Assembly (NCBI RefSeq): GCF_008831285.2
Contig: NC_045146.1
Location: 1,178,001 to 1,242,000 of the forward strand
Reading direction: 5' to 3'
Origin: Nymphaea colorata
Lineage: Eukaryota; Streptophyta; Magnoliopsida; Nymphaeales; Nymphaeaceae
DNA length: 64,000 nucleotides
Of this stretch, positions 1-64,000 are shown piece by piece. Under the pieces are notes generated by a model, which was not told where the DNA came from, ran no database searches, and saw only the letters and a list, made by a program, of their open reading frames with translations. The first letter of the stretch is position 1. Each line of letters starts with the position of its first letter. A program made the position numbers and the translations under genes.

Positions 1-1494
1 TGAAATACAATAAGCTAAATGAGTCTGGTGTAAACAAAGTTTCTATGAAACCCAGGCGTGCCTTCATAAACAAGATCTTGTCCAAAGCAAGGTTGAAAAT
101 ACAATTGGATGTTGGTCTACTTGCGTGTAATATGTTCAATATCCAGCTTCCCAAGCAAACTGGAGATGGCCTTCATCCACCACATTTTGGCCTACATCAG
201 CGGCTCTATCAAAAGGTGTGAGCTAGATCCGTGAATTAAGCTGCATTCACAGACCTGTAACTGTAGAAATGGAGCCTCATAACACCAATGGTAGACAAGT
301 CATTAAAGATGTAGTTCAAGAGTAAGCTGGACGTGTTTCATAACCTAGCCTAGATGTGAGAAAATGAAAACTGCCACCATTATCAAGTGGAAAGTCTTAT
401 TCCAGATGCTGACTTGATTGTATACAATGTCCAAAAAATCTACAATAATAGCAACAATTTCTACAATCTGCAAAGTCAGTTTCCTTTCTTCCTCTTCTCT
501 CTCTTTTTTTGCATCTATAACTTACACTTAGTCGGGGACCCAAAAACTGCAAAGAAGTTCCACTTATTGGCATCTGTTAGAAAAGCCAACACTTTGTGAG
601 CTCATATTAGTAGAATGTGCATGCTAAAGCTTAATACAGGTATGGGAAAATCCTGACCATGGAACCAAATAGGAAAACAAGTTGAAAAGAATAAACAAGT
701 TACCAAAGGACAATAGCTTTTGGTAACAAAATAAAAACTTCAAAATAGGAATGTGTTCCATTCTAACGACCTAAAAGAATCAAATAGCAAGATCATCCAG
801 CAGACAGCAATGGAAAATTGTCACTGAACTGAAGAGACGTCACAAGTTTGAATCCTAGTCATCCAGCTAGTTGCCTAATCCTGCTAGTGCTAGGCACCAG
901 TCAGCCGACTAGTCCCTGCCCCCAAGTTGGCTGAGCCCATTGACGAGTAAAAATATACATATATATATATATACATATAAATGATTTTTGTTATACATAC
1001 ATACATATATATATACGTTTCAAAAAAGAATTTTATAATTATGTTCTGTGTACTTTATATTTGTGTTAAACACATTTTGTATCTAATATTTCTACGTATT
1101 ATATATGCTCCTCTTTCCAAAATGTGAGGGTCCACATAGTGTAGACATATTGCAAGTGCTCCAAAACGTGAAGTGGCTTTTTAAGTCTACATATGTTTTT
1201 AAGCGTATAAGCATGTATATGTTTTTCAAAAATCTGTTAATTTTATTTAGCCAATGACTTCGACTGGCCGAGACAGATGGACTAGTCTTTTTAAGGCCTT
1301 GACCACTTGTGTCCCACTCCCAATTTTGAGTACTAAGGTTCGAATATCGCAAATGGGGTTCTCAGCAAAAGCTACACAGTGTAATCGATTAACTAAAGAT
1401 GAAGGCGTCCGCCACTGAAGCGCTTCTTCCAAGTTGATCAGAACAAAGACAAACAAAGCAGAAAATTAAACAGAACGTATAAGGGAAAACTCAC
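1..1494. other. Probable intron 1 of the WRC-domain gene; no coding signal seen
   Basis: This lies downstream, in minus-strand sense, of the WRC exon donor, so it is most likely the start of a long first intron. It is A/T-rich, with a TA-rich patch near 955-1010 (tatatata runs). I see no second JmjC exon here. Short open frames in both strands have no recognisable domain. Confidence 0.5.
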
Positions 1495-2073
1495 AGCACC
1501 ACAGCTCTCCGAGCCCATCTTTCTACGGTCGGTCTTTGAGTTCCCACCATTGAACATTGCCGTCTTTTTGCCGGCACCCCTCTCTCCTAATCTCGCTTCT
1601 CCTCCGAAATCCCGTTGCCGCTTCCCTAAACCCCTTTTCTGATGCTTCTCCTCCTCGTCCCCCTCCTCACCAGCGTCATCTTCTTCTTCCTCCTCATCAG
1701 TTCTGCCGTTAACAAAAGCCTTCTTCCGCTTCATTTTCTTATTGTTCTCAGGGAGAAAACTAGCCCGACACTCCTTTCGCCCAGAATTCCCCACCAAAAC
1801 TTCGCCACCCAACTTTCTCTTCTTTTTCTTCTTCTTTAAAGAAGTCTCTATAAATCCGACACGCGTCCGTTTCCTCTTATTCCATTTTAACTCCTTCCTT
1901 GCCGCAAAGGAGTCAAGCTCAGCCCGGCCGGAATCGCCACTGCTGGGAGGCATTACCCGGTGCTTCTTGGCGAGCGAGTGATGCTTCTCGCACAACGATT
2001 TTCCCGGCAACGCCATCGCCGAGCAACGCCACTGCTTCCCGTCGGATCTTTTGCATCTCTGTTCCGAATCCAT
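1495..2073 (-). CDS. First exon of a WRC-domain protein, probably a JmjC lysine demethylase (JMJ25/IBM1 type); partial
   Basis: The exon encodes 193 residues from ATG 2073-2071 to a donor GCT|GTGAGT at 1495/1494 (phase 0). Residues about 6-31 form a WRC domain: CKRSDGKQWRC followed by C and H ligands in LCEKHH. In plants this domain occurs in growth-regulating factors and in KDM3-type JmjC demethylases. The N-terminal position, the absence of a QLQ domain and the run RCKRSDGKQWRC...EKHHSLAKKHR favour the JmjC group, which acts in the nucleus on H3K9 methylation. After the WRC come lysine-rich nuclear-localisation-like stretches (KWNKRKRTR; a KKKKKKRK run) and an acidic EEEEEDD region. The catalytic exons must lie left of the window. 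If the donor is not used, the frame runs on to 1438 with a hydrophobic tail that looks like intron translation. The family assignment rests on the WRC domain alone. Confidence 0.6.
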
Positions 2074-2103
2074 ACGATACGAGCCCTAGATATCCAGGCA
2101 CCT

Positions 2104-2674
2104 AAGAAATAATTACGCAAAGGAACACACCAACTCTCCCAAATATTCGTCGATGTTCCTTCTCCAAAGCTCGAAAGCCCGATCCCTCAGAGAAATTGAA
2201 AAAATCAATCAAGGCCACTGCAATGAAAAATCCAAAAATGAATCTTTCTCACCTCCCCTTCTTTCATTAAAAGCAGCAGTCAAGAAGCGGTAGAGTGAAA
2301 AGATCGAAGGGAATTCGTCTCCCCTTATCTTTTTTTTTTTTCTCGTTTCCTGCTTCAGCCAAAGACATATCACGAAATTCCGAACGTCCCCGGCAACCAA
2401 GAAAGGAAAACGAGCAAATCCGACAGGCAAAATTGTGCTGTCATCATCGTCTAAATCTCCCCTCTTCGCTTGTCCTCCTCTGCGACCGCCTTGTTTTCTC
2501 TCTCCACCCAAAGACGCCCAACGGAAGAGGGATTACACAGAGGCATAAGTTACTAAAACGGGTCTCCCTTTCACAGGAATGACAGAAGTACCCATTCCTG
2601 TGGACCATAATACCCCTCAACAAAGCAGGTCCAAGGCTCTGAATAGTTAAAATCGACCTAAACAACATCCAGCA
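2104..2674. other. Upstream region of the WRC gene (probable 5'UTR/promoter side)
   Basis: GC-moderate sequence with pyrimidine/purine-rich strips (poly-T at 2331-2341) just upstream of the minus-strand WRC exon. Overlapping small frames on both strands lack domains. The position fits 5' leader and promoter, but no clear TATA box could be fixed. Confidence 0.35.
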
Positions 2675-2893
2675 TTAAAACGTACAGAACTCATTTTGGT
2701 CAATGAGGACATCATGGTAATTTGGCGAGAGATGTGAAAACCTGCGGGAAGCATCCCCAACCAGGGGCGCTCCTGGATTCTGAGCCTTCCTGCTCATCGT
2801 CATATTAGACACGTGCTCCATGAATTCAAACAGGTCGGGGTTGACTTGGAGATCCAAAAACGTCGGGTTTTGATTTGACATGGAAGTTTCCAC
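2675..2893 (-). CDS. Unrecognised small open frame (72 aa)
   Basis: This frame has a fairly protein-like composition: a soluble segment with FLDLQVNPDLFEFMEH and then LSPNYHDVL. It starts with ATG at 2893-2891 and ends before the putative upstream region of the WRC gene on the same strand. I do not recognise a family. It could be a relic exon, a short uncharacterised gene or chance. It has no signal peptide or membrane segment. Confidence 0.2.
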   Translation of the reverse strand: METSMSNQNPTFLDLQVNPDLFEFMEHVSNMTMSRKAQNPGAPLVGDASRRFSHLSPNYHDVLIDQNEFCTF

Positions 2894-3172
2894 CAGCTCC
2901 TCGTTCTGCTGTCATGATTTCATTAACGCCACACGATCTTTGCGATTTTGCGATATAATGTCCCACTTTAACGACTCTATTGATATTAAAAACGCATTAA
3001 ATCAGTCAATGTTTTACCGTAAAGTCCGCTCTAAAGTGTTTTTTTTTTTAAAAAAAAATCTCGGTTATGCAAATGATACCTGTATTCATGCTGTCACACG
3101 CATGCATAAGATTTAAGATTTACACAATTGTAAAATATTTATCTATATATTTCATTTTAGGATGAATTGTTA

Positions 3173-3940
3173 GTAAGGGAGGGCATCGGGCCGGGCCGAA
3201 AAATGAAAAAATCAAAGCCCGGCATTCAAAACGGGTTGGCCCGAGGCCCGGCCCGTTAAAAATGAAAAAATCAAAGCCCGGCATTCAAAACGGGCTGGCC
3301 CGAGGCCCGGCCCGTACGGGCTGGCCCGAGCCCATGTAATATCGGGCCTCGGGCTTCAGTTTCTGCCCGAGGCCCGACCCGATTATTAACGGGCCGGGCC
3401 GGGCTTTGAGGCGGGTTGCTACTTGCTAACCTCTAGCTCACTCAAAAACTGAGCACGAACGTAAACCATGTGCACTTAATAGAATAACAAAAACAAGAAC
3501 AATACCAACCAGTAGAAAGTAGTCCTCTCGAGAAGTACTCGATGCAACCGACGATGAAGCAAATAGAGCAGCTGTGCGATGGCGGCGACCGATGGGAGGA
3601 CCGGAGGAGGCAGCCAAGGGGCGACGGCCAATGAGGAAGACTAGAGGAGGCAGTCTCGAGCTCGCGGCGATGAAATTTCTTAATGAAACGAAAAGAGGAA
3701 AAGAAAACCTAACCTATAACCCTAAGTTCCTAATTCTCTCCGTTAATTTTTTTTTAAAGAAAGAAAAAAAAAAAAAACTCATGTCGGGCTTATCGGGCCG
3801 CCACCGATCACAGTGGCAGGCCCGGGCCGGGCCGAGCCCAATAAATTTGGCCCGAAAACTTTTTTGTCAAGGCCCGGACCCGTAGCGGGCCGGGTACCGA
3901 GTACTCGGTGGTGGCCCGGCCCGGCCCGGTGCCCAGGCTT
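3173..3940. mobile_element. Non-autonomous hAT-like element with exact 8-bp target duplication
   Basis: The 768-bp unit is flanked by identical AATTGTTA at 3165-3172 and 3941-3948. Its ends are imperfect inverted repeats: left AAGGGAGGGCATCGGGCC (from 3175), right, read inward, AAGCCTGGGCACCGGGCC, with about 14 of 18 positions matching. An 8-bp duplication is typical of hAT transposons. The subterminal zones are packed with GGGCC/GGCCC motifs, and a roughly 59-bp direct repeat containing AAAATCAAAGCCCGGCATTC occurs twice at about 3199-3316. The centre (about 3540-3700) is GC-rich with short open frames but no transposase, so the element would depend on an enzyme supplied elsewhere. Confidence 0.8.
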
Positions 3941-4099
3941 AATTGTTAGGGAGAGAACTAGAACTCCTTTTTTCTATAAAGTTTGAACTCCTTTTTTCTA
4001 TAAAGTTTAAGGCAGTAACAAAAGTGATATTTCTGTGTGCTTCAATTTAACAATTTAACATAAAATCCATCCTCCTTTTGAAGGCAAGATCATAACCTT

Positions 4100-4385
4100 G
4101 CATTATCGGGCTGGCCTGGCCGGCACTGGCAAGCCCGACATCCGAAACTTGGGTATGAGCCCGAGCCTAGGCCCAATCCGATTAAATAAAAAAATAATTT
4201 TTATATAAAATAATATATATAACTAATTATAATAAAATATTATATTTATATATATAACTTAATAAAATAAATATTAAAAAAACATTATCAAGCCCACCCA
4301 GGTTTATCAGGGCCAACTGACTTTTTCCAAGCCCGGGCCCAAATCGGGCCAGGTACCCGCCGCCGGCCCGGTGCCCAGTTCTCAT
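4100..4385. repeat. Second GGGCC-rich repeat, probable degraded hAT relative
   Basis: It begins with TATCGGGCTGGCCTGGCC and ends with CCGGCCCGGTGCCCAG, the latter nearly the same as the right end of the element at 3173-3940 (CGGCCCGGTGCCCAG). The centre is almost pure A/T (4185-4280). No clear target duplication was found, so the limits are approximate. Confidence 0.5.
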
Positions 4386-5264
4386 TGGTTTTGAGTAAAA
4401 AATGTGGCTCTTAATACAAACAAATGAGGCGTGCAATGTTCAATTGGTTGAAAAAGGGCGTTATTCATGCTATTGCTGGATCACACTGGAACACCATTTT
4501 CCCCCGGAATCTCAACCCTTCTGACTAAAAAATACCTACCTAGTTCTGAATTGATTGCCCATATAAGTCTGCCTGCTTGAACCATGTCCTTCCATGCCTG
4601 AACTTTAAATACACTTCTTTTGAATAGATCTAGTATATTTTCGATAACAAATTCACATTTATAAAATAGTTCGTAGAAATTGTTACTAATAAAAAATTTG
4701 GTAAAAACTATTTAAACAAATAGCTACTTCAAATGCATTCCCATCATTTAGCTTTGTCATTGTTTTCTAACCTAAGTTGAAATATTAGTAACCTAAGTTG
4801 AAATGAATAATAATTTTTCCATGTGAAAGCTAAATAAAAGTTTCAACTTAAATGCGCAACACATGACATGGCATGCCGCCAATGAAAGACTGAAATTAAA
4901 AACATAGTGGAGAGTAAGTTGAGTGTTATAATGAAAAAGTACTTGAATGAATTTTTCAGAAAAATAAGTAGAAAGTTGGGAATAGGTCCAGTCAAGGCGT
5001 CCAACTTCAATTTCTAAATTTATGAGAGAAAATAAACTATAAAAACCAAAGGTATGTAAAAGTAAAAAGCCTTTGAAAAAATTGCAAGTTGGTATGAGCA
5101 TGGTAAGTGTTCCCCTCTTATGCTTTTGATAATCATAGGTCCACTTGCCAATAAAAGGAGAAGAAGAACTGTTCCACGCCTACTTCTTTTTAGGAGCCAA
5201 GTGAAGTTGAAGATTCACAACAATCTTAGCAGCCTTAAAACCTCCAAATTGTAGGCAGGGCAAA
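4386..5264. other. Intergenic A/T-rich DNA, no feature seen
   Basis: The small open frames here, such as a hydrophobic minus frame at 4793-5101, have no recognisable domain. No RNA gene or clear repeat was seen. Confidence 0.4.
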
Positions 5265-5545
5265 TGCAGGGCAGCACCAGAGTTCTTTAAGATTGAAGCT
5301 ATTTCTTTTATTTAAACACGGAATGACAATACAATTGCTTTCCAGATGTCTTTGCCTGGAAGACGGCCTTATATAGGCACTTCCCTTACATTATCTAGGA
5401 ATTTACTGACATTCCAAATATACAAGATGCAGAAGGAAGGGCAGCACCAAAATTCTTTAAAGTTGAGGCACTTCTTTGATTCAAACAAAGACTTGCTGCA
5501 GATGTTTTTGCAGTCCGCAAAACAGCCATATATAGTTGGTCCCGA
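5265..5545. repeat. Diverged tandem duplication (about 170-bp unit), second copy split by an insertion
   Basis: Copy A starts near 5265 (GGGCAGCACCAGAGTTCTTTA) and includes TACATTATCTAGGAATTTACTGA. Copy B starts near 5430 (GGGCAGCACCAAAATTCTTTA) and runs to about 5545. The sequence expected next in copy B reappears at 6788 (TACATTATTTAAAAATTTACTGA), after the GGTACG-rich insert. Origin unknown. Confidence 0.55.
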
Positions 5546-6787
5546 TGTCACCACGGTACGTGAGGGGGACCCGCGTACCAGTACGCTGGTACGCTAAAAC
5601 GGGTAGTGGGTATGGTTTAGTACGTTTGGATCTAGTTCAAGGTTGAAACCAAATCCAAACCATAATAATATGTTAAACCGCTTCCCGATGTTTCTTTCTT
5701 CTCCCTCTTGATCTTCTTTGGTCTTTCGGCGAGGGCTTGGGCCGCTGGCAACGGACATCCGGCGGGAGCTTGGGCAGCGACTGGTGACGAACGATGAATT
5801 GGCGACGGCAGGCAAAAAAACTTTTTGTATATGACCAATGGATGCCACTGTGAGGTTCCCCTTTGGCAGACTTGTCTCTTGTCACCTCTTTCTCTTTGTT
5901 ATCTTACCATCATGATTCTCCTCTTTCTACAATGTTTAAGAGAAGCTGCCCTCTCGCTTGCCCTAGGTTGCTTCCCTCTTCCCAATTGACCCACTCCCGG
6001 AGAGTCAAGAGTTCTCATTCTGGCGAAATGGTTCTAACTAATTTGCCACCAATGCTTTGAGCATTCATCCATGGCACCTCACTCATTCCTGCCGTTTTCG
6101 ATCTCTCACTGACTTTCTTGTCGATTTTCTTTAGAAGTGCGCCGACAGTCCCAACCTCTGGATCTAAATAAGACCAAATTGAATTCAAATTCAAAAAATA
6201 CATGACACAATTAAAAAATTATATTTTTTTTCAATGTAAATTTTTTTTTTTTCATTGGCCAGGGTGGGGCCATGGCCTAGGCGCCCACCCTCCCTCCGCC
6301 CCTCGCTACAAACTCCTTTGAATCACGTGTCAACAAAGGGTACCATGTTTGGCATCAGGAGTTCGAGGTCAAATGGTCGGATCAATACCATGTTCCTGAC
6401 GTTTCGATACATTAGAGGAAAGTTGGATGCATTGCACAATTCTTTGTACCATGTTTGCTCAAAATTTGAAAAGGCAGACTACTTATCTAGAGATCTTCCT
6501 AGGAGCTTATTCTTTCCAATTATCATGTTTTTGTGATGACGTAGCTAGTTATGTATTAGGTTTTGGCCCTTTCTTTCATGTCAATTATGTTTTTTTATGA
6601 TATTATATATAGGAACTATGAAAGGAATTTGTCATAATCATGTGAAGTTATCAATTTTGTTTTTTCAAATTTTAATTGTATTTTTTAGAATTAAAAATAT
6701 ATAATTATCCCGGTACCATTGTACGGAAATACGCCATACCCATACCTGCTTCCTCTTACCTGCATCCGTACCAGCACCGTATCCTGT
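5546..6787. mobile_element. GGTACG-rich MITE-like insertion
   Basis: The ends are rich in GGTACG/CGTACC motifs in opposite orientation: left near 5555-5625 (GGTACGTGAGG, CGTACCAGTACG, GGTATGG), right near 6706-6780 (CCGGTACCATTGTACGG, CGTACCAGCACCG). The insert interrupts the tandem repeat described at 5265, which fixes its limits to within about 10 bp. No transposase is visible; the internal frames are short. The ends resemble those of the repeat at 46070-46735. Superfamily uncertain, hAT-like by style. Confidence 0.5.
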
Positions 6788-6799
6788 ACATTATTTAAA

Positions 6800-7676
6800 A
6801 ATTTACTGAAATAATAAATGTATAGGCAAAAAAGAAGTGTGGCACTCCAACAGCAACCACGTATTTCCTCTTTGGGTTGCTCAACTTCCATTGAAGGAGT
6901 CGATCATTCCTTTTTCCGCCCAAATTTTGAATTACAAACATGGAAGCGGTTCAGCCATTCCAACCTTCACAACGGAGTTCTGCATCGCCCGTAAGATCCA
7001 GGACGATCAAATGTAGCAGTGCGTGTCACACACGCTTCAACTTGATAGTTAATGTTAGATCATGTCTATTGTGTTTTTAATATTTTTCTTAAGCTTCTTG
7101 TAAAAAACGAAAAATAGAAAATAAATGAGAAAAACGCCGTAAAAATTGCAGTTGGTAAATATGGAAAGCGAGTAAAACCAGCATCAAAATGAGAGACTGG
7201 TCCGTCAAGTTATTTTCTCCTATTGGGATCTAACAATTATAATTATAAGGTGGACAATAAAGATGCATGTGCAAGGACAAAAAGATGTGAATAGGAGGAC
7301 AAAGGACCACCTTAAATTTCCGATTCTAAACGCCTTCCTTTCTAATTGGTTGCCTTCAAATCTGGCTTCCTATCAGCGGTACAGTATATGGAGACTGTGT
7401 CAATAACTCTATCTCTTCTCCAGTCATAGACCATTTATGGAGAGAGAGAATGAATCACTGTGACTTCACCTTACTATTTAACCAGGGTAGCTTATCTGAA
7501 GCAGATGGATGATTGAATTAGAAACAAGGACAAAAAGATGTGAATTAATACTATATCATGAAAATGTCCATTACTTTTTTTTATTTGTTTTTCTCTTAAC
7601 CATCTATTATATTAGATTGACCCTAGTTAGATGACTAAGTGACTCCAAAAACTAGTCATCATTCAATTTTTCTATA

Positions 7677-7744
<68 letters not shown>

Positions 7745-8756
7745 ATACACCGAGTCCAACTTAATTGCCCAGAGTGAAGGACATATACATTATATGGACC
7801 ATATGCAACTGGCCATAGTTGGAAGAGTCATTTTCAATGGGAGATAAAGATGCAATGATTCATGAAACAGTGTATTATAATATTTCATGAATCTTAAGAA
7901 TATGTTACTATTGTCAAACGGTCCCTATCTAATTCGTCTAGTAAGCCAGCCATTACCATGTCAAATGGAAGCTTTCAAGAACTCGATTATCAGGTGAAAG
8001 CACCCGTTTATCAGGATCAGTACATGAAATAACATGAGCAACATATTCTATTTCAATAATTCATGCGCTATGCATCTATGCTAAATAAACTAACAACGAA
8101 ATATAAGCTCATCAAAGTAATATCTAATAAACAACAATCAAGGGCAACTTACTATTGCCATAGTTTTGATACTCAGACAATATAGTAAGAATAAGAATGA
8201 CAACATTTAAGGGAAAAAAGAAAATTTAAGTCAAGCATACTGATAAAAAAAGAAGAAAATAAAAGATTAGTTGTGTCAACAGGACAGATCTCTATGGACA
8301 CAGGTGGAGAGTCTTGTATATATTGTTTTCATGCTAAAATCAAGTATCTAATGTTATTTCAGCATTATCAAAAGGAGCCAGGAATGCTTAGCCCTTGGAA
8401 ATTTGCTGAAAACAATTAGAGCTCAGATGGAACTCCTCTTTGGTGTGACAGGTTTGTAAACTATACCAGGCTAAAAATATTACTGAGCCATTTAAATCAT
8501 CTCATCTGATAAAATCACCTTATGAAAGTTGGTCACAATCTAGGTCATCTATCTTTTCATTTTCTGTGATAGAGTATCGCCATTATAAGTACTAATTAAG
8601 TACTATAAGTGACCATTGCAGTTTGCCTTCTAGGAATCTAAGTGATTGGGCAAGGCCAATTAATGGGAAGGATGTAGTATCACTTTCAAAGGTGATCAGC
8701 CGAATGAGGAGATCCGCAGTTTAATCACACATCATGGGCTCAAACTAAATTCTTAA
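6800..8756. other. Intergenic, A/T-rich; no PHD or acetyltransferase exon found
   Basis: I looked here on the minus strand for downstream exons of the Agenet gene (Cys-rich PHD finger, GNAT fold) and found none. Apart from the CA/GA microsatellite at 7686-7744, the stretch shows nothing definite. Confidence 0.4.
7686..7744. repeat. Compound microsatellite (CA)n(GA)n
   Basis: About 33 bp of alternating CA followed directly by about 26 bp of GA. Confidence 0.95.
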
Positions 8757-11552
8757 TCAAACATCTTTAATACCTACCTGCTGGCATCCTAGTTTCAATG
8801 TACAAAAACTGCAGTATTGAAGAGTTATTACCTTCCCTCGCTTGCACGAGCCTGATCTGTCACTCTGTTGAGCACAGAATGGTTTAGTTTTGCATCGCAA
8901 GGGTCTTGAAGAAGAGACATCAGTATGCACTTGCATTGCTTTCTCATGCCGCTTTCGCTTGGTTGTATCCCTTTCTTTGGAGTTGGGTACACAACATAAA
9001 AACTGATCCAGATTCTCCTTTAAGTCACCAGAAAATTGGGTAATTTGAATATTGTAAGCTTTGATATTCTGTTCTTTATTCTTCTCATTGTCACCAGTAC
9101 TTGCGTTGTCTTTCTTAGTAGAATTTTGTGAAAGAATAATTTTGAGACCAGAAGGCTTCATAGCAGCAGGAGCGTGATGCACATCTACGTGCATCTTATG
9201 GACCACAGCTTTAGATGGAACCTCCGTGTGTCCTGCTCTACCAGATGGATTTGCATCATACTTATCAGAAAATTGGGAGCTTTTCTTCTGTCTCATGTTC
9301 CTTGTAACATCTTTCTCTTTGCCTTCCACGAAACTGTTCACATAATTCATTTCCCATTGATCATAGGCAGAGCAAGCAACATAGAAAGAGACGAACTTCC
9401 TTCCTTCTGGAGTAAAGTAATGTAGTTCCTGTCTTGTGCCTTTCCACTCATACCTGAATTTCCAGCCCATTAACAAGAGATGCGCTTTTGCCTCTGTCCT
9501 GACTCTGTCAACAAGTGCTTTTGACACAGAATCGTTTGTATTCTTCTTCCGATCCAGGAGCTGAATATAGTCTGTGACTGCTTGGCGATTGTATTTTGGG
9601 ACCACGTCTTCATTTTTTCTCTTAGTTGCTGAAAGTTGTTGCCCATTGAAGGGAACTATTCGGCAAGGCAAATGAGAAGGATCTCTGTCATTTCGTAAGA
9701 GGCCGTCTGTTACATGATCACCACCATTATAAGACAGTAATCCTGCATTGGCAATAAAATGTACATTGATTTGAGTTGAATTGAAATGGAAATAGATACC
9801 AATTTAATTTTCCTGTTAAGAACCTCTGGTAATTGCTATAGGTTTAACTTGTTCTTATTTAGACGTTCAAAGTGCTTTCATCTACCTGCTAATATCCTTT
9901 CTGGATTTAACAAAGGTTTCCCAATCGCAGCCAAAATGACATGATTTACATCCATTTTCTTGACGTCTTCTATGGGTTCTGTTTCCCGCAAATAAGAGCA
10001 CAATACACCTGATAGGGATGGCTTTAAGACTTTTGATCTCAACTTGAAAGAGGTCCAAAATTCCAGTTAATGCTCATAATTTTTTCATAATGTCATCTCC
10101 TGTGTGTGCACATACAGAAACTAGCTACCAATCTTAGCAACTCTAGTTACTAAATCTATTTTTCTCTTTAGTGATGTTTTACGTTGAATATTTTCTATGA
10201 TGGAAGGCATCATATATATAAGGACTGTGATTGAAAGAGAAATCCTTGTCATCTCTCAATGCTTGTTCGCCAAGTTAGATTAGTAGATGCTTTTGGCAAC
10301 ATTATTTCAATCGGAATCATTCTTTTATAGATGAAAACATGTGTTAACTGAGTCGATTACATAATAGATGATCAGCCATTTATTCTCTAAGTCCCTCGAA
10401 TTCTTCCTGGGGTACTGTAATTAGATGTTCTAATCACGAATCCTGCCAATAAAATGAAGTAAATCTAAATAAACATGAAAAGTTGCATTAAATGCTCCAT
10501 ACATTTGTTTGGAGTAATTACATGTGAGTGTGTCTGGTTTCATAAACCAGTTCTTTCAACAATGATCAAAACAGTTGGGAATGTAAGTACCTGGTTCTTT
10601 AACATGACTCTCTTCAGAATAGCACAACTGCCTGCTTCTTGGCTCGGATACTCTCCGCCTCTTAGAGACACGCTCTTCGCTCGAAGAAACAACAGCTATA
10701 TCTTTCTCGATTCCACAATCCGTTATATACCGATTTCTCATAACCAGCTTCATTAGTTTCTTCCACACTAATGGCTCTCCGAGAGGCCACTCCCCAATAT
10801 CGCGAACGAAACCGTCCGTCGTTCTTAATCCATACCAAAACTGCTTAACCCAGGCCGGCGTCGCCATATCAGCGAATTCGTTTAGTTCGCCGATTAGTTG
10901 CAGAAACACCCACGTACCGCGAGCCTTCCAGGCGCCGGAGGCTTCATCCCAGTCATGCGAGAGGCGCAACTGGTCTATATCGAAAGTCATCTCATCGCCC
11001 TCGTCCGGGAAGAAGACGGACCTCCTAGCGGCGCCGGCGTCGCGATCGAAGACGACGCCCTCCCACCACCCATCTTGATACAACGCGTCGACGCACAGAC
11101 CGTACTGCAGGTCTTTCCCGGAGAAGTATACGTTTGGAGCACGCGGCCTGATCCAGCCGCGATAGCCTGTCGCGGCGAAAGCAGCGGAGGGACGGTTGCA
11201 GCCGTCGAGGACGTCGGAGACCTCAATGCGCTCGACCCAGTTCGTGACGCCGTCGTCGTAGAGGAGGTTCTCGTACCAGACGTGGCGGACACGATGGGAG
11301 ACGCCGATGACGCGAGCCATCTGCCATGACCCTCTGAGCCCGTCCTCCAATTGCCTCACCTGCTATCTCTCATCCAACAAGAAGGACAGACGTCAGCAAG
11401 CTAGAAAACGTTTTCCCGTTCTCAAGCAAAAGAGCAAGTGATTCGACTGATGAAGAAGACGACGATCATCGTCATGTGAAGAAAAGAACAGTGATAGATG
11501 GAAATACCTCAACCTCCTCCTCGACAAGGAGAAGCTTCTTACTCTTGCTCAT
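8757..11552 (-). CDS. Agenet/Tudor-domain chromatin protein, N-terminal part of IDM1-like architecture
   Basis: Exon model: 11552-11508 (15 codons starting MSKSKK), 11359-10591 and 9742-8832, joined with consistent phases (0, 1). Exon 2 opens VRQLEDGLRGSW after a CAG acceptor, preceded by an in-frame stop, so the GTG there is not a start. Exon 2 carries a plant Agenet/Tudor pair: GSWQMARVIGV..VRHVWYENLL, then LCVDALYQDGWWEGVVFD and VFFPDEGDEM. Exon 3 holds a second conserved block, HLLLMGWKFRYEWKG..LHYFTPEGRKFVSFYVAC, as in the N-terminal half of IDM1-like histone acetyltransferases and related PHD proteins, which read chromatin in the nucleus. Exon 3 ends at a good donor AAG|GTAATA (8832/8831, phase 0). 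Without splicing, the frame stops at 8757. No PHD or GNAT exon is seen downstream, so the gene is an Agenet-only paralog, is truncated, or has very distant exons. Confidence 0.7.
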
Positions 11553-12754
11553 TGGAACTCTTTCTTTCTCGCACCCTCTCTTTCAGAACTGGAAGCAGGA
11601 CAACGGACAAATACGCATAGAGGTTAAAGAGGGCGGGGGATTCCCAGAAAGCGTTGCAGAAAAAAGTAACGAGAGGATAATACAGTAATTTCCCTCAAAC
11701 CCTTTTCCACGTTATTAATTTCATTTTATTTTAAAGAGCTTTAACTCTTGTGGCAGGTTCAGATTTCGCTAGGGTTTTCTTTTAATAAATTTTCCATTCA
11801 AAACTAATATTTATCCCTAAATTTAGAAAGATCCCTTATATTTCCAAATGTGAGCAGAAGGTACTTTCCATCTTATGTCATCAGCAGGGGAAGGCATGTT
11901 CCCACATGCTATCGTATGGTCAGTTTGGTAATTTTACACTATAATTTTTTTTTTTTTTAAGTTTTAGTTTTGCCCTTAGATTGATCTTTCATTTAATGGA
12001 CACGAATCCATGTTTTTTCACGTGATATGATTCAAACGCCAAACTGCATGATACCCATCCAGAAGGTATTTTCTTACTGAAATTTATGAAGTGGCAGTTC
12101 TTGTTTGAGTGCTTAGTTAAAAGTTGTCTTGCATCTATTAAGATTACTTACATTTGTTCTTTTAAAGTATAGTTAGCAAAATTGTGACCATGACTCAGAT
12201 CGGCTGATGATCGGGTGAGTGAATTGACTCGTCGACTCGAGTTTTAAAATAAGTCGGGCCACATCATGAGTGAGTTGGGCCAAGTCAAGTATGAGTTCTG
12301 AGCGAGCTAAGCCAACCTTGACTGGTGGTCAAGTTTTTCAACTATTTGAGTTGGACTCAAATGATTCCTAAGCCAAGTTGGTGAGTCAGCCAACTGTGCT
12401 AGGAGATATTCGATCGAATGAAATGTTTACAGACATACTTTGAAGCTGGACCTTTTTAGATAAAATTTGAGGATCAGGGTTGAAATACTTTTTTTGGGCG
12501 CTCCCTTATTGAACACCTTAAAAACAAAGGTGATCCCACCTTAAGTTGAAAAAATTCTCCATAATCAAACACGCCCCTATATTACAACAAAAAAAAAAAA
12601 AGCCTGACCCTAATAGTGAAAGTAATTTTCATTATTTTGGAGGGGAAGATGTAAATCATGAACATCTTCGACAATTACACATTGCTTACCGGGAAGCTGC
12701 CGTACACTTTGGTAATCATTCTATTAAGAAAATAGCAATCACCCGCCAACGATT
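11553..12754. other. Upstream region of the Agenet gene with a GAGTC-rich repeat relic
   Basis: The first few hundred bases are presumably promoter/5'UTR of the minus-strand gene. At about 12185-12410 the sequence is rich in GACTCG, GAGTTGG and AGTCGGGCC motifs, a style seen in subterminal regions of plant hAT-like repeats. No target duplication was identified. The rest is A/T-rich, with poly-T at 11947-11959 and poly-A near 12589-12601. Confidence 0.4.
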
Positions 12755-12826
12755 GGTTCCATGGTCTAGTGGTTAGGACATTGGACTCTGAATCCAGCAA
12801 CCCGAGTTCAAATCTCGGTGGAACCT
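12755..12826 (+). tRNA. tRNA-Gln (anticodon CTG)
   Basis: The 72-nt cloverleaf has acceptor arm GGTTCC paired with GGAACC, D arm with internal A box (TGGTCTAGTGGT), anticodon stem TTGGA/TCCAG around loop CTCTGAA giving anticodon CTG, and T arm with B box GAGTTCAAATC in a CCGAG/CTCGG stem. No intron; CCA is not encoded, as expected for nuclear plant tRNAs. A T5 run at 12838-12842 can end RNA polymerase III transcription. Confidence 0.95.
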
Positions 12827-12934
12827 CGTTCTTTCCATTTTTCGCTCTTTGTAGCCTACTTCACGGAACCCGAGTTCAAATCTCGGTGGAACCTCGTTCT
12901 TCCCCTTTTTCACTCTTTATAGCCTAGTTCACGG
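12799..12934 (+). repeat. 68-bp tandem repeat carrying the 3' half of tRNA-Gln
   Basis: The block from the tRNA variable/T arm (AACCCGAGTTCAAATCTCGG) through the terminator and flank to TTCACGG occurs at 12799-12866 and again at 12867-12934 with few changes. The second copy lacks the 5' half and anticodon, so it cannot make a tRNA, but it keeps a complete B box and a T-run. Confidence 0.9.
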
Positions 12935-13484
12935 TTGTCAGAAAAATGGATTTGTTTTGCCCCAGAAAAGATAATTTGAATCTGAAGCGCCAGAAGTCTT
13001 TCGTATTAATTGCCAAAAGAAATAAAACTGAAACTTCTGTTTAACAGCTGCCAAACTTCCCTGAGTTCGTCGGGATTTCTAAAAGTATATGAGTCGTCGT
13101 GAGGTGACGTAAAAAATAAAATCTTAAAACAAATAAAAGTAATTTTTGTAACAGAAATATATACACAAAATGATATTATCGACAGGTTCTTATCGTTAAG
13201 ACTCAAGAATTGAAAATAATGAAGCAGCACTCCGCCCCATAATCTTTTAAATAAAGCGTTATATTTAAAGGTGAGTAAGAGGTTAACCAATTGATTAAAA
13301 AATTCTATTTTTTTTAATTTTAGTAACTATTGAAAATAAGAATGAAGCTAAATATTTTAGTGGAAGTCAAAATTATATTTATTGGCAAATATATAAAAGG
13401 GAAAAAGCCTACAATCACCTAAAGCATTTTCAAAACCGTTGGAAGGGAAGGGGACAGAGAGAGAATCATCTCCTCCTCTGCACA
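12935..13484. other. Promoter-side sequence of the plastid CxxC gene
   Basis: A/T-rich, without domain-bearing frames. The last about 50 bp (GGGACAGAGAGAGAATCATC and following) look like a 5' leader. No unambiguous TATA box was assigned. Confidence 0.35.
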
Positions 13485-15595
13485 ATGGCATCACTCCTCA
13501 CCACACCTTCTCCACCTCTCCTCCTCCAGACCACGCCCAGCAGCAGACCTTTTGGAGGTTCTCTCTCGCTTCGGAAGCGCGTCTCTCCGCAAACCCTTCA
13601 CTCTACCGTCCAGCAGAACGATTCCCCTGTTGCTGCTTCCACTTCTGACTCTGTACTCTCCGCGGAGCCCCAGCTCCCAATAGAAGACACAGAGAGGGTG
13701 ATTCCAATTGGGTACTTCTTTAACTTCCTTCTTCATCCAATTTCTTTCCATAGCATCCTTAATAAGGCCGGTTTAGCTTCTTCTTGTGTAATTGATATAA
13801 CATCTTCGCTGTTGCATTTGAAAATTGAGGATAAAATAGTGAAATTAAACGATGGATTTATTGTTAGTTGTTACCTTATGCTAGTATTGAATGAGAAGAT
13901 TAGTAAGATGTCTATAGAACTCTTTTATGTTCAAAGCCATCAATACCTTGCTTGACCATTTTATGGTTGATTTTTTTTTTATTGTTAATATAATCAATGT
14001 GCCTAGAGTTGCAATTGTTAGAACTGCTTGAATATTTTTCATCCCTCCTTTTCTCTTGAACTGGTTGATTTTGTCTAGTTGTTGTCTTGGATTGCCATAG
14101 CACCGCCCCTCAGAAGCAAAGCACTCGATCCACTAGAAAAATACTGCTGTTTATTTTTTTTGCTGCCGTGTTTTCCCAATAACACGGAAAACCATTCCTG
14201 GGATAAAGGACCTGGACGTGATGGTTTGATCTGCCTTCCCTACTGTCGCCTTTCCATTGCACTACTCAACAGTGTGAAGCCCCGAGTTTGAACTTGAAGG
14301 CTCCTTGAACCCAGAAACCGTCACCGGACAAGCTCGGTGATGCTTTGCCTGCTGACCACAACCCTACCCAGTTATAAAAATATGTTTTAGTGAGCGCACT
14401 GTTGAGCTGTATAGTGGTTTCTTCGTGGTGTGGCACATTCTGTTTTTTCCCCATTTGCTTTTGGGTTTCAGATGGCCATTTAGTCATCTCTGATTAGTTG
14501 GAAAATTGAGCGTCTGATGTTCATACCCCAGGATCGTCTTACCATGTTTGTTAATGTGATGACTGGAAAATGGGAAATGATTATGCGAATAGCGTCACCT
14601 ATAAGTTTGGGTAGCCATCTTGAATTGAGGAGACTGTAATCTATGCACATCAATCGATTGGTTTATTCTATGCATGCTAAGCAATTTGTTTTTCTTAGAC
14701 CATAAAGAATTTGCAGAATGTCTCGATGGAGGAGAATGAAAAGTAGTAGATGAGTTGCAGATTTTGACTGATTAAACATGTCTTTTAGGGGATGCAAGGC
14801 ATGTGGGCGAGCGGAAATAGAAAAGGGCTGTAATGGTGAAGGAAGAATTCAAGGTGGGATAGCAACAGTTCCAGGATTTGGATGGTGGCCAATAAAGGCA
14901 TTCAGGCCATGTCCAGGTTTTGTTGCATCAGGTGGAAGGTACAAGAGACAAGGGCAAAGCATGGATGAGGTTGCATTTGGGAAGGGGAAGAGTGAAGCTT
15001 CAGTTGGTGCATCAGATGATGAAGTTGAAGGAAGGTATGTTTCCTCTGATAATAGAGAATCCGACTTAATGTATCTAGAGCTAATCTATGTGGTTGTCTC
15101 TTACAATTGAAGATGTTAAATTCAGCCGGCACAATTTTTTCGGGTTTCTCATCAAACTCCCAGTCTTGGTTCTCTATAGCTTTCTCAACCTCGTGATTTT
15201 GATGTCTTTGTTGCATGCATCCAACAATCCGTTGTGTCTGAAATTTTAGTCTTATTGTCCAATAATGAGTGTATAGAATTTTGGTATCACGATTAATGTC
15301 CATAGGAGTACCAGGAATTTTGCAGAAATGTACATGATAGAAAGAGCAAAGTTTAAGATGATTTAGAACACTGAAGTACATGCACATGTATGCGTATAAG
15401 AATAGGACATCTTTGTGATCAATCCTTGACAACCCCGTCTTCCTCCTCCTCTCTCTCTCTCTCTCTCTTGTATGCGTGCATGGATTTGCAATTTTAGATA
15501 CACTATTTGAAGGACTATATGAACTGATCATTCACTGTTTTATGCTCCTTTTTTTTTGCAGCAAAAGGAGAAATCCAGGGAGATTCAGGAGGTGA
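13485..15595 (+). CDS. Small chloroplast-targeted CxxC protein (DnaJ zinc-finger-like), 168 aa
   Basis: Exons 13485-13711, 14789-15034 and 15562-15595 join in frame (phases 2 and 2) to a stop at 15593-15595. The Ser/Thr/Pro-rich, acid-poor start (MASLLTTPSPPLLLQ) is a typical chloroplast transit peptide of about 45 residues. The mature part carries GGCKACGRAEIEKGCNGEGR, a CxxC...C arrangement like half of a DnaJ zinc finger, followed by a highly distinctive GFGWWPIKAFRPCPGFVASG, then GRYKRQGQSMDEVAFG. The tail is basic (SKRRNPGRFRR). Plants have a family of such small plastid proteins, and a thylakoid FtsH5-interacting zinc-finger protein is of similar kind. I cannot tell which member this is, so no symbol is given. 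The ATG is in a good context (ACAATGGCATC). The introns are canonical GT-AG. Confidence 0.8.
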
Positions 15596-17055
15596 AACTA
15601 CTGAAGTTGTTTGTATTTGATATGATCTTTATGTGGTATTTTATTTCTTTCCTTCCTGTGCTGTTCTCTATATTCTGTATAATGATTTTTTTTTCTTTTT
15701 AGTTTTTTCAATCCTTTGTTCTTGTGGATGCGAGCACGTCAAAGAGTTGGTGGAGCACTAAAATGATATAGGCTTGGCTGTCCTTATTTCCATGATTTTG
15801 TTCTTACTTATTGCTAAAACTTTACCATATTTTCACTGTATAGAACGAGACCTGGCATCTGGCTTCACATTTAACTGTCAAGGTTCACATTTACTCTGTC
15901 GCATTGACCTACAATATTGCGATCTTGCTATTCAACCATCCAGGTATCTCACATGACCTGCTCTAGCCTCAAATGGCAGGTTTATTAGAGGAACAGACTT
16001 GACAGTCACCAGCAGCAGCTCAACCTTGGCACTGAACACGACAGAAACCCTGAACCAAAGGCTTGGGCTTGGCTCCTAATTGCTCTCTTTAGATCAACTA
16101 GAAAGTTGACCTATTGCAGTGTTATTTTTTGGATGGGTTGGTCAGACTTCTTACATAAGGTGGACAGGAAGTGATTATTTTTCATCATCCAGCTTTAGCA
16201 AAACTCGAAGGAATGAAATGGATTCATATAGATTCCATATGCCACGGGTGGTAGGAGCTCTAAGGTGTTGAAGTGAATACCATGGATCAGTTGTTTACCC
16301 CTGTCGTTCTGCACTTACTCACATGATGTTTTCCTTTCAAAGTACAGTCAGAGGTCACCCGGACGTTTGCCTTCCAGGGGAGAGGAACTTCTTTCATCCC
16401 CTATTCATATACTCTTCAGTCCATACAAATTAGGTGCTTTCGACCAAATCAGAATGTAGTGTTGAGTTTACCATGGTTAAATTCCAACAGACCAGCATTT
16501 AAATCTTATATTTCAGCCACAGATATGGTTTTCATCTTAGAAAGGTAACTATCTGCTTATCAAAATCATGCATAGGAATCTTATTATGAAGATATATATA
16601 CCAATATTGACTAAAAAGGCCACGATAAAAGTATCTATATGTTCATATTTGATTAAGGCAACACGCAACGCAAGGATGGGTTTTTTAAGGTGGGTCCAAA
16701 CTCTAACCATATGATTTGAGGGAACGAGGGGTTATCTTCTTTCTTTCTCAAGAGACGATCCTGTTAAGTGGTTTAGTTCTGGGGGAGATCCCTCTCATCC
16801 AAAGGTAAAAACATTCCAATAACACGTCGAGAACCGACTTAATGACACTCGCAGTTTAATACTAAATCCAATAGAATTGTTCAAAATGAATAGGTTCCAT
16901 GGAAATAATCTATATATAAAGCTGATCTAATTAAATGGATTTCAATCGTAAATGCAGCAACTTTTTTTCATCATTAAGGTCTCATCGAATTGGGGTCTAT
17001 TAGTTGTGAAAATTGATGTCGGGTGTAGATAACTTGTATCATCATAACCGTATCC
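15596..17055. other. 3' flank of the plastid gene; no further gene seen
   Basis: The first about 200 bp are probably 3'UTR (T-rich, ending near 15740). The remainder has short frames without domains. Confidence 0.4.
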
Positions 17056-17474
17056 AAGCATCTCCAACATGAAAAATACATTACAGAAGTTTGGGATACA
17101 TGCAAAAATTTGTTGTGTTTAACATACAGATATTGGAATGATACATTTCTTGACTTGATATAGAGTGGGATGGATTCTTCGATATCAAGCATCTCCAACA
17201 TGAAAAATACATTACAGAAGTTTGGGATACATGCAAAAATTTGTTGCGTTTAATACATGCAAAAATTTGTTGTGTTTAACATACAGATATTGGAATGATA
17301 CATTTCTTGACTTGATATAGAGTGGGATGGATTCTTCGATATCAAGCATCTCCAACATGAAAAATACATTACAGAAGTTTGGGATACATGCAAAAGTTTG
17401 TTGTGTTTAACATACAGATATTGGAATGATACATTTCTTGACTTGATATAGAGTGGGATGGATTCTTCGATATG
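17056..17474. repeat. Tandem array, three copies of a 131-bp unit
   Basis: Copies start with AAGCATCTCCAACATGAAAA at 17056, 17187 and 17344. Copies 1 and 3 are 131 bp. Copy 2 is 157 bp because a 26-bp segment containing ATGCAAAAATTTGTTG is itself repeated inside it. The copies are nearly identical by eye, so the array is recent. No coding capacity. Confidence 0.95.
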
Positions 17475-18343
17475 AGTAATTCCTAATGAGCGAGAGAATT
17501 CCAGCCCTGCTAAAAAAAGAAGCTAAAGCTTCCCCTTCTCTCTTTTCCTCCCCCCGCTTTCATCTTTCTCATCTTTGCCCTTAGGGTTTAGGGCTGCGTC
17601 CATGTCTAATGAAGATACAATGCACCTTCATTTTAGTATTGCTTCATCTTAGTGTTGCGCTACATATGTATGACACAAAAACATAGAGCTCATAAAAATA
17701 GAACGAGTGATACTGATACATCCTTTTCATGCTACCTGCACTATAATTACAAGACCCTTGTAGGCAAGTCTGACTGGTTATTTGGGTAGACATCACAAGA
17801 CATTGATCTGCTGTATAATTCGTTTTGCAGTCCTCGCCGCAGAACGGAACTCTAAATTTGCCACATTTGCTGCCCATCGACCCCCTTTAATGTGTGTTTC
17901 AATGTTTCATGTTAGCAAGGTTGCACGGTCGGTGAGTTCTGAGGCACGCAGTCAAAGTAAAACTGTTTTCCCGGAAGAGGAGAATCCAGAAGAGATGAAC
18001 AAACTTTTTTTTTTTAATAGATGAGATGTTAGCAACTTTAAGGTCTGTATAAAACAATGTGAAAGTGTTGGGACTTTATTTGACATTTATGGCTCTTAGG
18101 CGCTCTGTGACTCTGCCAGACCGTCAGTGACGGCTCCTGGATGAGAAAAGTGCGTGTTTGTTTCCTTATTTTATAGTATAGGTCCTGGGATTTCCGTTTC
18201 TGTGGGGAGGGGATATAGGGATCCTGAGCGAGGGGCAGCTGCAGCTCCTCAAAGAAGGACGGGGACTAGATTTTTCCTTTTCTTGTACCCTTCTCTGTGT
18301 GGGGAGTGGAGGTGTTGCAGGGAGGAAGCTGAAGAGGAACGGG
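17475..18343. other. Upstream region of KELP
   Basis: Contains pyrimidine-rich strips near 17525-17580 and a likely 5' leader from about 18170. The ATG at 18344 is the first in the KELP frame; upstream in-frame GTG at 18299 is not used as a start. Confidence 0.4.
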
Positions 18344-21300
18344 ATGGACGCGGAGACGAAGCGCCGGGTGGAGAAGATGGTGGTGGGTATATTGGAGAAG
18401 GCGGACATGACAGAGATGACGGAGTTCAAGGTCAGGTCGTTGGCCTCCGAGCGGCTAGGCATCGATCTCTCCGGCAGCAGGGAGGTGAAGAAGTTCGTGC
18501 GGGGAATTGTCGAGAACTTCTTGGAATCCAGGGCAGCGCAGGCGGAGGGAGGTGGTACGGCTGGGGACGAGGAGGAGGTAGAGGAGCAGAGGGGCGACAG
18601 GAAGAGAGGTAGAGCGGCTCATGATGATGATGAGGAAGAGGAGGAGCAGGAGGATAGCAGTGGTGATGAGGATGTCGATGAAAATGGAGATCCCATCCTC
18701 TGCAGGGTACAGTGGCCATCGAAAATATTTATGAATCTTCTTAGTTGCTGTTTTGAGTTTTATGAAAATTGTTTTGTGGAACTGGTATTAGTATGATTAG
18801 GCATGTCAGAGTGTGATGTCTTCTGTTGTTTTCAGATATTTGATGTTGTTGTTAATTATCCAAGCGTGTGAAGCGACCTTGTTTTCTGTTACAGGTTTTC
18901 TATGAAACAATGTTCTAAGAATAAATTTTGAAGTTGTGGTTTTTTCTTAATCACTTTCTCCACCGAAATGATTAATAATTTGAGCTACAAAGTTGTTGGG
19001 GCGATCAATTTTGATGGTCGTGCGATTGGAACTACCTGTAATGTGTTCATTAAGTGCCTAAGAATAGAATAAAATAGTATTCTACCTTGATGAGTCCAGC
19101 GATGGTGGGCATTTCTGTAGTAGGGAGGTGGTGCAGGACATGCTGAACCAGTGGACCTGGTTTCGGCATTTCTGGTAACTGTTGCCCCTGACGGAAAAGT
19201 AGAGGCCGGTTTGGTTGGAGCGACATCTAATGTATGCTCAATAATTTAGCATCATATAGTTGTTGGCGCGGATGCCGTCAAACACTCAAGAAGAGAGAGG
19301 ATGACCATTTGAAATGGAGTTCTTCCTGGTTTTGAGATACTCCATCACTCAATCATCCGTCAGTTTCTTTAGTAATACCATTGTTGCAAATATCTATAGC
19401 GGTCAAATATTGACGAGGTTTATCTTGGGTATATTTTAGCGAAGTTGTTTTTCTCGAGAACATTTCGGGAAAAATCTTGCCCGATTGTAAAAAAACAAAA
19501 AATCCTAAAAATTAGAGAAAATAAAATAAACAGAAACTAATAATTTCAAAAAAATAAAGCAAAAAATTGATGTGAGATTTTCATTTTCACCGAGATTTTC
19601 AAATCTCACAAGATTTTTCTGTTCTTTTTACTTGCTTTTCTTGTAAATATCGAGAGATTCTTGAAAATCTTGCGATATCTGTGACAATACTACTGATAAT
19701 GGAAAAGAAAGACAAGATGGTGGAATGCTGGTAAGAAGCTGAAGCGTTTCTGCTGGTTGGTTCTTGATGTCTGAGCTGGGTTATGGTCAACCAAAGTCCA
19801 GCTCAGTGAATTTGCCAGAGCAGTAGAAGAGGTGATGATGATGTAGGCAAATAGTGGTTGCACTGATTGTTGCCTAGCTGGGCAAATAGTGGTTGGTTGG
19901 GGTTGAGTAGCATGTTGTGGAACATACAGGGGGGAGGAGGAGGAGAAGGAAATGGGATTGAGGAGGCGAGAAACTGGCCACATCTGGACACATATTAAAG
20001 CATTCACCCATGCACATGCAACCACTGCATCAAGTGGTAGCCTAAGATTGTTGTACTACCGACTTTGTAGGCAATGGAGTTTCTTTTGGTATTGAGAGCT
20101 TCTGGTTAGTTTCCTGGAACATTTCATCATCATCCATCAGCTTAATGAGTTGTTTCCCCTAGAAGTTGATGCCAATACTAGTTTTTTTTCTGGATGTTCT
20201 ACCGTTTATTGACAATATCATTACTGGCATTATGATCATCCACAATGTTTAAAATAGCCAAGCTAAGCTAAGGAAAACCTTTTCCTGGGCTTGGATATGT
20301 TGTTTTTCATAGCTACCACGCATGAGATAGACTGGGAGATATACTCTTCATATGTGTTTTTCTCTTTCTGTTTTTTGCTTTAGATATATTTTTTGGGGTT
20401 CAAGACTCCATCCACATGGATTAGCTTTCTCCCTCATTTTAGGCTCATTCTCAACTGCCTGCTTGTGGGTTTGCCTCTTTATAACTATTTTCTTAAAAAT
20501 CTATTTTTGATAATTATTTAGAAAATGCTGATAACAGGAACCTTCTATAAGTTACTGCTCTTACTGTCTCACGTCAACAAAGAGGTGACTAGAACCTTTT
20601 AGTGTGTGTGATCCATGCATCGATGACCATAACGACCACCAGTTACTTCCTGGCCTCAACAACATGCTTAGGCATCACCCTTTCATGGAGAAGTTGGAAT
20701 AAGTTGTGCTTGCGTGTAAGAGGGAAATTTCATCAACCCTACAGTTTTAGTGGATCTTTTTCTGTTATCTGGTTGACGATGATGACTAATACAGACATTG
20801 TTATTTCCGTTTGAAGCATGTCTACTTCTATCTGTCAAGCTTTAGTACATAGAAACAGGCATATAAGCTTCTGTATCATGGGGAAAACACGTTGCTTAAT
20901 GTTTATTTGTAGCTTTTATTTGCATTTTTTGTTATGGTGATTTTAGTTGCGTTCTTGATGATTGCTATCAACTTGGCTTGCTTTATTATTATTTTTTTTG
21001 GTAATGTTGGAGAAAGTTTGGCTAGTCTTTCTTGATGTTCTGGTGGCCCAATATCACCTTTTTGAATATAAAGTTCCACCATACATATTTAAGCAACATC
21101 AACTGACTACGATTATGAATATCTGGATTATTTTGCATCGTGTTTTACATATCAAATGCTGTATTGAGATATCTGGGACTCTGATACATTCTGAAACAGC
21201 ATTAGCTGAATAGAGAGATATGACTATCCATCCCACTCCATGATGTCTTTCAAGTTTCAAGTGTCAGTGCTATATTAAATGTGTACCCTTCTGATGTTTT

Positions 21301-21770
21301 ACTAAGTGAAGGGCTGATAGAATGCTAAATGTTCCATATTTGTGGGTGGATCTATCTGTAGCACTGATGTTTGTTGTGATGGTTCCTTGCAGCTCTCAAG
21401 CAAAAGAAGAGTAACGCTGCAGGAGTTCAGGGGAAAGACGTTGGTTTCCATTAGGGAGTACTACCTGAAGGATGGGAAGGAGCTTCCTTCATCTAAAGGC
21501 ATGCTATAATTTCAATCTTAGCTCCGCTTTTTGCTGTTATCTGGTCATTTGTCAATGACAGAAAATAGATATGGATACTCTCTATGTTCGTGTGCATGCA
21601 TGCATGTCTATCTGTTTCATTGAGCTGTATATGTTTTAACAGCATTAATGGGTTTTGATTGAATATGATGTTGATGTGCAGGAATAAGTTTGACAACTGA
21701 ACAGTGGGTTGCCTTCAAGAAAGCGGTGCCTGCCATAGAAAAAGCTATTAGAGAGATACAGTCGGGTTAG
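18344..21770 (+). CDS. KELP: RNA polymerase II transcriptional coactivator KELP (DEK_C + PC4 domains), 185 aa
   Basis: Exons 18344-18706, 21393-21498 and 21682-21770 give 186 codons including TAG 21768-21770. The first about 65 residues form the DEK-C-like helical domain (MDAETKRRVEKMVV...LGIDLSGSREVKKFVR). An acidic linker follows (DDDEEEEEQEDSSGDED), then the PC4 single-strand-DNA-binding fold, RRVTLQEFRGKTLVSIREYY..KDGKELPS, and a C-terminal helix EQWVAFKKAVPAIEKAI. KELP proteins bind DNA as dimers in the nucleus and assist activators; the Arabidopsis protein is about 165 aa, so length fits. Intron 1 is 2.7 kb with donor AGG|GTACAG. Intron 2 (21499-21681) has donor AAAG|GCATGC, a GC-AG intron, and only this boundary keeps the PC4 frame. 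Confidence 0.92.
19440..19700. repeat. A/T-rich repeat in KELP intron 1, related to 41860-43260
   Basis: Motifs such as TCTCGAGAACATTTCGGGAAAA and CGATATCTGTGACAATAC resemble TATCTCAGAAAAAATCTCGAG and CGATATTTGTGACAATAC near 43015-43250. Probable dispersed MITE-type repeat; ends not resolved. Confidence 0.45.
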
Positions 21771-24119
21771 TGAACGAGTAACAAAAGGCCCAGAAGCTGA
21801 GACCATGGAAATGATCTAGACTATTTTTTTGACTTAGTGAGGTTGTGCAGAGATGTAATGAGTTATGCAACTGGGACGTAGGTGCTGTATATGTGCAGTT
21901 TCTGCAGAACAGGAGTTTTCTCATCCCTCTTTGTTTTCTAAGAAATACTAGGGAACTTGAGGATATATGCTCAGACGTAAGCAAGAAACGATTATGATGA
22001 AAATTACTTGCCTTGTCTTCTTGTGCCCTTCAAATGGCAAAATCCATGATGTTTTTAGCTCAAGACCCTTTTTCTTTTGTGGTGGAACAGCTAGGGTATT
22101 CACAAAGAAGACTAAGGGTGACTTTCACTTAGACGGATATTACTCTGTTGATGGCAAGACAAAAAGTGACCCTGTTGCAATTTTTCACATAAGCTCCCTT
22201 TGCATGTGTGCTCATTCATGTATTGGTGTCCCTCTTTGAAGACATGAGAAAAGGGCTTCTGGCTTCATGTTCTCCGTAGACTTGTCTTGTATTTCTTTAA
22301 TTAGAACTCGATTATTTTCCGGAACTTTTTACTATGAAATTTGGATCGAATGGGCATGAGTACACTACGAAAAAGAAAATGCAAGGACGTGTATGCACTA
22401 GACGTGTGCTTGACCTCGCGTCTAGTATTGACCCCTCTCTCTCTTTCTCTCTGTTACAAACACGGACACATACATGCAGATGATAAGCTTCGTGTTCTTT
22501 CTTCCCGCAGAACATTATTTTGGCATTTCAAGGTGACCTTCAGAACGGCGACGTTATGAAACAAACACGGTCTCTGGGAGGCCATTTTTGTTCTGCCTGT
22601 TCCTGATTCTGGCATTCTTAGAAAGAAACGAGAATTGAACTTCCATGTAGGGGAACAGATGATCCTCCTAGCATTCTCCGGTCTGAACTTCGAAATGTTT
22701 CATCAGTTCTCAAATTGATATACGGCGGACTTTTATATTGACAGCAATGTTTCATGCAACTGGTTTTTATCGAGCTTCAATTAATTACTTGCTCGTAAGT
22801 AGCTAATGGGCTACGAAAGCTAATTTCAGAATAAGTCTGCGACTTTTTTTTTTTTTTCAAGATTCTGGAATTGGTTGACTTTGTTCGATATTGTTTTTTA
22901 ATTGGAGAACTAAAAGCTCGATTTTGTTCATTCAAGAAACACAAAAAATGTTTAAGATTCTGTTGCGTTAGAAAATAATGCAAACAAAATAAATAATGGA
23001 CTATAAACTGCAATAAACAGAAAAATTTGAAGGCAGGGCAGTAAAAGCTGCAAAATGGTACTAAAAAGATAATAGCAATCGAATTGATTCACCTAGTGCA
23101 TCAACTTTTCTATCAATTTGATTTAAACCAACTTATTTGTGGACACTCAAATCTTTTCCTTTTCTTGCTCTAGGATAACTGAGGAGAAACTTCTAGTCTT
23201 CAGCTTCCACGGAAAAGAGGTTAAGCTCTACAAGTTCTCTGACCACATGGGTTACACCCTGCATTGGCTTTTGCAAGGAAATATGTCCAAGAAGATGGAA
23301 AACCCTACATGTTCTCTCTGATCCCATGAGCTAACCTCTAGCTTTGACACATGCAAGAACAGTTCTCCATGAAAATCAAATTATATATTAAATCCACTTA
23401 AATCATATCAGCAGCGTGCGAATTTTTACCAACAAAAACATTTTAACAAACCAAAGCTGCCATCTATGTATTTGTGTGAAATTAAACCGTTCTTGCCCAT
23501 TCACTCGGATGTCGCTCGAGATTACTCTATATAACAATAAATCATGACTAGACCTTTTTTTTTTCCCCACATAGAACAAGGTCAGTCGTTCAGAGTATGA
23601 TGCCTGAGCTTGTGTGCATGCGCGATGGACAAGATCGCAGTGGATAACAATTGAGAACAGCAATCGAATCACATATTCCAGAGGGATGCTGCATTGAACT
23701 AGTGCTGTTCAAAATGTACAAAAATCAGGACCTAATTTACATTCCAGTAAATTTGGTAGGGAGAACAGAGACCCTTCAAGAGCCTTCACGATATCACTGT
23801 TGCCAGCCTCTTCAGCAACCTGGTTTGATCCGCCGTTCTCCAATCAACTCTAACTTTCTATGACAATGGTTCTCCTGTTAGTGGCATCATGCTAGGAGGA
23901 AGAAACAGAGTACAATACAAAGCGCGGCTAACACCATTCCCGTTCAAGCAAGTGCAGCTAGCATACATCCTTTGATTATCTCATTCCGTTCCTCTCCCTG
24001 CAGAATCAACCGATGCTATAGGTGAAAGCAAATAAGAAACTGGAGATAAGGACGGTAGAACTCCATGGTGGCCAACATAGTTCCTGCTCAAATTAGCACA
24101 GATCAATGCAATCCTTCGA
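21771..24119. other. Intergenic between KELP (plus) and DMS3 (minus), convergent genes
   Basis: Holds the 3'UTRs of both genes. Poly-T/A tracts at 22843-22857 and 23554-23564; no domain-bearing frame or RNA gene seen. Confidence 0.45.
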
Positions 24120-24150
24120 TTATCTGATTCCGTTTCTCTCCTGCCCAAGA
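23965..24150. repeat. Duplicated segment around the last exon of DMS3
   Basis: The stretch TTTGATTATCTCATTCCGTTCCTCTCCCTGC (key part 23970-24000) recurs as a close copy at 24113-24145, where it covers the last DMS3 codons and stop. Spacing is about 143 bp. Confidence 0.6.
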
Positions 24151-27100
24151 AGAGCCTGACATGTGGAAACAAAAAGAAAACAAAGAGACAGAGAGAAATG
24201 AAACGGTAAAATTGAGACCAGAAGTGTACATTGAAACGAGAACCTGAATTATTAGTTTTTGTCAAGTGACTGAAAACGCTACTCAAGTTCTAATAATTTG
24301 GTATGCTAGAGAAGCTAAAAAGAAGGTGAAGAAAATAAAGGAATAACGGAAGTCTTTATGATGTGAAGCAACCTTCAGAAATAATCACAGCTAGTGGAGC
24401 ATAGCTTTTAGGAGAGCAAAGATTTTCAACACAGGAAACTAAGGCAACTTATATACGGAAACAATGTCTATATTATGAACCTTGCTAAGAATGAGCCACC
24501 ATTTTCTGCAGGGACATATGCAATAGATTACCTTGTCTGCCAATGGAGCACTCTGAGCTAGAAAATTCACAAGTTCCCCTCTTTTCTTGTTATACATTGT
24601 TCTGACATTATCCAAAACAAACTTCTCCCTTCCAATGTCCTCATCTATCCGCTCTCTGTTCCAGATCAACTGCTTAAGTTGTTCCTCGGATTCAAGTATG
24701 CTCAGTGTCGTTGACGAAGCATTCAAACTCACAGGAAACCTCACATCGATGTCTTCCCTAGAATAAGAAAGAAGAGAAATGATTAGAAAACAGATGAGTG
24801 AGTATTCCTGAAGCAAGCAAGTTTTGCATAAACAAAGGATTTACAAACACGCATATACTTGGACCCAAAATTAAAAAAAGGAAATGGAATCTTGCTTTCA
24901 GAGCATATGGCTCACGAAACGGCAAAAAGACAACACCACAAAAAGTTTTAAAGACAATTGTGGAAGACAATTAGACATATGAGTGCCAAAAGGAGATCTC
25001 CTCAAGATTAAAATAACATGCATTGGTTATATTGGCATTTTCAAGAAAAAAATATTACAGAGCATATATAAACAGACAATTGAATATGGTTTTATTACCT
25101 CCGGCCAAGCTTAAACACACCACAGCTTTTAATCATTCCACCATCCAAGGAGAGGGCACCGTCACTTATGTATGGAATAGCAAGTTCCATATCGGCTCTG
25201 GTCCTATACACTTGCAAACGGGAGAAAAGGGCATAAAACAATGTTTCTCTCAACCCATGGCCAGATGACGTAACATATTTCAAATGCATAACGTCCACAG
25301 TAATCATATTCACTGCAAAGCCAAGAAAGCCAGGTGGGTATTCCCCAGTTGGAAGTCTAGGCTTCAACAAATCAAGCCTTTTCTGTGGATCCTCCTTCAC
25401 ATGTTTTCCTACATAAGGCCTGTTCTCATACAAGAAGATGGAAACTCACTCAGTATTTTCAATCCATTATCAAGATGAAATTCCTTCCATACAATATAAA
25501 TTATCACATCATACAATATGCTGATCCACCCAATCCAGTGAATGAAGATGTTAGTCTAGAAAACAGGAATCCTGCACCTCTAATGCTCCTGCTAAAAAAC
25601 AGCAATTTGTTTAAGGATCTTGCCTTAGATCTTCAAGGCAAATTGCCAGGAATCTTCCACTGATAGGTCTTCTGATACTTGTCCCAAGTCCATGTAGGCC
25701 AGATCTTAAGTCTATCTTGCCCTCACCATCATACTTTTCAAGAGCTTTTATGCCTTCATACGTCTTGCACACAATTGCCAACATCTTCTCCAATCCGAGG
25801 TACTCTGAAAAAAGCCTGGAGAAAGTTGTCATGACATGCTAACTATTAAAAAATGCCAAGCGTATCTTCTCTGCTTTTAGTAATCAAACTCTGCCTCATC
25901 AGGTATTTGTAATTAACCAAATAACACAAAAATGTGTGAAGAAGTACACCGACAACATCTATTGTCAAGTTAAAGAAAAGATCAAGCAAAGAGAACTTTT
26001 ACACAAATAACCTGCTAAGGTTATCATCTGGTGCCTTTCCAAGTGTTGCAACTATACCAAGAACATCTTTGAACAAAAGGCAATCCGCTGTTTGCAAGCC
26101 TTTTATCCGACATAATAGACCAGCGGCTCTTTTGTCCTGCAGTAATATCTGATCAACAGTTTCTTGTTCAGCTTGCTTGTTTTCACCATTGTGACAAAGG
26201 GCTTCAGCTTTCTTTGATGAACGATGCGATCGGAGGTTACCTGTTTCAGTGACGGTATTACATGTAACTACAGCTGAAAAATCATCTTGTTTTAGGTTTG
26301 GAATATTTCTGTATCATTTTTCCTAAAGAGCATGAGATAATCTGATGCTTTTGTAGACAAATGCGACATGAAAATAGAGCCATAGAGGTATCAATCGTCA
26401 GATATGACGTGAAGATTGTCTTGTTCTTCTACTAAATGAGATCCCATTCTAAAACAGTTTTCAATGTATGCAACTGCATCACTAATGGGAGAACAAATAT
26501 GCTGCCAACTTTTCTTTGCAAGGGATGAAAAGGGTGATGAAATAAAGATTTTGGAAACTCCAAATTTGGTTGTGCTCAGCTTGTCATGTTTACTAGCAAG
26601 AAAAGGAAATGATCTGCCATGTTTTCCATTGGCTAACCAAAAAATGACCTTTGCATGCCTAGATTTTTCTCCGGGACTGGAATATTGGACTAGAATAAGT
26701 ATCACCAGCAGGTTTAATGCAAATTCATGCTTAACTCAAGAAAAATGGTGCTGTTCAGATTTATCAACCTGTGTGATCCTTGCAAATTAAAACAAACATA
26801 AGAACCTTTGATGTCTTTGATTGAGTTGTCTAAGTTATAAGACTGAATCTTCAAATGTTCTATTTTTTCCTCATGATGTTTGATTTTGTATCCCAGCTTT
26901 TGTAGATCTTCTTCAAGCCTCTGCAAGTAAGCAAGTTAGAAAAACTCAGGAGAATGGGTCTCACCTTCCAAATAATATTATTTGCTTTCAGATGCATGGA
27001 TAAAATCAAGAAAATATTACAATATGTCCCGAGTGAATATAAAGTAATCCAGCAAGGAGACAGCCAACTCAGATGCCCCATGCTCCATTGAAGCATACCT

Positions 27101-27702
27101 TAGTTTGACCTAGGACCATCTCCATATTGCATTCATTTTGCACAGCATTTGTTTTATTTGTAGCCAAATTTCCTCCATCAGATATCACGATGGCCAATTC
27201 TGGATGTAGCACTGTTGAACAGGAAGGAGGGGCTTGACTCTGAACAGCACCAACAAACTGATTTTAATGCACTATTTATTTAAAGTTGAAACTTGAAAGT
27301 TGACATAAAAAGCCACAAACATATCTTTATAATAACAATGGAAGCATTCACACATAACAGTTTATCTTCCTCTTCCTCCTCTCCTAGACAAAGAAATTGA
27401 TGAAAAATCTCAACCACCAAAAAAAGCAACATCAACCTTAACAAATTTCCTTTAAAATTTTACAACATTACACTTCAAGAATTAGTTAAAAAATCAAATG
27501 GACATTAACAAGCTTGGAGTCAGAGGTATCATGGCAATAGTAACCAAAACTTGTGGTCTTAGTAGTCAAAAGCGGCCTATGCTTTAGGCATCCACCCTCT
27601 TGACTAGGCTGCGCCACCTAGATACCTAAGTTTTTTTCCTCATTTTTTTAAAAAAAGGTTTTTACTTTGTTTTTCTCCTATTTCTTCCTCTTCTTCTTCT
27701 TC

Positions 27703-27750
<48 letters not shown>

Positions 27751-28993
27751 TAGTTTTACAATTTCTCATTCATATTCTTCTGCCTTCCCCTTTTCTGTAA
27801 TTGTTTTTTTCTTCTCCATTTCCTTCTCCCTCTTCTCCATCCTCGGTTTTTTTCCCTTCATAAATTATTTTTAGCCTGCCTATAACCCAGGTGCTTACCT
27901 AGGTGCCGCCTAGGCCTTTTTGAAGGGCCAGCACCTAGGCCCGTCCAGTGTCTTCGTCTACTGAGAAAATTCCAACAAGAAACTTTGTCAGCTAAGTTAC
28001 GGAAAACATGGTAGATCCTTCCTCTAATTTTAAATGGCATGTAATACAATCGAGCTGGAAAATTCTTGTCGAAAACAGTAGACCCGAAAAAAAAAACATG
28101 TAACTTGAAGGTGATTAAGGCTTCCCAATCTTTACGGAGTCCGTTTTGCATCAATGCAAGTGATGCTTGAACTTGATCATGCAAAAGTAAGCAAAGAGTA
28201 AAATACACGACAATCGAGGTAGATTTGTGCAAATAAAAGAAAAAAATTAACTTCGATGTACCCACTATGCATAAGATGATCGTGGAGTTCCTTATCCACT
28301 ATCCATTAGATGATGATCGTAACAGACTGGTAGCTTGGTATGAAGAAGACACATTGAACATAAGCAAGGAAGTAGGAGCAGAAATACTATATCGACAGTG
28401 TTTTCCATAAGGTGAATTGGTGAGTACAACAGCACATGGATATTGCATTCAGAAAGAAAGTTCAAATTACAAAGAAGAGAAAGCACTGCAACGGGCAATG
28501 CAGGAAGTTTGCAACATATCCGGAAATATTCTTTCCGCACTTCATCAGCAATGGCTGCCATTTCCAAGTAAAATGTAGCAATGTCACAACCAACTCCCCA
28601 ACAGCAGAGCACAACTGACATTGACAAAATTCCGACGATGAACACAACCAACTGCAGAAACCTTCAATCCCAAGATAACCCATTACAGCAAACACGGCCA
28701 AAAATCAGAAAATCATCCAAGGGTGGCAACGGGAAACCTTCAATCCCAACATAACCCGTTACACATGGGAAAAACCAGAACCCTAGTATTAACCCAAGGA
28801 AAAACCAAACAGAAACCAACTGGGGAGCGACATTTGATCGTATTTACCTCTAAAATTCACGACCACGAAAACTAACCATCCCTAACTGAAGTTTTCCACC
28901 AAAATCACGAAAACTAAGAACATTGTTCGAGGTGGGTGATTAAGAAATCACCTGACTCTGCCGAAACATTGGGGAATTCGACGAGCCCCACAT
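24120..28993 (-). CDS. DMS3: DMS3 (DEFECTIVE IN MERISTEM SILENCING 3), SMC-hinge protein, complete, 433 aa
   Basis: Eight exons: 28993-28952, 27239-27099, 26920-26806, 26240-26012, 25815-25624, 25419-25099, 24757-24532 and 24155-24120. All phases agree (0,0,1,2,2,2,0), and Arabidopsis DMS3 is 420 aa. DMS3 is part of the DDR complex (DRD1, DMS3, RDM1) that loads RNA polymerase V for RNA-directed DNA methylation. Domains: N-terminal coiled coil ([20 protein letters not shown], about 62-100), then the SMC flexible-hinge region with [70 protein letters not shown]-like [19 protein letters not shown] and [12 protein letters not shown], then a C-terminal coiled coil ([16 protein letters not shown]). 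Intron 5 starts GCAAGA, so it is a GC-AG intron. The first exon ([14 protein letters not shown]) is chosen because it ends at GTGATT in phase 0. The GMI1-like gene lies upstream on the same strand. Confidence 0.92.
27540..27960. mobile_element. AGGC-type MITE-like repeat in DMS3 intron 1, with (TTA)n microsatellite
   Basis: One end has GGCCTATGCTTTAGGCATCC and CTAGGCTGCGCCACCTAG; the other has CCTAGGTGCCGCCTAGGCC and GCACCTAGGCCCG in opposite orientation. The middle holds CTT repeats and an ATT/TTA run at 27702-27749. Similar ends occur at 45205-45850 and 49745-50665. No target duplication was confirmed. Confidence 0.5.
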
Positions 28994-30791
28994 GAGAGCA
29001 ACGGAGAGCAAACCGCCCAAAGCACAACAAGCAAGTTATGGGCCTAGCTGGGCCATGGCCTCCAAGAAGTTTAGAAGAAGCGGGTAAAAAAGAGAAATGA
29101 ACGAAGGGGAAGAGTTTGACTGCTACGCTGCAGTACAGCAGTGATGGAAAGTGTCATCAAATTTGATGCCAAATGGGCTCTTGGACTCTGCAGTTTCTGA
29201 CAGGTGACGAACATTTAGTTTGCGTCCGGTGGCGAGTCGGGTATGACCCGATTCATACCTTGCTGAATCCGATAGGCTTCGGATTTGATATGAAGAGAAC
29301 AGATCCGACTAAGTGGTAGGGTCAGATATACAGGGCCTTTCTTTGTTCAGTTCAATGATTTGCTGGGTGTCTCATATATAGAATCCATATTGTTTGTATC
29401 ATTACAAAAAAAAAAATCATTCTTTCTTTACTTTATTATTGTTTATGAAATTACATGCTATATCTACATGGCTTGGATATCACACGAATTTTTACACCAA
29501 CCGCTGGTCCGACCAGAATTCCAATCAAAATCTTATATTTTTAATGTAAAAATGCATAAGAATATTATTTTCTAGTGTATGAAACAGATTAGTTTCAGAT
29601 TTGGTTTATTGTTGTTGTTGTTGTTTTGCCATTAGCAAAGCCCATCGTCACCGTACTTGTCAAGGTAAAAACTGTAATGGGTAGCATTGAAAATGCATGA
29701 AAACTAAGATCCAAACTGAATATTTCATATTCAAACAGATTTGGATTTAAGAGTAACCTTAGTGAAAGTTGTGCATATCTCGTTTCACAGATCCGGTTTT
29801 GATTCTCATAGAAAATCTGACATGGTTTGGTGTTGGAGTTCCAGTCAACTCCTGCTAAGCGTCCCTGGATCTCTTAGGTATAAAATTCCTAATGCATCCT
29901 CAACACTGATATTTAAGAGTCGCTTCTACCAATTGATATAGAGAAGAGCACTTCGGATCACAACCTTAATCCACGGATGCACAGCGTTTGAATGGAGACA
30001 GCTAAAAACAATACAAAATGGGTAGGAATCAAGTCTGATAGAGGAAAAAACTTCAAAAGGTTGTTGATTCTTGGAGTCGAGTCTGAATGTTTCCTAGCTA
30101 CTCTGACAGGTTCGAAGTATTAAGACAATCAACGGTTTCATTTAGTTGTATCTGCATCGGTTTCGGCGCCATATATATCACTTGAGGCAGATACGTTGGC
30201 TTGTATCATGCTCGTTTTCGATTTTTTATTTGAAAATTAATTAGTAAATATTTAAAACATTTCCTGCTTTCCCACGCTCTCCCGTTCGTCCAAATATGGT
30301 TCTGTGTATTGGCATTGACATTCAGAATCTGTCTTATCATAATGGCATTACGGTGTGCACTGTTGCTCTTAGATAATTTGTAAATTTCAAGCTCCTTTTT
30401 GCTTTTACAAATTTTGGCTCAAGTTTCTTGGGTTCAAGATGGTGGAGCACTTACGGCAGGTTGAAAAATGCTCCCATCTGCTCCGCTTATATCCAAAGTT
30501 AAATTAATTAAGTACTAAAGTCAGCAGAGTTGGGTTAAGCCCATGAACCAGTACCTTTAAAATTGCATTGACAAAAGGACCAGAAGGAAATTTGAAGAAC
30601 ATGCACTTCTTGAGGAAATCAAGGAGTTCTCCTTATTTGTGAAGGAGACAAGACTCCAAGTTCTCATAATATATGTCAAATGTATTTAGTTTCTAACAAA
30701 TGAGTGGGGTGCGGGTGCTCGAGCTAGCATGGATGCAGATGCAGCAATTTTCAAAAAAAAAAAAAAAAAATATTAGGCGCACGTGTGGTGA

Positions 30792-30826
<35 letters not shown>

Positions 30827-31400
30827 CTATTGTATAGTTAATTAACTGTTTAACAGTCATATTTATCTATATCTATATTTTAGTTATTATGAACCATTTG
30901 CACTAGAGCTAGTTTAGTGAGGCGTGTGTCTAACATAATCAGATTTCGGTTGACCGTAAGGGACGTGCCATGTAGAAGAAGCACCAGCACCTGATGTGGG
31001 TGCGGCGGCGCTTTAGGAGCACCCAGACCCAGGTGACATAGGAAAGCAGGTGCATAATGAGAGGAAAGAGGACATTCATCGGGATATAATGAGTTCTCCC
31101 TTCACCTTTCTCTCGAGCTTTGCAGTCGATAAATAGAGTTCGCTTACATGGAATGGAGGAGCCTCGAGTGAAAAAAGAGGAGAGTATATTTCTGCTGCAG
31201 GAGGATTTGGAAAGAGAAGTTGAAAACTGCTCTGTCTAATTAAATGGACCCAATGCCAAAAATGCCTGGTTCTGAATGGATTTGCTGGGACTTCCTTTCA
31301 AGAATGATGGGATTTTCCTTCAAGAATGGTGGAACATTATTAATAAGTGATATTACTAATCCGACAAAGGAGTCTTTGAAAATAAGAAAATGCTGCAGGG
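28994..31400. other. Region upstream of DMS3, toward GMI1; no gene seen
   Basis: The first few hundred bases are the DMS3 promoter/5'UTR side. At 29215-29340 and 29690-30130 there are GGATCCGA/ATCCGAC-type motifs of dispersed-repeat style. Poly-A at 30751-30768 and a (TA)n run at 30793-30822. No transcription unit identified. Confidence 0.4.
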
Positions 31401-31404
31401 AACT

Positions 31405-31640
31405 AACAAATTATTCTTAGTCTTCATTCCATGGAAAGAGGGAGCAACAACGTCAAAGATTTTGACTTGTGGCTGAATGTAACTTGTTTGAAATTATCAC
31501 CAAAGTCTTAGCGGAGATCATCAACTCTATACCAAGGTGCATTCCTCAAGGGTCATAGCTTTCAAGACAATATCTACCTTGTGCATGAAGTAGTTGAAAT
31601 GGTAAAAAAATGTAGCTATATTTTAGTGATAGTTCGTGAA
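31405..31640 (+). pseudogene. LINE (L1-type) reverse transcriptase relic
   Basis: Broken frames read FIPWKEGATT then KDF-like, KVLAEIINS and CIPQG then FQDNIYLVHEVVEMV. This follows the order of plant L1 reverse transcriptase (IPKK...KDFRPISL...KVLANRL...QSAF..GRSIQDNI..AHE). Stops and frameshifts show it is dead. Limits are approximate; neighbouring sequence to about 33250 may be more of the same element. Confidence 0.55.
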
Positions 31641-33589
31641 AGCATGAGGCATAAGATAGAGAGTTAACATGATGTTGGAGCAGACTACAACACATACTTA
31701 TCAAGAAGGTGCTCTATAATTAAGTTGGCGGAAGCCGATGGCTTGACATTGAGTTGTACTTACTGAGAGGATGATACTCTACAAGACAGAAGAACCAACC
31801 GTTAATTTTATAAAAATGCCGGATAAAATTGAGACAAGATCGAGATATCATATCTGCAAATGAAAGTATTTTCAATACCTTTAATCTTTCACTGCAACCC
31901 CACTGGGGATCTCCTCATATATATATATGGATCGTTCAACTAGAGGGGGTCCCAGCATATTCACTTGCCGAAGGACAAGGCATGAGCAGGACAGATACTA
32001 CTTAAAGTAGCAGCCAAGAGTAATACATTTTTGGATTCCAACAGGAGAATTCCGAGATTGGGGCATAAAGACAAGAAATACCAAAGCTTTCCTGATTAGT
32101 TCTTGCCAAGGGATATAAAAAGAGATGGACTCCAAGGCTGATTCTACAGTATTAAGTAGAGCACACTATCAATGGTCTTAATAGCATCAGCTCAGCAGCA
32201 CAGACCAAACTTGGTATACGCTCTATTCTGAAGTGTGATCGTAAAAGCAGTCCTCAAAAGAAATTGGGCCTCTGACTCTAGAAGGCCAAACTCTTGGCTC
32301 GATATACAGAGAGACCCAAAAACTAGCTCCTTCCCTGTAGGTAGGATGGGATCTCTTGCTGAGATCAGGATGGTGGCTTTCAAGTCTGACCATCTGTAGC
32401 AAAAACAAATGTAGGGAGTTTAGCAGCATGTCTCTCATGAGAGAGGCTATTTGTCCTCAAAAGCCCTTGGCCTTTTTACCAGTGATCTTGTTTAAAGGGA
32501 GCTTTCCTAGAACTCCTTCCACTCTATATTTTGCTTCCCAAGCTTTCCTTGCCACACATGATCGGTTAAACAATGGGTGATCTCCCTCCCGAGCAGGTGT
32601 GAAATGGGTTCCAACAGTGAAGAAACTAATACACGTATCTTCCTGCAGTGTTCTATATCACAAGTTGCTTGGATCAAAGTGATGAAACCTTTTGCCAGGA
32701 AAAGAGTGTTGTAGCCTTCATTTATGGAGATGTGGAGAAAATAGTCAAGCGTATCAATTCAAGATAACACTATTAGAAGGGCTTTAGGTTGTAGCTTGGA
32801 GTCTATGAAAGAAGGGGAGTGTTGAAAAAGATGGTGAAAGTAGAACTCCATGAGAAATTGGTAAAAATGCTTTATCAAGGCCCAAGGGAAGTGGCAGTTC
32901 CACGCATGACAGGGAGCAAAAACTAGGTGGTTGCTACATGGAGGTGGTTGAGGGAGTGGGACTTAGCTTTCAAGGATGAGCTGTCGTGAGCAACTTCCGC
33001 AAACTGGCTTTGCCGTAAGAGGCTATCAATGTAAGTGGCTCCATGTTGGAGGAAACCATTGACGGAAGTTAGAACCAGAGACAGGAGTAATTAGCAAGCC
33101 GTCCTTATTTTTTAGGCATCTCGAATGGACTCACTGGAAACAACCGATAATGCTCTCAAAGGGAAAAGGGTGTTGCTAAAGAAGCTTGCTACGGTTTTCT
33201 CTAGGGTGCTTTCGATAGCCCTAGATTTAAGATCCAAGGGCCAGATCGACTAATAAATTAAGGGTTTTAACAAACTTTTGAAGTCCAAAACCATGGTTTT
33301 GGTATTCAGGTTTTAGATTTGCACAAGAAATCATGGCGGAAAGAAGCAATAGCTGGCGGGCATCAGCCATTGCCGAGAAAGAGAGAGAACCCCATATACA
33401 CCCATTAAGGGTCTCGGAGTAAGGGAATTGAGGGTTTGTATAGAGCAGAACAAGTAATCCTCAACGAATGTCGAGAGTTTCAGACTTCAGAGAGAGGGAG
33501 AAACCCTCAAACGGTTTTGACAAGGTCTAATAAACCCTTAATGATCGTCAAGAGTTGCAGATAGAGACTGAAAACCCTCGATAGCCATT

Positions 33590-33590
<1 letters not shown>
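31641..33590. other. Probable degraded remainder of the LINE; no intact frame
   Basis: The longest frames are below 80 codons and none shows endonuclease, RNase H or zinc-knuckle motifs clearly. The bulk base composition (AAGG/TTGG-rich, moderate GC) resembles decayed coding sequence. Assigned by proximity only. Confidence 0.3.

Positions 33591-33629
<39 letters not shown>
33591..33629. repeat. (GA)n microsatellite
   Basis: About 39 bp of uninterrupted AG repeats. Confidence 0.95.
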
Positions 33630-33631
<2 letters not shown>

Positions 33632-33944
33632 ATGAAAGCCACTGGAGGACCCTCTGTTTGTTTGCCGTCGTTGCCATTGATGTTGGCTACTATTTTCTTA
33701 CATGATGCGGTCGCCGCCGCTCGCGATCACCTTCGCCTGACCACTCATACGTTTACATTTAAAAGGAACTACCCCTAAAATCTCCTACCAGAGGTGAACC
33801 ACGAGCTTTTGCTGCCTGGCACCGGCCATGACCCCAACAGGTGGGGCCTCGCTGCTTCGCCTATCTCATCCTCCAGACCCCTCGGCGTCTACGGGAATTG
33901 AACAAATAGAGATTGCCCGTGTCTTCGAGATTTCTCCACATTAC

Positions 33945-35420
33945 CAAGGACCGTTTGGTCGGGGGTGAAATTTAACTTGGTAAGTTTACCATGGTAAATT
34001 TTTTTAGAAAAATTTAGTCGATGAAATTTCACCTTCTTTCAATACGAGACCCTGTTTGATTGTCGGATAAAATTTAACGTGGTAAATTTAACCATGTTTG
34101 ATGAACATAAAGAATTTAACATGATAAAAAATTTAACCTGAAAAATGTTAAATTTAAAAAGAAAATAATAGAAGAAAAAAGAAATGGCAGAAGCCCAGTT
34201 CAAACTGCAGACAAAAGAAATTAAACTTTTGACACAAAAACTAAAATATGTAAGCAACATATGTTAACATTCGCCTGTCCAGATAAGTCTGCATCTGTTG
34301 GTTGATGTGCAAGCAACAGGGTCTTACAGTTCATGTGCAGGTCATGGTTCAAGATTAAAAATGGTAATGTACGAGTGCTGAATGAGAGCTCCAGAGCTCC
34401 ATCTTATGCGTAACTTAGATTGTGCAGTGAGTAGCTTTGGACTGTAGGTTGGAGAGGGGCAGTCTACATGCTTCCCTTTTAGCTCCTGCAAGCCAGTTGC
34501 AGAAGAACAGGATCGAGATGTACCGAGCATCTGTTACTGTGCATACCATGCTTCCAACATACATGAAGTGTCCCTCCCTCTCTCTCTCTCACACATTTCA
34601 AGTCATCATGATGCATATATCATCCATTTTAAACATATGCATGTTCAACATTATAAGCCAAAATGAACAAGCGTTTAATGAAGCAGGAGTCGAAGCTCTG
34701 ATGATGGGAGGCCGCAAGAGTCAACAGGGAAAGATGTCAAGGATGATGTCCGAAATAAAAAAACAGTGAATTTAGTATTTCTACACTGATAAGCAGCAGG
34801 AGCTAAAAAAATCAAAAGACAGAAAATGAGCCACAACTTAGGGCATCAAACGCCCAAATCAGACGCCTATGCACCTCAACTACAGTGGCAGACTGTCCCT
34901 GTGGCATAGGGAAATGAGCGACAACTTAGGTTATTAGAGAAAGGGGAAAAGGGAAGGCATCAGAGAGAGAAAGGGAGAAAGCGTACCGGCGGTGGAGCGG
35001 AGACGTGACGGCGCAGAGGCGACGGTCTCTGTGGCAGAGGGGAAGAAGCGACAACTTAGGGCATCAGAGAAAGGGAGAAAGAGAGGGAATCAGAGAAGGA
35101 GAAAGGGAAAAAGCCTACCAGCGGTGGAGCGAAGAGGCAACGGCGATGATGCGACCTCCTTCCACTCTGGTGCGATGTGAGAAGGCTCGAGGGAGGAGGA
35201 GCTGCGGTGCGATGTGAGCTGCCGAAGCAGGTCGTGCGCTGAGGAGGAAGGTCGAGCGCCCGAAACAACGAGCGGGTGGAATTCCACCCGCTCCCTTTTG
35301 GGTTAAACGGGTGGAATTCCACCCCGTTTGACGGGATTTCAATTGGACGGGTGAAATTTCACCTGCCCATACAAATTTCTCCTCCCTCGATGGATTTCAC
35401 CCGCCCATCAAACGGGCCCC
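33945..35420. mobile_element. MITE-like element with GTTTG...GGTGAAATT terminal repeats
   Basis: The left end reads GGACCGTTTGGTCGGGGGTG and continues AAATTTAAC. The right end, read inward, is GGGGCCCGTTTGATGGGCGG then GTGAAAT. A further GTTTGAT...GGATAAAATTTAACGTGG copy near 34050 suggests nested or repeated ends. The right part (about 34930-35220) has a duplicated GGGAGAAAG...CTACC(A/G)GCGGTGGAGCG segment, GC-rich and exon-like. No transposase. The target duplication could not be fixed, so the superfamily (Harbinger or hAT) is open. Confidence 0.5.
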
Positions 35421-35551
35421 AAGGGAATGCACGAAACAGCATTGTTTTAAGATCCAAGCATCTAAAATCAGCGTCAAATCTACAGGTACCGATGTGGTTG
35501 GGCGAATTTTCTCACGCTCAGGCAGCAGTTTTTCAATAAACTGGGTCTGCT

Positions 35552-36519
35552 GAATTTGATAAAGTTAGTACTTGATATAATACCTGCTGGGCATACATTG
35601 GCTGACTGCTATGGACGAAAATGCAATATTATTTGTGAATTTCCAAAAATACCCTTGGTTTATGCAAACAGTTTCTTAGAAACTGGAAGTTGGGAAGGGC
35701 AAGCAGAGGCAGATGTAAGTGTGAGATGCATGGGGCATGCGCCCCACTGAACTCATTATAAAACCTTGTTTTTAATGATTGGATCCGAATAGATTTAGGT
35801 TTAACCATATAGATCATCCCCACTACCCCAAGGCCAATTGAGAATTTCATATATTTAATGCTCCATAAACAAAAATCTCCGGCTCCGGCAGTGATGGCAA
35901 CTCGTGTCCAAATTTCATGAAATATATACACCATTACGTTAGAAGGCTCTTCTTATTATGTCACACCATAACTCACCAAATAAATCTATCTGCATTGTGA
36001 ATAGTCATCAACAATGGTAAAAAAATAATGTGCACCGGTGAGTTATGGTGTGCCATAAGAAGAGCTTTCTAACGTAATGGTGTATATATTTCATGAAATT
36101 TGGACACGAGTTGCCATCACTGCCGGAGCCGGAGATTTTTGTTTATGGAGCATTAAATATATGAAATTCTCAATTGGCCTTGGGGTAGTGACCCAAGTCT
36201 CGTGGGGATGATCTATATGGTTAAACCTAAATCTATTCAGATCCAATCATTAAAAACATATATGGTTAAACCTAAATCTATTCAGATCCAATCATTAAAA
36301 ACAAGGTTTTAGAATGAGTTCAGTGGGGCGCATGCCCCATGCATCTGACACTTACATCTGCCTCTGCTTGCCCTTCCGAACTTTCAGTTTCTAAGAAACT
36401 GTTTGCATAAACCAAGGATATTTTTGGAAATTCACAAATAATATTGCATTTTCGTCCATAGCAGTCAGCCAATGTATGTCCAGTAGGTAATTATATCAAG
36501 TACTAACGTTATCAAATTC
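35552..36519. repeat. Large inverted repeat (arms about 430-480 bp, loop about 59 bp)
   Basis: The left arm, 35552-35977, is nearly the exact reverse complement of 36037-36519. For example ACCATTACGTTAGAAGGCTC (35931-35950) pairs with GAGCTTTCTAACGTAATGGT (36063-36082). The right arm is longer because it carries a small insertion (GACCCAAGTCTCGTGG near 36191) and a 43-bp tandem duplication containing GGTTAAACCTAAATCTATTC (about 36217-36302). The loop is 35978-36036. No long frame crosses it. It would form a very stable hairpin if transcribed. Foldback transposon or recent palindromic duplication. Confidence 0.93.
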
Positions 36520-37258
36520 GGTTTTTGAATCGAGCAACCACATCAACTTAAATATCTTTCAATCCCTGAATCAGGCAGACAGCTCGAACGTTTGTGAAGC
36601 AAAAGAATCATATCAGTCACCCTTCATGCAAAAAAGCCAAAATTGCTACACTTCCTCAAAATGCCAATTTGCTATAGAAGCATGGCAGGTTTGACATCGT
36701 TGGTTTTTTCCCTCTTCTTGCAAGCGCTTATGTTGCAGACCTCACAAATGACTGCAAGTTTGATTAAAGGGAGCACTTGATGAAGCCAACTTATTTCCTG
36801 CTAAGTGAATTCATATTTACACCAATAATTTTTAACAGTGGGTTAAAATCTTCAATATTATTTAGCATGAAAAGCTATTCACTAAGACTTGCTGGGTCAG
36901 CAATCTTAAAGTCGATAATTTGAACATAGTCAACGTTTAACATTTAATACACATCAAACTATAAACTTTGTAGGTGAACGTTCACACTTATGAGCTTGAA
37001 AGACCCCCATTCCCTCTACCTCCGAGGTCTTCAGCTGTGTCGATCTCAGCAATGGCAACTGTGTACAATCTACCCTATCACACCACCTTAAGACACAGAA
37101 CTATAGACCTATGAAAATCAAACTAAAAGACATTTCTTACATGCCCCTAGCCTGACCTGTTACCCAATGCCCTTTGAAGCTAGCTAGAGACTTTACTATT
37201 GAAACAAAAACCCAGTGGCTTCCCTTGTATTAAGAGAAGTAGGCATCTAGAATTAATA

Positions 37259-37295
<37 letters not shown>

Positions 37296-37765
37296 CAAAT
37301 GTTCAAGTGGACCTTGAACATGTGTCTCAAGTTGGCACAGCCTGGTTCATTTTGATGCTTATAACAGATCTCAGCCACGATCTCCGCAACCAATTAAAGG
37401 TTCGGAAGCAACATATATTGCATGTTTTCCATCCTAAAAAAATAGAAGAGATACCAAATCATGGGGTTCTATGAAACCAAACCAAAAGTTGCTGCTTACG
37501 AGGATGAGCAAAGTTCCAACTTCCAAGAATTAAAGCACCCGAAGGATGAGAACAGATCCACTGGATTTGGCAAGAGACTGCTCATTAGTTATTTTCATTT
37601 ATAGAAGCCAAAAATTGCATTATTTACAGCATGATGACCAGTTTGAGTGCAACCAAAAACCTCCGTAACATTCTAAAAGCCAATAAAACGACAGAACTGT
37701 TATTATATGAACAAAATATACATAAATACAAAAAAACTAGGCAGGCAGCTTCCTAATGCGATCAT
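36520..37765. other. 3' flank of the GMI1-like gene; (GA)n at 37262-37292
   Basis: The part next to 37766 is presumably GMI1 3'UTR (minus). A frame at 37199-37474 is built around the GA repeat and has no domain. Confidence 0.4.
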
Positions 37766-40700
37766 TTATTTGAATGGAAGGCCCAAAGGAAACGAATCAA
37801 GGAAGACACCGTTTCCCTCATAAAATGCCTGCAGCTTGTCCTTCTTCTTTCTGAATTTCTGCAGCAAAGTTTTGTGTACCTCATCTTCCTTGAGATATTC
37901 TTCATTGATCCACTTTAAGTGGGCTTCAGCCTCCATTATTCTTACCCCACATTCCACAAGTTGCATGTGGACAGCCTCAATCTCGGAAGGCACAACAGGA
38001 AAAAGTATGTCCGGCTCCCTAGAAAACCAAAGCTTTTAACTTAGAGCCAATTACTTTGGAAATATCAAATCCACCTAAAACAGAATAAGAGGCAAAACGG
38101 CATATAAAGAAAAAACGTGGTCATTAGCTTGGGGAAACTCAATGTTCCCCCTAAACATAGTTCACATGGACAAGTGAATGTGGACATTCTCCAAGGAAGT
38201 ACGAGTCATGACACATCAAAGTCTCATTTTAGGGATAGGGCCAGTAAAATAGCTCAACGGACAAAAAGGGCCTTGTTTGGAATTGTCAACCAACTGCAAA
38301 TCCCTCCAGTTAATAGTGCACAAACTTATTGCAAGCCAAACCAAGCCTAAGAGTGAGATCAATATCCGACAACAAGCAGTACCATTTTTCAAGAAAAGCT
38401 TCCTTTAGAGTTGAATATATAATGTACATGAACGATAAGACAGATAAGCACAGTCAACGTGTAGCAAACATGCAATGCACAAGTTTTCAGTACACAATAC
38501 AAGGGCATATGCCAAAACTTTGGTTTTAGCTCATAAACATCAATGAGTTGGCACAACCGAATGCAACAGAAAAAAAAAATGCTTACCAATGCCCAAGAGG
38601 AAGGATGCCCTTCCTGCTCACAACGCCACCATCAAGGGAGATTGCATCAGCCTTTAGAATTGAAACAGCCTTTTCCATTTCAACTCTTGTTTTATAAACC
38701 TGAAGTTCACCAAAAAGTGTATAGAATAAAGTTTCACGAAGACCGAGACCAGAAGAAGTTACTGAAGACAAGTGATTGGTGTCAATGTTGATCATGTTAA
38801 CTGCAAAACCCAAGAAACCGGATGGGATTTCACCAGTTGGCAGCTTTGGGTTTGGAAAACTCAGATTTCTTTTACTGCCCACAATGATGCCAGAATAGGG
38901 GCTGCAGCAAAACACAAAATGATCACAACAAATATTCATAAAAGTAACTAAGTTACGAATCAACATTGTTTCCAATTATTATTATTATTATTATTATTTT
39001 TTACATGACACTTTAATAAATGAAGCATCTAAACTCATGAGAAAGAAAATTGTAGCAAAAGTAGTTCTCCAACAGAAAGAGAAAGGATTCATTGGTTATA
39101 GAATACATGACTGAAAATCAATAACTCACAAAGCAGATCTGAGAACTAATTAAATCATTACAACCCGGCTTTCATAAGCCTACAAAAAAAGAAAGCACCA
39201 ACAAGCTAGAAATTTTCTTGCTGAGGCCAGCCAATGGCTAGCTCAGCTTCAGTCTCTAATTGGCTGAGCAGAAATAGATAGAAAGAGAACAACGACCATG
39301 AGTATTTCACAAAATGTGATACTTCAAAACAGCACAGCATTTGTCACTATCGCTAGGAATAGTTGCATGTATGTGATTACATCCAGCTAGGCAGGTTCCA
39401 ACTACCGTTTGAGAACAGCATGACTGAAGGGAAGGGCAAAACCAGAAATAATATGTATGTTGGGCAAGCATGTGATTGTAATTCCAGAAACACTAGGATG
39501 CACCTGCATTCTGCAAGTATAGGAAAAAGTCATACAGGATTTCAGCTAAAAGGTCCAGCAAGTTGCAAGATTCTCCAACCAGTTCTGTCAGAAAATGTCT
39601 TGTAAATACAATATATTTATGTACACACTATATCTATGCACACATGTATATATTTTATCTATACTCATATGTAAGTAGAGCATATGTGATTATATATATA
39701 TATATATAGGTGAGCCATGTAATTTTTTTCAGATTTTTATGTTTGGTATTTCTTTATTTCTGTTTTTATCTTTAGTTTGGGTGGAGTCCGTTGGAACTAG
39801 TCCAACGGCTAGTTCCCTTCTAGCCTTTCTTTCACTTGTGTATTGCGATGCATTTTCTGTGGAATTATTGTTGTGACTGCTTTCAGTCACAATTTTCTCC
39901 TACTTCATACATAGGTCCACAAAGGGGTGAGTAGAAAAACATGTAAGCCCAACACAATGGAAAAGAAAATGCAATTAAGCTTTGCCTTCACTACCTTATA
40001 TCTTCAAGACATATTACAAAGAAGCGCTTGTCTATTGTCCCACTGCAAGAAGCTGCCTCTCTATTAAGGGCAAGGGTCCAGTCCATGTTTTCTGTTAAAT
40101 AATACCTCTCTAACGCTCTTCCAGCTGCATATGATTTGCAAACGATTGCCCTCAAGTACTTTTCTCCCAAATACTCCGACAACATCCTACAAATGGAAAC
40201 AAGACTCAGAAGCAAAGCATTACATGTATAGCAAAGATGCTGCCCATGGTTTCAAAGGAACTTGGCAAATTGGCAATTAATAAAAAGAACTTACCGACTT
40301 AATCTCTTATCATCAACAGTTCCAAGAAGAGAAACAATACCAACAACATTATTCATAACATCATTCGGGGATTCTGAAGAATCCAAAAACTTATGCAGAA
40401 TACAAGACGCAGCATCACTCTTCCCTTCAATTTGTTTAATGACATGTTCCTTAGTGTACTTGATGTAATCACTTAAATCATAACCATGACTTCCGCTTGA
40501 AGCTACAAATTTGCATCCACAAATTACAGATACACAACAATCAGCATTTAATAAAGTTTAGCATTCAAAAGACAGAATCTTCTAATATCATCAAACAAAC
40601 AGTCTAGCTTGAGACAACCATCTAAAATCAAGGAGGTCTAATCTATTCAAATATTTCTTTGGCATTGAAATTGGAGGAACTTTTTCTTCCATGACACCCA

Positions 40701-43700
40701 TTCTACAACTGAATGCTATACTTTTTTAAGAGTGAAAGAGAATGAGAAAAACAGATATGCATGAAGAAACAGAGACAGTAAAAATAATTATCAAGACCTT
40801 GTAAGACTTGCACTTCTTGTTCAAGTTCGCTTATCTGAACCTCAAGAAGTTTCAGCCTATCTTCATGAATTTTAACCTGTTTTCCTAATTCCTCAAGGTT
40901 TTGTTTTAATTTCTGCATACAATGCCAAGAAAATAGAACCAGTGTTAGAAAAACAAAGCAAAGCAAAACGGATATCCTCTTGGTAGGTATTAATTACTAA
41001 TAACTTCAATCCAATATTCTTAGAAGTTCCGAGAATAAAACAAACTGTCCATCGCTGCAACACAAAATATATAACATAACCCCCACGTTGTAGCACATAA
41101 TTATGCCATACCTGAAATCCTCAGAAAAGCAAGATACCATAGTAAGGAAGGAAATGTACTCATTTGTTCAAAACTCAAATGACTAAACAATAGATGGCTT
41201 CAATAAATTTTATCCACATGTACATTATAGATGCTTCCATTTTTTCATTTTACCCACATAACTTTGCCCATTGGCAATGGCATGACATAGCAATGTCTTC
41301 TTCCCAGCTTCGAATAGTGAGAAGCCACATGACGAAGGCCTAGATGATCACCTTTTTCAGTCATGAAGTATCACAAAGTTAGATCCTTCGATAGAGCTCA
41401 GGCAATACGGGCTTCGAACTCTCCTGATCCCTTATCATCTTTTACATTCCTTCCTCTCTCTCTCATTAGCAAATAATTACAGGTTAAATACATCCATAGC
41501 ATTCAAAATATACTTTCCACTTTTCCAGTTATGTTGCATTAGAAGCACAATTAGATACTTGTTGTATCACCCACACATGCACAAACATAGAGAACGGGAG
41601 AGAGAGCTAAATTATTTAATAAAGCATTTCAAATTAATTATGTTAAAGAATACGAGTGTTGCAGACTAATGCTTGGGACAAACCAACAAATTCGTATGGT
41701 CGTACCGATCATTTGCTTAGCTAGATATGCATTGTGCAACATGCTTGTGGGTGCAATCGAAGCTAAGGAAGCTAAATTCAAGTAAAAAGTTTTGCATTCA
41801 AAACATGCATAACTGTGACACAAAGATGAGGCAGCTTGGGTTTAAAGTATAGTAATAAAAAATGCGAAAAAATTTGATAAAATAAATTTCCATTTAAAAC
41901 TTAAAAAAACACGTTTTTTTAATAAAATGTTAAAAACAACAAAAGCATTTTTTTATTTTTTTTCACTTTTTTCATTTTTCATTTTTTTAATGTCAAACAG
42001 ATTTTTTTCCATTTTCTATTTTTTATTTGTTGCAAATCTACTTATCTTTTGATGTTTGTGTTATTATTTTCTCGCTTATTTTATTTAACCCCCATTTTTA
42101 GTTTTTTTAAATTTTTAAAAATTTACCATATTTTCCTTTTTTTCAAGCTCACCGTATTATACCCGAGAAAAACCTTGCTGTTTAAAACTCTGAAATGTTT
42201 GGAGAGCATAGTTAAAGGCAACAGACCCATAGCCACACATGGACCAAGAACAAGCTTCTCACACTAGTGTGAGGTTTGTACAATGTGTTGTGTGTTAGTT
42301 AAGGCCATTATCACAAAAAAACTCATCCTATTGGAAAAAAACACATATAATACGCCAAAACAGTCAGGTGTATAAAACATGGAAAAAACGCATCTTTTAA
42401 AAAAGAATGCCAGAAGAAAAAAACGTGAAAAAAATGCGTATTATACACGTTTTTTCACATTTTTTCCGTAATTCTTATGATTTTTTTTATTTTTTTATAA
42501 TTTTCAGGATTTATTAAATGTTTTAAATTTTTTAAAAATTTGCCGAGATTTTCCCAAGATATACAACTTTGCCGTATTATACCCGAGAAATTCGTTGCCG
42601 TATAAAACTTGTACACATTTTTTGTAACAATCACTTAAGGCTAATTCCCTAGTGGATGCATATGTAGAAATTGCATCATGACTTGTGGCATGGGGTCGAT
42701 CCAGATAAGCCTTCAATGTCAAATAAGTTGATGAGCTGGATTGTAAGGCAAAAACAACAACTAGCTTTGGCTAAGGATTTTCCTAGATCACTTAATCAAT
42801 GCAGAAACTTTCAAATAAAAGAGAGATTTTGAAGAAGACAAGTCAACTTTGCGCACTTAAATTCTGACATTAGAAAGGTCATATGATGGTCATTGAATGT
42901 GGGGGGAGCACTCTTCTACCTTCACATACTAACCTCCAGCCATCGTCACATATACTATTTACGAGTATTATATGGAGAGGACTTTCTCAGTTATAATACA
43001 ACAAAGTTGTATATCTCAGAAAAAATCTCGAGAAAATCTTGGCTAATTTTAAAAAATTTTAAAAAATTTTGAAAATTATATAAAAATAAAATAAATGAAA
43101 AATTAATAAAAAGCACGTATTATACCCATTTTTTCACGTTTTTTATATTCTAGCATTTAAAAAAGTGTCTTAATGCCATTTTATTCAGCTGACTTTTGGC
43201 GCATTTATCATGTTTTTTTTCGATTAATACGCGATATTTGTGACAATACCTTCAACCATGTTAGGAAGAGTGGAAGTTGGCTAAACCTTGGAGCAGCCTT
43301 TGAAATCAAATCAGCTAAAAGGTCTCACTAGCTAGGTTGGTTTTGAGAACTGCAATGGATTTGGAAGCCCAATTGAGTATGCATACTAGTCAGACAAACC
43401 TAAAGATCAATGACAACTTTCCAGGAGAAAAGTGACCTAGAAAAAGTGAACAAAAAGACAAACCTTGAACCTTGGAATCAGGCAAGTTGTTCATTATCTT
43501 GGACTTATCTTGATCTTTCCCTCAACTAGGGGAGACACTTGATGAGCACTTGGAACAAAGTGGCTATGACATTGCTGACATTTGGGAAATGGTTACATTA
43601 GTGCAAAAAATGGTAATTGGATGTTATGAGAAATGACAATCAGCAAAGCAAATTGCAGTTAAGTTGCTTAGTGAAGATAGCTAGACCATGAGATACTCGA

Positions 43701-46139
43701 CATGGAAAAAGACCGTGCTTGAGGCATGACTTGAAGGTAAAGCCTGAGCCTGAATTAGCATGTCTTGAGAGATGAGCAGATTGGACAAAACACATAGGTC
43801 GATCTTGTTATTCAGGGATCTTTAACTGCATTTTAGATATGACTAAGGGTGTTCCTTTGTGTTTGTATCTACTTCCCCTAGTATATAGTGTCTGTCAGTA
43901 TATGCCTTGTTACCTTGTAAGGGAGCACCAGCCCATCAGTCAGTGTCATTGTCTATATGTATCAGTTCCCTTGCTTTGGGTGTTTGGCAAGCATAGTCTT
44001 CTATGAATCTTCGTACACCCTTGTAAGTAAAAGTCGAGTTTAAGTTTCCTTGCTTACACCATCCAAGACGTACTGTTTTCTTAAACTAATGACATAGTGC
44101 ATTGGGTATTTTCGATCTTCCACTTTATGTTCTTTTGAGTTATTTGCACATGCACATGCACTTGCACTCCAAGCATGCTGCAAAGGTGGACCGTTGTGCC
44201 GCATGGACCGCAGGAAGGTTGGCCCGTGACAAAGGAGAAGTTAGTTTCCCAAAGAAGACTAAGGCAAAGCCTTAAAGTGAATTCTCCGAATATGCAGTTA
44301 GAAAAAGGCATAATGGATACGTTAGCCCAGGTTTTTTATTTAAAGCTAAGAGCCTAAGAATCCGTTTGAGCTTATGTAAAAGAAAAATAAACTGTAGATA
44401 ATGATGGGCCATCAAAGGCTGTAATGGACCACTGGTACCGAAGACAACAATGAGACAATGAGGATGCCAGCAATTTCCGACTCCTCCCATCTGTCAACCT
44501 GACTTTTCTATGCACAGCCAGCACTCCAGGGCTTAGGCTGTGCAGACGGATGCCAAGGCTAGCAGGAGAATATTACAAGCCAATATTGGCTTGGCTGACC
44601 GAATGGTATGGATATTGGTTCCACCAAGCTATCCATCACATCATGTGAAACATTTTGGGGATCAATTGAATCTGAGTCAGGCAGAAAAATTTGCACTTTG
44701 AATGTGCGTCGCTATGATACAGGGATGAGGCAGACATGAGCTCAAATGTAGTAGATCCATAGCTAAGTACAGACTGTCATCAACCTCCATGTAAAAAAAA
44801 CTCGGTTAATGCATGTGGGTGCATATAGATCTATGTCACATAGGTGCGGGTGCAGGTGAAAATGTAAGTAACAAAATATGTGTGTGTGTGTATGAGAAAG
44901 TAAATGAAAAAAATACTTCTATAATAAGCTTTTTATTGTAATAAAAGAGAATTTGGAAAGTAAGATGGCAAGTCATTCAAAGGAAACATTTGTTGGAATG
45001 CTAACAAATGGGAAGTTTGAAACAAAAAAAAAGGAAGTTTACAAGAACCTTAATCCTGCATTGTATTCCCCTCCCACTGCTAAGTACGTGCTCTTTCCCA
45101 ACTCCTCTTTTGTCTTCTTGTACCCCTCTCCCCTTCCTACTCTATGTTCCCCTCCTTTGCCCCCTTCCTCTCCTTTTTTTATCTCTCTTTTGGTGAGTTC
45201 CGCACCCTTTGTCAAGGCACCCAGGCAGGGCCTAACGCCTAGGCAGGCCTAGGCAAAAGAGGCGACCAATTTTTTTTTTTTTAGTTATGTTAATATGTCA
45301 AGTTATTTTGACTAACTATTTACTAATATTTGAAATGTGAAGAGTAGTAATATAACAAGCATAATGTGTTGACTTCATTGCATATGCAAAATCAATAGAG
45401 GAAGTTTAACATTACTCATCAAATGTAATCTAATACAAGAAAAAAAAAATCTAATCTCTAGAAGAAGGAATGTAAATCTGCAAGAAGGCTTTAATCCATC
45501 TGTATAAAGAAAGACATAATATAATAAAAAAAGACTAACAGTACATAATAGTATACATATAAGTACATAACCATACTAACGTGTACATAACAATATATAC
45601 TCAATCAAGTACACAACAATATATACTCAATTAAGTGCACAATATATATAGTCAATAAACTTTAATTGAAAGGGAAGGTGACTTTTCACTTTCCCATGGA
45701 CTAGGCGAGTTGGTGCCTAGGTGAGCCTAAGCGCCAGCCTAGCCACCAACACATATCCCGTCACACAAGTGGTGGACTTAGGCGATGGGTGTGGACTCAT
45801 GCTTAGTCCATGCCTAAGCGAGATCTAGGCGAGGCCTACCAACATAGGCCGCACTCTAGCAGCACCCACATCACATCAACATGGGATCCCTGTCCAAACT
45901 ACTGCCTCCAAGTCTTACAGATGTGGATTTGAGTTAATTCCCCTTGTCGAAACATGAGGCACGATTGCAACATGCATCATGACACAAGGTCAAGCTAAGT
46001 AAAAGTTTGCCATCAAATAAGACAATGATCAGCCACCTTAGTTATGAGATAAAGCTGCAACTATTGTCACATAGGGCCGGTACGGGTACCGGTTCAGGTA
46101 CGGAGCATTTTTAAAAAACTCAGTTACAGGGGTACGGCC

Positions 46140-46180
<41 letters not shown>

Positions 46181-48764
46181 TGATTTCTTTTCTCTATTTT
46201 GATTTTTCCTTGATTTTTTTTCTCTATCTTGATTTTTACTTGTTTAGTAGTTTATGGCTTCTAAGAAATTTAGTCTCTACAATAAAAGTTTTACTGAAGT
46301 TATTTAGAAGCCAAGATACAGAAATTTTTCATTAAATCCCCTCATTAATAGTCTTTACGTAGTAGGTTCAGTACTTGGGCTGTCTCTATCACTCTCTCCT
46401 TCATTAGACCTCTTTTTAGTTAATCTTCATTATTATAGCATATTACATATACAGATAACATTCATTATTACAGCAGCAAATATACAGCTAACCTTCATTA
46501 TTACAGCATTAAATAGTATGCATAGCCACGGTATATACAGTAATAGTAAAAAGTACTCTACATTTCAAAAAAGGACTTGGTCAACTTTGACAGTCATAAA
46601 ATGGACAGGTGCAGTCCTGGGTATGTGGACCGTATCTGGCATGATTTTGACCATATCCAGACAGACCCAGCAGCGTACTTCTACCCATAACCGTACTGTA
46701 CCGGGTCGGTACAAGTGCTGCTCCATCTGAGCAGTTCCCATGTGATATAGGCTGTGACCGACTTTGCTTGGGACTTCTTCCCAAGGCAGTTTCTCTTAAG
46801 TCATCTTGTTAGTATAAGAACTACTGAAAGAATGGCATGCATGGTGAAATTCAAGGCCATTAATCATCTGATGGGTGATGTAATCAAGGCCTGAATGATG
46901 CTTGGTTGGGTGTTGGGGAGCACTTCTTTTCTAGCCCATCAAAACAAAATTCCCACTATGCTAGAGTTCTGATTGGTTGAAAAGGCTTGGAGCAAACCCT
47001 CACACCAATCAACACACAAAATTTGACCAGTGGTAGAGAATAGTTTTGAGTCTTTTGACTATACCTTCTTTGAAAAATCCAAAGCATAAGAATAACATTT
47101 ACAAAGTACTTGAAAAAACTATTATTATTTTCAAAAATAATGGGAATTTTCATAACAACATAATAGATTTGACTCATAACAATGTTTTCCCATGTGCAGA
47201 CATAGGTGTACATGTAATATATCTATACCATTTGTTGTTTGTTTGTCATAGGCATGTGCACATATGCTGAACATATGCACACTGTTCTGGTCTCACAAGA
47301 GAATATGGCATATTCTAGTATACTCAAATACGGTAGCACATAGATATTTCTCACATTTTTCTTCTTCATGTCAAAAATCCAAGGGGTAGAATTTTATGCA
47401 CAGAAATTTACTGAGAAAATAAATAAAAAGGGATCTGGTTCCCGCCTAATACTAACACCAAACCACATATATAGTTACATATCGTCCCCTACACAACAGA
47501 ATGCTTCTCATCTGGTCAAGTTGTCTCAAAAATTTGGACAAAAGGAGTTTGAAAAGAGACCTACAAAACCAAATATGCAGAATATGACATACATTAACAG
47601 CACATAAACATATGCAGATGATATTGTATAGCTTGAAAAACTTATATCTAAATTTACCATTTCTCAAGGAGGACCACGATCAAGTTCCTAGAATATATGC
47701 CAAATGACACTGGGAAAACTAACCTTCTCATCATTTTCAATGTACAGGAGGAAAGTAGATATATCTTTAGAATTCTGAAAGGGCACAATCTTGTGATCAT
47801 ACTGACACTGGTGCATCTCTACGAGTTCTGAGACACTCACTGTTTCCAGTTTGGGTGCCATAAGGATGTTAACCTATACAGATAGACAAGTAGTTGCATC
47901 ACAAACAAAATTACAGAAGGCAATCACCTAATGGCCTTTGCCGACCTCCAGGAAATTACGTAAAAGCTAAAAAAAATCACCTCAATGGTTTTGCTGAGCT
48001 CTGGATGCCTAGAATGAAAAGCTCGAAAACTGAAGTTCCCAGGCTGTGTAGGCAGTTGAATAGCAGGCACTTTACACTTTCCATGGTCAAAACTGTAATG
48101 AATTATGTCACAGGAATTTGACAATCCTGAAGTTATGGTGAGAGTATGAAGTTGCCCATGTATTTCTTCATCGATAGAACCAACAGTATCAACTACCCCA
48201 AAGACAACATTCTCCAGCTGGGATCCAAGCTTACAATGTGCAGGTATCTGAACAAAGCAACATAAAGCAGAAAAGAACATGCTACATCCAAGTTCAACAC
48301 ACAAAGAAAAAAATAGCATACCACAGAAACAAGCTTTAATTCCCTCTCCAGAATTGAGATCTTTCTGTTGAACAGCAATGTTTCCCCAGAAAATACTGAG
48401 AGATGCACTGCCATAAATAGAGAAAACTTGGAAAATTGTCTCCAGAGTCCGCACAGGAAGAAACCAACTATAGCAACCAAGTATGCATCGACTTTATATT
48501 CAATAAAAAATTCTAATAAAACATAAACTGAAAAAAGTCACACTCTCACAACCAAGTATGAACCATTTTAGATTCAATAGAAAATTCTAATAAAACATAA
48601 ACTGAAAAAATATCACACTCTCACAACCAAGTTTTTGCAGGCTTAAGCTACTAAAACGCACAGATTTGTAATGTAATTTTTATGATAGTAAATAATTTGT
48701 TATAATATTTTTTTTTTGTTTTCTGAATTAGTGGTCTGTCTCTCTCTCTCCCCCCCACCCCCCC

Positions 48765-48839
<75 letters not shown>

Positions 48840-51800
48840 GTGTGTGTAACTATAGATCAACTATCACTCAGTTGAAATCATGTTTGAAAGGTACCAAAAA
48901 CCATTTTTTTCTCATCCAAACAAAAACCAGGTTTTCAAAAGTAAAGACCTGGTTTTTGTCATACTACCTGAACACTAAAACCAGGTTTTCAGAAAATTAA
49001 AAAAATGATTTCCCGACACCAGGTTTTGACAATAAACATTGTTCCAGTGGGTTTATCCAAACGCCACCTCAGTGTTTGAAAGTGGAAAAGCACACACTCA
49101 GGGAGAAATCCAGTTCAACCAGCAGCAACGGATATCTAAAGAAGAGTCGATAAATCACTTATATAAGAAATCTGTCCAACGGTTGGCAAGCAGAAAGGAA
49201 AGCAGGTTGTCATCTTCAAAAGCATCGAAGAGGATCAGTTCCAACAGCGTGCAGCAACACATGCATAAACTTGATGAGCCAACAAACAGAGACCAATCTA
49301 TGATTCATGTAATATATCCAGATATATTGTGCCAATTTGCAAAGCACAATGAAAAAAGAAAACACAAACATTTGGAGTTTACTGAGGCATAATAATAAAG
49401 TGAATTTTATTGAATAATCAGAATGAGAACAATAAGATAGGAGAAAAATAAAATGTTTACGAGATCATCAAAAATCAAGAAACTGCCCTCAATATATAGA
49501 AGGAAGACAAAGAACTATCTGTCGGGCTAGCCGTTGGAGCTAGATAACTGTTAGATCTCTGCTAAGATGTAGGTAAAAAATACAAAAATTATAGAAAATG
49601 ATAAAATAAAAACTGTCACAAAATAATCCCATACACATTAACCTATTGTATTCACAAGTACATACACATATATATACACTTAATGATATGCATTTGCATA
49701 AATTGAAGAGCCTAATCACTGTATAGTATACAGTGTATGCTATCAAAGTCGCTAGGTGCAGCCCATGTGCAGGCTGCGCCTGCCGCCTAGAGCCTAGGCG
49801 CACTTAGGCAACTGTTTGACAGTTTCTGACCATAACTGTTAATAACTTAATATATATATACTATATTAATAATTTGATTACTAAGTTATAGATATGACTG
49901 CCAATAAACTTAATATCATATAATATAATATATCAGACTGTCATATATAACTTAATATAAAAATGTGGAAAACAACTATTATACATATTAAGTCATTAAC
50001 TATTAAGATGTAATATGACTAATATCTCAGCTGGTAGAGCAGAGGACTGAAAATCCTCGTGTCACCAGTGCCAATCTGGTTCCTGGCATGATATAGTCAT
50101 ATAACAACAATCCATAACAGTCAATAATATAATATCTATATTATACTTGTATATTGAAGACAAAAGGTAAAGTTTATAGCATTGAAGATTCAAGAAACTG
50201 CAAATCAATACAATAAGTTCAAAACTTCAAATGTTCACTACTGATTCATTGAAATAATACAAATTTGATTACAGATAACTTCATAAAATAACAAAAAAAA
50301 AGCATAGTGATATGAAGAAGACAATGCAAGTCCATCAGCATCTGAATCATCATCTAAAGAATCTCAGCACAGCAGACAGCTGAATGTGAACGGGCCTTTT
50401 ATTTGCTACTGAATCCATGCTGAAATAGCCATTTGCACATTTAAGAAAAATAGTCTATTCGGCTTCGACAACTTAAAACTATGCACCAGTCTCTAACATT
50501 CTTTAAGAACTTCAGAACCGTCTACTCGACTTCCAAGGCCTAGGCATAACTAAGCATGGGCCTAAGCGCCCCACCACCTGCATCGGCTAAATTCTTGAAC
50601 TTAGGCGATGCAGGTTGAGTAACACCTAGGTGCACACATAGGTGATTGCCTCGACAATGTATGTAAGAACAAATATAATATTTTTACATGTATTCTAACA
50701 GTTTATAAAATCCAGTGTTAGTTTTGTTTTGTTTTGTAGTCAATAACTCAATATAACCTTTTCATGTATATTTCTCTTTTAATGTTTCCCTTCCCTTTTA
50801 GCATTAAAAGGCTTTGGAACAGAATTTATGCTTTTTACAAGTTAGGTTCCATTGTGGTACTTCCTTTGGACACAAATACATGTTGCAGTACACATTTTAC
50901 ATCATCAGTAGTCTCTGTTCTCTGGCATTCAGCACTATCTCGCAGCAAGGAAGTGGCTGCAGCCTCCATTTCTCTCGCAGCAAGATCACCTGGGCTTATG
51001 TATAGGCCCAGACTCCTAGTAGCACCAACCAGCCTAGCCTTAGGCATGTGTGTGACTGTGTTTAAAATATATATAGAAGGTGAAGACAGAAAGACAAGAT
51101 GTATTGCTACCATTTTTGTTGTCTAAGGGTAGCCCCATCATTTTGCCTACCAATCCAACAGGTATAGAAGGATGAAGAATGCCCAAGCTTAGAAAAATTA
51201 TTTGAAACGTGCAATATGCAAAAAGGATTCAACAAGATTTTCAAGATTAGCGATCATAACTTTATCACCGTGATTCTGATCTAGATATTAGATTTTCATT
51301 TTCCATTAAATCAATAGCGTGCTTTGGGCTTCGAAACAATGCAGAGTGTCTAGTCAAAATTTCACAATGTAATTTACTTGTGAAAGGGAACATTTAGTAA
51401 ACTTTCCAAAGACATTCTCCAGAAAGGCACTGGCATCAACAGCACAAGTTATAACATGCAGAACAAGTATGAGCTTCAGAGGGATCATGAAGTGGAGCCA
51501 CAGGTTTTAGAAATTAGAACCATCAACCATGATGAAACATGTGGACCGACAAGTGAAGATAGCAAACATCGAATGAACTTAGTGTTTTTTTTTTTAAATA
51601 ATTAGAGTGCATATGTGGACCACACCAAATAAGGAAAACTTCAGCAACCTACAACAGCTTCTTTCAAAAAGATCTTAGTAAATGGCCCTACCCATTGTAC
51701 CAAGGGTCTGAATCAACATAAAGAACTTATGTTAGCAATAAATAGATAAGTCAACCAACCTTCACCTTAATTTCAAAAGTAACATAACAACCAAGGACCA

Positions 51801-54800
51801 GAAAAGGTCTGAACAACCAATGCCCTACAAGGCAAAGAAGACACAATTGCACATTCTCTCATGCAAAAAAAAAACAAAAACTTGCTGGACATAGGCAAAA
51901 AAGAATGCAAGATTCAAAGAAATAAATTACACCATAGTTTGAGGAAGAAAGAAACCGGCAATAAAATATGCAAATAATTAATTTCCTCTCTAGTACATCG
52001 GAAACCAAAACTTTAAAGGGTGAAAAAGAGGAAATTTCAGAAGAAAGTTATACCCCAAGTGCCATAGCCCCCAGTCACTTTTACAAGACCACTAAGATTG
52101 ACATATCCATGCTCGTCAACCTGAATTAGAAGATAAAGATCTCACGGTTATGATATTACAATATGTACATCAGTTACTGAAAAAGCAAAACATTCTGAAG
52201 TGGAAAATACATGCTAGGAACCAGTTCTTCATGAAAATGATTAAAAAATAAACTGGATTAAGAATGACTTTTCTTCCACAACTCATGGTCCTATCTAATA
52301 TCACAAAAAATGTAATAGCATATTATAATGCAAACCAATTAGGTCCAAAAAAAAAAGACCAGAAGACAAATTCTGAAAATTTACAAATTTTGTCAGGAAC
52401 ATCTTTATACCAAAAAATGAGGAAAAATCATACTACTTTAAAAATTATATTAACTACAAATAGAGCCAGAAAATCACATTAAAATGGCCATCAATTTCAT
52501 GAAATGTCAAATGGACAACAAGAAAATATTATCCTACAAACAAAATGCACTTTTTCATTCAAAATAGTTCAAACTAACAACTTAAATTACTCTCACTACC
52601 AAACGGAAATACAACAAATAAGCTTCAGTGCATATACCTTATTCCTTGAACTCTTGAAGAACTTAAAGCTATAAAAGTTTTTTTCTTTTTTTTGTTGGAG
52701 GTAGAATGGGGTCTATACAAAATATAGAGAAGCCCAAATTTTGGTTTAGACTTTTAAAGGTATCAAAATATTTCCTATATTGCACTTTATATTCAGCCTT
52801 AAGAAATTTATGTAACCTTAAACGGTTAAACCACAGCCACGAACATTGAAAACACTTTAGAAAGGTCATGTTTTTATTAAAAATAGTGTTAAGATGTGTT
52901 TATATTCAGTTTTAGGTTTAAGAGGGTACTTTTGTAATAACATTTGCTTTAGATGGGTCTCTTGTATCTTCTCACTCTCCTCTAGTCTATATAAAGAGGA
53001 GTTAGGGCAGATTTCGAGGTTAATCAAAATATAATTCTTTCTAATATTATCATGGTATCAGAGCTCCAACCGTCTCCTCCTCGGCGCGTCGTCGCCGATT
53101 GAGCGGCGCCACCCGCCGCCTGACCGCCAGCCGTCGCTGTCATCTTCGCCGCCGCCCGCCGTCGCTGTCATCCCTGTCTTCTCCGCTCGCCGCCGCCGCC
53201 CGCCGTCGCTGTCATCCTCGCCGCCGCCGCCCGTCGCTGCTGCTCCTCCGCGCCCGTCGCCGTCTCCGCTGCTCCTCTGTTGCTCCGCCGCTGCTCTGCA
53301 CACTGCTGCTCCTCCGCTGCACGGTGCTCCGCCGCTGCTCTGCACACTGATTTTCTTCTCAGCGTCTTCGCTGTCGTCTCTGCTATCTCTCTTCGTTCAG
53401 CTCTGTTGCTGCTTCTTCCAGCCGATCAGACTTATGGATTGCTGCGGGCGTTACCTGCATATTGCTTCATGATAAGCATGTTGTCTTTCGATATGTGATT
53501 GTATTCTCTTTGCCTGCACTTCCTATTCCGTGGCTCGGTTTCCTCCTTTGTATTGAAAGATGTCTGAAATTAGCAGTGGCGCTAATACCTCTTCCTTTGT
53601 ATCGTCGGGAGAGATGAAGAGTTCCCCATTTTCCAGCATTATCACCAAAATGGATGGGGGTAATTACGAGATGTGGGCAATGCAAGTAAAAAGAACCTTG
53701 ATCGCTCATGAGAAGGAACATCTCATATTGGAGCCCGAGCCCGTACAGAAGGTAGGAAAATATACTACTTGGTTTAAAGATAATTCGTTGGTTATGGTGT
53801 GGATTGTTGGTACTCTTACTCAAGACATTGCAAATGAAGTCTTGCATAAGGAAAGTGCAAAGGATATGTGGGATTCCCTTGCAGCCACCTATTCACAAGC
53901 AAGGAATGAAACAAGAATTATGCAGCTTCATCATGATATTCATCAGATGCGCCAAGATGGTCGACCTCTTCATACTTATTATTCTAGTCTCAAGTCCATG
54001 TTTGAGAGACTAAATAGCTACTTTCCTGCATGTAAGTGTGACCAACAAAAGGCATATAGGGATATGCTTATGGTAGGGGTATTTCTCTCTGGATTAGACT
54101 CTGTTTATGAATCAACAAAGAATCAGATGCTCACTAGTCCCTCGATTCCTCCTATTGATGAGGGTTATAGTAGGCTAAGCAGAATTCCAATCCCTGCATC
54201 GACTGTTCTTGATACCACTTCTGCTATGCTTGCTACTCGTGGCAGAGGTGGGTCCCTCTTTGCCAGAGGACGAGGATACCGTGGCCGTGGCAATACCCCT
54301 TCGCGCCCAGTATGTCAGTTTTGTCATCGCATTGGTCACACTGTGGATAAGTGTTGGCAGAAACATGGTCGTCCAGCTGTTGCAAATCAGACTGTATTTA
54401 CTGATTCTCCAGAGCAGCCTAAGACTCAGCATACTGCTTCCTCCAGTGAGTTACGTGCAGATGATATTATTTCTCAATTGAGAAACTTGATTGGAGATAG
54501 AACTCAACAAGCTCCTGATCCGACCACCTCTACTATCACTACTGCTGCCAGTGCGTCTTCATCTGGTATGTATTCTGACTATACTCCTGCTACTGACACT
54601 ACAGATTGGCTCATTGATTCGGGTGCATCGACACATCTCTGTGGAGACAAGGCACAGTTTACTTCATATGTCCCTGCTCCACCTGGTCGCTCGGTTATTC
54701 TAGCAGATGGCAAATATTCTCCAGTTGTTGGACATGGAGAGGTCCACCTTACTTCATCATTGCCGTTGCAACATGTTCTTCATGCACCAGAATTCCCACA

Positions 54801-57800
54801 TAGCCTACTGTCTATCAGTCAGATTACCATAGATTTAAACTGTCGTGCTATATTTGACTCCTCTTCTCTTGTGTTTCAGGATATACTGACGGGCAGGGTG
54901 ATTGGCAGTGGCCGTGAACAGGGAGGTCTTTACAGGCTAGTGCATCCCTTTCCCTTTGCTGGGTCTACCTCTTCAGGGTCATCCTCATCCTCGGCTTATA
55001 CTTGGCATTTACGTTTTGGACATCTACCGTTTCAGAAACTGCTGCATGTTCTTCCTCAGCTGTCTCCTAAGTCTTCTTTTCAATGTGAGTCTTGTCAGTT
55101 GGGCAAACACCATCGGTCATCCTTTCCTCCGCGGCCCAGTAGGAGTAGCCATTCCGTGTTTGAGTTACTTCATTTTGATGTTTGGGGCCCGAGTCGTACA
55201 CCTGATCTTCAAGGTCATAGATATTATCTTGTTGCTGTCGATGACCACAGTCGTGTTAGTTGGGTTTTTCTTATGAAGAATAAATCTGAAGTGGGTCATG
55301 TAATCAAAAATTTTATCAATGAAATTCTGACTCAGTTTGATACTTGTGTCAAAATTGTGCGCTCTGACAATGCTCTTGAGTTTTGTGCTTCCTCTTTAGA
55401 ACAATTTTTCAGGGATAAGAGTATCATCCACCAAACCTCTTGTGCCTATACCTCCCAACAAAATGGGGTTGCTGAAAGGAAACACCGTCATATTCTTGAT
55501 GTTGCCAGAACCATTATCATACATAGCCATGTTCCCCATTCTTACTGGGGAGATGCTGTTCTCACCGCATGCTATCTTATTAATCGTATGCCGTCATCTG
55601 TGTTGGGAGACCTTATTCCTATCTCTGTCCTCTTTCCTGACAGAGACTTGTTTTCTGTTCCACCTCGTGTTTTTGGATGTGTTGCCTTTGTTCAGTTGCT
55701 TGGTCCTGGGCGAGATAAGTTGTCTCCTCGGGCCATCAAAACGATCTTTGTTGGTTATTCCCGCACTCAAAAGGGATATCGATGTTATGATCCTTCTACT
55801 CGTCGGTATTATGTGAGTGCTGACGTTACATTCTTTGAGTCAACCTCTTTCTTCTCCCCAAATGGAACTCAATTAACGGCGCCTGAATTGAATGATGAAG
55901 TCCATTTTCCTCTACCTCTCATGAGTTGTCCAAAACCAGTTGACTCACGCTTTGGGGCTGTCTTCCAACGTCGTACTAAACCTGTTGCGCCTGCTCACTG
56001 TGCCCCTGTGCCTTCACCCAGCACGCCCACGGTATTTCCTGACACAACTGACAATTTTTTATGTAATGATGGCATAGGAGAATGTCACGAGCATGTTCCT
56101 GCTCCTAATGAACTTGATATGCCCATTGCTCAAAGGAAAGGCAAACGCAGTTGCACTTTGCATCCTATCTCTGGTCATTTATCCATGGATAGACTCACTC
56201 CTATGTACCGACAGTTTGTCAAGGGGCTGTCGGCTATTGCTCTTCCACAGAATCCCATGGATGCTCTCTCTGATCCAAAATGGGCCGCAGCTATGCAAGA
56301 AGAGATGGATGCTCTTCAGTCTAGAGGCACCTGGACACTTGTTACTCCTTCAGTTGATGCAGCCATTGTTGGTTGCAGATGGGTCTTTACTATAAAATAC
56401 AGAGCGGATGGCAGCATTGACAGATATAAGGCTCGACTGGTTGCTAAAGGCTATACCCAAACTTATGGGGTTGATTATTATGATACCTTTTCTCCTGTGG
56501 CACGACATGCTTCTTTACGGATTCTCCTTGCTGTGGCTGTCAGCAAGAATTGGTCCCTATCACAGCTTGATGTCAAAAATGCATTTCTCTATGGTGACTT
56601 ACATGAAGAAGTGTATATGCAGCAACCACCAGGGTTTGTTGCTGGGGGGGGAGTGTCAGAAAGTGTGCAGATTGCGAAAGGTGATTTATGGTCTGAAACA
56701 GAGTCCTCGCGCTTGGTTTCAAAAATTGTCAGAGAATATTGAGAATGAGGGCTTCAGACGTTCTTCGGCCGATCATTCCCTCTTTGTCAAGAAGACTTCT
56801 ACAGGTACGGTGATAGTTCTTGTCTATGTTGATGATATCATTGTTACAGGGGATGATGATCAGGGGATTTCCAACATCAAGGATGTCCTTGGACAACACT
56901 TTGTCACCAAGGACCTTGGTGAACTACGTTATTTCCTCGGTATTGAGTTTGCCAGAAATCGAAAGGGCCTTATCATGTGCCAGAGGAAATACGTTACTGA
57001 TGTTTTGCAAGAGGCAGGGATGCTGGGATGTCGACCTGCATCCACGCCTATGGATATCAATACCCGCTTGTATGATGATGATACTGAAGATGTTGATGCG
57101 AGACAGTATAGAGGGATTGTTGGGAAGCTCCTATACATCACTGTTACTCGACCTGACATTGCCTATGCTGTTAGCAGAGTGAGTCAATTTATGGATAAGC
57201 CCAAGAAAGTTCACTGGGATGCTGCTATGATGATTCTTAGGTATCTAAAGAATTCACCAGGAACGGGACTCTTCTTTCAGAATGGTACCTCACTCACTAT
57301 ATCTGTGTATGTTGATGCCGACTATGCGGGATGCCCCTCGGACAGAAAATCCACCACTGGATTTTGTGTGTTTATTGGATCTAACTTGGTTACATGGAAG
57401 AGTAAGAAGCAAACTGTGGTTGCCAGATCAAGTGCAGAATCTGAGTATAGAGCTATGGCTCAGGCTACTGCTGAAGTTATGTGGGTTAGATCCCTGATGT
57501 TGGATCTTACTGTCGAAGTGCCTCTTCCTATGCAATTGTTATGTGATAACAAAGCTGCACTGTTTATTGCTAATAATCTGGCTTTTCATGAAAGAACCAA
57601 GCATGTTGAAGTAGATTGTCACTATACCAGAGACATGATTCAAAAGGGGTTTGTAAGTACCTCACACATTTCAACTACAGGGCAAACAGCTGATATCTTT
57701 ACTAAGGCTCTTGCAAGGGGACCATTCCAAAGCTGCTGTTCCAAGTTGAGCTTATTTGACATATACGCTCCAACTTGAGGGGGAGTGTTAAGATGCGTTT

Positions 57801-60800
57801 ATGTTTAGTTTTAGGTTTTAGAGGGTACTTTTGTAATAACTTTTCCTTTAGATGGGTCCCTTGTATCTTCTCCCTCTTCTCTAGTCTATATAAAGAGGAG
57901 TTAGGGCAGATTTCGATGTTAATCAAAGATTATTCTTTCTAATCTTATCAGTGTATGTGATCGAGGTTAATCAAAATATAATTCTTTCTAATATTATCAA
58001 ATAGCATAACCATTTTTAAAGGGAAAATCTCCATAAAATTTCCCCTTCCATATAAAAGTTCTTTTTACTGAATTTTGAACATATTTTTCCATTATTTTTT
58101 GTATTTTTGACAGATTTTAAAAGATGTTTTGAGAATTTATCAGTATAATTGTAAGAAAAATAGCAAAAATCGGATAATTTGATAACTTTTTCTTATTTAT
58201 AATATACCCTTAAATTTATTTAATTCTCGATATTTTTCACAAAGAAGCAACTAGGACTAAAAATATTTAACAAAAAAACCAACTGATAAGAACCTGATAA
58301 CTGTGTTTGTTAGCTACATTACTACATATTTACGCACCAAAATCCAGTTTCAAGCGTGCAATAGATCAGTTTTCCCTGTTATCATACATATTATGATGTA
58401 TCATATGATACGTTATGAAACTTACCTATGGATAGTTCTGAGTCCAATTTCAAATACATTCAGTTGGGCTTAGTACAGTTGCTAATTGGATTTACATCTA
58501 ATACGAAAATCTCTAACCAAATCCTAATCTGCAGCCTGGAGTACAATATTTGATAGGGATCAAATAAACACCTGATCCAATTACATATAAATATTGGATC
58601 GTATGCTAGTGTGAACCAAATTTGATTTAAAAGAATAAGGTTCCAGTCTGAATCCAAGTAGACAAAATCCAACCAAGTTGAATTTGGTAAAGGCTGGATC
58701 CAGCTCAAATCTAAACTGTTTGCCTTCCAAATCAAGGGACCTACTTTAACATTCCTTAGATAACTGTCTGATCTACAAAAATAATTGATTACAAAAAACG
58801 AGAAGGATAAACCGATAAAGCCAAGCACCTTAACAATCAAAACCTAAGGCATATACATCACATGCTACCCAGTTTGTAGCAAATGAACAGAGTTTAAGCA
58901 TTGGAGCATTGGAGTTTAAGTCACAGTAATTCTGACACTCCAGTAGCAACAGCCCTATATTCAGCCTCTGCACTTGAACGGGAACAAACATCTTGTCTCT
59001 TGCTTCTCCAAAGTCCAAACAACTAGATTTTCTCCCAAGTAGACGCAGTACCCTGAAGTAGATATTCTAGTATCAACACAGTATGCCCAGTCTGCATCTG
59101 AATACCCTTCAATCTCAATAGGCCATTGTGTCACATATAGAAGTCTCTTGCCAAGATTCCTCTTCAAGTAACATAAGATTCTATCGACAGCCTTCAAGTG
59201 AGTATTTGTAGGTGCATGCATGAACTGAGTCATCACATTAACGACAGAAGTGATATCAGGTCTAGTCAGAGTGAGGTAGATCAATCTTCCAATTAGCTTC
59301 TTCACAAAGAGGTTCTTTAATACTGAGTTTGTGTCCAGCATCCAAAGGAGTAGAAACTGGTCGACACCCTAGTTTTTCTGTCTCCTTCAGTAAATCCAAA
59401 GTATACTTCCTTTGATTTAGCACAAGGGTCGTACTTGATCTAGCGATTTTCAATACCAAAAAAATATCTTAGTTTGCCAAGGTTCTTGAGATCAAATTCA
59501 GCAGCCAGTAAACCCTTTAATCTTGTTATCACATCTTCATCATCACCTGTAACAATCATATCAACATAGACTAACAAAATAGTAACTTCACCCTCAATCC
59601 TCTTTACAAACAGAGTATGATCTTCGTTTCCTTGTTTGTAGCCATGTTTTCTCATTACAAGTCTAAGACGTTCAAACCATGCTCGAAGAGACTGTTTGAG
59701 CCCATATAAAGTCTTCTTCAGTTTATAATATTTTTCCAGTTTCTCATAACCTGGGGGCATACACATATACACTTCTTCTTCAAGATCTCCGTTGAGAAAA
59801 GCATTTTTAACGTCAAGTTGGCACATCTTCCACTCCTTCAACACTGCTAGAGAAATAATAACTGTAACAGTCTTCATATTTGCAACAGAAGCAAACGTCT
59901 CCAAGTAATCAATCTCATATTTCTGACTAAACCCATTGGCCACCAGGCGAGCTTTGTACCTCTCAACATTCCCATCTGGTTTGTACTTAATGGTGTAGAC
60001 CCACTTAGATCCAACCAGATGAGCCGCTTCAGGGATCTCTACCACTTCCCATGTCCGGTTTCTGTTCAAGGCTTCCATCTCTTCTTGCATAGCATGAGTC
60101 CACTTGGGATCACTCTAAGCCTCTGTAACAGTCCTGAGAATCACAGCCAAAGACAGAGCTGATACAAAACATTTGTAATCCGTCCTCAGTCTAGAATATG
60201 ACACAAAGTTACCAATAGGGTGTTGAGTACATGACCTGACACCCTTTCTCAAGGCAATGGAAAGCTCTTCCTTTTCAGTTTCTGTCTGAATGTCTTCCTC
60301 AACAGGTTTCTTCTGAGCACGACTTGGGTCATCCAGGGAAGCAATAGAATTGGGATTAGGAGTAGAATTCTCACCATCAATCACCTTATCTATACGAACT
60401 CTTCTCCTAAAGTACACCTGCCCAAACAAGCGATTACATTCCTCTTCTGTCCCAGTGGAACACTCTTTATTTCTCTCATGTTCAAGCACCTCAACAAGTG
60501 GACTCTCTTCTCGCTTGTACTCCAAAAAATCTATAAATTGAATTTCCTGACTTGGAGAATACTCTTCCCTTGACATACACTTCTCCCCCTAAAGAGGATT
60601 CTCATAGAAATAAGAGACATGTTCCAAGAAGGTGACATCCTTGGTAACAGAAACTCGACCAGTGGTAGGATCAAGACACTTATATCCCTTTTGAGTAGGA
60701 GGATACCCAACAAATATTCCCTTGATTGACCTTGGATCAAATTTTTTAACATTAGGGTTGTGATCATGAATGAAGCAAACACACCCAAATACGCGAGGGG

Positions 60801-63800
60801 GGAGGTGAAAGGGTTGACGATTCCCTGAAAGCATAGATGGAAGGATAGAGTGGGGAATCCGCCCATTTAACACACGACTAGACATGCGGTTAATCAAGTA
60901 TGCACTGGTAAAAACAACATCTCCCCAATCATGTTTGGGAAGATTCCTTTGAAACAAGAGGGCTCTGGTGACATTAAGCAACTGGCGATTTTTTCCTCTC
61001 AGCGACCCCATTTTGAGGGGGGGTATAACTACAAGATGTCTCATGAACAAGTATATTTTCAGTTCTAACACCCCCAACCTCAGTCTGACCAGTGTTCACA
61101 GTAGTGGAAGATGATTCAGCCATGACCACAAATCAATACTGCAGAGAGACAGGGCTGCGGCAAGCGTTTCTTGGCACGGCCCAAAGAACCAACGGTAGAA
61201 GAAGACAAGCTAGGCGACGGCGGACCGCGACACCAACACGAGCGGCGCAAGACGGGACGAGAGCAGCGGCAAGCGGCAGAGATGGCGGCGATGCTGGTGG
61301 CGACAGAGACCGTCGGGTGAGCAGCAGGGCAGCAACGCTGTGCAGCAGCTCGACTTCAGTGGCAGAGAACAACGACAAAGAGTCGAATGAGAAGGGAGCT
61401 TCGAGTGATGCAGCAAAACGCTGCCGCAGGGAATCGGGCGATGGAGAGCATCGACGCCGGATTTGGCAGCGTCTTGCGATGCAGGCAGCAGGCGATGGCA
61501 ACGCTGGAGCCAATGGCATAGAGTGACCTTGATAGCACAGGAGACGTCACTCCTCTATCGACGCACGAGAACACACGGCAAGCGGTCGATGGCAGATCTC
61601 CACGAGTTCCACGGGGCGACACCAACAACACTGAAACTGCCGGCGACAAAGCAGTAGGCGTTGGGTTCGGGCAAGAGACGGCCAGCAGGCGTCGGGCCTC
61701 CATCAGAACTCCACGGTGGCAAGGAGGGCGACAGAGGATCTTCTCCCAAACAGTGACAAGGGATCCTCTGTCCAATCTGAACAGTGACGATGCAATCCTT
61801 CCTCCAACTCGAATACGGTAGAAAAAAAAAATCAGAACTCACGTGGCTCTGATACCATGAAAAAACGGTAAAAGCAAGTAAAATGATGAACACTCACGGA
61901 TGTAACGTGGAAAACCCCTCAACTAGAGGGAAAAAACCATGGGTGAGGAGGACTGGTGCCCACTAGCGACCAGACACTCTCTCTCATAAACTTTCATTCA
62001 CACTGAAAATTAGGGTTTACACAAGTTAAGTAAGGTCATAACCACACACTGGATCGAGTCCAGATCCTGACCCAGATAAGAGACCCAAATACCACATATG
62101 TCAACATTAACCACTGACAAGAAGGAGCCCACATGCCACTACGTACAAAAAAGTAACTAGTTACAAGATCAGAATTATATCAAAACACTGGTCCATCAAC
62201 AAAATGTTGACAGTTCCCCCTGATGCATTCTATTGGTGCAAGGAAATGCTGGTTTGCCCCTGCAGAATTAACACTGTTGTTCAATATAGAGACACCCTTC
62301 ATCAAAATCAGCCACCAAACAACAAAAAAGGATATCCATTTAAGCTTCCTAAAACAAGCAAGCTAAACATCGAATGCACAGCTGCGAATAAAATAGTTTT
62401 AGTCTTTCAGACAACTACTTAAATACAGAAAAGAAAATCAAGGAAATGCAAATGTGATCTCAATGATCGTTGAAGGCACTAGAATGCAATCAATTTTAAA
62501 ACAAGAAACACATGAAAGAACGTATATATAGAGTAAGCCAGAGTAGTGCAGTCAAAATTCAAAGTGAGTTTCTGACTCCATACCTTACGTTTCAAACCAA
62601 TAGTGTCTTGAAGAGTCAATCCTTGCAACTCAAAGCAAGTTTCTGTTCCCTTCTCAACATGATTACCATATGCATCTAGCATCTGAGGCAATTAACAAAA
62701 ACAAGATGAACCATTAAACTTGACTTTCATAGATACACCAGATTTTCATTAAGTGTGAGGACAAGCTCCTCCAATATTTGTCATGAGCAGGAAGACGGTA
62801 ACTAATTTGAGTCACTTTACACAACATACCTATAAAGACGGAGTCACAAGAAAGAATATTGGCAATTGTTATTAAAACCCAGAGTTTAAATTCTGAAGCA
62901 GTTCGAAAGAAATTTTCACTTCAAAGAGTTTTCAGGAGCAGGAAACTTAAATATCTTGATAGAGAAACGAATATTTTGATCATCCTTTCCATGCATGAAT
63001 TTTGTAGTTTTTACCCATGACTCTGGCAAAGCATTATTTATGTTTATCCTAGAATAGGTTCAAACGTAAAACTCAAGATAACTGTAATAAAAAAAAAATC
63101 TAAATGCAAGTCATAAAGATATGTTTGGTTTTTAATACTGAGAAAACCTGTAATACTATAGACATCTGGTTCGTTTTTTCAGTATAACTGAAACTAACAG
63201 ACAGAGGCATATCATACATAGCAGCATCCAAATGTCAGCAAACAAAGAAAACAGCAATCAAATTAGCAGAATTTTTTTTTATTGTACAAATGCACCCGCT
63301 CGCCTCCTCACCTCAAATTTGAGTTCATGTATCACATCGCCTGGGCGCAAGGACGACTCGAGTTGCAGATTAGGTAGCAAATTGACATGGCATAGAACAC
63401 CAGGAATAACTGTCATGCAGAAATTGTTGTTTTCAGGAGAAAGCAAGAGGCAGCAGTGAAAGAATAACAACATAAGAATGAAGTAAATGAAAACAGCAAA
63501 CCTTGGCATGGAACACACACAGACTTATAATGAGAGCATATTTCCAGAATTGCTTCATAAGAGGGTCTAATCAAATCCAGACTATGGCACTTAACCAGCA
63601 AATCCTGACAAAAAGAGAAGATAGGAACCTTAAAGCACAATGACGCAATAATAATTTTCTCCAGCTAGCAAGAAAGAGAAACTCACTTTAATCTCTAAGA
63701 TCATCTTATCAGATGAAAGGCTTAATTTCAGCTTCTCCTTCTTAGTTAGTGTTGATCCTTTAACCCCTAGCTTGATGTATAATTCTGGAATACTTAGAAA

Positions 63801-63864
63801 AGGCATCCTATTAGAATATACATCAAAACATGCAACTGAAAGATGTTGAATGCACGTCCCAACC
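37766..63864 (-). CDS. GMI1: GMI1-like protein (SMCHD1-type, SMC flexible-hinge), C-terminal 13 exons; partial
   Basis: Exons: 63864-63687, 63604-63502, 63409-63312, 62682-62584, 52120-52054, 48395-48322, 48247-47981, 47873-47724, 40912-40798, 40502-40295, 40186-39995, 38901-38587 and 38018-37766. All splice phases agree and give 705 residues plus stop; the N-terminal GHKL ATPase part lies right of the window. GMI1 is induced by DNA damage and acts in somatic homologous recombination and double-strand-break repair in the nucleus. Landmarks: [75 protein letters not shown], coiled coil [22 protein letters not shown] hinge [65 protein letters not shown] and [10 protein letters not shown], then a helical tail [16 protein letters not shown]. 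Two introns are very long (10.5 kb and 6.8 kb) because of transposons. All donors visible here are GT. Confidence 0.88.
38980..38998. repeat. Short (ATT)n run in a GMI1 intron
   Basis: About six ATT units followed by T-rich sequence; intron 38902-39994 otherwise has no feature except a TA patch at 39693-39708. Confidence 0.85.
41850..43260. repeat. A/T-rich repeat cluster in the 6.8-kb GMI1 intron
   Basis: Two copies of CCGTATTATACCCGAGAAA (about 42151 and 42572), followed by CTTGCTGTTTAAAAC and CGTTGCCGTATAAAAC respectively, and repeated CACGTTTTTT/AAAAACG motifs in both orientations. The end near 43230-43250 (CGATATTTGTGACAATACC) matches the repeat in KELP intron 1. Probably nested MITEs; no coding. 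Confidence 0.5.
43261..45204. other. GMI1 intron DNA, unassigned
   Basis: Between 43440 and 44060 the sequence has moderate complexity with polymerase II terminator-like, LTR-like wording (GCTTTGGGTGTTTGGCAAGC and then CACCCTTGTAAGTAAAAGTC), possibly a retrotransposon remnant. No protein motif was found in any frame. The rest shows nothing definite. Confidence 0.3.
45205..45850. mobile_element. AGGC-type MITE-like repeat, copy 2
   Basis: Left end contains CACCCAGGCAGGGCCTAACG and CCTAGGCAGGCCTAGGC; right end contains CTAGGCGAGTTGGTGCCTAGG and GATCTAGGCGAGGCC. The A/T-rich centre has repeated TACACAACAATATATACTCAA units (about 45590-45650). Ends not exactly resolved. Confidence 0.5.
46070..46735. 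mobile_element. GGTACC/GGTACG MITE-like repeat, copy 2
   Basis: Left end GGGCCGGTACGGGTACCGG and CAGGTACGG; right end ACCGTACTGTACCGGGTCGG in opposite orientation. A (TA)n run lies at 46143-46176. Same style as 5546-6787. Sits in the long GMI1 intron. Confidence 0.5.
46736..47723. other. GMI1 intron DNA, no feature
   Basis: A/T-rich, only short frames without domains. Confidence 0.4.
48474..48623. repeat. 75-bp tandem repeat (two full copies) in a GMI1 intron
   Basis: CAACCAAGTATG starts at 48474 and 48549, and a third CAACCAAGT starts at 48624; each unit contains TTCTAATAAAACATAAACTG. Few differences between copies. Confidence 0.9.
48733..48836. repeat. Compound low-complexity tract: CT, poly-C, then (TA)n
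   Basis: CT repeats, about 18 C-rich bases (with one A), then roughly 68 bp of TA with one GA interruption. Such a run is length-variable and hard to assemble. Confidence 0.95.
48850..49075. repeat. Small foldback/MITE-like block with ACCAGG hairpins
   Basis: Stem 48921-48931 (CAAAAACCAGG) pairs perfectly with 48948-48958 (CCTGGTTTTTG). ACCAGGTTTT recurs at about 48981 and 49019. The right side GGGTTTATCCAAACGCCACC is of a type found at MITE ends. Limits tentative. Confidence 0.5.
49745..50665. mobile_element. AGGC-type MITE-like repeat, copy 3, carrying a plastid trnF fragment
   Basis: Left end GTCGCTAGGTGCAGCCCATG and GCCTAGAGCCTAGGCGC; right end CCTAGGCATAACTAAGC, CTTAGGCGATGCAGG and ACACCTAGGTGCAC. 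A TGTATG motif at 49734-49739 and TGTATGTA at 50658-50665 may be remnants of an 8-bp duplication. The centre contains the trnF piece at 50022-50088. Non-coding. Confidence 0.5.
50022..50088 (+). pseudogene. trnF-GAA: Nuclear copy of chloroplast trnF-GAA, 5' end missing
   Basis: The stretch GGTAGAGCAGAGGACTGAAA followed by ATCCTCGTGTCACCAGT and ATCTGGTTCCTGGCA matches chloroplast tRNA-Phe(GAA) as I know it. It retains D arm, anticodon arm (ACTGAAAAT, anticodon GAA), variable region, T stem and 3' acceptor strand. The 5' acceptor strand (GCCGGG) is replaced by GACTAA-like sequence, and the T loop TTCAAAT has become TGCCAAT, so no functional cloverleaf is possible. Confidence 0.88.
50666..52053. 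other. GMI1 intron DNA, no feature
   Basis: Short frames only, with no domain. The frame at 50764-51126 overlaps a minus frame and looks incidental. Confidence 0.4.
52887..53052 (+). repeat. 5' LTR (166 bp) of the Copia element
   Basis: Begins TGTTAAGATG, ends ATTATCA. Holds a TATA box (CTATATAAAG at 52988) that would place the RNA start in the last third of the LTR. Confidence 0.93.
53560..57778 (+). pseudogene. Copia gag-pol, interrupted by one frameshift at a G8 run
   Basis: The first frame runs from ATG 53560 to 56742; the second frame carries on to the stop at 57776-57778. Features in order: gag UBN2-type region (about residues 25-220), zinc knuckle [14 protein letters not shown], protease [10 protein letters not shown], pre-integrase zinc site (H..H..CESC), integrase core with [16 protein letters not shown] and [10 protein letters not shown], reverse transcriptase with [44 protein letters not shown], and RNase H with [18 protein letters not shown] and [11 protein letters not shown]. 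The frame changes at about 56644-56651, in GGGGGGGG. Copia elements use a single frame here, so this is a homopolymer length error by mutation or sequencing rather than a normal signal. Confidence 0.93.
57786..57999 (+). repeat. 3' LTR of the Copia element, with a 49-bp extra tail
   Basis: 57786-57950 corresponds to the whole 5' LTR (165 bp, ends TTATCA). It is followed by GTGTATGTGA and then a 39-bp second copy of the LTR end (TCGAGGTTAATC...ATTATCA, 57961-57999) that matches the 5' LTR end exactly by eye. The target duplication lies after this tail. Confidence 0.9.
58005..58924. other. GMI1 intron DNA between two Copia elements
   Basis: A/T-rich. At 58440-58760 there are repeated GGATCC/ATCCAA-type words like those at 29690-30130, probably a decayed dispersed repeat. 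No coding. Confidence 0.4.
58925..62106 (-). mobile_element. Second Copia element (minus), internally deleted and 3'-truncated
   Basis: Read on the minus strand: LTR end near 61858 followed by a primer site TGGTATCAGAGCC (61857-61845), a gag start [16 protein letters not shown] (about 61122), joined within about 30 codons to the integrase C-terminal part ([28 protein letters not shown]), then reverse transcriptase in several frames ([46 protein letters not shown]) and RNase H ([20 protein letters not shown]), ending near 58925. No 3' LTR was found. Stops and frameshifts at several sites (59440, 60115, 60589). The 5' LTR probably spans about 61858-62106, its start TGTTGACATATG being an inference. 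Confidence 0.85.
61123..61845. other. GC-rich leader of the minus-strand Copia element
   Basis: Lies between primer site and gag start. It gives long overlapping open frames on both strands through high GC content only; none has a domain. Confidence 0.6.
62107..62583. other. GMI1 intron DNA next to exon 62584-62682
   Basis: A/T-rich, no feature. Confidence 0.4.
62683..63311. other. GMI1 intron, no feature
   Basis: Ordinary A/T-rich intron with poly-A/T tracts (63090, 63272). Confidence 0.6.
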
Positions 63865-64000
63865 CTGCAGATGGAAAAATGTGTAAGTGACAGCAATATA
63901 CGTAGATGTTAACCAAGGAAAGTTATGAAAACAGAAGATCAACAATGAACATGTCGGGAAAAATTTCTTCCAAATGATAGGACTATCTTGAGGCTCATGT
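63865..64000. other. Edge of window, intron or unassigned exon of GMI1
   Basis: The exon at 63864 needs an upstream exon ending in phase 2. I could not decide whether 63910-64000 contains it. Confidence 0.4.

What the first reader, a model, noticed from the sequence alone, without database searches (positions are those of the whole stretch)
24120..63864. DMS3 and a GMI1-like gene sit in tandem and share intron positions: a record of how DMS3 arose
Both genes are on the minus strand, with the GMI1-like gene upstream of DMS3 (8.8 kb between its stop and the DMS3 start). From the coiled coil to the C-terminus their gene structures match: an intron in phase 0 before the coiled coil, phase 1 after it, phase 2 at LS-R, phase 2 at LED-R/S before PY, and phase 2 after the hinge. 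The coiled-coil exon is 115 nt in both and the next-but-one exon is 192 nt in both. The simplest reading is that DMS3, a core part of RNA-directed DNA methylation, came from a tandem partial duplication of the 3' half of a GMI1-type repair ATPase, and this genome still keeps the pair side by side.
Basis: partly seen in the sequence, partly recalled or inferred. Interest (0 to 1): 0.88.

Follow-up and report, generated by a model that had tools for sequence, protein, structure and literature searches.

The report
Silencing gene beside its likely parent
In a genome that looks like a water lily's, a gene needed for RNA-directed DNA methylation sits next to a larger DNA-repair-type gene whose last part it matches intron for intron, so it probably arose as a tandem copy of that part without the motor domain.

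Summary
The window lies in a 407.8-Mb assembly that fits Nymphaea colorata. DMS3 (28993-24120) and the 3' part of a GMI1-type gene (63864-37766) lie head to tail on the minus strand, 8,772 nt apart. From the coiled coil on, all five GMI1 introns coincide with DMS3 introns in position and phase. Beyond the window the GMI1 gene continues into GHKL-ATPase exons (about 70 kb in all). A second intact DMS3 on C13 has the same exon plan but no GMI1 within 39 kb upstream or 36 kb downstream. DMS3-GMI1 Ks (2.6) is near saturation, and Arabidopsis DMS3 is closer to both water lily DMS3s than to this GMI1, so the duplication is ancient; the two DMS3s (Ks 1.05) are of about the age of the published whole-genome duplication. 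Best reading: DMS3 arose by DNA-level tandem duplication of the coiled-coil/hinge end of GMI1, and this genome kept the pair. Homology and shared introns are shown; that the adjacency is the original one is inferred, because no other plant genome could be searched. DMS3-GMI1 hinge homology was known; my searches found no report of the tandem pair or the shared introns.

The parts
28952..28993 (-). DMS3a exon 1 (42 nt, ATG)
   Evidence: the C13 paralogue also has a 42-nt exon 1
27099..27239 (-). DMS3a exon 2 (141 nt; no detectable similarity to GMI1 exon 8)
26806..26920 (-). DMS3a exon 3, coiled coil, 115 nt, phase 0 in, phase 1 out
26012..26240 (-). DMS3a exon 4 (229 nt)
25624..25815 (-). DMS3a exon 5 (192 nt), followed by a GC-AG intron
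   Evidence: the GC donor is also in the C13 copy
25099..25419 (-). DMS3a exon 6, main hinge exon (321 nt)
24532..24757 (-). DMS3a exon 7, returning helix (226 nt)
24120..24155 (-). DMS3a exon 8 (36 nt with stop); the intron before it is absent from GMI1
63687..63864 (-). GMI1 exon, most upstream one modelled in the window (178 nt)
63502..63604 (-). GMI1 exon (103 nt)
63312..63409 (-). GMI1 exon (98 nt)
62584..62682 (-). GMI1 exon (99 nt); the following 10.5-kb intron holds Copia-type sequence
52054..52120 (-). GMI1 exon (67 nt)
48322..48407 (-). GMI1 exon (86 nt)
47981..48247 (-). GMI1 exon (267 nt)
47724..47873 (-). GMI1 exon 8 of the window model (150 nt), the last one with no detected DMS3 counterpart
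40798..40912 (-). GMI1 coiled-coil exon, 115 nt, phase 0 in, phase 1 out
40295..40502 (-). GMI1 exon (208 nt)
39995..40186 (-). GMI1 exon (192 nt)
38587..38901 (-). GMI1 main hinge exon (315 nt)
37766..38018 (-). GMI1 last exon, returning helix and stop (253 nt)
28994..37765 (.). spacer between the GMI1 stop and the DMS3 ATG; longest listed ORF 110 aa; no further DMS3 or GMI1 match at E below 0.1 (ORFs not scanned against Pfam)
18299..21767 (+). KELP-type gene (DEK_C + PC4), convergent neighbour of DMS3a; ends approximate

Best explanation
DMS3 is a truncated paralogue of the GMI1-type GHKL-ATPase/hinge gene, made by a DNA-level tandem duplication that took the exons from the coiled coil to the stop codon. 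The break would lie in the intron before the coiled-coil exon, and the copy gained two short new 5' exons and its own start. The protein kept the hinge dimer and its short coiled-coil arms and lost the ATPase in cis. By what is known in Arabidopsis it works as a dimeric scaffold that binds RDM1 and DRD1 (the DDR complex, for Pol V recruitment), with ATPase activity proposed to come in trans from MORC6. The water lily keeps parent and offspring side by side. A later duplication, probably the Nymphaealean whole-genome duplication, gave a second DMS3 on C13. Shown: homology, shared introns, adjacency, great age of the DMS3-GMI1 split, GHKL exons upstream in the GMI1 gene, second DMS3 copy. Inferred: that the adjacency dates from the founding duplication, that the duplication was partial, that the DMS3 pair comes from the WGD, and DMS3 function in this species.
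For: (1) DMS3a matches Arabidopsis DMS3 (6ois_C) at E 1.9e-109 and the GMI1 C-terminal part matches it at 4.6e-54; DMS3a and GMI1 are identical at 133 of 352 positions. (2) Five of five GMI1 introns in this region coincide with DMS3 introns in position and phase. (3) Same strand, 8.8 kb apart, no long ORF between. (4) The neighbour is a GMI1-type gene: GHKL pieces on the same strand upstream, no other locus listed, HATPase_c_3 E 3.6e-13 over cut-off. (5) In the unrooted four-sequence tree the two water lily DMS3s pair together (other topologies p-AU 0.02 and 0.04; 14 columns for, 2 and 2 for the others), and 54 of 338 ungapped columns are shared by the three DMS3s only. (6) Ks is 1.05 for DMS3a-DMS3b and 2.64 for DMS3a-GMI1; the published WGD peak is about 0.9. 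(7) The five shared introns show no convincing similarity between the paralogues (best E 0.023, a 12-base match), as expected for an old event. (8) A retro-derived copy would be intronless, as the spliced GMI1 fragments on C1 are. (9) KELP lies next to DMS3a on C9 and SKIP8 next to DMS3b on C13; papers give them the Arabidopsis locus numbers AT4G10920 and AT4G10925, which suggests neighbours there. (10) RDM1, the DMS3 partner, is encoded (C1:18674731-18675087, E 3.8e-42).
Against: No other plant genome could be searched, so ancestral adjacency is untested. Of seven flank pieces tested, three have copies elsewhere and none of these at the other DMS3 locus: Agenet on C4, the bHLH-like gene on C1 (weaker on C12, C9:20.5M, C6), the SKIP8 SnoaL part on C1; the other four have no further copy and say nothing. 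The WRC motif's best other match is on C5. GMI1 was not found around DMS3b, so the pair is kept at one of two loci only. DMS3 exon 2 shows no similarity to GMI1 exon 8 (shuffle p 0.62), so the 5' break is not directly seen. The direction GMI1 to DMS3 rests on the literature. An unrooted tree with one GMI1 cannot show DMS3 nested among GMI1s. PMC10082083 lists DMS3 candidates in pine, against an origin confined to angiosperms.
Confidence: 0.72

Rival explanations
1. The paralogues are truly related and share introns, but the adjacency is secondary: GMI1 (or DMS3) moved next to its paralogue later, in the water lily lineage only.
For: GMI1 is near only one of the two DMS3 loci; the flank genes with further copies do not link the two loci; pieces of GMI1 have moved about in this genome; in Arabidopsis the genes lie on different chromosomes (AT3G49250 recalled; AT5G24280).
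Against: Landing next to its own paralogue in the same orientation, out of some 31,600 genes, is unlikely by chance. The moved pieces seen are fragments of about 290-360 bp, not 70-kb genes. DMS3 is next to KELP or SKIP8 at its two loci, so at least DMS3 does not look newly placed on C9.
Confidence: 0.17
2. A full-length tandem copy of GMI1 was made first and its 5' half was lost afterwards, rather than a partial duplication.
For: Equally compatible with the shared 3' introns and the adjacency.
Against: No remnant of the GMI1 exons held in the window was seen in the 8.8-kb spacer, nor similarity of DMS3 exon 2 to GMI1 exon 8; after so long a time remnants would be erased, so this is weak.
Confidence: 0.3
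3. A recent, Nymphaea-specific tandem duplication.
For: Adjacency alone.
Against: Arabidopsis DMS3 is closer to both water lily DMS3s (51 and 49%) than the neighbouring GMI1 is (38 and 33%); Ks is near saturation; introns have no convincing similarity.
Confidence: 0.02
4. DMS3 arose by retroposition of a GMI1 transcript.
For: Spliced GMI1 fragments exist on C1.
Against: DMS3 keeps all five GMI1 introns of the region at identical sites.
Confidence: 0.01

Closest known systems
Arabidopsis DMS3 (DDR complex subunit; PDB 6OIS/6OIT)
   Same: E 1.9e-109 over residues 30-417 of DMS3a; hinge 126 of 200 positions identical, no gap in the hinge; first dimer strand similar and the G339 glycine present (numbering offset of 3 inferred).
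   Different: Two DMS3 genes here; divergent N-terminus; one lies beside GMI1.
Arabidopsis GMI1 (AT5G24280; GHKL ATPase with SMC hinge, Bohmdorfer 2011 as cited in PMC4607528 and PMC5651269)
   Same: GHKL ATPase pieces upstream and coiled coil + hinge at the C-terminus on one strand.
   Different: The Arabidopsis sequence itself was not available for comparison; the water lily gene spans about 70 kb with Copia-type insertions.
Mammalian SMCHD1
   Same: ATPase-plus-hinge architecture (PMC4628070, PMC5651269, passages).
   Different: No SMCHD1 structure was matched by sequence, so relatedness was not tested here.
Canonical SMC1-4 hinges
   Same: Hinge-type dimerisation reported for DMS3 (PMC6718625, passages).
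   Different: PMC6718625 reports four loops in DMS3 that differ from SMC1-4; GMI1 aligns to the DMS3 hinge with three gap columns in 200, so these loops are probably shared with GMI1.

Membership tests
DMS3 | Hinge flanked by short coiled-coil helices, without an ATPase | tested here: met
   433-aa model matching DMS3 through both helices and hinge, no GHKL or ABC match in Pfam
DMS3 | Closer to Arabidopsis DMS3 than to GMI1 | tested here: met
   179 of 353 against 133 of 352 identical
DMS3 | RDM1 partner in the same genome | tested here: met
   C1:18674731-18675087, E 3.8e-42; presence only, binding not tested
DMS3 | Role in Pol V recruitment/RdDM | not testable with these tools
   needs genetics or biochemistry
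GMI1 / SMCHD1-like | GHKL-type ATPase in the N-terminal part of the same gene | tested here: met
   PF13589 E 3.6e-13 on pieces from C9:1253150-1285802, same strand; joined mRNA not shown; a genome scan with the PF13589 model alone did not list this locus
GMI1 / SMCHD1-like | C-terminal SMC-type hinge | tested here: met
   match to DMS3 hinge 4.6e-54; no SMC hinge model rang in Pfam; fold prediction not obtained
GMI1 / SMCHD1-like | Orthology to Arabidopsis GMI1 | not tested
   sequence not available in the tools
Tandem duplicate pair | Adjacent, same orientation, homologous, shared introns | tested here: met
Tandem duplicate pair | Adjacency dating from the duplication | not testable with these tools
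   no other plant genome searchable

The most novel reading that the evidence does not exclude
The water lily preserves the birthplace of DMS3: a tandem, ATPase-less copy of the GMI1 hinge end arose on the angiosperm stem, was recruited with RDM1 into the DDR complex, and has stayed beside its parent since then. The hinge loops that DMS3 uses to hold RDM1 and DRD1 were inherited from the GMI1-type hinge rather than invented for RdDM.
Probability: 0.5. Interest if true: 0.68.

Novelty: new member of a known kind. Interest (0 to 1): 0.52.

Why it matters
DMS3 is one of six RdDM proteins reported as restricted to angiosperms (PMC4607528), though a pine study lists DMS3 candidates all the same (PMC10082083), so where it came from is not settled. 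A surviving tandem pair with identical introns names the parent, the likely mechanism and a place in the genome to look in other lineages. It also predicts that DMS3's special hinge loops predate RdDM use, which can be tested by asking whether GMI1 hinges bind RDM1 or the DRD1 peptide.

Tried and rejected
Recent tandem copy: against it are Ks, lack of intron similarity and the identities. Retro-origin: rejected by shared introns. DMS3 exon 2 as a diverged GMI1 exon 8: no support (shuffle p 0.62 for DMS3a and 0.73 for DMS3b). A decayed GMI1 copy near DMS3b on C13: none found in 80 kb. The C10 and C1:278k hits as remnants of a WGD copy of GMI1: thought unlikely, they are matching fragments of about 290-300 bp (exon, intron, part of the next exon) with nearly the same borders. 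Plant relatives in viral contigs: none. Pfam and NCBIfam: no model recognised these hinges. SMCHD1 structures: not matched even with a three-sequence profile, so no outgroup root. Fold prediction: never started, machine full. A tree script with bootstrap timed out and was replaced by topology tests with 5,000 replicates, for which the program warns that at least 10,000 are needed for a reliable AU test. Broad literature searches with loose terms gave nothing further on this pair in their listings.

Full report
What is there. The window is C9:1178001-1242000 of a 407.8-Mb assembly in 783 contigs. Size and long contigs fit Nymphaea colorata (409 Mb, 14 pseudo-chromosomes; PMC7015852, passages read); the identification is an inference. 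On the minus strand lie an eight-exon DMS3 gene (28993-24120, 433 aa) and, upstream of it, the 3' part of a GMI1-type gene (thirteen exons, 63864-37766, 709 aa modelled), both with open frames and splice signals throughout, one of them a GC-AG intron. The spacer is 8,772 nt; its longest listed ORF is 110 aa, and it holds no further DMS3 or GMI1 match at E below 0.1. Its ORFs were not scanned against Pfam, so a gene of short exons is not excluded. A genome search with window 29000-33000 listed 69 matches (40 of 82 candidates scored), 65 of them on one simple-repeat-rich stretch.

Shared structure. From the coiled coil on, the proteins are identical at 133 of 352 positions (BLASTP of the whole models, E 1.4e-64), and all five GMI1 introns fall on DMS3 introns in position and phase. 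The coiled-coil exon is 115 nt and the exon after next 192 nt in both. Under uniform placement the coincidence has probability 5.5e-13, or 9.7e-11 without the intron at which I began the alignment. This adds to the homology that introns were inherited, so the duplication went through DNA. DMS3's last intron is its own.

The neighbour is a GMI1 gene. Beyond the window, pieces of a GHKL ATPase lie on the same strand between C9:1285802 and 1253150, and the search listed no other locus. I had put the query together from these pieces in genomic order, so their order is not an independent result; that they match HATPase_c_3 positions 1-108 at 3.6e-13, above Pfam's cut-off, is. With the window part the gene spans about 70 kb and contains Copia-type insertions. 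A scan of the genome with the HATPase_c_3 model alone listed six other places and not this gene, presumably because its ATPase is split over short exons.

Other copies. The searches found one more hinge gene, DMS3b on C13:7609473-7613509, with an intact frame, exon lengths 42, 150, 115, 229, 192, 321, 226, 36 against 42, 141, 115, 229, 192, 321, 226, 36 in DMS3a, and the same GC-AG intron. No GMI1 match at E below 0.05 apart from DMS3b's own hinge was found in the 80 kb around it. GMI1 fragments occur as a spliced piece across three exons in two copies on C1 (76 and 74% identity), and as an exon-intron-exon piece on C10 and C1 (87 and 89%). Genome searches score only the best candidates, so there may be more.

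Age and relationships. Identities over the coiled coil to C-terminus are: DMS3a-DMS3b 245 of 370, DMS3a-AtDMS3 179 of 353, DMS3b-AtDMS3 172 of 353, DMS3a-GMI1 133 of 352, DMS3b-GMI1 115 of 352, AtDMS3-GMI1 124 of 338. The unrooted tree pairing DMS3a with DMS3b is best; the two alternatives have p-AU 0.021 and 0.044, from 5,000 replicates, which the program calls too few. NG86 Ks is 1.05 for the DMS3 pair, Ka/Ks about 0.25; DMS3a-GMI1 is 2.64 and DMS3b-GMI1 is saturated. The N. colorata paralogue peak is reported at about 0.9. Since Arabidopsis has its own GMI1 and its DMS3 is closer to the water lily DMS3s, DMS3 was most likely separate from GMI1 before the two lines parted, and the DMS3 pair is of about WGD age. 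PMC4607528 (passages) finds DMS3 only in angiosperms and cannot tell gymnosperm sequences from GMI1; PMC10082083 (passages) nevertheless lists three pine DMS3 candidates, and no RDM1.

Neighbourhood. DMS3a's convergent neighbour is a KELP gene (DEK_C and PC4). DMS3b's is a SKIP8-type gene (F-box and SnoaL pieces). Papers give KELP as AT4G10920 and SKIP8 as AT4G10925 ([quoted passage not shown] by their numbers they are neighbours in Arabidopsis. This fits two reduced copies of one segment DMS3-KELP-SKIP8, with GMI1 kept only on C9. Against it, of seven flank pieces tested the three with further copies have them elsewhere: Agenet on C4, the bHLH-like gene (named by eye) on C1, the SnoaL part on C1; the WRC motif's best other match is on C5. 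I give this line moderate weight.

How it works. In Arabidopsis, DMS3 dimers formed by the hinge bind an RDM1 dimer and a DRD1 peptide, with two beta strands and G339 at the dimer interface (PMC6718625, passages). In the alignment the first strand reads FDAIC in Arabidopsis, FLAIC in both water lily copies and FFVIC in GMI1, and the glycine that I place at G339 (chain number minus 3, an inference) is present in all four. GMI1 aligns through the 200-column hinge with three gap columns, so the four loops described as distinguishing DMS3 from SMC1-4 are probably shared with GMI1 and older than RdDM use. The loop borders were not in the passages read. MORC6 has been proposed to supply the missing ATPase to DMS3 (PMC5651269, passages). 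RDM1 is encoded in this genome.

What is new. Hinge similarity of DMS3 and GMI1, and the lack of an ATPase in DMS3, are in print. Two papers in the library hold both names (the same two), and the passages found in them mention neither a tandem pair nor shared introns. DMS3 with Nymphaea gives one geminivirus review, seen as a listing only; DMS3, hinge and SMCHD1 give one paper; AT5G24280 with DMS3 gives none. The library lacks most subscription journals, so the DMS3 and GMI1 discovery papers were not read. PMC6624907 (passages) shows DMS3 collinearity and gene structures in figures that I could not see.

Verdict. The origin by tandem duplication is the best explanation, but the decisive comparison with other early angiosperms could not be made here.

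Noticed in passing
G000:C1:26588547-26588889 (+) and C1:28360497-28360845 (-): A spliced fragment of GMI1 covering three adjacent exons without introns, in two copies sharing longer flanking sequence, so a retro-derived piece was probably later duplicated with its surroundings.
   Followed up: partly
G000:C10:9666854-9667144 and C1:278414-278712: Two copies of one GMI1 exon-intron-exon piece (about 290-300 bp, 87-89% identical to GMI1) with nearly the same borders, as if captured by a mobile element.
   Followed up: partly
window 25622-25623 (-): The DMS3 intron after LED-R uses a GC donor; the C13 copy has the same GC donor, GMI1 a GT donor. A possible marker for dating.
   Followed up: partly
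window 8757-11359 (-): Reading frames with Agenet and DUF7028 domains, some 13 kb beyond the DMS3 stop; the pair recalls plant PHD/acetyltransferase proteins of the anti-silencing IDM1 kind (recalled, not tested).
   Followed up: no
window 1438-2073 (-): A WRC-domain reading frame; its motif has 25 listed matches in the genome, itself included, seven of them in one stretch of C5.
   Followed up: no
window 35581-36489: A near-palindrome of about 0.9 kb in the spacer between the two genes (inverted arms of 231, 57 and 136 nt, 97-99% complementary), probably a foldback-type element.
   Followed up: partly
window 53000-58000 and 58900-61100: Two Copia-type sequences inside one 10.5-kb GMI1 intron, lying in opposite orientations (read by eye).
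   Followed up: no
G000:C13:7600728-7647879: DMS3b lies between genes that by eye look like a bHLH factor and CNX3/MoaC; the Arabidopsis orthologues are, from memory, close neighbours on chromosome 1.
   Followed up: no
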